From a virus: DNA of 42,841 bases. Below are positions 1-42,841 of the stretch, piece by piece. The notes beneath the pieces are model-generated. The model searched no databases and had not been told where the DNA came from. It saw nothing but the letters and a program-made list of their open reading frames with translations. Where the stretch lies: positions 1 to 42,841 of IMG/VR virus record IMGVR_UViG_3300041432_000006. One strand, given 5' to 3'. The position numbers and the translations under genes were made by a program. Position 1 is the first letter of the stretch; the number at the start of each line of letters is the position of its first letter.

Positions 1-2
1 AC

Positions 3-2324
3 TCAATTGCATTTAGCGATGCCAATGTGTTCGATGCCGGCAATACGGCAAGCAAAGTATACAAGAGACATTTTGAAATCCTTGTAGACGATGATGGTTA
101 TACATTCTCTCACGAGCGTGGAAGAATGAATATAAACGGTTCAACCGTTTCTGTTGGCGCACCACAAATTTCTCTTTACAGCAATCCAAATTTGGTAAAT
201 TTCGACATCTACAAAATTTCTCCAAAACTTGTTGGATACATCTACTCTAATGTTAGCAAAATAAGCCTACTTATCAACTCATTCACATCCGATGGCGTAT
301 ATGATGGATACCTTTGCTATTATAATGGCACAAATGCAATTTATCAAGGACCAAATATCATTGGAAAACAAGGTGAAGTTGTAAGATTCTATGATGAAAC
401 GAATATAGATTATATTGATTTCATTTATAGCTTCACTAATACCGCACCAACAATATCAACGCCACAAGTAATCGATATTCAACTTTTCCCAACATTAAGC
501 CTTGACGATGAATTGATGATGCTTGGCACTTGTCAAATAAATGATATTGATAAATCGCTTACTTATTTGAGAGATGAAAGACAATTTGGTAACACCAGCG
601 AAAAACAATTCTCAACATCTGCTCTTGATTATATTGCTGCCCCTACAAGACTTCTAAACGAAAACGGTGTTATAAGGGGCTTTGATATTACTGGCATTCC
701 AAGCAGCCTATCAAATACATTATTTATCAATGGTGGCGAAGCAATTGTAAATGGCAAGATAATTCAAACAAACGCTCAATCAATATCCGTCCCAATAATT
801 GCAGAAGCTATTGGAAATAGTTTGTCAAATCCAAATTATACAATCACTTGGTTCATTTGCGTGAATGATAAGAGCGAAATTGAACTTATCGCATCAACTG
901 ATTTTACCATCGGCAATGCCATTTATGCAGGATTAGACAATACGAGAATATTTTATGCCTTCAATCCAAGTGCCCCGTCGCCAGCTCCTTACGCAATTCG
1001 TGCAACTTATCTTGCTGATCTTGTTCAAAATCAAGAAGATTTGGCGCTAGTTGGCATTCTTACAACAACTGCGTCAGGTTCACCATATACACTCACATCA
1101 TTGCAGACAAGCGGATCAGCATGCGATGCTCGTAGATACATCGGTGGAGGTTATAGCGGTCTTATCTCTCCATTCGTATTAGCAACAAATGGTAGTTTCC
1201 GTTCATTCACAGCGTTAAACAACTGGCTCAATCAATTGACGAGTTTTGTTTCTTCAACTACCAACTCTAATACGCTTGGGAAAACTGTTATCGTGAAGGG
1301 AAATTTCAATATTCTAACACCTGAAACGCTAAACTATTCTGATGTTATTACGTTCCAAGGTGATGGTGGAACTTTTACAATTCAAACTTTAACTGGATTC
1401 AATTTACAAAATAATGTGCTTTTCAAGAATGTAAGATTCAACTACATGTATACTGATGGTTATAATACATCATCTCAAACTTTATGTAATTTAGCCAATC
1501 CTAATGGCTTTGCAGCGTTGCAATGCAATGTAAGTTCAAACACCAACATAGGTTTTGAAGAATGTATATTCAATTCGTCAAATCAATATAGATATGCATT
1601 CATCGGCTTCAACTTCGCGTCTTCAAATTGTTATTTGCAAAATGTTAGAATGGTATATAACAGATTTGAGACCTCATATGCAGCTGACGACCAATTGGCA
1701 GTCATTGCATTCGTAGCGCCAGCAATAGCGCCAACATCATCAACAGGCGCAAGACTAAATAACTGCGTTATTGAAAATAATTATTGCAACAAAAACCAAT
1801 TGATTGTAATAGCATCTCCGTTGGACACTATTACAACGGCTATCAATGATTTGATAGCAGCTACAAATGTAAGCATTGCAGGAAACACTTGCGGAGCCAT
1901 AAATGTAATGGTCAAGCAGGATATGGCTCTTTATAACACACCAAATATAATATTCAATTTAGATAAGCCATCAGATGGTGTGTCAATAGCAAGAAACACA
2001 TGCCGTTATATTTACAGCGGATTCGCAGATGGAAACTTTATTGATTCATCTGGCGACCAAGCAATTACGGACGTTGCGAATGGCTTTATAGTTGGAAACT
2101 TGTCAATCTATAATAATAATGTTTCGTGGATTCACGTAGCATATAGAGTATTGTTTTCTAACGCAAACACACCAACATTTATAGTAAAAGAAAACAAATG
2201 CACGGCATATAACCCAAATTATTTACTGCCTTATTTTCAAAACAGTTTTTCATTGTTCCCAGGATTTACAATTGCCAATTCGGCAAATATAGGCGTATTT
2301 GTGAATAAAGTGATAGGGTACTAA
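3..2324 (+). CDS. Beta-helix tail/virion fibre protein, 5' end outside window
   Basis: The reading frame is open to the left edge with no stop, so the true start lies upstream; the GTG at 27 is only the first possible internal start. About 774 residues are visible. The first ~400 are beta-rich and fibre-like. From about residue 400 (numbered from the GTG) short repeated strands with Asn-rich turns appear (VSIAGNTCG, VSIARNTCR, LSIYNNNVS), as in right-handed parallel beta-helices of the pectate-lyase type found in tail spikes and fibres. Three Asp-Gly-Tyr tripeptides are present. The ORF stops one base before the next ATG, and the beta-helix pattern carries on in that next ORF. Role inferred: host-contact or particle-decorating appendage. 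No catalytic residues recognised. Confidence 0.6.
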   Translation, partial: SIAFSDANVFDAGNTASKVYKRHFEILVDDDGYTFSHERGRMNINGSTVSVGAPQISLYSNPNLVNFDIYKISPKLVGYIYSNVSKISLLINSFTSDGVYDGYLCYYNGTNAIYQGPNIIGKQGEVVRFYDETNIDYIDFIYSFTNTAPTISTPQVIDIQLFPTLSLDDELMMLGTCQINDIDKSLTYLRDERQFGNTSEKQFSTSALDYIAAPTRLLNENGVIRGFDITGIPSSLSNTLFINGGEAIVNGKIIQTNAQSISVPIIAEAIGNSLSNPNYTITWFICVNDKSEIELIASTDFTIGNAIYAGLDNTRIFYAFNPSAPSPAPYAIRATYLADLVQNQEDLALVGILTTTASGSPYTLTSLQTSGSACDARRYIGGGYSGLISPFVLATNGSFRSFTALNNWLNQLTSFVSSTTNSNTLGKTVIVKGNFNILTPETLNYSDVITFQGDGGTFTIQTLTGFNLQNNVLFKNVRFNYMYTDGYNTSSQTLCNLANPNGFAALQCNVSSNTNIGFEECIFNSSNQYRYAFIGFNFASSNCYLQNVRMVYNRFETSYAADDQLAVIAFVAPAIAPTSSTGARLNNCVIENNYCNKNQLIVIASPLDTITTAINDLIAATNVSIAGNTCGAINVMVKQDMALYNTPNIIFNLDKPSDGVSIARNTCRYIYSGFADGNFIDSSGDQAITDVANGFIVGNLSIYNNNVSWIHVAYRVLFSNANTPTFIVKENKCTAYNPNYLLPYFQNSFSLFPGFTIANSANIGVFVNKVIGY

Positions 2325-2325
2325 C

Positions 2326-4167
2326 ATGAGTATTAATACATCACTTACAGGCGTAATTATTGAAGGCAACACATTTGCTTATGGTAATTTTGCAGGAAAC
2401 CCAAGCTCAACGCCATGTGGCTATGATAATTGTATGGTATCTACTGCAGACGCTAATATCAGTAAAAATTACTTTTCAGGGATCAACAATGTTGATACAA
2501 TACCTCTTGTAGTTGAGCCTGGTTCTGGTGGATCACCATCTTGCCTTATTACAAAGAATGTTTTCGTCCGTGGTTCGACAACAGTTCAGGCTTATATAGA
2601 TGTATCCAATGTTGGTACTGACCAAGTCATCGTTGAAAATGAATTTGATCAATATACCACAGATGGCTATAATGATAATAATTTGGTGTTAGTGCCAATA
2701 GGTGGAGCAAATATTCTTTACGAAAGAAACAAAAATCAAACTGCTATAGCACAAATACATAAAGCACCATATAAAATTGGGTTTTCAGCCACGCCAAGCC
2801 TTTGCGCCTTCGATCGCTCTGCTTATACTGGCGATATAGTTTATAATCCTACCACATATTCATCTACTAATGGCTATTTAACTGGATCATTTCCAGGCAC
2901 TTCTCCACATTTCTTCAAGAACGAAGGAATTACTATGAATTATAGCGCTCCATTTTCTAGTGCAAGCGCTGTAAAATTAGTAGGTCAATTTTCAGTTGTA
3001 GATGGTTATAATGGCGTTGGAGTATCGGCGGGTACAATTGGTGTTTATGGTATAAATAGTGGCACACAAGGCTATATATTATTTGGAAATGATAATGTAT
3101 ATTACTTGGCAACACTAAATATTTCTCCAGATAGCACACCATATTTCATTACTTCAATTACATTAGCGACTAATTATAAAGGAACTACAAGCAGTGTTGT
3201 GTCAGCAACATTTTTCCCATTTGAGGCTCAAAATATAAATATATTCAATTTCCCGCTTCCAGGAACATACGCGCTTACCAGTAATCAATCAGCTGTAGTT
3301 GGATCTACTGCTAATTTGACAGTAGGAAGTTTATTGATGTTTAATAACACAACTGCATTGAATGAAATTTTTACAGTGCAAAGTATTGCTGATGCAACAC
3401 ATTTTACTATAAATCCTTCGTGGGGAATAAACACAACCGCACCAAACGCTACTGCTGAAACTGGATTGGCAACGGCAATAGCAAGTTTCTCAATTAATTT
3501 GTCAGAAGCGCTTCCAACTAATGTGCAAGTTATAAGCACAGTTATTGGAGCACTTAACACTGCTGGAAATTCTAATTTGGTGTCAGCAACTTATTATGCT
3601 GAAATTACAAGTGATATAGGCTCAAATCAGAGTATTTATTCTACCGCTATACCTGGAATAACTTTTACATTATCTGCTTCTGCATCTGTAACAGCGTCTA
3701 GCTCAAGCTATCCTGCTGGATTTGGCAATGGCAGTAGCATTTGTTTTAGCACGCAGCCGAATACAGTATATACGGCGCTCAATGTTTCTGGTACTACAAT
3801 AACACTTACAATTCCATATTATGGCACGGCATCATCAACCGCAACAGCGGTATTTTTCAACAATTCTATTTCAGATATAAGCACTTATAATCCGGCATAT
3901 AATGCAACTACTATTGGATTTGGAGATCCTATTTCTCTTTATATTACAGCCAATAATGCAACTGCCACCGTTCCAGTTGCCGCATTTGCTACAAATACAC
4001 AATATCTAAAAATTGATGGCCCTTCAACCGCATATACTGGCACTAATGGTATATTGAGATATAATTTTTTAGAAAATATTCAAATGGCCATTACATCTCT
4101 TCCAGGTGGAACACCATCAAGTTTATTTATATCTGAATCACCACTTGTTGTCAAGTATCGCTGGTAA
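2326..4167 (+). CDS. Beta-helix/fibre protein, continuation of the upstream ORF
   Basis: This 613-residue ORF begins with an ATG one base after the upstream TAA (TAA-C-ATG) and has no convincing Shine-Dalgarno, so it is probably translated by termination-reinitiation. Its first ~150 residues keep the beta-helix rungs of the previous protein (GVIIEGNTF, ANISKNYFS, CLITKNVFV, QVIVENEFD). The rest is Ser/Thr/Ala-rich beta sandwich-like sequence with modules of the kind also found in the sheath and baseplate genes. Two Asp-Gly-Tyr tripeptides occur. It could be a separate subunit or the distal half of one gene split by a frame change. Virion surface role inferred from composition and position; no enzyme motif seen. 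Confidence 0.6.
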   Translation: MSINTSLTGVIIEGNTFAYGNFAGNPSSTPCGYDNCMVSTADANISKNYFSGINNVDTIPLVVEPGSGGSPSCLITKNVFVRGSTTVQAYIDVSNVGTDQVIVENEFDQYTTDGYNDNNLVLVPIGGANILYERNKNQTAIAQIHKAPYKIGFSATPSLCAFDRSAYTGDIVYNPTTYSSTNGYLTGSFPGTSPHFFKNEGITMNYSAPFSSASAVKLVGQFSVVDGYNGVGVSAGTIGVYGINSGTQGYILFGNDNVYYLATLNISPDSTPYFITSITLATNYKGTTSSVVSATFFPFEAQNINIFNFPLPGTYALTSNQSAVVGSTANLTVGSLLMFNNTTALNEIFTVQSIADATHFTINPSWGINTTAPNATAETGLATAIASFSINLSEALPTNVQVISTVIGALNTAGNSNLVSATYYAEITSDIGSNQSIYSTAIPGITFTLSASASVTASSSSYPAGFGNGSSICFSTQPNTVYTALNVSGTTITLTIPYYGTASSTATAVFFNNSISDISTYNPAYNATTIGFGDPISLYITANNATATVPVAAFATNTQYLKIDGPSTAYTGTNGILRYNFLENIQMAITSLPGGTPSSLFISESPLVVKYRW

Positions 4168-4169
4168 AA

Positions 4170-5015
4170 ATGGCATCAAGCGGCTCCATATTTAAGTCAG
4201 ATTTGCCCAATCTATTCCATGTCGTTCAAAATGATATGATGGAATATCCAAAGGCGATTATAATAGATCATCTTAGGGATCATTTTTCTTATGATAGTAT
4301 ATACCATTACGTTAAGGATGAATACGGGTTCGCCGAAACAATTGACCACACTAACCTTCCTCTAACAGCCGGTCTAAACGATAACACCGTCACCCGTCTT
4401 TTTATTGGAGAAACTTTTAGACAAGATGGAATTATGTATCCTGCCATTCTCGTAAAGCATGGCGGCGCTAAATCTGTTCCAATTTCCATCAATAGAGAAA
4501 AAGGCTCAGTTCAATGGGATATACGTTCCATTCAAGACGGTTATGGAAACGTATCTTTCTATAGAGTGCCTAAATCTTTTATTCTTGCCGGTGCTTGGGA
4601 AGGGTCCATCACCATCGATATCAAAACTAGAAGTCTTCGTAGCAGAGACGATCTTGGTGCCGAAGTAATGCTTTGCATGACCGATATTCTTTACGAATCT
4701 CTAAAACAAGCTGGCGTTGTTTGCAAATTGCCATCCATTAGCGCAACGACTGAAACGGACGATAGAAATGATAAGGTATTTAGCCAAACGGTCACCGTAG
4801 ATATTAGAAATGAATGGCGCAGAGAACTGCCCGTGGAAAATGTCGTAGATGTCATCAATTTCTCTATTGAATTCGGTAGAATACCAAACGGGCCAATAGC
4901 GCCAAACTTGACAATAAATACGAACGCTACTTTTATCGATATTATGAATGGCTATCCAGCAACTCCAATTACAACGCCTATTCCGCCATATGTTGAAGAT
5001 ACTGATAATGAATAA
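4170..5015 (+). CDS. Neck / tail-terminator-like structural protein
   Basis: A 281-residue mixed alpha/beta protein directly before the tail sheath gene, two bases after the preceding stop. The middle has a DLGAEVMLCMTDILYESL helix after a beta-rich half, then a basic-acidic strand pattern (VTVDIRNEWRRELPV), which resembles tail-terminator or sheath-stabiliser proteins (gpU / T4 gp15 type) that cap the tail at the neck. Gene order in many myoviruses (neck or terminator, sheath, tube) supports this. The C-terminus is Pro/Thr-rich and ends acidic. One Asp-Gly-Tyr occurs at 4537-4545. Family assignment is an inference from length, order and secondary-structure impression, not a clear motif. Confidence 0.45.
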   Translation: MASSGSIFKSDLPNLFHVVQNDMMEYPKAIIIDHLRDHFSYDSIYHYVKDEYGFAETIDHTNLPLTAGLNDNTVTRLFIGETFRQDGIMYPAILVKHGGAKSVPISINREKGSVQWDIRSIQDGYGNVSFYRVPKSFILAGAWEGSITIDIKTRSLRSRDDLGAEVMLCMTDILYESLKQAGVVCKLPSISATTETDDRNDKVFSQTVTVDIRNEWRRELPVENVVDVINFSIEFGRIPNGPIAPNLTINTNATFIDIMNGYPATPITTPIPPYVEDTDNE

Positions 5016-5106
5016 TTGTATAATATTCATTCAGATGGGCGCAACAACGCATAAAGTAATATAAAATATATAACGCTACTTTGGTAATAATTCAACATTT
5101 TAGTGG

Positions 5107-5118
5107 CAATATATAAAA
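5107..5118 (+). promoter_or_regulatory. Possible late promoter for the sheath gene
   Basis: The 142-base gap before the sheath gene holds an AT-rich CAATATATAAAA, a looser relative of the TGATATATA motif found before other blocks here. It lies about 40 bases before the sheath ATG, the same distance as the exact motif before the tail tube gene. Much of the gap is AT-rich, so a chance match is likely enough to keep confidence low. A good Shine-Dalgarno (AGAGGAAA) follows just before the ATG. Confidence 0.25.
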
Positions 5119-5157
5119 GACTTATTTTACTAACAGACTTTTTTAGAGGAAAACACC

Positions 5158-8019
5158 ATGTCATCAGGCAATATTCCAGGCTTACCACTTGCGCTACCAG
5201 GAGTTTACAGTCAAGTTCAAACATTATCTTCTGCAACTTCTGTACCAGGTGGAATTAGAATTTCTGCCATAATTGGTGAAGGCGCAAGACCTGAAACGAT
5301 TGTAGCTTCTGCATTAGGCGGCGGTAAAGATGGACTTAATTCAAGTTTCTCTAGCACAACTGGTGCAAATGGAACTTACTTTTCACTTCAACTCGCTCCA
5401 GTTATTTCAAATAGAACAACTCTTTATAAAAACGGTATTGCGCTTGTTGGAACCGAAGCTCTTATAAATAGCAGTCCATTTTCATCTGCTTACGATTATA
5501 GGCTTGATATTGCAACTGGCCATATTCAACTTCAATCTTCATCGCTAGTTGATCAAGGTGGTTTATTTTATCGTGTATCTGGAACAAATTCTGGCACCGG
5601 AACAATTTCTCAATTAACACTTGTCGATTCTTTTGCTCCAGAAGAAAACTGGGTAATAAAGTGCACCTCTGTTTCAAAAAATGCTTTAGGACAACCAATT
5701 GCCGGTACTTCAAAGTTTATTGCATCAGGTTCAGTTTCTGGAAACGTTCTAAATGGACTTGGGCAACAAGTTGTTTGGGTATCAAATGGCGTAGTGGTAT
5801 CAAACGGTATCTTGTCATTTGCAATCAACCAAACAGGAACAAATGTTCTTGTGCCTGGTGATTCGTTCGTGGTTCAAGTTCAAAGCGGTGTACTCAATGC
5901 TAATGACTCTCTTACCGCAATTTACATACCAACTCAAAATCTCAACAATCCAGCATTTATTTCCGATAAGTCAATTATCCAAGGCAACTTCGGCGTTCCA
6001 AGTTATTCTGATAATAGGCTTGCTCTTGGTTGCCAATTAGCATTTGCTAACGGCGCACCAGGAATTATGTGCGTTCAAGCAGCCCCACCAGTTCCACGCA
6101 GAACATCTTTTGAATTGGATCAAGATCCAATCAATGCGGAATCTACTAACCAAGATGATTTCATTTTCGCATTGCCAGTTGGTGTTCTTCCAGACCAAAA
6201 CTCACAAATACATTTCTTCGTAACGGATCCATCTACCGCAATTGAAACACAAATTGTGCCAAATGAATTTCCATTCTTTACGCTTGGAACATCTGGCCAA
6301 CCATCGGTAAATACATTCATCTTCGATAATAATGATCCACCAGCTGGAAACGCATATTCATACAGCGTAATTTCTCAAAACGCCGCTGACATCATTGGAT
6401 ACGATGGTTATATCACTCCAGCCGCCGATGGCAATCCAGCCCATTGCTTGTTCGCATCTGCATCAGTCACTTTCACATCTGCCAACGTAGGCGATGTTCT
6501 TCAAGTGTTCGATGCTGATTTTGCCGCTAACAATGCAAACGGCGGGTATCCAGGAACAGGCATTAGCCCATACCCACTAGGAACAGGCTTCCTAATTGAT
6601 AGCGTTGTAAATGGCATGATTGATGGTTATCTTTGCACAGTCAATGCTTCTACATTGGAGTTCGAAGCTCTTACATCAGTTTTCCCAGACTTTACAAACA
6701 TCGGTTCTGGCGTAGCATTCCAAGTTGTCAATCCAGCCACAAATCAAGCAGTTGCTGGTGGAACAGGAACAGACGGTTCTATCGTAGCTTTGCTAAATAC
6801 TGGAGATGCTTACTTCACCAGCGCATCACAAGTAAATTTCGGATCTATATCAGGAATTGATGGCTATCAATTGTTGATTGTAGGCACAGGCGTTGATGAT
6901 GGTTATTACACAATATCAGCTCCATCAGGCGGTCAAATCACAATCTCAAAGACCGTATGCACAGAATACGGACTTAGATTCGAGGTTATTGATTCGCTCA
7001 ACACCGGCAATTTCGTAGTAGTAAATCATAACGTTGTTCCAAACGGAAATACACTTCGTATAACCTACGTTGATTCACGTGACGCTTCATTCTATGATGC
7101 CGGTTGGGAAGCAGCTCTTGCAACCCTTGAAGCGCAAGAAATCGACATTCTCGTCACCTTGCCATCTCAAACAATCTCAATCATTTTCCAAAACGCTTTC
7201 AATCATTGCATCACAATGAGCAGCATTGGAAACAAGAAAGAGCGTGTGTTCTTTACAGGCGCAATCAATGGTCTAACACCAGCCAACTTGACTGGTGCTC
7301 AACTTGCAGCCGTAGAGAGCCTCGGCGTATTTGAAGGCATACCAAATAACGATATCGCAACTCTTCCATCCGATGAACTAGAAGACATCGCTAACTACTC
7401 AGTTGTTGATGCATTCGGTGATGTGGCACAAGCTTATCGTGCAGTGTACTTCTACCCAGATCAAATCATCGTCACTGCCAATGGAAATAACACCGTTATC
7501 GATGGATTCTACCTTGCTGCCGCTGGGGCTGGATATGCTTCAGGCGTTACCAACGTTGCCGTTCCATTCACCAATAAGGTGTTCTCTGGATTAACAATCC
7601 TCAATAACAAGCAATTCTCTCCACTTGTTCTTGGACAATTGGCAGCAGCAGGCGTTTGCGTTCTTCAACCTGTTCAAGGCGGAGGAAATGTTGTTTGGGG
7701 CATCACAACTTCTCAAAGCGGAGCCACTGAAGAACAAGAAATTTCAATCGTGTTCATCAGAGATAGAATTGCTAAGTCAATGAGATCAGGCTTCAGTGGA
7801 TATGTTGGTATCGCAGAAGATGGAAACATAATCGAAACTTTGAGCGCTCGTGCAACTTCATTGTTGAAGGGATTTTTGAATACATTGATTACTGCATATC
7901 AAGATCTTTTGGTTGTGCAAGACTCAGTTGACCCTACACAATACGACATCTCCGTACAAGTACAACCTGTTTATCCCACAAATCGTATATTAATTAGTTT
8001 TTCAGTTGGTGTGTTATAA
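5158..8019 (+). CDS. Contractile tail sheath protein
   Basis: Forms the contractile outer tube of the tail. The 953-residue product ends with the family's conserved C-terminal domain: a helix (LLKGFLNTLITAYQDLL), then DPTQYDISVQVQPVYPTNR and a final ILISFSVGV strand. The N-terminus has the LPGVYSQV opening typical of sheath proteins. The conserved core resumes near residue 640 (ATLEAQEIDILVTLP). Between about residues 400 and 610 lies an enlarged beta-rich insertion with two copies of a TSAS-containing module and four Asp-Gly-Tyr tripeptides (residues 416, 489, 568, 581). In sheath proteins such extra domains project outwards. It is longer than T4 gp18. A Shine-Dalgarno AGAGGAAA precedes the ATG. 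Strong call from the C-terminus, size and the tube gene downstream. Confidence 0.9.
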   Translation: MSSGNIPGLPLALPGVYSQVQTLSSATSVPGGIRISAIIGEGARPETIVASALGGGKDGLNSSFSSTTGANGTYFSLQLAPVISNRTTLYKNGIALVGTEALINSSPFSSAYDYRLDIATGHIQLQSSSLVDQGGLFYRVSGTNSGTGTISQLTLVDSFAPEENWVIKCTSVSKNALGQPIAGTSKFIASGSVSGNVLNGLGQQVVWVSNGVVVSNGILSFAINQTGTNVLVPGDSFVVQVQSGVLNANDSLTAIYIPTQNLNNPAFISDKSIIQGNFGVPSYSDNRLALGCQLAFANGAPGIMCVQAAPPVPRRTSFELDQDPINAESTNQDDFIFALPVGVLPDQNSQIHFFVTDPSTAIETQIVPNEFPFFTLGTSGQPSVNTFIFDNNDPPAGNAYSYSVISQNAADIIGYDGYITPAADGNPAHCLFASASVTFTSANVGDVLQVFDADFAANNANGGYPGTGISPYPLGTGFLIDSVVNGMIDGYLCTVNASTLEFEALTSVFPDFTNIGSGVAFQVVNPATNQAVAGGTGTDGSIVALLNTGDAYFTSASQVNFGSISGIDGYQLLIVGTGVDDGYYTISAPSGGQITISKTVCTEYGLRFEVIDSLNTGNFVVVNHNVVPNGNTLRITYVDSRDASFYDAGWEAALATLEAQEIDILVTLPSQTISIIFQNAFNHCITMSSIGNKKERVFFTGAINGLTPANLTGAQLAAVESLGVFEGIPNNDIATLPSDELEDIANYSVVDAFGDVAQAYRAVYFYPDQIIVTANGNNTVIDGFYLAAAGAGYASGVTNVAVPFTNKVFSGLTILNNKQFSPLVLGQLAAAGVCVLQPVQGGGNVVWGITTSQSGATEEQEISIVFIRDRIAKSMRSGFSGYVGIAEDGNIIETLSARATSLLKGFLNTLITAYQDLLVVQDSVDPTQYDISVQVQPVYPTNRILISFSVGVL

Positions 8020-8033
8020 AAAATCAATAACTG

Positions 8034-8042
8034 TGATATATA
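8034..8042 (+). promoter_or_regulatory. TGATATATA late-promoter-like motif before the HNH gene
   Basis: An exact TGATATATA lies in the short gap after the sheath stop codon, ending seven bases before the HNH gene's ATG. No Shine-Dalgarno lies between motif and ATG. If the TATATA acts as a -10 element, transcription would begin at or next to the start codon, giving a leaderless message. Promoter function is inferred from recurrence of the motif at gene-block starts. Confidence 0.5.
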
Positions 8043-8049
8043 GTTATGT

Positions 8050-9108
8050 ATGACAGCCAAAACATCCGCAGAAAAATTATATAAAATTGTAGAATTGCAT
8101 TCGCAAGGCGTGCCTTCCGGAGAAATTGCTAACATTATCGGTGTTAGCAGAAACACCATGTGGTTGATGTCTAAACAGTTAGGCATTACCTTTCACAAAG
8201 GTGTAAAATCACCATTATCAGAAGAACAAATTTCACAAATTATAGAATTATCAAAACAAAAATTACCAATAAGTAAGGTAGCTAGCACGCTAAATATAAA
8301 ATATAGTTTGGTGAAGAAAGCATATGCAAGGTTAGGCTTGGAAGCATCAGCAAGGTTAGGCTTGGAAGCATCAGATCATAATCTATCACCAGTATTTACG
8401 CCGGAAGAATTGCAAAAAGTAAAAGATCTTTTTGATCAAGATCTTGGTGCTAGGAAAATAGCGGAAGTCTTAGGCTGTACAAGAAACAGAGTAAAATTAG
8501 TTTATGAACAATTAGGATTAGATGTTTCTGATAGAAAGAGACCTCGCAAAGCTTATAAGAAAACTCACCATACTTGTAAATTATGCGGTGATAATAAGCC
8601 AATAATAGAGTTTAGAAAAAGAATAAATGGAGATCGTATAAGCTACGAAACTATTTGTATTTTATGCGAGAATGAACTGAGTAATGAACGTTTGAAAAAA
8701 CGGGCTAAAAGATTGAGGCAAGAAGATCCTAATTTCGTTATTCGCACCGCCATATCTGGCGCTATATGGCACTATCTAAAACGCAGTAAATCTTCTAAAA
8801 ATGGAGAAAGTTGCATTACATATTTACCATATACAGTAAATGAAATTAGGTCCCACTTAGAAAGTTTGTGGGAGCCATGGATGAATTGGGACAATCAAGG
8901 TGTTTACAATAAAAAATCATGGAATGATAATGATATTTCCACTTGGACATGGCAGATAGATCATATCATACCACAATCAGATTTACCATATATAAATATG
9001 ACAGATGAAAATTTCAAGATATGTTGGTCATTGAATAATTTACGACCACTAAGCGCAAAACAGAATAATTTGGAGGGTACAAAAAAAATTAGGCATAAAT
9101 CTACATAA
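8050..9108 (+). CDS. HNH homing endonuclease with N-terminal helix-turn-helix repeats
   Basis: A 352-residue free-standing endonuclease between the sheath and tube genes. The N-terminal ~170 residues contain three helix-turn-helix-like repeats (GEIANIIGVSRNTMW; SKVASTLNIKYSLVKKAY; RKIAEVLGCTRNRVKLVY), likely the DNA-recognition part. A Cys-x2-Cys pair follows (CKLCGDNK), then a second (CILCEN), together a probable zinc-binding knuckle. The C-terminus holds the HNH core: WQIDHIIPQSDLPY with the DH pair, then NLRPLSAKQNN carrying the Asn residues. Such genes spread by cutting phage genomes that lack them and usually sit between conserved structural genes, as here. The gene is more AT-rich than its neighbours to my eye, has its own promoter motif, and contains a 24-base tandem duplication. 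Confidence 0.85.
   Translation: MTAKTSAEKLYKIVELHSQGVPSGEIANIIGVSRNTMWLMSKQLGITFHKGVKSPLSEEQISQIIELSKQKLPISKVASTLNIKYSLVKKAYARLGLEASARLGLEASDHNLSPVFTPEELQKVKDLFDQDLGARKIAEVLGCTRNRVKLVYEQLGLDVSDRKRPRKAYKKTHHTCKLCGDNKPIIEFRKRINGDRISYETICILCENELSNERLKKRAKRLRQEDPNFVIRTAISGAIWHYLKRSKSSKNGESCITYLPYTVNEIRSHLESLWEPWMNWDNQGVYNKKSWNDNDISTWTWQIDHIIPQSDLPYINMTDENFKICWSLNNLRPLSAKQNNLEGTKKIRHKST
8326..8373 (+). repeat. Perfect 24-bp tandem duplication in the HNH gene
   Basis: Two identical, adjacent 24-base units (8326-8349 and 8350-8373) encode ARLGLEAS twice, at the end of the second helix-turn-helix repeat. Because the unit is a multiple of three, the frame is kept. Identity of the copies suggests a recent slippage event that lengthens the linker between DNA-binding modules. 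Confidence 0.9.
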
Positions 9109-9120
9109 TTTAGAATAATG

Positions 9121-9129
9121 TGATATATA
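9121..9129 (+). promoter_or_regulatory. TGATATATA late-promoter-like motif before tail tube gene
   Basis: An exact TGATATATA lies 47 bases before the tube ATG, just after the HNH gene. The following bases (ATA, a short spacer, then TGTAGGAA) are shared with the motif at 25953, so the resemblance goes beyond the AT-rich core. The leader then carries a GGAG Shine-Dalgarno just upstream of the ATG. Allows strong tube synthesis independent of the sheath and HNH message. Confidence 0.55.
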
Positions 9130-9176
9130 ATAGGATGTAGGAAGATTATACATACATTTGTTTTATGGAGTAGAAT

Positions 9177-9794
9177 ATGACGTCAAATTATCCCCAAACT
9201 GGCAGTACCTTGTACAGTGCCACTGGAAATCTGAACACCCGCACCGCAATATCAACCAACATACTTATTAAAGTAGGTCCATCCACAGTTGGAGCTATCC
9301 AAACCATCAACGTTGATGAAGAAAGAAAAATATCAATGATTGATGAAGTGGGAACCGATGGTCATATTGACGGCGTTCCAAGCGCTTCAACCAACATTTC
9401 TGGTTCTTGCAAGAGAATTCGTTTCGACAGAATGCGCATTGCAGAAGCTTTCAGCAGAGGCTTCGTACATACTCACTCACAACGTTTTCCGTTCGATATC
9501 GTAATTATCGATAACTGGAATGGCGCCGGAAATGCTTCAATCGTCACAGTTCTAGAAGGCGTTTGGATTAGCAAAATCTCTTATGCTTATGGAAAGGATG
9601 ATTGGGTAATTTCTGATGATATGACATGGCAAGCTCAAACAACCTCCTCAACTCTTGCTAACGGTCCTGCTGCCACTGGTGGAGATAGAAATATTCCTCT
9701 TGCAATTGACCCAATCGAACAAGCAGCTGATATTGGTCAACGTAGAGGATCGCTAGATTACCCTGGCCTACTGAGTTCATTCTTACCGTACTAA
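9177..9794 (+). CDS. Tail tube protein
   Basis: Forms the inner tube through which DNA passes. The product is 205 residues, a usual size for myovirus tube proteins, and shows the pattern I associate with large-phage tubes: STVGAIQTINVDEERKIS, then EVGTDGHIDGVPSASTNISG, RIRFDRMRIAEAFSRGF and RFPFDIVIIDNW, consistent with a beta-barrel monomer with loops for stacking. It follows the sheath gene (interrupted by the HNH gene) and precedes the assembly chaperones and tape measure, the standard order. A GGAG Shine-Dalgarno fixes the start, and an intrinsic terminator follows within 50 bases. No Asp-Gly-Tyr tripeptide is present. Confidence 0.85.
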   Translation: MTSNYPQTGSTLYSATGNLNTRTAISTNILIKVGPSTVGAIQTINVDEERKISMIDEVGTDGHIDGVPSASTNISGSCKRIRFDRMRIAEAFSRGFVHTHSQRFPFDIVIIDNWNGAGNASIVTVLEGVWISKISYAYGKDDWVISDDMTWQAQTTSSTLANGPAATGGDRNIPLAIDPIEQAADIGQRRGSLDYPGLLSSFLPY

Positions 9795-9837
9795 TTATTT
9801 GGGTTCACTTTTTCTAAATTGTTTTAGTTCATTTTTC

Positions 9838-9869
9838 AAAAGCCTGCGTATATTTTACGTGGGTTTTTT
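9838..9869 (+). terminator. Rho-independent terminator after tail tube gene
   Basis: A 13-pair stem (9838-9850 with 9856-9868, including three G-U pairs) closes a five-base loop, and its 3' arm merges into a run of six T residues. It sits about 45 bases after the tube stop codon and 20 bases before the next promoter motif. It is the clearest terminator in the window and separates the sheath/HNH/tube unit from the chaperone and tape measure unit. Confidence 0.8.
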
Positions 9870-9888
9870 GTTTAATATTCGTAATCCT

Positions 9889-9897
9889 TGATATATA
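9889..9897 (+). promoter_or_regulatory. TGATATATA late-promoter-like motif before chaperone gene
   Basis: An exact TGATATATA lies between the terminator and the chaperone gene, about 34 bases before its ATG. A strong AAGGAG Shine-Dalgarno follows. Position right after a terminator and before a new gene block supports promoter function. Confidence 0.55.
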
Positions 9898-9931
9898 ACC
9901 AATTGAGTGATATTTTCAAGGAGTAGAAAGA

Positions 9932-10777
9932 ATGACGAACAAGAATCCACCCGGAGTTAGATTATCGAACGTAAAAAGCAATTTAACTGGACAAAGTTTT
10001 CAAGCAAGCGCAGGACGCCCAATGAAAGTATTTGACGTTCCTGATGAATCGGCAAAAGTTCAACAAGAAGAACCGCTATATGATTATAGCCAAGATCAAG
10101 GTGATATGTCTCATTTGGCAGATGCTGATCTTGATGCTATAAATGCTCATTTGAGATCAAGAAACTTGCCAGCAATTGGTGAAGTAAGGCATGCAGGACA
10201 ACCAGTTAGCCATTCTACTCAACAAGCAAATCCTTCCAGAAAGCCCGCACCAAAATCGTCATTTGAATATCCCGATGAGGCAGGCGAAGTAAGGCAATTG
10301 GCAATGCAAGCTAGACAAGCAAGAAAGGAAAAGATTGCCAAACAAAACAGATTGAGCGATGGTGCTAAAAAGCGAATTGAAATGCTTTGTGGAATGTTCA
10401 GCGCCACCAAAGAAGTAGATATCGATGGTCAAACATTCGTATTACGTACATTGAAGGGCGTAGAATTGAAAGAAGCCCTCGTTGCAACCGCCGAATTCGC
10501 AGGTTCCGTGTCTTTGGCATTCGAGAGTCGCAAGCAATTTTTAGCAAGATCAATTCTAAGCGTTGCAGGAAATGATGTTGATGCATTTTTGGGCGTTTCA
10601 GCAAATGATGCCGATGATTTTTTGGAAGCAAAATTGGAATTTATTGAAGAGCTTCCCGAGCCAATCATTTCGAGACTTTATGCTGAATATTCTGCGCTAG
10701 ACAATGAATCTCAAGAAAAATATGGAATGAAGACTGCAGAAGATGTTAAGCAGACTGCAGAAGACATAAAAAAATAG
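9932..10777 (+). CDS. Tail assembly chaperone, short (gpG-like) form
   Basis: A 281-residue soluble protein between the tail tube and tape measure, the position of lambda gpG and its functional equivalents, which coat the tape measure during tail assembly. The first ~130 residues look disordered (Gln, Ser and Pro rich). The rest is helical with a compact domain (VDIDGQTFVLRTLKGVELKEAL). It ends in a short repeat, TAEDVKQTAEDIKK. The final codons read through seven consecutive A residues directly into TAG; an exact 9-bp stem-loop lies 8 bases downstream, and the -1 frame is open for 112 more codons. It therefore probably makes both this short form and a longer fusion. An AAGGAG Shine-Dalgarno supports the start. 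Sequence similarity to known chaperones is not visible, so the role rests on order and the frameshift. Confidence 0.7.
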   Translation: MTNKNPPGVRLSNVKSNLTGQSFQASAGRPMKVFDVPDESAKVQQEEPLYDYSQDQGDMSHLADADLDAINAHLRSRNLPAIGEVRHAGQPVSHSTQQANPSRKPAPKSSFEYPDEAGEVRQLAMQARQARKEKIAKQNRLSDGAKKRIEMLCGMFSATKEVDIDGQTFVLRTLKGVELKEALVATAEFAGSVSLAFESRKQFLARSILSVAGNDVDAFLGVSANDADDFLEAKLEFIEELPEPIISRLYAEYSALDNESQEKYGMKTAEDVKQTAEDIKK

Positions 10778-10809
10778 TAAATGAACCAGAGCATCGATTT
10801 CTCTGGTTC
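10768..10809 (+). promoter_or_regulatory. Programmed -1 ribosomal frameshift signal
   Basis: A perfect slippery heptamer, A AAA AAA in the zero frame, covers 10768-10774, immediately before the TAG stop. After an 8-base spacer, a perfect 9-bp stem (10783-10791 with 10801-10809) closes a 9-base loop. Heptamer, spacer length and stimulatory hairpin match the standard architecture. Slippage moves ribosomes from the gpG-like frame into the open -1 frame at 10774. Confidence 0.85.
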
Positions 10810-11112
10810 TTGGTAAAGACGTTTCAAAAATTACCAGATGACGAGTTTATTGCGGATATGAACCAATTCACAAAAATGTGGATGTTCTATAATTGGCTAG
10901 AAGATCAAAGAGATGATGTAGAACTAGTCAAAAATCACGCATATCTATTAGGGTCTTTCTGGAATCCTGAAGCTGTCAAGAAACTTACAGGTGAAAGCGG
11001 ACAACAATACTCTTCAACCGATGAAGAATTCGAACAATCACTAGAAATCGTAAAGCAAGACAATCAGCAAGAGAAAGGAAAGAAAAGACGACGTAGAAAA
11101 ATAAAAGGCTAA
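10774..11112 (+). CDS. Tail assembly chaperone frameshift extension (gpT-like)
   Basis: This open frame has no good start of its own; the first candidates are a TTG at 10810, lying at the end of the hairpin, and a late ATG at 10858. It is best read as the 112-residue extension added by -1 frameshifting at 10768-10774, giving a ~393-residue gpGT-like protein. Its sequence is acidic in the middle (LEDQRDDVELVKNH) and ends in a very basic tail (KGKKRRRRKIKG). In lambda the T domain links the chaperone to the tail tube subunits while the G part binds the tape measure. The tape measure gene starts five bases after this stop codon, as expected. Confidence 0.75.
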   Translation: MVNEPEHRFLWFLVKTFQKLPDDEFIADMNQFTKMWMFYNWLEDQRDDVELVKNHAYLLGSFWNPEAVKKLTGESGQQYSSTDEEFEQSLEIVKQDNQQEKGKKRRRRKIKG

Positions 11113-11117
11113 ACTAA

Positions 11118-13421
11118 ATGGCAGATCCACCTACTCCTACTGGCACAACGCCAACTCCTCCTAGCACTCCTGCAAATCAGCCAACACCTGTTTTGCCGCA
11201 GCTATCAACAGAACAATTGATAAAAGCTGCTTTGGCGTCTAAAGATCTGAATACAATTATTCAGACTTTAACAGGTTCTTTAAAAGAAACTTTTAAAGCA
11301 ACTGAAGATTGGGTAAAGAGCCTTGCCGATTCAAATGCAGTCCAAGCAGTGGTAAAAGAATCTACTGTACATAATATTGATGCTATTGGGTTGATAACTA
11401 CCGAGGTTCTTGGTGCGACAAAAGCTTTTGATGGATTCACGGCTCACATCGGTAAAATATCTTTATTTAGCGACCAGATTGATGATTTCAAGTCTTCATT
11501 CGGATTTCTTGGCACCACCATAGAAGCAGTTGGTAAAAAGATGGGCGGCACTGATGCGGTATTCAATGCCGCTGGTGGAGTTGAAAATTGGATAAAGAAA
11601 GTAGCTCAAAGTGCCGATGGCGCTATAAAATTGCAACAAGAATATGTTGGCATAGCTGGTGCCACTGGCAATATGACTGCAATGTTTGCCGCGGCAGGAG
11701 ATCATTTACAAAATCTAAATGACATGATGCTAAAGCATGGTGCTAATATTAATGAAATAGCTAGCGCCACAGGTACTACAAGCTCCATAGTAGCCCCTAT
11801 TTGGGATAAACTTGGGCACCTATATAAAGGGGCTTCTGATGAATTGGTGAGCGGTGGCCAGAAAGGCGGCGCAGCAATGAACCAAACCGAAGCTGCCATG
11901 AAGCTTGCGTCAGGAACCGGGCGTGATCAGATGGAAGTCGTATCAGATTTGAAAACTGCTTGGGAATCATTTGGACTATCAGGCGATAAAGCATTAGAAT
12001 TTACAGAAAGAATGTCGGATTTGTCAAATAAGCTTGGAATAAACCTTGACTACACCAGACAATTTATAGTAGATAACGCCAACGCATTTAAAATGTTGTC
12101 TGATGGTGGAACAGACGCAGTCAACACATTCAATAGATTGGAGCCAGCATTACAAGCAACAGGATTGAGCGCAAAGACTGCTTCTGAACTTGTTGGTACA
12201 ATCACGAATAGAATGTCTAATCTTACAATAGCGCAAGAGGCATTCTTATCTGCCCAAACTGGTGGGCCTGGCGGATTGCGTGGTGCATTGAAAGTAGAAA
12301 ATTTGATGAGAGAAGGAAAAACTGACGAAGTATTCGATATGGCCATGCAAAGTTTGAAAAAGAACTTCGGCGGCAAAATCTACACTCAAAAAGAAGCTGA
12401 AACAAGCGAATTCGCAGCGGCACAATTCGTAAAGCAAAGACAAATGCTTCAAAGTGGGGCATTCGGAGCTTTAGCACCTGATAAAGATACAGCTACTAGA
12501 TTATTGGAAGCGATGGGCAAAGGCATTGGATTAAAGGATATGAAGCAAACTGATGCTCTTGGCAATGTAAAAGATACATTGGGCAAATCAGTATCTGATG
12601 GTGCCAAGCTTCAACAAACTACAAACAATATGTTGTCGGTAGCAACCAGATCGGCTGAATATTTGAGAAGCATAGATGCTAACACCAATTTGCGCGGCAT
12701 TCAAAATACAGTTGGCACAGGCGAAGGATCAGCGTTTGCAGATGCTTTGGCTGATGGCGCTCGTATGGCCACCGAACGTTCCGCAGAATTAACAGGAAAC
12801 ATACATCGAGAAATGGCAGGAAAAGGAAGTGCTACTGATAATCTTAAGGCTAATGATTTGAGATTTGAACAATTGAAAACTGTGGTTTCAACATTAGAAG
12901 ATTCTTTGCCAGAAAGTGCAAAGGCTATGATCGGTAATATGATGGATGTTATTGGTAAAGGTGCGCCAGGAGAAGATAAGGCACTACAAATTGCACAAAA
13001 TGATTTAGCTCGTGCCAAAGCAGAAAATGCTGACATTTATAGACGCACGCAAGCAAGCGGCGGCAAAATTAGCGAAGCAGATCAGGCTATATTAGATAAA
13101 AATAAAGTAATGCTAAATGCCGCTAATGAATTCAAAACAAATTTTACAAGAACAATGGGGCATGAATTAGGTGTTCCTGGCGCGGCGCCATATGTCAATA
13201 CAGGACGTTCTGTTGGCGTAGGACAAGCAGCTCTAAGCGCGGCAAGAGGTCAGCCCTTAGTACCTCCAACAGGTAAAGGTAAAGCCGGTGAAGCACCGTA
13301 CGAAAAGAATAAAGTACACGTAGATGTTAAGATGCATGGAGTAATCTGTTCAAGCTGTGCAAAACCAATCACCCCATCGCCCCAAACAACGATTACAACA
13401 ATGGGCGCTGGCTCAACTTAG
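11118..13421 (+). CDS. Tail tape measure protein
   Basis: Determines tail length and is ejected ahead of DNA. Its identity rests on position (right after the G/GT chaperone pair, before the hub block) and composition: 767 residues, mostly predicted helix with Ala, Lys, Asp and Asn heptad-like stretches, after a Pro/Thr-rich N-terminus. By the usual ~1.5 angstrom per residue rule the tail would be near 115 nm (inference). The last ~40 residues differ: a beta-like segment (KVHVDVKMHGV) followed by a Cys-x2-Cys pair (CSSC), perhaps a metal or disulphide site where it meets the hub or tip. No lysozyme or peptidase domain is recognisable. An AAAGG upstream of the ATG is a possible Shine-Dalgarno. 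Confidence 0.75.
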   Translation: MADPPTPTGTTPTPPSTPANQPTPVLPQLSTEQLIKAALASKDLNTIIQTLTGSLKETFKATEDWVKSLADSNAVQAVVKESTVHNIDAIGLITTEVLGATKAFDGFTAHIGKISLFSDQIDDFKSSFGFLGTTIEAVGKKMGGTDAVFNAAGGVENWIKKVAQSADGAIKLQQEYVGIAGATGNMTAMFAAAGDHLQNLNDMMLKHGANINEIASATGTTSSIVAPIWDKLGHLYKGASDELVSGGQKGGAAMNQTEAAMKLASGTGRDQMEVVSDLKTAWESFGLSGDKALEFTERMSDLSNKLGINLDYTRQFIVDNANAFKMLSDGGTDAVNTFNRLEPALQATGLSAKTASELVGTITNRMSNLTIAQEAFLSAQTGGPGGLRGALKVENLMREGKTDEVFDMAMQSLKKNFGGKIYTQKEAETSEFAAAQFVKQRQMLQSGAFGALAPDKDTATRLLEAMGKGIGLKDMKQTDALGNVKDTLGKSVSDGAKLQQTTNNMLSVATRSAEYLRSIDANTNLRGIQNTVGTGEGSAFADALADGARMATERSAELTGNIHREMAGKGSATDNLKANDLRFEQLKTVVSTLEDSLPESAKAMIGNMMDVIGKGAPGEDKALQIAQNDLARAKAENADIYRRTQASGGKISEADQAILDKNKVMLNAANEFKTNFTRTMGHELGVPGAAPYVNTGRSVGVGQAALSAARGQPLVPPTGKGKAGEAPYEKNKVHVDVKMHGVICSSCAKPITPSPQTTITTMGAGST

Positions 13422-13428
13422 GATATAC

Positions 13429-14271
13429 ATGGTCATCGGAATCAACAATCTTGCAAGCTCAATAGGCAGCTCTAGCACTATCAATCCAAACAGTGTTATA
13501 AGTGCATTTAATCCAATTGCAACTTCAGGCGGTGCTATAAATGGATTGCCATCGAGTCAAGTTCCAAGTAATAGAATTGGAATTGATTCACGACCAATCA
13601 TTCATTGGATGGTGCCAGATTTTGGTGTAATAAAAATGTATGTCAATCCGCGCGCAATTCATTATGCGGAAAAGAAACTAATCAATAAAGAAAAAACAAA
13701 AGGTGGTTTTAGTCTTCAATATTGGGGAGAAGAACTTACAACGCTTATTATTTATGGTACCACAGGCGCTTCAGGCATTGAAGGAATAAATGTTCTTCAT
13801 GAAATATATAGAGCAGAACAATATGCATTCGATGCAGTCGGAACATCATTAGCATATAATAATGCTGCCACTGGCGCAGGACAACAAATACTTGGTGGCA
13901 TAGGCAATTCAATGGGAAACTCACTTCCAAGCGGAACAGCAACTGGAAGTAATGTTGGTGGATATATAACAAGTTCATTATTTGGAACTGATCCAACATC
14001 GCAAGCATTAGCAAATCAAAATATTCCATCGCTTGCCCAATATGCTTTTACGGTTGAAATGTTTTATCTTGGCTGGATATATAGAGGATACTTCGACTCG
14101 ATGAATTTCAATGAAGATGCTAATAGTTTGGGACTATTTGAGTATGATATAACATTCATAGCTACGGAAAGAAAAGGGTATCGCGTAAATTCTCTTCCTT
14201 GGCAAAAAAGCGCTATCGATGGTCCCTCAGGTCCGAATGTTCCATATTCGTTCGCAGGCTTCACATATTAA
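13429..14271 (+). CDS. Tail protein between tape measure and hub (gpU/XkdP position)
   Basis: A 280-residue protein starting at ATG 13429, chosen because AGGA precedes it and because an earlier in-frame ATG at 13357 would overlap the tape measure gene. The conserved-looking part reads VIKMYVNPRAIHYAEKKLI followed by a Thr/Lys-rich turn and GGFSLQYWGEELTTLIIYG. This 'NP-x-x-I-x-Y, GG, G-x-x-L-x-x-I-x-x-x-G-x-TG' layout is what I associate with the tail protein that sits between tape measure and hub in many myoviruses (P2 gpU or XkdP-like slot). The middle is Gly/Ser/Asn-rich. It ends 12 bases before the hub ATG. Probably part of the baseplate-tube junction. Confidence 0.5.
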   Translation: MVIGINNLASSIGSSSTINPNSVISAFNPIATSGGAINGLPSSQVPSNRIGIDSRPIIHWMVPDFGVIKMYVNPRAIHYAEKKLINKEKTKGGFSLQYWGEELTTLIIYGTTGASGIEGINVLHEIYRAEQYAFDAVGTSLAYNNAATGAGQQILGGIGNSMGNSLPSGTATGSNVGGYITSSLFGTDPTSQALANQNIPSLAQYAFTVEMFYLGWIYRGYFDSMNFNEDANSLGLFEYDITFIATERKGYRVNSLPWQKSAIDGPSGPNVPYSFAGFTY

Positions 14272-14282
14272 TGTAAGGAAAT

Positions 14283-17200
14283 ATGACATCCAATTTTTTA
14301 TCCTCACTCGCAAATCAACTAAACCAATATTCTGACGCAAATGTAAATCGTGCACAGGATGTTGCCGTTAATGGTAATGCTAGTCGATTAGGAATAATGG
14401 GTGATATTACTCAAAGAAATTCAGTCTTTACAGAAAGAAAATATGTTCAAGAAGGGTATTTACGAACAACTGCAAATAATACAAGCGCTAAATTGATGGA
14501 AATTATGTTTCAAGAACCGGACATCACGGTGCTTGTAAAGAAAAGAGCTTTTTGTGCATTGGCAGAAAATTTTGATTTGTCTCATATGGATGCAGATGAA
14601 AAATTATTCTATCAAGCCTCTAAAATATTATTTTCCAATAAATGCCAACAAATAGCAGCATATGAAGCGTTATCGAAAATAAATAGAATATCCGAGGCTA
14701 CTGGAACCTTATCAACGCAACTTATTCCGCTTGTTATTAGTCTTACAAATGATCTTGCCATGTCAACCGGCAATTTCACAACATCTACGCCACCAACAAT
14801 CACAGCCGGAACGGACCCAACAGGAGGCGGATTATCAGCCTTACAAGCAGCTATTGCAAAAGTTCTAAATACATTCGCTTTTTCTAATAACAGTTTTTAC
14901 ACTACTTGGCTAACAGATGTTTCTAATTTATTCAAATCAAAACTTGGTCCAGGTACTGGTGTTATTGAGTTTTGTAATGTTCAAAATATAAATTCTAATT
15001 TAAGTTTGGAGTTCGGCGGCGGTAGTATAAGTTTGCAAATATCTGATCCATACAATATGATGGTCATCACAAATTTCGATATTGAGAAAGCTCTAACAGA
15101 CGCAACAAATCCAGTATATAATAATGGTGTAAATACATTTGGTCAAAGCGGTGTTGATGCTCTAATTTCATTGAATACTGGAACTCTAAACAACATCAGA
15201 TCATTGCGCAATGCTGGGCCAGTGCAATTTATATCTAATCCCAGCACCACGTCAAGCAATCAAGTCATAGCAGTTTTATCAAACACTGGTGATAGTCTTA
15301 ATTTTACATTTGATCAATCGCTTAGTTTATCAGGCGGGCCAGGTAATGGAGTGGTCGTATCATCTGATTCTTTGGTTGGTGGGCCATTAGGAAGCCAAGG
15401 TCTTGATCCAACATCAGAAGTTCCATTGTTTGCAACAATTATTCAAAATATTTATAGCAAAATACAAATCCAACTTAGCACGCCAACAGTTAGCCAGGTA
15501 AATTCTAACACCACAAATTATGCAAGAAGAAAGTTGAGACTGCATTATAATGGAAAGCAAATAATTCAACCGATGGATCAAATCCATGTGTTTATCAAAT
15601 CAAAAGCCAGACTTGATAATAAAATATCAAACCCTATGCAAGGTCCATCTGGGTTAGGATTTTTACAAAATCTAAATAATACATCGGCAGGATTTCAAAG
15701 CACATTCAGCTCATCATTCAATCCAAACGGCAATGCGAATTTCCAACTTGAAAAGGCATTGCTCGTAGGGAATGATTTTCCAAATTGGCTTTGGACATTG
15801 ACGCGTTCTATGTTTATTACAGACAATGCTGGTGTAAGCGTATTTGGTGGTGTGGTGACGGAAGCAAACTCATCTTACAGCAATGGCTCATATAATACAA
15901 CAGTTTCTGGCAGAGACATGACTTACTATTTGGAGCTTGGCAGAGTAAATGTGAAGCCCGCTATTAGCGTATTCAATGGTCCGCTATACGACCCTCTTAC
16001 ACCATTCAAAACTTCTATTGATGCCGTTTCTAACGTCGCAGCATCCAATGCTTTTGATTTGCTCGATGAGAATAAAGATTTGCTAGCAAGCAATTCTATA
16101 AAATTTAAAGCTGGACATCTTTACGGTAAGCAAGCTACAGAACAAAATATGAATCAACAAGATGCCGAGCAAAGCAACTTTGGTCAGATAAGACAAGTGT
16201 TCTACGCCCCTGATGGACTTGTTTATAAATGGAAGGAAGGAATTGGAACATTAGTTCAATTTAGCAACTCATATCAAATCCAAGGCGATAATACGATAGG
16301 TACAGTCGCTATTACAAAAAGTCCATACGCAGGACAGGATGTAATGAATGTCATATCGTTGTCAATTACTGGACAGCCATATAATTACTCTACTTTCTAT
16401 AAGGCAGCAGCCGAAGTAAATGGATTTGGTCGCGATCCTCAAACTGGACAAGATGCAGCTTTTTCATTCTATTCATCACTTACAAGAGATTTGACAAAAA
16501 ATAACTTGCTTTGGGGAAATTTTATACCATTCAAAAATCTTTTTATGAGCGAGGCAACATTTCAAAAAGTTATCACAGCCCAATTCAAAATCAATCAAGT
16601 AAATGATGTTGTAAATCAACAGTTATCCACAATCAATGATCTTACAAATCAATTACAATCAATACTTGGTATTAGTACATCTAATTTATCTCTATTATCA
16701 AAACAAACAACTGCGCAATCTGATGCTCTTGTAAATAATCTAAAAAACCAATTGCAAGCAGCGGTAAATGTAATAAATATGCAGAATCAAAGCACTCTAA
16801 ATCAGTATGCTAATAATTTAGGCTCGCAAGGATTGAGTATTGTTGGCAACGATGTAAGCTATGATCCAAATTCAACGGTCAATGCTGATTCTGGTAATAA
16901 TTCAAGCCTATCAGATCCAAGCCAACGCAAAGATTTGAGAAGAAAAGTAAATTTCCTTACAAGAAGATTATCTTGGCAAGTAAGAAGCAACGAAGACAAA
17001 AATCTATTCATTGTAGATGATAGCTACGATAAGGACTATGATATTCAAGCTTTTGAAAAAGCCCTAGACACCCCGCAATTATTTGAAAGCCAATTCGTCA
17101 ATATGCTTGAAAATATAAAAACAGCTGCTGGCTTATTGAATTTGGAAGTATTTTGCGATTCACAGGGTCATATAAGAGTTAGACCGCCAATGTATAATAA

Positions 17201-19208
17201 AATGCCAAGCAGCATATTTTACGATATGCTTCGCATGAACCAACAAAATGGTGTTCAAGTGTATCCTCAATTTTTGGATACCTTATTCGTCAATCAATTA
17301 CAATCATTAGAAACTTCCGTGGAAGTTATAGAAGCTCAAATAAGATTGGACTGCGCCCTATTAGGAAAAGTAACAGATAATGATTGCTATTCTGTAATAA
17401 GAGGACTTCTTGGCGGTGCTCAAAACAACAACTCGCTCGGAGAAACTGGCAATTTTACATTTCTTACCGATGAAACAACTGGCAACATTTTAGCTTTCAA
17501 TGCGCTTTATACGGAAGCTAATCCAGATGCTAAACTATCTCAAATCAATAACACTATAGAAGGACAATTACAAACCCAAGCAGGCATAAACAACCTTTTC
17601 AATTCAGTTTCTCGTGCGGCTTTTATAGTCACGTCAGCGTCAGTAAATAACTTACTCACCAAACAACAATCAACCAACCCTACCATATCACCAACAGCAC
17701 AAACAAGAATAAATACGCTACAACAATATTTGCAAACCAAAACAGGGCAACAGGTAAATATCGATCAGTTCGAATCTCCAAACGCATCATTGGCTCAAAG
17801 AAACCCATCAGCCATGGTGCCAGATATATTCAAAATAACAAACGATATTGCTACTCAATTATCACAAAGACAAAAGCTTGTCAAACAACTATATAGCGCT
17901 GTGAAAAATGCAAATGAAGCCGTGTCGCTAAATAGCACTACCAATACATCAAATGCAGCCAATAATCTATTGATTTCTAATTTTTCACCAAACTCTCAAA
18001 TACCAGAAATATTTGAGGAAATGATTGAAGACGAATCATATGACGATTTGGGTCCTGGCTCTGGAAAGAGATACGTAATTGAAGACTATCAAATTTTGAG
18101 TTTCAATATACGGGAAGTTCCGCCAGAATTTACAATGATTCAAGTGAATGGTCAATTGGATTTATTTTTGCCAAATGACCAATTGCCAAATGATTTAGGG
18201 ACCAATCCAGTATCTGGACAAAGCGGTGGCAATGCGCTTATCACGGCAGCTGCCGTGGATTACGATATGTGGCGCATGTATGGATTTAGAAATACTTCAT
18301 CTGTTATGGCACCGTTCTTAAGCGATCCTAATTCACAATGTGCGCCATATGCAGCTTCAATACTTAGCCGCAATAGAAAGAATATTCTACAAGGAAATAT
18401 AACTATTATAGGAAACGAGTATGCTCAAGTTGGTGATACAATTTATTTGAGAAGCCGAGATTTGTTATTCTATGTTTCACAGGTAGGGCAAAACTTCCAA
18501 TACGGCGCACCAGGATCATTCTCAACAAATCTAACGCTTACCTATGGTCATTGTCCAGGCGAATATATTCCAACAACATTAGACGTAATTGGAAAACTAC
18601 TATATAATAATCGAAGTAATACTAATTATATAAATTATCGTCAAAATAATGCTGGCAATCAACAACCAGTCGGAGTTATCATTATCGACAATCGCACAAC
18701 TGATCCTGAATCTCAAATTCTTGGAGGAACTTATGGAACTCAAAATGCCAAAGTTCTGAATGATATATTATACACCACATATTATGCAATTCAATCAAAT
18801 CAAGACCCAAATAATAACATTTCAGCCAATGTTGAAATAAGAGTATTTTATAATAGCACTTCGGGTGCGGTAAATTCAACTTTGACAACAGCAGCTCAAA
18901 CTATAAATCAAATGCTTATTGGACAATATCAATATCAGCAAATGTCGCCTTTTACAACTGGTGGCAACTTCTTACAACAGTCTAATATAACTGTTGGAGG
19001 AACTGCAAATGTTGATACTTCTGGCATGAACGAACAACGCTCGCCATCTCAAAAGGCTATCGATATGATTCGCAATATCATGTCTACGTCAAGTACGCCT
19101 AATGGCGCGCCAACGACAAGCCAAACGATAAATCAAGTGCTCTTTAGTTATATAATCGATATATGGATTACTTTTACATATACAGCCAACCCTTCAACTC
19201 AGCAATAA
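14283..19208 (+). CDS. Giant baseplate hub protein (gp27 / late control D-like)
   Basis: A 1641-residue protein that probably forms the central hub joining tube and spike. Hub-type segments are spread out: HVFIKSKARLDN near residue 430, a GVVTEANSSYSNGSYNTTVS strand pair leading to SGRDMTYYLELG near 540, and a closing barrel near 1380-1430 (AQVGDTIYLRSRDLLFYVSQ, then STNLTLTYGHCPGEYIP). This order matches gp27/gpD-type hubs, but the protein is several times larger, expanded by Asn/Gln-rich helical linkers (about residues 770-860 and 1100-1230). No lysozyme domain is seen. TAAGGA precedes the ATG. The next gene, the spike, starts two bases after the stop. No Asp-Gly-Tyr occurs despite the length. 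Confidence 0.7.
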   Translation: MTSNFLSSLANQLNQYSDANVNRAQDVAVNGNASRLGIMGDITQRNSVFTERKYVQEGYLRTTANNTSAKLMEIMFQEPDITVLVKKRAFCALAENFDLSHMDADEKLFYQASKILFSNKCQQIAAYEALSKINRISEATGTLSTQLIPLVISLTNDLAMSTGNFTTSTPPTITAGTDPTGGGLSALQAAIAKVLNTFAFSNNSFYTTWLTDVSNLFKSKLGPGTGVIEFCNVQNINSNLSLEFGGGSISLQISDPYNMMVITNFDIEKALTDATNPVYNNGVNTFGQSGVDALISLNTGTLNNIRSLRNAGPVQFISNPSTTSSNQVIAVLSNTGDSLNFTFDQSLSLSGGPGNGVVVSSDSLVGGPLGSQGLDPTSEVPLFATIIQNIYSKIQIQLSTPTVSQVNSNTTNYARRKLRLHYNGKQIIQPMDQIHVFIKSKARLDNKISNPMQGPSGLGFLQNLNNTSAGFQSTFSSSFNPNGNANFQLEKALLVGNDFPNWLWTLTRSMFITDNAGVSVFGGVVTEANSSYSNGSYNTTVSGRDMTYYLELGRVNVKPAISVFNGPLYDPLTPFKTSIDAVSNVAASNAFDLLDENKDLLASNSIKFKAGHLYGKQATEQNMNQQDAEQSNFGQIRQVFYAPDGLVYKWKEGIGTLVQFSNSYQIQGDNTIGTVAITKSPYAGQDVMNVISLSITGQPYNYSTFYKAAAEVNGFGRDPQTGQDAAFSFYSSLTRDLTKNNLLWGNFIPFKNLFMSEATFQKVITAQFKINQVNDVVNQQLSTINDLTNQLQSILGISTSNLSLLSKQTTAQSDALVNNLKNQLQAAVNVINMQNQSTLNQYANNLGSQGLSIVGNDVSYDPNSTVNADSGNNSSLSDPSQRKDLRRKVNFLTRRLSWQVRSNEDKNLFIVDDSYDKDYDIQAFEKALDTPQLFESQFVNMLENIKTAAGLLNLEVFCDSQGHIRVRPPMYNKMPSSIFYDMLRMNQQNGVQVYPQFLDTLFVNQLQSLETSVEVIEAQIRLDCALLGKVTDNDCYSVIRGLLGGAQNNNSLGETGNFTFLTDETTGNILAFNALYTEANPDAKLSQINNTIEGQLQTQAGINNLFNSVSRAAFIVTSASVNNLLTKQQSTNPTISPTAQTRINTLQQYLQTKTGQQVNIDQFESPNASLAQRNPSAMVPDIFKITNDIATQLSQRQKLVKQLYSAVKNANEAVSLNSTTNTSNAANNLLISNFSPNSQIPEIFEEMIEDESYDDLGPGSGKRYVIEDYQILSFNIREVPPEFTMIQVNGQLDLFLPNDQLPNDLGTNPVSGQSGGNALITAAAVDYDMWRMYGFRNTSSVMAPFLSDPNSQCAPYAASILSRNRKNILQGNITIIGNEYAQVGDTIYLRSRDLLFYVSQVGQNFQYGAPGSFSTNLTLTYGHCPGEYIPTTLDVIGKLLYNNRSNTNYINYRQNNAGNQQPVGVIIIDNRTTDPESQILGGTYGTQNAKVLNDILYTTYYAIQSNQDPNNNISANVEIRVFYNSTSGAVNSTLTTAAQTINQMLIGQYQYQQMSPFTTGGNFLQQSNITVGGTANVDTSGMNEQRSPSQKAIDMIRNIMSTSSTPNGAPTTSQTINQVLFSYIIDIWITFTYTANPSTQQ

Positions 19209-19209
19209 A

Positions 19210-21219
19210 ATGACCTGCCCACCAAACAAAATGGATATATCTTTACCGCCTGGCGTGCCACGTCTTGCTAGAATTGTAAAATATGATCCAACTGCAGGAA
19301 AAGCAAAGGTCAAATTAGCCAATGTATCGGAAACTATTGTAGATAGTCCAAATATAGAAATATCTATTCCGAATGCATTTTATTCTTCTGATGGTTTATT
19401 TGCTGGCGGTTTAGTTCAAGTAAATACACCAATTACAATTATGCAAGGTGAGGGTGGTAGATGGTTTTTCAATTCATTTCTTATGACAAATGGATTGACG
19501 GCACCAACTCTAACAGCCGGACAATTACTTATTCAATCAAGTTCATTGTGCCAAATAACGCTTGACACCAAAAACAATATAGATATAGGCTCGCCAACCG
19601 ATGGCTTGCATATGTATCTTGATAATAATTCGTCTAAATCTTTGCTTACATCAACGCTCAATAATGTATTTTCTTTTTCGGAAGCCACAAGAGTTGTAGA
19701 TGGAATTGTAAAGAGAGAAGTAAAGAAATTAGCTAACTATCCACCATCAGTAAAACTTGAGTCAGATGATTATTTCTCAGCAATTTATCCGATAGCACTT
19801 GATCCCACTGTCTCTACATCAGGATCCTTCATCAATCAAGTGAAGAACCCTCCATTTGTTGAAGCAAGAGAGATGGTTTATGAGTTTGCGTATAGCTACG
19901 ATGTAAATGATGATCTTACCGAATCTCAATTATATAATAAATCTGGCAAAACATCAGATGCTGTAACTGGTTCATCGACAGCAACCAATAGAAGACAAAG
20001 CCGCGCCGATACGCTTAGCCTAAGCCTTGTAGCACCAAATTTTCTTATGGAGACTGTCAAAGGAACTGTCATTGATATTTTTGGTAATATATTGAATATC
20101 AATAGAGTTCCAATTCCAATTGGTAAATCGCAAGATCTCACATTGAACACTGCCAATGGAAATAATATCACATCAACTGCTTTCAATAATATAAAACAAT
20201 TTGAAAGAAATAGCATCGCATATCATTTTGAGTTAAATGCGAGAAAAAATCTTGGGCTAAATAATACAACCAATAATAATTTGCTAAATATATTGGATTA
20301 TAATTCTGATGCAGATTACGCTCGTATTAGAAGCAGATTTTTCTTTGATATTGATAAGGAAGGGCAATTCAAGTTGAATGTTCCAGCATCAAGTGAAACT
20401 GGAAATATTGCATTGCTTGCTCGTTATGAAAACTATTCTACCCTTGGCCCGGAAGAAAATGGCAATCCTAATAAGTTATTTTATCGTCAAGATAATTTAG
20501 ATATATTCTTGGACTCATTCTCAACGCAAGATATAACGGTGCTTACGGATGGCGGTGCGGTTGCAACACCAATCGATAGAATAACTGGCAGCCATATTAT
20601 GAAGGGAATGCCATTCCATTCAATCACCAATAGCTTGCAGATGTTTCAACCTACGATAGCCTCACAGGTGCTAAACTTCCAATACAACGAAGCAGTTGAT
20701 TTGTCGGCTATTCCAACTATTGCTAATGTTGTTAGCCCAACAATTAATGTTGGAGGGTCAATGCCAAATGCAGGTGGTAGAAGCGGCTCAATGAACTTTG
20801 ATGGCTCTCTTGAAGTAAGTATTGGCGCTAATACAGTTGATAGGCAATCGCTTTGGCTTGATACTGCTGGCGGTGTGTTAGCTAATGTAGGAAGAGACCT
20901 CAATAATGTTAGTATGGGATTATCTCTTGATGGGGATTTGCTTATTCAAGTTGGCGGCATAGGAGTAGCAAGCGATAGCAGATTTTCAAGCATAAATAAC
21001 GCATATCGTAATGGAGCAGTTGATATTCGTGTCTTGAATAATGGATATGTGTCTATTGTTAGAATTGACCAAAATGGAATTACTGTTGCAACGCCAGGAG
21101 ATATTGTTTTGAAAGGAAGAAACGTAACAATAGCAGCGGAAGGTAATTTGATTATGCAATCCGACAACGTTTCGGTAAATGGACGACCAATAAATTTGTA
21201 TCCAGTAACAAGTATTTAG
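19210..21219 (+). CDS. Baseplate spike-type protein with N-terminal OB fold
   Basis: A 669-residue protein whose first ~95 residues have the OB-fold look of gp5/gpV spikes (RLARIVKYDPTAGKAKVKLA, then GLFAGGLVQVNTPITIMQGE and GRWFFNSFLM). The last ~40 residues are short alternating strands (GDIVLKGRNVTIAAEGNLIM, SDNVSVNGRPINL) as in the triple-stranded beta-helix of spike stems. The middle, about residues 120-520, is longer than in simple spikes and contains repeated small domains. It is probably the central puncturing element bound to the hub, or an adaptor for it. It starts two bases after the hub stop without a clear Shine-Dalgarno, so coupling is likely. No hydrolase motif recognised. Confidence 0.65.
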   Translation: MTCPPNKMDISLPPGVPRLARIVKYDPTAGKAKVKLANVSETIVDSPNIEISIPNAFYSSDGLFAGGLVQVNTPITIMQGEGGRWFFNSFLMTNGLTAPTLTAGQLLIQSSSLCQITLDTKNNIDIGSPTDGLHMYLDNNSSKSLLTSTLNNVFSFSEATRVVDGIVKREVKKLANYPPSVKLESDDYFSAIYPIALDPTVSTSGSFINQVKNPPFVEAREMVYEFAYSYDVNDDLTESQLYNKSGKTSDAVTGSSTATNRRQSRADTLSLSLVAPNFLMETVKGTVIDIFGNILNINRVPIPIGKSQDLTLNTANGNNITSTAFNNIKQFERNSIAYHFELNARKNLGLNNTTNNNLLNILDYNSDADYARIRSRFFFDIDKEGQFKLNVPASSETGNIALLARYENYSTLGPEENGNPNKLFYRQDNLDIFLDSFSTQDITVLTDGGAVATPIDRITGSHIMKGMPFHSITNSLQMFQPTIASQVLNFQYNEAVDLSAIPTIANVVSPTINVGGSMPNAGGRSGSMNFDGSLEVSIGANTVDRQSLWLDTAGGVLANVGRDLNNVSMGLSLDGDLLIQVGGIGVASDSRFSSINNAYRNGAVDIRVLNNGYVSIVRIDQNGITVATPGDIVLKGRNVTIAAEGNLIMQSDNVSVNGRPINLYPVTSI

Positions 21220-21226
21220 AGGTAAT

Positions 21227-21607
21227 ATGACAAATTTAAAAGAAAAAACGCATGTCGTGATGGTAATGCAAGCTAATGAAGCAAAAGAATTGGGATTTGA
21301 AAAATTGGGGGATGTGGTGTTGAATGCCGTTGGACCAATTACTCGTGAAGAAAACGAATTACAATCATACGCTTATACTGAATTGGAAGAAGATACTTAT
21401 AAAAAATTATGGAAAATTGCAATGGAAGTAATTTCTTATCATGACGTTGAATTTCCAGATATTCAAAACATTGATGATGCTGTTAGCGAGCTTGTTGATA
21501 CGGTTATTGCACAAGTGGAAGAAAGCATAGGGGCAAAAGATAAATTAGGAAAGTTTGAGCCAAAAGTTCCCGGTCAACAATTGCAAGTATTTGGACAAAA
21601 CGAATAA
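21227..21607 (+). CDS. Small acidic protein of the baseplate operon, function unknown
   Basis: A 126-residue, strongly acidic and mostly helical protein (runs such as ELEEDTYKKLWKIAMEVISY and DDAVSELVDTVIAQVEESIG). A GAGG Shine-Dalgarno overlaps the preceding stop region. It ends just before a TGATATATA motif, so it is probably the last gene of the block that starts with the chaperones. Size and charge would fit a small baseplate component or an assembly chaperone, but I do not recognise the family. Confidence 0.6.
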   Translation: MTNLKEKTHVVMVMQANEAKELGFEKLGDVVLNAVGPITREENELQSYAYTELEEDTYKKLWKIAMEVISYHDVEFPDIQNIDDAVSELVDTVIAQVEESIGAKDKLGKFEPKVPGQQLQVFGQNE

Positions 21608-21611
21608 TATC

Positions 21612-21620
21612 TGATATATA
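21612..21620 (+). promoter_or_regulatory. TGATATATA late-promoter-like motif before the 717-aa gene
   Basis: An exact TGATATATA directly follows the stop of the small acidic gene and ends ten bases before the next ATG, with no Shine-Dalgarno in between. Arrangement suggests a nearly leaderless transcript, like that proposed for the HNH gene at 8050. Confidence 0.5.
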
Positions 21621-21630
21621 GATTTATACA

Positions 21631-23784
21631 ATGCCCTGTATATCTACCGCAGTAAATGTAAATGTGCCTTCTGGCCCATCAGGCCCGTCTATTCCTGGCT
21701 ATGGTATTCCATCAGCTCCGGCACAAGCACCATTTCACCTAAATAATCCCACGGGCTTCCCAGAAGATCTAAGCGATGTTTATAATTTAATAGAATTGAT
21801 TTTACCTCCTGGAACTGTAAAACCTTCGTTGAATTTGCATAGCGCGAGAGATGTGTTCGATGGCATATTTAGTCTTGTAGATAAATTTTTTCCATTTCTT
21901 ATGTTATATAAGTTTTTCTTGCCTATTTTGAATATTATTGTGTGTTTAATAGAAATAATGTGCGCCCTTCTAAATCCATTCAAATTATCAAGAGCGCTGA
22001 GTCGTTTATTTCGACAATGTATTCCAGAATTTTTGGCAATATTTCCTATCTTTGCTCTCATAATAATGATATTGTCCATTCTAAATCTTATAATATCTTT
22101 GGTATTATATATAATTGGAGAGGTTGAAAAACTTGTTGTAATATTATTAAGAAATATCGCCACAATATCAAAAGCCTTATCTAACGCTGATGAAGTAACG
22201 ATTCTTGCAGCAACTAATAAAATAGGGATGGTGCTTTGTAGTTTTCAAAATTTATTTCTTTTATTATCTATTTTCACAGCAATAATAGATGTAATCAAAG
22301 AAATGCTAAAAGTATTATTCAATTTACCACCATGCGACAGTTCAAATAATAATGACGTGCAATGCTGCACACCAGATGTATGTCCAAGCTTTATAAAGAA
22401 CGATGATGGTCTAAATAGAACAACTGGCACATTCCAGTACTTCAATGCGCTCGATCAAGACGCTAGTTCGGCAATTCCATATTTACCTCCAACGTTCTCA
22501 TTCATAAGTACGGCTAGACCAGAAAGCTGGCAATTTTTCGATTCAGGTGCAGCAATTCAAGATGCATTTTGGAATATTTCTAATGCATATGATTTGCCAT
22601 CGGGGTCTGTTGATATATTTTTCCCAACTGATGCTAACTATACGGCTTCCACGCCAGTATCACAAGTCCCATACACAATAGATTTTAGACTATTTTATAA
22701 CCCAACACAATGGGATTCGTCAAGCACACTTGGCCCACGCTATATCAGAGTTTTAAGTTGCATAGTTCTAAAAGCACCAACGCAACATCTAACTACATAT
22801 AATAATGGAACACAATTTATTCAAAATGGAGTTCTTGAAGTTGCTGGTGGGTTAGCTACCGAAGATGATGGGATCACTCCACTTCTTATAAATGGAACAC
22901 AAGCCACATTAAATAATCTAATTCATTTACAACCAACCGTTTTCATTACAAATCAAACAAGTTCAGAACCTGTTGTTTATAACGATGGATATCAATTTGC
23001 TAATGTAGATTATACATTCCATATAAATTATCCAGTTCTATTGCAAAAAGCTCTTATCACGCTTGGGTGCTTCCCAATAGTTGCCCTAAATAGAACTTTC
23101 GTCAATACGATTTATGGCGGTAATTCTGGTGCTAACGCAGCCATGCTAAATAACCTATTAGCTAATACGGGAACCGAAGGAAGTGTATTTCCTGATGTGG
23201 CAGCTGCACAACAATGCCTTACAACGGCTTTGTCAGCATTACAGAATAATGTGAATGCTCAGTCTGTGGCAGCGTTCCAAGCTCTTACAACGGCTTGCTT
23301 GACAAAACTTAGCAATGATGCCGCGACTGCAATCAATACACTTGTTGGAATTGGATATGATCCATATACAAGCACATTTACAATTAATCCAAGCGTTCAA
23401 TTTACAACTCTTCCAATAGTAATAACAGTAAATCTATTCGAGACTAGCGGTCAATCAATTACATCCAACATGGCGGCTGGCGCTGCTTCCACAATAGCGT
23501 CAAACATAACCGCAGTTGCTTCATTTGGAGTAGTAAGCTCATTTACTTATGATGGTGTTCAAACATTCACAGCCAACCTAACAAGTCCATCGGCAGGTTC
23601 AGGAACATTGCAAATCTATTATGATAATAAGGTTATAAGCACCGTTACCTTACCAGCCGATACAACTGTTGCTCCAACATTGGCAGCTACTGAAGTGCCA
23701 TATTCATTCATCTACTCAACAACAGCTCAAGGTTCTGTAAGAAGAGACGAGGGCGATATCGCAAGAGATGCCGATGCCGCGTAA
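21631..23784 (+). CDS. Virion protein with three hydrophobic (membrane-like) segments
   Basis: A 717-residue protein of unknown family inside the baseplate gene block. A Pro/Gly-rich N-terminus is followed by three strongly hydrophobic stretches at about residues 86-112 (FFPFLMLYKFFLPILNIIV), 133-165 (FALIIMILSILNLIISLVLY) and 205-230 (FLLLSIFTAIIDVI). They are separated by basic loops and followed by a Cys-rich patch (QCCTPDVC) near residue 245. The remaining ~460 residues are a soluble, beta-rich, Thr/Asn-rich region with one Asp-Gly-Tyr (22984-22992). It could be a baseplate or tip protein that inserts into the host membrane for DNA passage. The start lacks a Shine-Dalgarno but has a promoter motif 10 bases upstream. 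Confidence 0.6.
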   Translation: MPCISTAVNVNVPSGPSGPSIPGYGIPSAPAQAPFHLNNPTGFPEDLSDVYNLIELILPPGTVKPSLNLHSARDVFDGIFSLVDKFFPFLMLYKFFLPILNIIVCLIEIMCALLNPFKLSRALSRLFRQCIPEFLAIFPIFALIIMILSILNLIISLVLYIIGEVEKLVVILLRNIATISKALSNADEVTILAATNKIGMVLCSFQNLFLLLSIFTAIIDVIKEMLKVLFNLPPCDSSNNNDVQCCTPDVCPSFIKNDDGLNRTTGTFQYFNALDQDASSAIPYLPPTFSFISTARPESWQFFDSGAAIQDAFWNISNAYDLPSGSVDIFFPTDANYTASTPVSQVPYTIDFRLFYNPTQWDSSSTLGPRYIRVLSCIVLKAPTQHLTTYNNGTQFIQNGVLEVAGGLATEDDGITPLLINGTQATLNNLIHLQPTVFITNQTSSEPVVYNDGYQFANVDYTFHINYPVLLQKALITLGCFPIVALNRTFVNTIYGGNSGANAAMLNNLLANTGTEGSVFPDVAAAQQCLTTALSALQNNVNAQSVAAFQALTTACLTKLSNDAATAINTLVGIGYDPYTSTFTINPSVQFTTLPIVITVNLFETSGQSITSNMAAGAASTIASNITAVASFGVVSSFTYDGVQTFTANLTSPSAGSGTLQIYYDNKVISTVTLPADTTVAPTLAATEVPYSFIYSTTAQGSVRRDEGDIARDADAA

Positions 23785-25462
23785 TACTAGTTATACAATT
23801 GTCAATCCTAATGATGCCAATCAAGCACCATCAACGGTTGTGCAAAATTACGATATTGACATCAATAAACTTTACACCGATTTTATTGTTGAAATTGATA
23901 AAATTAGAAGTCATGTAAGCGTTCAGAATAATCCAAGCCTGCAAAATATAACGAACATAAGTTCCAATACGAATCCAACAAATATAAAGCAAGAACAAAC
24001 TCCGCAAGAAAGCAGATGCCATGCTTTTTATAGACTTCTTGGCTTGCCGGTGTCAGATGGAACAACTTTATATTCTCCAGGATTTGACCAACCAAACAAT
24101 AATAATGCTTCTATAAATAATGCAAAAATCGCAATAGCAAAAAATTTACTAAATAATAAACCACTTGTTTCGCTAATAGATTATAGAGAAAATCAAGCCC
24201 GTGAATATTTATCATATTTTGCAGATCAAGGATTGGATGCCAGCATTTTAGCAATGAGTCTCGGCGAGGTGAGACAATTTTCAGCACCATTGAAAAATCT
24301 TACTGGCCCGTTTGATTCGTCTATAAATCATCAAATTTATTCATCTAGTCTATTACAAAGACTGATACAAAATGTTGTAAATACGGATGGCTCAAAAACA
24401 GTGTATTTAGATAGTAATAGAATTCATATTTTATCGCCATTCATAGTAGATCCAAGAATTGATTTCAATGTGTTTCCAAAACGAAGCACCATAGCTGTTC
24501 CATTTTTACAAGACAAGACACAAACAAGGCTTACCGATGATGTGTATTTGCCAAGGCCATACATAGAGAAAGTTTGCCGCGATAGATTTGATTCGAGCGA
24601 TAAAACAACTTCATATGGCACTTCAATTACCAATATACTCGGCAATATAAAAAGCACTAATTATTACCAAAGCAGTTCTTTATTGCAATCGGCATTTGGA
24701 AACATTAGCAATATTACAGATGAAACTGTTCAATTTGCCAATTATATCAACGCTATACAATCATCTTTGAAACAATTGTATCAAGCCGTATCATCCGTTA
24801 GAATGGTGCTCGCGGCAGATCCAACAAACAATGGCGCAGCTAAATATAATTGGACTCCTATACCAAGCACCAGCGGGCCTGAACAAAGCTCAACAACAAG
24901 AGACCTATATACACAACAACCAAACGATCCAAATAATACTCAATTAGATCAAAACATTATAGCCAATTTATTTCAACAAAGTCTAAACAATATAAGCAAT
25001 AAGCTTACTTCACTTCAAGCCGCTAATATTGGAGGTTTCGCTTTTGATGGCATTGAACTAACGCCGGACCAAAACTCAACCGATGCTTTGGGAGATACGT
25101 ATGTAGCACCAATCGATTCACAAATGAATGAAAGGGCTTCCCTAACCGATGCCGCCAATACTGGAATACAAAACATTGAAAGACTTGTTGGAGAGTTTAG
25201 TGGCATTGGATTAATTGATATTTTCGTTATATCGGCAGCTTTCTGGACGCTTGACAAATCATCTCTCATAAGTTTGCTCGACAGTACTGCTATAAATAGA
25301 ATGCTTACGAATGCCAATTTGCAAGACCCAATAGTACAGTCTGCTCAAAATGGCGCACCAGTAAATGCAGCAACCGCGATAGCAAATTTTCAATCTCAAG
25401 TTTTGCAGATTTATCAAGTGGTTGATCAAATGTGGCTGGATATTCAAATCAATAATAGCTAA
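23768..25462 (+). CDS. Baseplate-block structural protein, family unknown
   Basis: A 564-residue protein that overlaps the previous gene by 17 bases; a second in-frame ATG at 23774 is also possible. It is Asn/Gln/Ser-rich and largely helical, with a notable segment SRCHAFYRLLGLPV near residue 80 and a C-terminal hydrophobic segment around GLIDIFVISAAFWTL near residue 480. It sits between the membrane-segment protein and the gp25-like wedge gene, so a baseplate role is inferred. The overlap implies translational coupling with the upstream partner, and the two proteins may act together. No enzymatic motif seen. Confidence 0.55.
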   Translation: MPMPRNTSYTIVNPNDANQAPSTVVQNYDIDINKLYTDFIVEIDKIRSHVSVQNNPSLQNITNISSNTNPTNIKQEQTPQESRCHAFYRLLGLPVSDGTTLYSPGFDQPNNNNASINNAKIAIAKNLLNNKPLVSLIDYRENQAREYLSYFADQGLDASILAMSLGEVRQFSAPLKNLTGPFDSSINHQIYSSSLLQRLIQNVVNTDGSKTVYLDSNRIHILSPFIVDPRIDFNVFPKRSTIAVPFLQDKTQTRLTDDVYLPRPYIEKVCRDRFDSSDKTTSYGTSITNILGNIKSTNYYQSSSLLQSAFGNISNITDETVQFANYINAIQSSLKQLYQAVSSVRMVLAADPTNNGAAKYNWTPIPSTSGPEQSSTTRDLYTQQPNDPNNTQLDQNIIANLFQQSLNNISNKLTSLQAANIGGFAFDGIELTPDQNSTDALGDTYVAPIDSQMNERASLTDAANTGIQNIERLVGEFSGIGLIDIFVISAAFWTLDKSSLISLLDSTAINRMLTNANLQDPIVQSAQNGAPVNAATAIANFQSQVLQIYQVVDQMWLDIQINNS

Positions 25463-25505
25463 CCGCATAAAATAACATAATTGCAAGTAGTTAGGAGGAG
25501 TAGAA

Positions 25506-25952
25506 ATGTCATTCGATTTGGCTGTGCAAAATGGCGATTTGGTATTGGGTAATAATGGTGATTTTATGACTGTTGTAGATTCACCAAAATGTATCCAAGA
25601 TATGATAAAAATCTGTATTACACCAGCAGGTGGTGATCCTTCATTTCCATGGTACGGTTCATTCGTTTCGAGGGCTCTCGTAGGTTCGGTGTTAGCTCAA
25701 AATATAACTTTGCAAATGGGGCAATCTCAACTTCAAAATGCTTTACAAATCCTTATGCAATTACAAGCCGCCCAAGCTAAATCTGGTCAAATGGTCAGCG
25801 CAGACGAACAAATAAACTCAATTCTTGGAATATCAATTACGCGAGATATGACAAACCCTACTTTTTACAATGTTCAGGTAAAGGCGCTTACAAAAGGATT
25901 TAAACCAATCACAGCATCATTTTCTGTCGCAAATGTAAGTTATAATTATTAG
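25506..25952 (+). CDS. Baseplate wedge protein, gp25-like
   Basis: A 148-residue protein of the T4 gp25 / P2 gpW family, which forms the inner baseplate and primes sheath assembly. It starts with the family's usual hairpin (FDLAVQNGDLVLGNNGDFMT), then a SPKCIQDMIKICITPAGG helix (the family often has 'a-x-q-x-i-x-x-L-x-T-x-x-G'), a GSFVSRALVG segment, and a final beta region on the pattern FYNVQVKALTKG. A near-perfect Shine-Dalgarno (AGGAGG) precedes the ATG, the best in the window. It directly precedes the J-like gene, the common wedge order gp25-gp6 or W-J. Confidence 0.85.
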   Translation: MSFDLAVQNGDLVLGNNGDFMTVVDSPKCIQDMIKICITPAGGDPSFPWYGSFVSRALVGSVLAQNITLQMGQSQLQNALQILMQLQAAQAKSGQMVSADEQINSILGISITRDMTNPTFYNVQVKALTKGFKPITASFSVANVSYNY

Positions 25953-25961
25953 TGATATATA
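25953..25961 (+). promoter_or_regulatory. TGATATATA late-promoter-like motif before the J-like gene
   Basis: An exact TGATATATA begins at the base after the gp25-like stop codon. It is followed by ATA, a short spacer and TGTAGGAA, as at 9121. The ~44-base leader contains several AGGA runs before ATG 26005, which may act as the Shine-Dalgarno. Confidence 0.55.
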
Positions 25962-26004
25962 ATAATTGTAGGAATAGGAATTAGGTATAATAGGATGGCA
26001 TAAT

Positions 26005-29000
26005 ATGGTCACGATAAGAAGCGTCAACGAGCTTACATTGAGTTTGATTGATTTTTTCAAGCTCAATCAGCCGTTAGCAGATACTAAAGCTGGAACAGTC
26101 ATACGCAACATAGCCGTTGATGCGCCATCAAATCAAACTGCATTATTATATGATGAACTTTCAAAAGTCTCAAATCAACAATCTATTCGTTTGGCTGTTG
26201 GGTCGGATCTTATTAAACTTCTAAAAAATTATGGTCTATCTAAAAAGAATGCCGTCGCATCAAATGGGGTGGGCCTTCTAACTTTTAGTTCTATTCCAGC
26301 CACCATTGCAATCGATGTTGGTGATGTCATAACTGCAGCAAATGGGTTTACATTTACTGTTACGGCTGGTATTTCGGTCATACCAGCTCAAATCAATTTT
26401 TACAAATCAATCGCCACAAAATATGCTAATGATTTGGCTTTCGTTGGCATAACAGATCAATATGCAGTTCAAGTATCTCTTCAAGCCTCAACACCAGGTA
26501 GCGCAGGAAATATTCCTCAATACTCACTAAACTCAACTTCAATACCAGGTGTGTCGAACGTAACTAACGTAACTGCATTTCAAGGTGGTACAGATCAAGA
26601 AACTGATGCTGCGTTTAGAAATAGGGGCTTGGCATTGTTTAGTGGTTCAAGCGTTGGAACATCGCTTGGCTATAAGAATACTGCTTTGGCAGTTACCGGA
26701 GTTCTCGACGTCTATGTAGCAGGTCCAAATGATCCACTCATGACAAGAGATGGTACAATCGTAACAGCCGACGCCCAAGGCAATTTAATAATTATAACAG
26801 AAGGTACAGGAGGTAAAGTTGATGTTTATGCCCTTGGCACCAACTTACAACTAAATACAGATAGCTTCATCTATCAAGATAAAAGCAATAAGAATGATCC
26901 AACTAATTCAAAAAACAATTATGTTCTTGGGCAAATTGCTTCCGATGCAGGAAAGACTTTCAATCAAAAAAGACTTGCTGATATAGCTGCCGGCGTATTG
27001 CCGTCTCAACCAGTCGATAGCATTATACAAGTTACAGGTTCCCTAAGCGGCTCTAATTTCCTTCCAAAATCAGTTGATGCCAATGGTGTGATAAGTGGCA
27101 ATTACGAACTAATAAAAGACACCAGCGTTTATGCTGGAAGTAATTGGGGCTTTGATACGTTTGCATGGATAAGCAATCAAATCGTTTTCAACGAAGATTT
27201 GGTGAAAGGCAAACCAGGCGGTCAAGATCCTGTGACATATTCTGACGTCTTGACAATTCCAGAAGTGCAACAAAACATTTCAATTACCAATGAAAATAGT
27301 AATGTATTAACGACCAATAATAGTCTTATTCAATTGCTACACACTCCAGCAACGGCAGTCACCAGAGTATATAACGTCAATACTGGTGAAACTTATACAA
27401 TCACAAATCAGAATCCAAATGGTACAGGCACTACAAACACTTCCGGCGTTATACAAATAACAGGCAATACATTACCATCACAAAGCGATGTATTACAAGT
27501 CGATTATACTTGGGTAGTAACTTTCGATAATTATATTGATTATGATGGATTGGTAGGCACAAACAATGCAAGAGTCGTAAATGATAGCGTTGATTGGGGC
27601 TATTCTAATTTGGTTAGATCTGAAAGAATAAATTATACACTCAATTCAGTTGGTGGCTTTTTCTATGGCACAACATCATTACCGATAAACGCGGTGCTAA
27701 ACGCATATTTATTTCAAGGAATTGATGGTTATGTTAGCACCGTAGCTACTGGCGTATATACAGGACGCTTAGCAATAACAATAAGCAATCTTTTCACTCA
27801 AACGACTGCCGTTAATAATGTGTTCCTACAAAATACAAAAGTAGAACTTTATAATACTGCGCAAAACAATGGCACATTCACAAGCCTATCCACAGTTGTT
27901 GGCATCACATTAGAATACATAACAACAATTATTTTGCCAACAGATACAGTTGCAGTATCTGGCGCGGCAGTGACAGTTATCTTGAATGCAGCAGATATGT
28001 ATAACATAACTAACTCTACTGGCAATTTTACTGGTACCCAAATAAATATACCATCGGCTAACTTTGCATCTAATTTTCCAGCAACGCTGCCAACTAATTT
28101 GACATTGAATACCGTTTATGTATCTAATGTCCAAAACATGTTGAGCACCGGCATTACAAATGTTCCATTGAGCAGAATTGGTAATGGCTTCGTAGCCAAC
28201 AATAGCAACGGTTTCAATAACTATTATCCGCAAAATGTAAGCCGTCGCGAAAATCAAACAGTTCAATCTAATGGAACCAACTTTTATGTTGAATTGAATT
28301 TGTCAAATATAGACGCAAATCTTGATGCCTATCAAGTGGTGTCCGTAATTAGATTGTCGGATGGTTATGAATTATGGAGTAGAGATAATATAGGAACAAT
28401 AGCGGTAAATAGCAATACTACAAATTATCAATTGATTTTCAATGGGTTTGGTCCGCCAGTTCTTGGCGATAGAATATTGGCAATTTATTACGCCACATAT
28501 ACTCAAAGATTTCAACCATTTACATTTGGTAATTACGTATATGAAAGAGATTTTCAACAGCTCAACGTAGTCCATCCTATACTAAATAGTGCGCCATCAA
28601 ATATTACTGCGTATGGCCCACTATTTTCAGTTCCAATTCACCAATTCACAAATGCGTCAAATGTATCGTTTTATGTATTAGAGCCAAACACCAACTATAT
28701 ATTAGCTAAGGGAAATGATGGTGTTCTTACATCAAACGGAATATCTGCAACATTCACAAGTGCATCAGTTAATTTTGGACGAATACAAGATATTAGCGGA
28801 GACGGTTACACAACACCGACTTTGAAGAAAATTAGAATAGTATCTCCAAGCCCAGCGCCAACAAATAATTCTGGCATTTACGATATAATGGCATTCAATA
28901 CATCAAATAATATTATTACAATACAAAATGATTATTCACAAATCAATAATAGAAATGTAAGCATTATTAGAATAAGGGATGGGCAGGAATTATGGTCAGA

Positions 29001-30174
29001 TGCAGGAATGATAAGCGTTGTAAATAATACCTTGACATTCCCAACAACGGCAAACGCTATACAGGGCGATAAAGTTATTGTCATGTTCTATTCATTCTAT
29101 AATATCAAGCAAGCCGAAACAAAATTGGGGCTTACAATAACGGATCAAGTTGTGAATACTGGCACACTTTCAGTAATGGGAACGACAATTACGAAAGCCG
29201 AAAATATTATCTTTTCCTCTACGACCACTTCGCCAAAACAAAATCTTCTTGGTGCCATAAGAACTGCTCTTGGCTTAGTATCAAATGCAGCCATTCCATC
29301 CAATATCAAATTGGTAAAAATTGCAAACTTGCAAAGAGTAACAACAACAAATGGTGTGGCGCCGGTAGTATTAGAAACAGTCGCTACATACGATATAATT
29401 GAAACGACAATAAACGATAATTCGTTTTTTGCAAATCAATTTTATGCAAATCAATCTCTTGGCCCGTTTGATTTCATATTACCAGCCACAAATAATAATC
29501 TATCAAATCTTGCCACTCAAAATTCAGTTGGAGATCAATTCCAAATCACTTTCTATTATGCCACAACTAATGATATGGAAAGCGTAGCATTTACAAGAAA
29601 TGGAACTCTTTACACAAATAAAAACTGGGCGCTTATAAATAAAGTATATGTTTCAAGCGGATTCAATGTAAGTCAATCTGCCAAATTGACAATAAGTAAT
29701 TTCAATCAGCCAATCACAGGTTCAAGATATACCGCTTATTATAATTATTTAGCACCAAAGCAAAGTGAAAGAATTATAATTCAATCAAATTATAATGCTA
29801 TTGTTGGCTCCGTTACATTCGCTCTTGAAGCTAATAGACCAATCACTGCCGACGTATTAGCGAAAGAATCCGATGTCATTGATATAGATGTCACTATGAA
29901 TATCGTGGTTACAAGCCAATATTCAACATCCAGCGCACTTGTAATACAAAATGTCAAGGATGCAGTAGCAGCAAGCATCAATGCAAACGGTTTAGGATTT
30001 ACACTAGATCAATCAGCAGTTCAAAATGCTGCATTCGGAGTTGCTGGTGTTGGTGCTGCTAGACCAACATATTTCAATGTCACAGGGGTAGCTGGTTCAG
30101 TCCTTAGCGTAGCGGCTCATAACAATCAATATTTTTCAGCAAATAATATAATAATAAATCAGGTATCTAATTAA
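26005..30174 (+). CDS. Baseplate J-like wedge protein with long C-terminal extension
   Basis: A 1389-residue protein whose first ~330 residues match baseplate J / T4 gp6-type wedge proteins: TPGSAGNIPQYSLN near residue 163, then TAFQGGTDQETDAAFRNRG and later VLDVYVAGPNDP. The C-terminal ~100 residues also fit the family (SDVIDIDVTMNIVV, then helix and YFNVTGVAGSV). Between them lies a long beta-rich insertion with repeated modules: two copies of an R-x-x-DG-x-ELWS unit (near residues 783 and 988) and a TFTSASVNFG unit near 915. Three Asp-Gly-Tyr occur, all inside the insertion. It forms the wedge ring that opens on contact; the insertion probably displays outward domains. Its stop overlaps the next ATG by one base (TAATG). 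Confidence 0.8.
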   Translation: MVTIRSVNELTLSLIDFFKLNQPLADTKAGTVIRNIAVDAPSNQTALLYDELSKVSNQQSIRLAVGSDLIKLLKNYGLSKKNAVASNGVGLLTFSSIPATIAIDVGDVITAANGFTFTVTAGISVIPAQINFYKSIATKYANDLAFVGITDQYAVQVSLQASTPGSAGNIPQYSLNSTSIPGVSNVTNVTAFQGGTDQETDAAFRNRGLALFSGSSVGTSLGYKNTALAVTGVLDVYVAGPNDPLMTRDGTIVTADAQGNLIIITEGTGGKVDVYALGTNLQLNTDSFIYQDKSNKNDPTNSKNNYVLGQIASDAGKTFNQKRLADIAAGVLPSQPVDSIIQVTGSLSGSNFLPKSVDANGVISGNYELIKDTSVYAGSNWGFDTFAWISNQIVFNEDLVKGKPGGQDPVTYSDVLTIPEVQQNISITNENSNVLTTNNSLIQLLHTPATAVTRVYNVNTGETYTITNQNPNGTGTTNTSGVIQITGNTLPSQSDVLQVDYTWVVTFDNYIDYDGLVGTNNARVVNDSVDWGYSNLVRSERINYTLNSVGGFFYGTTSLPINAVLNAYLFQGIDGYVSTVATGVYTGRLAITISNLFTQTTAVNNVFLQNTKVELYNTAQNNGTFTSLSTVVGITLEYITTIILPTDTVAVSGAAVTVILNAADMYNITNSTGNFTGTQINIPSANFASNFPATLPTNLTLNTVYVSNVQNMLSTGITNVPLSRIGNGFVANNSNGFNNYYPQNVSRRENQTVQSNGTNFYVELNLSNIDANLDAYQVVSVIRLSDGYELWSRDNIGTIAVNSNTTNYQLIFNGFGPPVLGDRILAIYYATYTQRFQPFTFGNYVYERDFQQLNVVHPILNSAPSNITAYGPLFSVPIHQFTNASNVSFYVLEPNTNYILAKGNDGVLTSNGISATFTSASVNFGRIQDISGDGYTTPTLKKIRIVSPSPAPTNNSGIYDIMAFNTSNNIITIQNDYSQINNRNVSIIRIRDGQELWSDAGMISVVNNTLTFPTTANAIQGDKVIVMFYSFYNIKQAETKLGLTITDQVVNTGTLSVMGTTITKAENIIFSSTTTSPKQNLLGAIRTALGLVSNAAIPSNIKLVKIANLQRVTTTNGVAPVVLETVATYDIIETTINDNSFFANQFYANQSLGPFDFILPATNNNLSNLATQNSVGDQFQITFYYATTNDMESVAFTRNGTLYTNKNWALINKVYVSSGFNVSQSAKLTISNFNQPITGSRYTAYYNYLAPKQSERIIIQSNYNAIVGSVTFALEANRPITADVLAKESDVIDIDVTMNIVVTSQYSTSSALVIQNVKDAVAASINANGLGFTLDQSAVQNAAFGVAGVGAARPTYFNVTGVAGSVLSVAAHNNQYFSANNIIINQVSN

Positions 30175-33100
30175 TGGCGAATTTGAGAATTACAAATGTG
30201 TTGGTAGTTGATAGTACAACAATTACCGCTTCATTTACAGAAAATGTTTCACCTGAAATAGGGGCAGGGAATATTGTATTCGTTTCTCAAACTGAAGGTG
30301 CGCCATCGCCAGCCGTATTATCTGTTAGCGCCTCGACTAATACTCTAACAATTACAACTCAGCCTCTTACCGCCCAAGCTGCCTATATCATTACCTTCCA
30401 ATCAACACCGGAAGTCAAATTTACCTCGCTAAATGGTGACTCTACTTTATTCCAAGACGGAATAACGAACACCCAACTTATCATTGGGCCATTGGAGCCT
30501 GACAATCCAGTTCAGCAATTTCTTTTGAATTATTTGCAAAATAACATTTACGATGTTAGAAACACCACCACACTCGTAAATTCAATATTGCAAGGTTATT
30601 CAACGATAATGTCAAAAGCATTATATGATATTAGACAAACGAAAAACGAAAATTACATTTCTTTTACCGTTACGGACGAACAAAAATTGCGTGGACCTGG
30701 ACCATTCGATAGATTGCTTGAGGAAAGCGCCTATGAAGTTGTAAGGGTAGGATTGAATCCAACCGGTACCAACGCCACCATGAATGTAAGCAATACGGAT
30801 TTCCAATATTTTCCAATATCACTGCTTGCAAATCCATACTCTGAAATGCTAACAGCTAGCACATCGGATACTATCGGGACATTCAACACCAATGATTTTA
30901 TCATTACCGTATCAAATCAAAATGTATCTATACTTACTTCCGTTATATTTACTTATTCTAGTGCTCTTGGAAATTATTCGTATAACATTCAAGAGTATGG
31001 CTACCAAATCCTCAATTCGGAATACGACCAAGATTATGCATTCTCATATGTGCAACTAAATAATAATCAATTCAAATTGAGTCAATCAATTTTGAGCGAT
31101 CCATTATTTTCGCTTCAAAATATTTCAGGCATTCAAGTTCAATATCAATTCAGAAATTTGGGTAGAATAGTTGATCCAACATCAGTTTCAATAACCACCG
31201 TTCTTCAATCGATTAGAGAAACAATTCCGCCAATAATAAATGTATTCAATTTGGCGCACGCTCCAATAACAGACCAATATGGAAATTCAATCACATCATC
31301 CGGTGTTCAATTCACTGATCCAAATGCAGTAAGTCCAGGCGTTCCACACCCAGCCTTCATAATTGAATTGCCATATAGCCTTAGCGCATTACCTTATGCT
31401 ATTGGTCAATACTCAATAGATTATCCAACAGGCACGGTTTATGTTTATGGTCAAGATGCTACGAATAGCGGGACCGGACCAGAACCTCCACTAGCAACAT
31501 ACTATTATGAATACACCTATATTGCAAACGTAGATTATACTTACGATCCAGATACAAACGATATAGCTGCGCTTTCAAATGGCAGCCTTATAGGAAATGC
31601 AGGTACTATAAATTTCAACTATGAACAAGTTCTAATTCCGGGTGTTGATTACAATGCGGAAGTGCATGAAGAATCACTAACAGAATATGTGGATAATAGA
31701 CTTCTTGCGCTCAATATAGTTCAATCACTAAACGCGCCAATTACAAATGTATTTAGAATATACAATGAAACCTCTGGTGAGATCTATAACATTGTAAGAT
31801 GGTCAAATAACAAGATTTATTTCACATATGTAAATCCACCTAATGTAGAACAACAGCTTGGCGAAAGAGCGAAGTTCAATTTGGTTGTAAATGAAACATT
31901 GTTCGTAAATAGCAAATCAACTAATTCTAATAATTTGCAAATATATACCTGCTTCTTATCGAATAACAACATCATAGCGGCTACGGAAGATTGCATAGGA
32001 TCATCAATCAATACGTCCGTAATATTTTCAGATACCGCAATTTTCATATCAGAACTTTGGTTTGATAGTTCGGGACTTGATACCCAAAACACCAATATAA
32101 ATAGACTTACGAGCATTGGTCAATACGAAATTGACTATACGAATGGCGTAGTATATGTGGCAGTTTCCAATTCGCAATCTATTAATTTAGGAACTATCAG
32201 TTATAAGAGTGATTCAATCGTTCCACAATATCCTCATGTCATTAGCGTTGATGATATCTATTATAGAATAAACTTAATGAATCCGCCAAACAAGCAATTT
32301 CAATATTTGAATTTTGCCGACGGTGAAATAACACCATCAACATTTGACAATTCCGATGAAGCATTCTTGAATGATGTATTGGATGCGCCATATGAAGTTT
32401 TCAATAATCAAATAGGTGCCTTCGTTTCAGATACATTCTATCCAGGAGTATCTAACTCAATAAAGTTTATTCGTGGCATTTATGAATATACGGACTTGCA
32501 AAATAATACAAGCCCAATCAACTTCGCACCAACAGCTACTTTCAATGGAAATGTTATAACTCTTACACCTCTTGAAGGACAAGAATACGCAAAGGTAATG
32601 CATAATAATACAGATGGCTATTATGTAAATCTAGATTTTACGATATTTTACCCATCAGATCAATATATAAATTTTGATATTACAGTTATTAGAATGATTG
32701 ACTCGGCAGAACTATTTGCTGGAGATGGTTATATTACACCAGCCGTATTATTTGATGGTTATATTATACCTAATAAATTATTGCTTACACTCAATAACCC
32801 TAACAAATTTGACAATGTTGTAATAACATACAACATTAGTATAAATGACTATTCAAGAGTAATAGTAGATTACAATAAAGGCGATTATTATATTGATTAT
32901 TCATATTTGGCAGATGAGATAATCATTAGTTATGAGTATGGCGACAACGTTTTAGATTTTAGACAATCAATGACGGTACCAGTCAATACGCAATACTACT
33001 GTACTTACAAAGTCGGTGCGTTGCGTGATGCATTGCTACAAAACTTCGGAACTCTAATCAACATACCGGAACTTGCAACGCTTGATGTAAATCTAGAAAG

Positions 33101-36100
33101 AGAAAGATACCGAGACGCTATCAACGGTGCTATGAGTTCGCTTATAGTTGGGCCAACAATAGCCGCAATGAAAAACCTAGTTCAATCTATAACTCACATT
33201 GAACCAGGCATCATAGAATCTATCTTCCAAGTATGGGCGTTAGGCTCAAGCTTCTTATATCCAAATGGTTTCAATAGTACGGGCACATTCGCCCTTCCTC
33301 CTGGCAAGTATGGCAATGGTGTCGCAATCAACACGCCAGGACAAACAATCACTTTACCTGTATCATCGAACTTGAGATTGGAAAAAGGATCGTTCGAATC
33401 TTGGATCAATCCAACTTGGAATGGCATCGATAATGATGCTCCACTTACTTTCAATATAGTTAGAGATGGCTATAATATTTCTCCTGCCTATGTATTTATA
33501 GGCGCCGCAGAATACCATCCAACATATGATATAAATAATTGCTTTACAATAGATAAAAATGCTAACGCTATTGGGTGCCCAAACAAAAATAAAGATGGTG
33601 TTTTCATTTATTACGCACCAGATGAAAGCAAGTTATTTTACAGATGGTATTGTGATGTTATTGATGGATATAACGATGGATATATGGCCATTACACCAGT
33701 TTCTTATACAATCCAAGTAAAAACTCCTGGACTATTTTATGATGTAAAATCAATCTCATATCCTCAAAACAAAGCCATGAGCATTACATCAGGCAATAAC
33801 GCTATTACTATAAAAATAAATAGTTCTTATAGTATTTGGACTGGAATAAAATTTATCGCTGACACCGAACATTATATTTTAGACTTTGGCAAAAAGGCAA
33901 ATCAAGAGCGGGTATCTATTTACAAAGATCCAAGCGGTTATGTAAGTCTTCGCGTATTCGATAAGTATAACAAATCATATAACATTTCAGCCAATGTTTC
34001 TAATTGGCAAGCAAATCAATGGCATCAAGTAGCAGCGTCATGGACAATCGACTCAAAATTAGGAATGGATGAATTGCATTTGTTTATCGATGGTATGGAA
34101 GTTCCAAATATTATTTCCTACGGTAGCAGAGTAGGTCCATATCTTCACGAAAAGTTTAGAACAATCGATCCAGAAGAAATTGTTGGCGCAGTTCCATACG
34201 ACATAGTTCAAGGTATTGATTTGGCAACTTCAATAGGGTCCAATATTGTTTCATCGTCAATCAATTTTACAGCCTATAATCTTGCTCTTGGAAACATCAT
34301 AACAATAAATGAGCCAGGCTTCAATCCATCAGGATATTCAATATCACAAATAAATGGACAGTCGCTTACATTGAATTTGCCAATGCCAGCAACATTGACA
34401 AATGGTCAATTCGTTATCAATCAAACTGCCCTTATAGTAAAAACGGAAATCAATCTTTATCCAAACATTGCCGTATCAACATTATCTCCATTGGATAATG
34501 GCGAACAAATGTTTGTCAATGATTTGATTGTTGTTCAAGGATCAAATACCGTTCAATCAATATCAAATGATTTCGCTAACTTCAACCCACCAATTTTACC
34601 AGGCTACCTAATCGTAATTGACGGCTATACCCAATTTGCACAAAATTATGTAATACTAAATGTTGATGGGTACTCGCTAACTCTAAACGACAAGATGCCG
34701 GTTGATGGCTATGGGCTAACATATCTTATCTATCCTAACACACCAGTTGAAATACCGGGCGTAAATGCATTGAGACCATCGTACACTATTACGCAAGATG
34801 GCTATTACAACAATGTTCTTACTCTAATAAACAATGTTTATGCCAATGATCTTGTTCTCATAAATACATTGGGTCTAAATCACAGAAGAATTAGACAAAG
34901 CTTCTTCCAATGGAGCAACACCAGCAATGTCATTCAAACAAGAATGCCTGCACCAATCAATCTTGACACAGTCGATATTTATCACGTCTTACTTCAGAAC
35001 ACTTTACTTTACCCACCGAACTTGGTAAATCCAAACAACCCACAACAAAATGCTTATGCTGATGGTTATTGCATGTTGGACGGTTATTTATCTAATTATG
35101 GTTATCAATTCTCAAATGCGAATAATATATCGCAATCATCTACATTCTATCAACCATCCATCACTGCCATTTCGCCAATGCGCGGGCCAGGCAGAACAAT
35201 ATCAGCCAAACTATCAACATCCAATATAAATTTCAATACTACTGATGGATATGGTTTTACGATTACAATCGATGGGTATAATAACATCGGCAATATCATC
35301 GAAACTCTTTCCTTTAGTTGTCCTGGCATACAGCACACAATAAATCAATTTGATGAAATTACAAATATAACATTTGATGGTTATGCTATAAGCCAAACTC
35401 AATCATTTGGTACGCTGCAAATTCAAGAGCGTTATCCAATCACTTATCCAGAAAATAATACAACCATTTATCCAATCATCAATTACAGCTACCCAACGAG
35501 AAGCGGGACAAACTTATATGGCACCGGAACAAATGTAATTACGGATGCATATGGATTTTTCAGCGCTATTGATGTAGGCAACTATATACTTATTCAATCA
35601 CCAGTCAATGCCACAGGAACATACCAAATCCTTGGTATTTCAGCCGATCATTTTAGCGCAACAATTAGTTCTACACTAACTCCATTTACGAATGGTGCTT
35701 ATCAAGTTCTTCGTGCAACCACATATCGAAGCGGTTTGCAAAACGGATTATTCACTCTTGAATATTCTCCAAATGCTGGTGTTCTTTACGCCCTTCAACC
35801 ATATCCATTACAATCTGGTCCATACGAATTCGATTTCTACACTTATCTTGCTATCAAGTTCAGCCCAGTGAGCGGCAATATGTTCCTTGGCACCAACATG
35901 TATGGAAAAGGTTTGCTCAACGGCATTTTGGATGAAGTCAATATCACTTCCACGATGCTTACGGACACAAGAGTTGGCGAAGTGGTGGCAGGCAACACCA
36001 CAACCATCACAAAGGATTTCAACTCTCTTGTTGAATTACAACCTAATGCTAATACACTTACTCTTGCTCATTTTGACGCATTCCCATTCGTCAATGATGC

Positions 36101-37247
36101 TTCCTATTATATTACGGCAAGCAAGCATTTCATTCAAGCCAGCGAAGCTGTAAATGATAACTTCTCACAAAGCCTTTACATCGTTGATAATCCAATCATT
36201 ATTGAAAATAATGGCATCCTCAACTCAAAGGGTCAAGGTACAATAGAATTCTGGGTCAACCCTCTTTTCGACACAGGCAATGATCCAAATTATAGATTTT
36301 ACTTTGATGCTGCCGGCATTGAAATTGAGAAAGCAATAAGCATAAACGATGTGTCAGTTCAAATTCCACAAAACATTGGCCAAGTCATTAGCGTCAAGAC
36401 TCAATTCGGCAACCAACGCATTGATTACTTCGCTGGTGGTAAGGTTTTACCTCTAACCGCAACTACCCAAACCATTCTTTTGAATAGACCTCTTCCAAAC
36501 CAAAACACACCAGTAATCGTTACTTATGTTCCATCAGGACTTCAAGGCGACAGAATTTCCATTTACAAGGATCCTACCGGCTATATCAACTTCGATGTTC
36601 ATGCTAGTGGAATCGATTATGTTGTTCGTTCTCCAATTATATGGCCAAAGGGCACCTGGCATCGCGTAAAAGCGTCTTTCGTTGTCAATAGCACATTGTC
36701 CGTCAATAACTCGGTGCGCCTTTTGGTGGACGGTTATGAGCAAGGAAACGTGTTATTCGGAGAAGGGTTACTCTTTGGCGAACCTCTTATCTTCGGCTCA
36801 ACATTCTCCGGCGTTGGCTCAAACATCCAAGCAGCCATTGCATTCAAGGATTATCTTGGCGAACTTTATATTGGAAGCGACTATACAAAAGAATATGGTG
36901 CGGCAGCCCTTATATCAAATTTCCGCATATCTAATATAGCTCGTCCGGTGTTCGCACCATTCGGAGACAGTATTGATGTAAATTACAACTCTAACACCAG
37001 CATGGCATTCCCAGTCACAAAGGATCTTTACACTACCTTACTATTGAACTTCGACACCATGGTTGTGGAAAACACTGATTTCATTACACTTATCAATAAA
37101 TACTCAGGCTTATATGATTTTACAATAAATGTTTTCGATAATTTTGAATATGTAAGTAGTAGCCCAATTGTAAAAAATATTTTAGAAACTTTGATAAATG
37201 TGTTAAAACCTGGCGTATCAAGGGTATATATCAACTATATAGATTAG
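30174..37247 (+). CDS. Giant mosaic baseplate/fibre protein with LamG-like domains
   Basis: A 2357-residue protein, the largest here. It opens with an Ig-like domain (residues 1-100) and a helical segment (FLLNYLQNNIYDV). It then runs through repeated beta modules. Two concanavalin/LamG-like domains are visible: about residues 1037-1330 (GKYGNGVAINTPG, GSFESWINPTW, then RVSIYKDPSGYVSLRVFD and WHQVAASWTI) and about 2020-2260 (GTIEFWVNPLFD, RISIYKDPTGYINFDVH, WHRVKASFVV). A partial third lies near 1862-1940. Sixteen Asp-Gly-Tyr tripeptides occur, most of them in the middle. The C-terminus looks like a packing domain (ILETLINVLKPGVSRVYIN). LamG-type folds commonly bind glycans, so host-surface attachment is inferred. 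The gene is coupled to the J-like gene by the one-base overlap. Confidence 0.6.
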   Translation: MANLRITNVLVVDSTTITASFTENVSPEIGAGNIVFVSQTEGAPSPAVLSVSASTNTLTITTQPLTAQAAYIITFQSTPEVKFTSLNGDSTLFQDGITNTQLIIGPLEPDNPVQQFLLNYLQNNIYDVRNTTTLVNSILQGYSTIMSKALYDIRQTKNENYISFTVTDEQKLRGPGPFDRLLEESAYEVVRVGLNPTGTNATMNVSNTDFQYFPISLLANPYSEMLTASTSDTIGTFNTNDFIITVSNQNVSILTSVIFTYSSALGNYSYNIQEYGYQILNSEYDQDYAFSYVQLNNNQFKLSQSILSDPLFSLQNISGIQVQYQFRNLGRIVDPTSVSITTVLQSIRETIPPIINVFNLAHAPITDQYGNSITSSGVQFTDPNAVSPGVPHPAFIIELPYSLSALPYAIGQYSIDYPTGTVYVYGQDATNSGTGPEPPLATYYYEYTYIANVDYTYDPDTNDIAALSNGSLIGNAGTINFNYEQVLIPGVDYNAEVHEESLTEYVDNRLLALNIVQSLNAPITNVFRIYNETSGEIYNIVRWSNNKIYFTYVNPPNVEQQLGERAKFNLVVNETLFVNSKSTNSNNLQIYTCFLSNNNIIAATEDCIGSSINTSVIFSDTAIFISELWFDSSGLDTQNTNINRLTSIGQYEIDYTNGVVYVAVSNSQSINLGTISYKSDSIVPQYPHVISVDDIYYRINLMNPPNKQFQYLNFADGEITPSTFDNSDEAFLNDVLDAPYEVFNNQIGAFVSDTFYPGVSNSIKFIRGIYEYTDLQNNTSPINFAPTATFNGNVITLTPLEGQEYAKVMHNNTDGYYVNLDFTIFYPSDQYINFDITVIRMIDSAELFAGDGYITPAVLFDGYIIPNKLLLTLNNPNKFDNVVITYNISINDYSRVIVDYNKGDYYIDYSYLADEIIISYEYGDNVLDFRQSMTVPVNTQYYCTYKVGALRDALLQNFGTLINIPELATLDVNLERERYRDAINGAMSSLIVGPTIAAMKNLVQSITHIEPGIIESIFQVWALGSSFLYPNGFNSTGTFALPPGKYGNGVAINTPGQTITLPVSSNLRLEKGSFESWINPTWNGIDNDAPLTFNIVRDGYNISPAYVFIGAAEYHPTYDINNCFTIDKNANAIGCPNKNKDGVFIYYAPDESKLFYRWYCDVIDGYNDGYMAITPVSYTIQVKTPGLFYDVKSISYPQNKAMSITSGNNAITIKINSSYSIWTGIKFIADTEHYILDFGKKANQERVSIYKDPSGYVSLRVFDKYNKSYNISANVSNWQANQWHQVAASWTIDSKLGMDELHLFIDGMEVPNIISYGSRVGPYLHEKFRTIDPEEIVGAVPYDIVQGIDLATSIGSNIVSSSINFTAYNLALGNIITINEPGFNPSGYSISQINGQSLTLNLPMPATLTNGQFVINQTALIVKTEINLYPNIAVSTLSPLDNGEQMFVNDLIVVQGSNTVQSISNDFANFNPPILPGYLIVIDGYTQFAQNYVILNVDGYSLTLNDKMPVDGYGLTYLIYPNTPVEIPGVNALRPSYTITQDGYYNNVLTLINNVYANDLVLINTLGLNHRRIRQSFFQWSNTSNVIQTRMPAPINLDTVDIYHVLLQNTLLYPPNLVNPNNPQQNAYADGYCMLDGYLSNYGYQFSNANNISQSSTFYQPSITAISPMRGPGRTISAKLSTSNINFNTTDGYGFTITIDGYNNIGNIIETLSFSCPGIQHTINQFDEITNITFDGYAISQTQSFGTLQIQERYPITYPENNTTIYPIINYSYPTRSGTNLYGTGTNVITDAYGFFSAIDVGNYILIQSPVNATGTYQILGISADHFSATISSTLTPFTNGAYQVLRATTYRSGLQNGLFTLEYSPNAGVLYALQPYPLQSGPYEFDFYTYLAIKFSPVSGNMFLGTNMYGKGLLNGILDEVNITSTMLTDTRVGEVVAGNTTTITKDFNSLVELQPNANTLTLAHFDAFPFVNDASYYITASKHFIQASEAVNDNFSQSLYIVDNPIIIENNGILNSKGQGTIEFWVNPLFDTGNDPNYRFYFDAAGIEIEKAISINDVSVQIPQNIGQVISVKTQFGNQRIDYFAGGKVLPLTATTQTILLNRPLPNQNTPVIVTYVPSGLQGDRISIYKDPTGYINFDVHASGIDYVVRSPIIWPKGTWHRVKASFVVNSTLSVNNSVRLLVDGYEQGNVLFGEGLLFGEPLIFGSTFSGVGSNIQAAIAFKDYLGELYIGSDYTKEYGAAALISNFRISNIARPVFAPFGDSIDVNYNSNTSMAFPVTKDLYTTLLLNFDTMVVENTDFITLINKYSGLYDFTINVFDNFEYVSSSPIVKNILETLINVLKPGVSRVYINYID

Positions 37248-37259
37248 AAATAGGATACA

Positions 37260-40200
37260 ATGACAATAAAACTTCCAATATCATCACAGCAAAACTTATT
37301 CTTTGACAGCGAGCAATTAGATTCAGATGATCTAAATCTCGAACAATCATATGTCAATAATATTACGACCAGCCTCATAAATAATCAGGTCGGTAATGGT
37401 GTGGTGCTCAACACGCTTACTCCAAATATCTTATTTGATTCAAATACTTACAATGGATTGTTTGACGGCTACGCCATTACACCATCTAATCAACCATCAG
37501 ATACAAATTACGGTAATCAACTTGAAGTTTCGTTGTCAGATTCACTTGTTGCCGGCAAAAGAACTGTAAAAGTTGCTATAATTGGTTTAGATTTCAATGA
37601 TAATATTCAATATGATACATTTACATTCTATTTGAATGAAAGTCAAATAACAAAAAAGCATTATGTGCGAGTGCTTCTTATTTTGACTAATGATTTTAGT
37701 GGTTTGCCAACTCAATCTTTCAATCTTGGCGGAAGAATTGTTATCAAAGATGCTCAACAACTTTTCGTTTCAAGAGATCCTATCATGGTTTCGCAAGATG
37801 TTGAACCAAGTTTATTTTGGAGAGATTTCTTCGTTCCAGCTGGTATGACTTTTCAAACTTTCCTAACCACATCTCTTGCCAACATTCCTGCGCCATATAA
37901 TACATACAGTGTGGATAGTCTAAATATTTCTACTGGTGTTTTACAAAATACAATCATAAGCGCTGGCGATATTACAACCCAAGTTGGTGAAAAGTTTTTA
38001 GCCACAACAAATAATATTCAAAAAATTACACTTCTTCTTGGTGTGCAAAATCTTGCTCAACCAAGCAATTTAGTTTGGACTGGCGATTTAGTTGTTAGCA
38101 TTTACCCACTTCAATCAACTGTAAATTGCGCAACAGATATAGTACCAGATCTTGCTATCGATTACGATCCGTCAAATATTCCATTAGCTCAATTATCTTA
38201 TGAATATACAGACTTATCCGCCCAGGGTGTCATACTAAATGGAAATCTTCAACCAGTCGATTTCGTATTTAGCAATACATCAGTGGCAGGCGGTAGCGTA
38301 ATTATTCCGGGCCAATATTACGCATTTACAGTAAAGAGACAAGGGGCAGCCAATGTATGTGATTTTCTTATTGGAACGGGCGGAAGCTATAGCACAACAT
38401 CGCGAGTATCCATCTTTTCTGGCACATCTTGGACGGATAATGCGGATCAGGAATTATGGTTTAGAGTATTTCACGACGCTGCAAAAATCACTGATGGGCA
38501 GGCATATGAAACAGGAAAAGGCATCGTAGTCCCAAAGACTCAACTTGACACCACAACAAGCGCACAAGTTGATTATTCTCTTGACAGCATTTCATTCTTT
38601 GGCAATAGCCTTTATTATGGAGTACTTCAAGCTACTACGCTCCCAAGCGGTCAAGTCCAAGATCAAAGAACGGGCAACCTCGTCAATTCACTTCAACAAT
38701 TCGTTCCAACCCTTACATTGGTTAATGCGCTAGGATTGCAAAATTTGCAAACAGCATCCGAACCATTTGTAGTCGGTGTTATCGAAGACGAAAATCAAAA
38801 GTCTAATGCTGGCCCGCAAACTATAAACGCAGCTATCCATGGTTGGACTTACGTTGAGAATCAATTAGTTCTTCCAATAATCACCAATTCAAGCGATCCA
38901 AGATACGATGTAAATGTTGAAGCGCTTGTTGCAAATTTTGATAATGGCGATTTCAACGAAGCTCAAATAGTTCCGGATGGATATAACGCAGCAATCAATT
39001 ACAGAATAGCAAAGACAGAATTAATTACCATGATTTATGGTGATGTTGATGGCGACGGCATTATTACTCAAAATGATTTAGCTCTTATGCAAAATATATT
39101 CGGCGCCAGCCTAAATTCATCGCCGCCAGCAACAACTCAAATGAGTTCAGTCGACGGATATTACACAGTATCTAATGGTTATCCTGTTTATACAAACGGC
39201 TTCGTAAATGATTTATTCGTTCCAATTACATTTAGTATCCTTGATCCATCAAATAATAACTATGCAGTTTGGTCAGCGTCAGACGGTTATTTGCGTGTAA
39301 GCCCAACCAATCCTGGACAAGCGGTATTCAATAGTCAATCAACTAATTTTACAAACACCGCAGCTCCGGGCCCAGATGGATATTTCCCACGTGGAATAGG
39401 AAATTACAATCTTCTAATCCAAACATCGTCAAGCTCGCTCAATGTTGGTCAATTCTCAATTAATGGATATGAAACAATAAATGGCATCACTTATGATGGT
39501 TATATCAACATAAGCAAATTGTATTATCCATCATCAGATAGTATATTGCAAATTTTACGCGCCGATATAAATCAAGACGGACAAATCACAGAGGAAGACG
39601 GATATTTACTTTCTCAATACTTGAATAATGCACCGGCAATTGCTGGCGATACGTTCCCTCCAACACTTTACCCATCATCACTAATTGGAACACAATTCAA
39701 TGTATTGAGATTTACGCTCGAAGAGTTTATTGATAGGGCGGATGATTTCCCATCAACTTCTTTGAGTAGAGCGACTACAGTACACACTCCTCAAGATATT
39801 TTCCTAAATGACACCACGCTTCAAAACGAAGTATTTATTGATGGCTATACTCAACTCTACTCAACTCCAATTATTATAACAAAACAATTTACATGGGAAG
39901 ATTATCTAATTGCAGCAAGTAGTGGAACACCACCAATACCAACTATATTTACAGATCCTTTACCAACTGTTCCGCCTCCCGTTCATACTCCATCAGGCAT
40001 TACTTACCAAACATATCCATTATCAAATACAGATGCATATAATACAAGTATTACTAATGTATTTGCGCCAAATGATATAATTATTGGTAAAGGTGATTTG
40101 AGACGCCCCGATGGCTCTTTCTATAAAGTAGATTTTGAGGTAGGATCTCTTACACTTGAAATACCTCCATCAGTTATGGGAACGGACCAAACAATCAATA

Positions 40201-40604
40201 TATTTGATTATTTCGTAGCAGATAATGGAAATGGTAATGGAATTACAAGATTTGGTTATCCGGCAATGCGTTTCGCAGACTATTCAGTCGTTCCAGTAAA
40301 TGCAATAGCAAATAATCAAGTAAGATTTTCAGTTGCAGTTCAATCGTTCTTTCCACAATTAGACGGTTATGATATGATTGATGGTTATTATGGCGTTCTT
40401 GTTGATGGTAGGATGGGCGTGTATATTGATGACACCACTGGCTGCTTGAGAATAAACTTCGCGAATTTATTTCAATATCCTGTGTCGCCAACATCTATCA
40501 CGAAAATACAGATCGATGTATACTTGAAAAAGGGTGGTTTCACGAACCAACCATTAACTGTTGGAACCACGCAGATGCAAAATTTGTTAGGGCTTATTTC
40601 CTAA
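37260..40604 (+). CDS. Fibre-like virion protein with split dockerin-type calcium-binding repeats
   Basis: A 1114-residue beta-rich protein after the giant mosaic gene, with an ATAGGA Shine-Dalgarno. Two dockerin-type F-hand calcium loops stand out: DVDGDGIITQND at residues 595-606 and DINQDGQITEED at 769-780, each followed by the L-x-x-(Y/I)-(L/F) helix end. True dockerins carry the two loops close together; here ~160 residues lie between them. Ten Asp-Gly-Tyr tripeptides occur, one of which supplies the last calcium ligand of the second loop. The N-terminus (SSQQNLFFDSEQLDSDDLN) resembles attachment ends of other baseplate fibre proteins, and the C-terminus is strand-rich. Likely a calcium-stabilised tail fibre or baseplate appendage. 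Confidence 0.55.
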   Translation: MTIKLPISSQQNLFFDSEQLDSDDLNLEQSYVNNITTSLINNQVGNGVVLNTLTPNILFDSNTYNGLFDGYAITPSNQPSDTNYGNQLEVSLSDSLVAGKRTVKVAIIGLDFNDNIQYDTFTFYLNESQITKKHYVRVLLILTNDFSGLPTQSFNLGGRIVIKDAQQLFVSRDPIMVSQDVEPSLFWRDFFVPAGMTFQTFLTTSLANIPAPYNTYSVDSLNISTGVLQNTIISAGDITTQVGEKFLATTNNIQKITLLLGVQNLAQPSNLVWTGDLVVSIYPLQSTVNCATDIVPDLAIDYDPSNIPLAQLSYEYTDLSAQGVILNGNLQPVDFVFSNTSVAGGSVIIPGQYYAFTVKRQGAANVCDFLIGTGGSYSTTSRVSIFSGTSWTDNADQELWFRVFHDAAKITDGQAYETGKGIVVPKTQLDTTTSAQVDYSLDSISFFGNSLYYGVLQATTLPSGQVQDQRTGNLVNSLQQFVPTLTLVNALGLQNLQTASEPFVVGVIEDENQKSNAGPQTINAAIHGWTYVENQLVLPIITNSSDPRYDVNVEALVANFDNGDFNEAQIVPDGYNAAINYRIAKTELITMIYGDVDGDGIITQNDLALMQNIFGASLNSSPPATTQMSSVDGYYTVSNGYPVYTNGFVNDLFVPITFSILDPSNNNYAVWSASDGYLRVSPTNPGQAVFNSQSTNFTNTAAPGPDGYFPRGIGNYNLLIQTSSSSLNVGQFSINGYETINGITYDGYINISKLYYPSSDSILQILRADINQDGQITEEDGYLLSQYLNNAPAIAGDTFPPTLYPSSLIGTQFNVLRFTLEEFIDRADDFPSTSLSRATTVHTPQDIFLNDTTLQNEVFIDGYTQLYSTPIIITKQFTWEDYLIAASSGTPPIPTIFTDPLPTVPPPVHTPSGITYQTYPLSNTDAYNTSITNVFAPNDIIIGKGDLRRPDGSFYKVDFEVGSLTLEIPPSVMGTDQTINIFDYFVADNGNGNGITRFGYPAMRFADYSVVPVNAIANNQVRFSVAVQSFFPQLDGYDMIDGYYGVLVDGRMGVYIDDTTGCLRINFANLFQYPVSPTSITKIQIDVYLKKGGFTNQPLTVGTTQMQNLLGLIS

Positions 40605-40635
40605 AATTATTTTTCAAATAAAAATAAATTTGCCG

Positions 40636-40644
40636 TGTTATATC
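40636..40644 (+). promoter_or_regulatory. Variant late-promoter motif before the glycosyltransferase gene
   Basis: TGTTATATC differs from TGATATATA at two positions and ends seven bases before ATG 40652, the same spacing as at the HNH gene. No Shine-Dalgarno lies between them. Being a variant in AT-rich DNA it is weaker evidence than the exact copies. Confidence 0.3.
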
Positions 40645-40651
40645 ATCAGCC

Positions 40652-41779
40652 ATGAAGATAAAAATGCAGCAATTTATGGGTAGCAACCATAGCTGGTCAA
40701 CGACGGGTCGTGGAATTGCGCGAGGACTAAAACTATTAAATAATGAAGTTGAGATATTTTCAACAAATGGTATAGAACATTTTCCAGATGACTTGAAACC
40801 CAATCTTATTGGATATGTTGAGGAAAACCAACCAAAAGTATTTGGCAGAGTTCCGAGCAACGATTATGATGCGCAAATTTCATATACTAGCATGAAAAAT
40901 TTTCCAATTTATTTTTCCCATGGTAAAAAAAATAGAATTGGTATATGGTGCTACGAATTTAAAGGCAAAAATGTTTTGCCAAATGGCTTCGCTAAACACC
41001 ATAATAATTGCGATGTATTATGCCCACCATCAGAATTTGCAAAGCAAGTTTTTTTAGAATCTAATATACCTGAAAATAAAATTAAAATAATTCCGCACGG
41101 TATAGACGCGATGGATTATAAGAAAACTTCAACAATTCAATTGCCAACAAATAAAAAATTTAAAATACTTGCGAACATCGCTCAAAATCACATAAGAAAA
41201 AATATCCCCGGACTCTTGACAGCGTACGGATCAGCGTTTAATATTGCTGACGACGTATGCTTGATCCTAAAAGCCAAAGAAAGAAAGCCTACAAATACTT
41301 TTGATATATCACTAAATGATTGCTTAAATGATTTTAGACAAAAATTTCCAAAACATGGTGAAGTAAAAATATTATCAAATTTTATTGTAGATATGTCCGA
41401 TTTGTATAGAAGTGTTGATGCTACATTTACAATGTCATTTTGCGAGGCATTTTATTATGTCGCATTGGAGTCAATAGCGGCTGGCAAATTAGCTATCGCA
41501 CCGAATTATGGTGGCCAATTGGATTTTCTCAATGCAGATAACTCGCTTTTGATTGATGGTAAAGAAGAGCAAGCGAATCCTAAGAGCATGTATTGGGAGC
41601 AGAAAAGTTCAGCCTTATGGTTTAAGCCATCAATTGATGACGCCGTAGATAAACTACGATATGCTTATAATAATTTTGAAACAATGAATGCTGTTATAGA
41701 AAAAGATAGAGAAAAAGTTTATCAAAAATTTGATTGGTCAAATATATCTAAACAATATTTAGATTTATGCACAGTATAA
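40652..41779 (+). CDS. Glycosyltransferase, GT-B fold (GT1/GT4-like)
   Basis: A 375-residue retaining-type glycosyltransferase that would move a sugar from a nucleotide-sugar donor to an unknown acceptor. The C-terminal half carries the family signs: CPPSEFAKQVFLESNIPENK leading into IIPHGID (residues 146-152), KFKILANIAQNHIRKNIPGL at the inter-domain start, and the E-x7-E donor site EAFYYVALE (E265, E273) followed by AGKLAIAPNYGGQLDFL. The N-terminal half is shorter and less typical of the acceptor domain (GRGIARGLKLL). The stop overlaps the next ATG (TAATG). Position right after the fibre genes suggests modification of virion proteins or of the host surface, but phage DNA glucosylation cannot be excluded. 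ATG 40664 is an alternative start. Confidence 0.8.
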   Translation: MKIKMQQFMGSNHSWSTTGRGIARGLKLLNNEVEIFSTNGIEHFPDDLKPNLIGYVEENQPKVFGRVPSNDYDAQISYTSMKNFPIYFSHGKKNRIGIWCYEFKGKNVLPNGFAKHHNNCDVLCPPSEFAKQVFLESNIPENKIKIIPHGIDAMDYKKTSTIQLPTNKKFKILANIAQNHIRKNIPGLLTAYGSAFNIADDVCLILKAKERKPTNTFDISLNDCLNDFRQKFPKHGEVKILSNFIVDMSDLYRSVDATFTMSFCEAFYYVALESIAAGKLAIAPNYGGQLDFLNADNSLLIDGKEEQANPKSMYWEQKSSALWFKPSIDDAVDKLRYAYNNFETMNAVIEKDREKVYQKFDWSNISKQYLDLCTV

Positions 41780-42093
41780 TGGAAGTTAAAATAATTGATC
41801 TTGGCAACGGAGCCCAACTAAAAATATATGGTGGGGATGGAAATTCTTATCATTCAACTTATCATTTAAATGGCGCCAAATGTTGGTATCTAAATGGCAA
41901 ACGACATAGAACCGATGGTCCTGCTATTGAAGATGCTAATGGAAGTAAATCTTGGTGGATAAATGGCAAATTACATAGAGTTGATGGGCCCGCCGTTGAA
42001 TATGCTAATGGTGATAAATGGTGGTATATAAATGGTAAAGAATATTCAGAAGAAGAATTTAATATAATCAAAGAAGTTTTGTGGATGTTATAA
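41779..42093 (+). CDS. HRxDGPA repeat protein, paralogue 1 (two repeats)
   Basis: A 104-residue protein. The start is set at ATG 41779, which overlaps the glycosyltransferase stop, because from there the N-terminus (MEVKIIDLGNG) matches both downstream paralogues; an ATG at 41767 would add four unmatched residues. The architecture is an N-terminal cap (IDLGNGAQ), two ~23-residue repeats of the form W-Y-L-NGK-x-HR-(T/V)-DGPA-(I/V)-E-x-ANG-x-K, and a C-terminal cap (YINGKEYSEEEFNIIKEVLW). Such Trp/Tyr-rich repeats are common in phage and giant-virus proteins of unknown role and recall MORN-like beta-hairpin repeats. Function unknown. Confidence 0.75.
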   Translation: MEVKIIDLGNGAQLKIYGGDGNSYHSTYHLNGAKCWYLNGKRHRTDGPAIEDANGSKSWWINGKLHRVDGPAVEYANGDKWWYINGKEYSEEEFNIIKEVLWML

Positions 42094-42745
42094 TATGAAA
42101 ATTATAGATCTTGGCAATGGCGTAGAATATATAATAGATGCTAATGGTACTAAACGTTGGTATCTCCGTGATAAACTCCATAGAACCGATGGGCCTGCTA
42201 TTGAGTGGCCTAGTGGTAATAAATGGTGGTATCTAAATGGCAAACTTCATAGAACCGATGGACCTGCTATTGAACGTGCTAATGATAGTAAATATTGGTA
42301 TCTAAATGGCGAACATCATAGAACAGATGGACCTGCTTTTGAAGGTGCTAATGGTACCAAATGTTGGTATCTAAATGGTAAACCTCATAGAACCGATGGT
42401 CCTGCTGTTGAACATATTGATGGTAGTCAAGAGTGGTATATAAATGGCAAAGAATATTCAGAAGAAGAATTTAATATAATCAAAGAAGTTTTATGGGCTA
42501 TATAAATGGAAACAATAGATCTCGGAAATGGTGCAGAGTGTATAATAAATAATTTTGGAGATAAATTTTGGTGTATAAATGGCAAATGGCATAGAGTCGA
42601 TGGGCCTGCTGTTGAATGGGCTGGTGGTGATAAACTTTGGTTTCTAAATGGCGAATTTCATAGAACCGATGGTCCTGCCATTGAATATACTAATGGTGAT
42701 AAATTTTGGTATATAAATGACAAAGAATATACAGAAGAAGAGTTC
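41869..42745 (+). repeat. Tandem 69-base coding repeats across three paralogous genes
   Basis: About eight copies of a 69-base unit, centred on the code for W-Y-x-NGK-x-HR-x-DGPA, are spread over three consecutive genes (2, 4 and 2 copies). Copies are imperfect, in phase with the reading frame and have no unique spacers, so this is a protein repeat rather than a CRISPR array. Segments such as TGGTATCTAAATGGC recur almost exactly, giving substrates for slippage or recombination. Confidence 0.85.
42095..42505 (+). CDS. HRxDGPA repeat protein, paralogue 2 (four repeats)
   Basis: A 136-residue member of the same tandem family, starting one base after the previous stop. N-cap MKIIDLGNGVEYIID, then four 23-residue repeats (LRDKLHRTDGPAIE, LNGKLHRTDGPAIE, LNGEHHRTDGPAFE, LNGKPHRTDGPAVE) and the C-cap YINGKEYSEEEFNIIKEVLW, nearly identical to that of paralogue 1. 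The extra repeats show that the family changes length by gain or loss of 69-base units. Probably a stack of beta-hairpins with exposed Trp, Tyr, His and Arg side chains, suitable for binding, but no partner is known. Confidence 0.75.
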   Translation: MKIIDLGNGVEYIIDANGTKRWYLRDKLHRTDGPAIEWPSGNKWWYLNGKLHRTDGPAIERANDSKYWYLNGEHHRTDGPAFEGANGTKCWYLNGKPHRTDGPAVEHIDGSQEWYINGKEYSEEEFNIIKEVLWAI

Positions 42746-42778
42746 AATATAATAAAAGAATTATTATGGGCAATATGA
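42506..42778 (+). CDS. HRxDGPA repeat protein, paralogue 3 (two repeats)
   Basis: A 90-residue paralogue that starts on the base after the preceding stop. N-cap METIDLGNGAECIIN, two repeats (INGKWHRVDGPAVEWAGG and LNGEFHRTDGPAIEYTNG) and the C-cap YINDKEYTEEEFNIIKELLW. It has diverged more than the other two in both caps and repeats (NDKEYTEEE for NGKEYSEEE), pointing to an older duplication. No Shine-Dalgarno is obvious at any of the three genes, so they are probably translated by reinitiation along one message from the glycosyltransferase. Function unknown. Confidence 0.75.
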   Translation: METIDLGNGAECIINNFGDKFWCINGKWHRVDGPAVEWAGGDKLWFLNGEFHRTDGPAIEYTNGDKFWYINDKEYTEEEFNIIKELLWAI

Positions 42779-42829
42779 AAACAATGACAATTAATATTCA
42801 ATATATGTATTTTATAAAGGCAGTATAAA

Positions 42830-42841
42830 ATGACCCAAGTA
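42830..42841 (+). CDS. Start of a further gene, cut by right edge
   Basis: An ATG followed by ACC CAA GTA begins 12 bases before the end of the window. An AAAGG at 42816-42820 lies at Shine-Dalgarno distance, which is the only reason to call a start here. Four codons are too few to say anything about the product. Confidence 0.35.

Follow-up and report, generated by a model that had tools for sequence, protein, structure and literature searches.

A clade-wide Asp-Gly-Tyr tripeptide tag on the virion surface proteins of uncultured megaphages, possibly a sequon for a phage glycosyltransferase

Phage-encoded glycosyltransferases glycosylate the virions of mycobacteriophages (Freeman et al. 2023, as cited in PMC12619734 and PMC10877033); capsid and tail tube subunits reportedly carry the glycans at their C-termini, with no tripeptide sequon. 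In bacterial S-layer proteins, tyrosine O-glycosylation gives rise to β-Glc-Tyr and β-Gal-Tyr (PMC2943079), and in Bacteroidetes a general protein O-glycosylation system acts at D-(S/T)-X in hundreds of proteins (PMC8698959). Here we analyse a 42,841-base virus record with a myovirus tail module, hereafter the window, in which an Asp-Gly-Tyr (DGY) tripeptide recurs far beyond expectation. A full-text search found no literature on a 'DGY motif', a literature search found nothing relevant on over-represented tripeptides in phage structural proteins, and the DGY tag appears to be undescribed so far.

The proposal developed below shares with the mycobacteriophage system the use of phage glycosyltransferases on virion proteins. 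The targets there are capsid and tail tube, whereas here fibres, sheath and baseplate are proposed; here the modification is putative, the tube-type protein lacks DGY and the tag extends over seven or more other proteins. The S-layer precedent establishes the chemistry of placing a sugar on the tyrosine hydroxyl of a surface lattice protein, but it involves few tyrosine sites per protein, a proposed transfer by oligosaccharyltransferase and no DGY tag (PMC2943079). The Bacteroidetes motif is likewise three residues long and starts with Asp, and one member of our phage clade lies in a Chitinophagales metagenome-assembled genome (MAG); its acceptor, however, is the Ser or Thr at position 2 (PMC8698959), a position that in our motif is always Gly, with no D-S-Y or other substitute.

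The genes of the window and their DGY sites are as follows.

3..2324, + strand: fib1, a fibre-type protein with its 5′ end cut by the contig start; three DGY (93-101, 303-311, 1455-1463)
2326..4167, + strand: fib2, a second fibre-type protein; two DGY (2662-2670, 3001-3009)
4170..5015, + strand: neck-like protein; one DGY (4536-4544)
5158..8019, + strand: tail sheath with large insertions; four DGY (6403-6411, 6622-6630, 6859-6867, 6898-6906)
8050..21607, + strand: DGY-free block of HNH endonuclease, g6, g7, g8, tape measure, g10, hub (1641 aa), spike-like g12 and g13
21631..23784, + strand: membrane-segment protein; one DGY (22984-22992)
26005..30174, + strand: baseplate J-like protein (Pfam Baseplate_J, 9.8e-22); three DGY (27724-27732, 28360-28368, 28801-28809)
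30174..37247, + strand: 2357-aa tail protein with a LamG-type domain (Pfam Laminin_G_3, 2.9e-11); 16 DGY, first bases at 32613, 32724, 32754, 33465, 33663, 33675, 34620, 34665, 34704, 34797, 35061, 35079, 35244, 35271, 35376 and 36729
37260..40604, + strand: 1114-aa tail protein with a dockerin module (Pfam Dockerin_1, 4.7e-8); ten DGY, first bases at 37464, 38976, 39153, 39282, 39375, 39495, 39597, 39840, 40362 and 40380
40652..41779, + strand: GT-B (GT4-like) glycosyltransferase (Pfam PF00534, above cut-off); candidate DGY reader, a putative role

Re-counting every open reading frame (ORF) in the window returned 40 DGY tripeptides, all in frame and in eight proteins, the first at 93 and the last at 40380-40388; the per-protein numbers agree exactly with a preliminary description of this DNA. 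That description had expected only a few by chance and had proposed a shuffled-codon null. Composition predicts 2.3, and 2,000 within-protein shuffles, a procedure equivalent to codon shuffling, yielded a mean of 2.33 (SD 1.5) and a maximum of 8. Ranked among all 8,000 tripeptides in the window, DGY comes first by enrichment (z = 24.7), with the runner-up at 5.6. No other xGY tripeptide was enriched in the window, save counts of one. DGP occurs 10 times against 2.5 expected, and the remaining DGx tripeptides are at most modestly over expectation.

Could the excess be an artefact of nucleotide sequence or repeat duplication, produced by a spreading DNA element or by codon bias? We give this next to no credence. 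TAT and GGT are somewhat over-used within the DGY codons, as would suit such an origin, but all 40 occurrences of GAYGGNTAY on the + strand lie in the reading frame (the − strand has 2), 11 distinct nine-base spellings encode the tripeptides, their flanks are unrelated and many sites arose by substitution in turns that were already there. The in-frame restriction and codon diversity refute a codon- or DNA-level origin, and repeat duplication was dropped on account of the unrelated flanks and the substitutions. The varied codons and lack of out-of-frame copies reported earlier are thus borne out, and selection at the protein level, which had been concluded from them, is supported by the window and strengthened greatly by its relatives.

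The window has no close relative within the annotated phage collection. The gp25-like, 2357-aa and spike-like proteins have no match among annotated phages, the sheath has a single weak match and the J-like protein has weak matches only, the best by E-value being to Bacillus phage G (29% over ~290 aa). IMG/VR contains a large clade of related uncultured megaphages, with contigs of up to 481 kb. Five records were read whole: three of 473, 354 and 406 kb, one of 201 kb and one of 221 kb that is nearly a twin of the 473-kb record; for the others we read the tail modules. ORFs were called mechanically as the longest non-overlapping frames, and starts and some small ORFs in the relatives may be wrong. 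When the glycosyltransferase was used as a query against bacterial genomes, it returned one relative, on a 383-kb contig of the Chitinophagales (Bacteroidota) MAG, whereas the J-like query found none there. This hints at Bacteroidota hosts, a binning error being possible.

Comparison with these relatives, also proposed in the preliminary description, reveals enrichment across the clade. Seven families (fib1, neck, sheath, membrane-segment protein, J, 2357-aa protein and dockerin protein) contain 509 DGY across 23 records against 32.4 expected (15.7-fold, z 84). The earlier account correctly gave the tape measure, hub, spike, gp25-like, HNH and glycosyltransferase proteins of the window as free of DGY. 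The DGY-free block as a whole has none in the window and almost none in its orthologues; the inner and assembly orthologues (tape measure, hub, spike-like, gp25-like and others), taken with the glycosyltransferase, hold 2 DGY against ~15 expected in the 23 records, both from the 22 records other than the window. This depletion is suggestive rather than independent proof, because orthologues share ancestry. In four large records, the remaining proteins are close to expectation (14 versus 16.4, 12 versus 12.6, 5 versus 6.7 and 19 versus 15.3), figures that run slightly low because this remainder was picked by count, as proteins with fewer than two DGY. Among additional DGY-rich proteins, several are fibre-, collagen- or virion-like by PHROG and others have no match.

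Homologues of the dockerin protein are present in 19 of 19 records. All 70 dockerin-centred loci lie above DGY expectation (z from 2.7 to 22.7), including the most divergent, at 32% identity, with 13 DGY against 1.5 expected. Collectively, these results confirm the initial observation in a much stronger form: throughout the clade, virion surface proteins bear the tripeptide as a tag. With the relatives added, the restriction to surface-type proteins claimed from the window also gains far stronger support. By comparison, nine structural regions from seven other phages (T4, phiKZ, Bacillus phage G, Myrna, Phrappuccino, Eggerthella LE2-3 and LR745208) contain 26 DGY versus ~22 expected, and DGY is never their top tripeptide. 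T4 has a mild excess (10 versus 2.7) and the other six have none, and we dropped these phages as DGY carriers.

The enrichment is specific to all three residues. DGY is raised 17-fold in DGY-rich proteins (more than 1,000 distinct contexts), a figure inflated by defining that set as proteins with at least two DGY; all long proteins give 10.7-fold. Variants at position 3 (DGF 1.0-1.4×, DGW ~0.1× or less, DGH 0.6×), position 1 (NGY 1.0-1.4×, EGY 0.2-0.3×, SGY 1.25×) and position 2 (DAY 1.05×, DSY 0.3×) stay near or below expectation. The motif therefore fits neither the N-X-S/T sequon of N-glycosylation, NGY being unenriched, nor the Ser/Thr acceptor of D-(S/T)-X, Gly occupying that position and DSY being scarce; such strict residue specificity, far over composition, is what a sequon or short linear motif displays. 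In a first, smaller set, Pro followed 1 of 509 DGY compared with 35 of 693 other DG turns. In the larger sequence set, however, DGV, DGI and NGV avoid Pro at +1 too; the avoidance is specific to DGY in part only, and we dropped it as an enzyme signature.

Single sites turn over. Among the seven families, 170 alignment columns hold DGY in at least one genome, of which 107 do so in a single genome and about a dozen are kept in most. Mapped onto a tree of the hub protein, which lacks DGY, gain and loss amount to at least 279 changes; this minimum depends on the alignments, and those of fib1 and the 2357-aa protein contain many gaps. The well-kept sites include those of the neck-like protein (4536-4544, 18 of 21 genomes), the sheath (6403-6411, 17 of 21) and the membrane-segment protein (22984-22992, 18 of 23). 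At the other extreme, the two fib2 sites read DGF and NGD in the nearest relative. The fib1 orthologues (1465-2078 aa) each carry from 2 to 11 DGY. In the sheath, membrane-segment, J and 2357-aa proteins, the positions flanking DGY columns show somewhat weaker conservation than columns picked at random. Copies also cluster, with 14% of gaps at 12 residues or fewer against 5% at random and commonest spacings of 4, 6 or 8.

The structural context is turn-like, as the preliminary description had proposed. In other genomes, DGY columns often hold other turns (DGV, DGI, DGT, NGL, DGS, NGN, SGN); the DGQ and NGQ counterparts suggested earlier did not hold up, homologous positions being mostly DGV, DGI, DGT, NGN or SGN. 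Gly at position 2 is kept in ~30-60% of aligned cases, the neck being the exception. The sheath, identified by a PHROG tail sheath match (6.5e-9), has its DGYs at residues 416, 489, 568 and 581, which a model of moderate quality (pLDDT 66) places in strands or at strand starts within a beta-rich insertion flanked by more conserved ends, in agreement with the earlier placing of all four in the insertion. Surface exposure of DGY is thus argued from protein identity, domain position and this moderate sheath model, and is probable rather than established.

These features raise the question of whether DGY lacks any reader and is merely a beta-turn or strand start favoured by beta-rich virion proteins that evolve fast. 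The other turns at homologous positions, the mild excess in T4 and the 1.4-2.2-fold elevation of DGT, DGV and DGI would all suit such a preference. A turn preference should, however, also lift NGY and DGF, which stay at ~1× while DGY reaches 16-17×, and six other phages lack any excess. Given the specificity, a purely structural DGY is unlikely on the sequence evidence, and we assign it a low probability. Instead, the high density, the strictness of the motif, the shifting of its sites and its limitation to outer virion proteins together point to the behaviour of a sequon or short linear motif. Density is maintained while individual sites come and go, as for a sequon, and DGY is probably read in trans as such a motif.

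The candidate reader lies beside the tail genes. A homologue of the glycosyltransferase occurs 3′ of the dockerin gene in all 20 larger records tested, usually adjoining it, so that a phage glycosyltransferase is linked to structural genes in every one, as expected of virion glycosylation. Its AlphaFold 2 model has a GT-B fold (pLDDT 95). The top PDB match is 3oy2 (TM 0.71), which is B736L of chlorovirus NY2A, like the phage enzyme a virus-encoded GT-B protein but only 14% identical over the structural alignment; GT4 enzymes such as PglA and BshA follow. Other GT-B/GT4 matches in the PDB are 2jjm and 8dqd. Within the EX7E motif, E265 is invariant and E273 nearly so, and H149, G150, R182 and K183 are invariant or nearly invariant; the predicted enzyme thus appears to possess both the GT-B fold and the EX7E plus donor-site residues by which CAZy characterizes GT4-type enzymes. 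A GT2 enzyme follows it in 17 of 20 records, often with a second GT2, and a homologue of an NDP-sugar epimerase/dehydratase is present in 20 of 20, mostly within a few kilobases. All glycosyltransferase loci with a complete dockerin gene exceed DGY expectation; those lacking the excess are on contigs with little or nothing 5′ of the glycosyltransferase.

With a conserved glycosyltransferase and sugar cassette, glycosylation is the most economical reading and the tyrosine hydroxyl would be the natural acceptor. In this model, DGY would be a short tag placed in exposed loops, turns and strand starts of outer virion proteins, and its most likely reader would be the phage's GT-B enzyme encoded right after the dockerin tail gene, perhaps assisted by the GT2 enzymes and the epimerase/dehydratase encoded downstream in relatives. 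Sugar would be attached to the DGY tyrosine hydroxyl, yielding a glycan coat over tail, baseplate and fibres that might shield the virion or serve adhesion. Reading in trans, the enzyme as reader, tyrosine as acceptor and the purpose of the coat are all inferred; the requirement for Tyr (DGF ~1×) is compatible with a hydroxyl acceptor without proving it. Phage-encoded glycosylation of the DGY tyrosine by the adjacent enzyme is our best explanation, believed about as readily as doubted. The fuller claim, a clade-wide sequon on which the GT4-type enzyme glycosylates Tyr directly on the DGY segment, we hold more tentatively, just short of an even chance. Against glycosylation, the cassette could instead decorate DNA, lipids or the host surface, the universality of both enzyme and DGY trait within the clade makes their co-occurrence inseparable, and adjacency of two conserved genes, dockerin and glycosyltransferase, would alone yield that co-occurrence.

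The preliminary description had offered two uses for DGY. Its modification site, served by the glycosyltransferase just downstream, fits best, the enzyme being found in every record tested and co-extensive with DGY. Its exposed tyrosine for glycan contact is a poorer fit: a sticky aromatic surface should not demand Asp and Gly, and DGF, DGW and NGY are not enriched. The earlier interpretation is supported in part, firmly for protein-level selection, turn context and surface restriction and less so for glycan contact.

Strict three-residue specificity, turnover and clustering would equally suit a short linear binding motif, and DGY might dock a soluble partner such as a decoration or whisker protein, an assembly chaperone or a host surface protein. 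The dockerin module on the tail makes protein-protein docking plausible, and giant phages with whiskers along a contractile tail exist, CBB being an example (PMC5259590). No conserved binder candidate was identified, however, whereas a conserved glycan cassette was, and copies in many unrelated folds at shifting positions suit an enzyme that needs a short accessible segment. Docking is accordingly possible though doubtful.

Sequon-like behaviour also leaves the chemistry unspecified, and a phage or host enzyme could make another covalent change: phosphorylation, hydroxylation, halogenation or cross-linking of Tyr, or isomerisation or cleavage at Asp-Gly. Core genes of the clade include a tyrosine-phosphatase-like protein and a flavin-dependent oxidoreductase, and Asp-Gly bonds are prone to isomerisation, a tendency that would favour this idea. 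Yet Asn-Gly, more labile than Asp-Gly, does not substitute (NGY ~1×), and a partial survey of core genes found no kinase or halogenase beside the tail module, a place where every record has glycosyltransferases. We consider such a change distinctly doubtful.

If DGY is a modification tag, sequence alone reveals the decorated faces of a megaphage virion. The glycosylation reading, if true, would amount to a viral protein-glycosylation code with a named candidate enzyme and a three-residue acceptor, and would open giant-phage virion glycosylation to a direct test that needs a single cloned gene and a single tail fragment. Even with a binding partner as reader, a 16-fold, clade-wide surface tripeptide would be a strong unexplained rule of virion architecture.

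The glycosyltransferase match is split in two pieces in two records, and one record has its first GT2 joined to a methyltransferase in a single fused gene. Of the sugar genes, the window contains the first glycosyltransferase alone before its contig ends.

The 1,114-residue tail protein with dockerin-type loops (the dockerin protein) carries two such calcium loops, and the DGY of the second is kept in 15 of 21 genomes. The loops are not adjacent, being separated by about 150 residues in the window.

39036-39640: two dockerin-type calcium loops of the dockerin protein, about residues 593-793, GDVDGDGIITQNDL and ADINQDGQITEEDGYLL

In one relative, G020 (IMGVR_UViG_3300020180_000010), a single in-frame TAG lies within the match to this protein (58117-61281); it could be an error at the match end or a stop-codon reassignment.

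Downstream of the GT-B glycosyltransferase gene, relatives carry a conserved glycan cassette comprising a GT2, a 340-residue protein without a Pfam match, a second GT2 and an NDP-sugar epimerase/dehydratase, flanked by the tail module on one side and a tubulin/FtsZ-like gene on the other.

L222:15997-19799 and L238:7281-9838 (examples, in relatives): conserved glycan cassette

Both tail module and cassette occur on a 383-kb contig (L356, JAIXLO010000160.1; 26% GC; 14 DGY versus 1.3 expected) in a Chitinophagales MAG bin, a hint to the clade's host.

The excess of DGP in the window arises because of three tandem paralogues at its 3′ end. A 2,349-residue collagen-like (Gly-Pro-rich) protein in relative G001 (L017, G001:92195-99244), with a near-twin in G002, contains zero DGY. 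HNH genes related to that of the window occupy the same sheath-adjoining place in relatives, as well as many other places.

41767-42778: three tandem paralogues made up of a repeat rich in W/Y, WYLNGKLHRTDGPA
8050-9108: HNH endonuclease containing helix-turn-helix segments, between the sheath and next tail genes

In relative G006, the PhoH-like and tubulin/FtsZ-like proteins are split by inteins carrying LAGLIDADG endonuclease domains. Clade core genes also include those for a tyrosine-phosphatase-like protein and a GidA/Pyr_redox-like flavoprotein.

L221:16508-18892 and L222:12932-15736 (G006): inteins with LAGLIDADG endonuclease domains
L226:17605-18357 and L220:15484-16698 (G006): tyrosine-phosphatase-like protein; GidA/Pyr_redox-like flavoprotein
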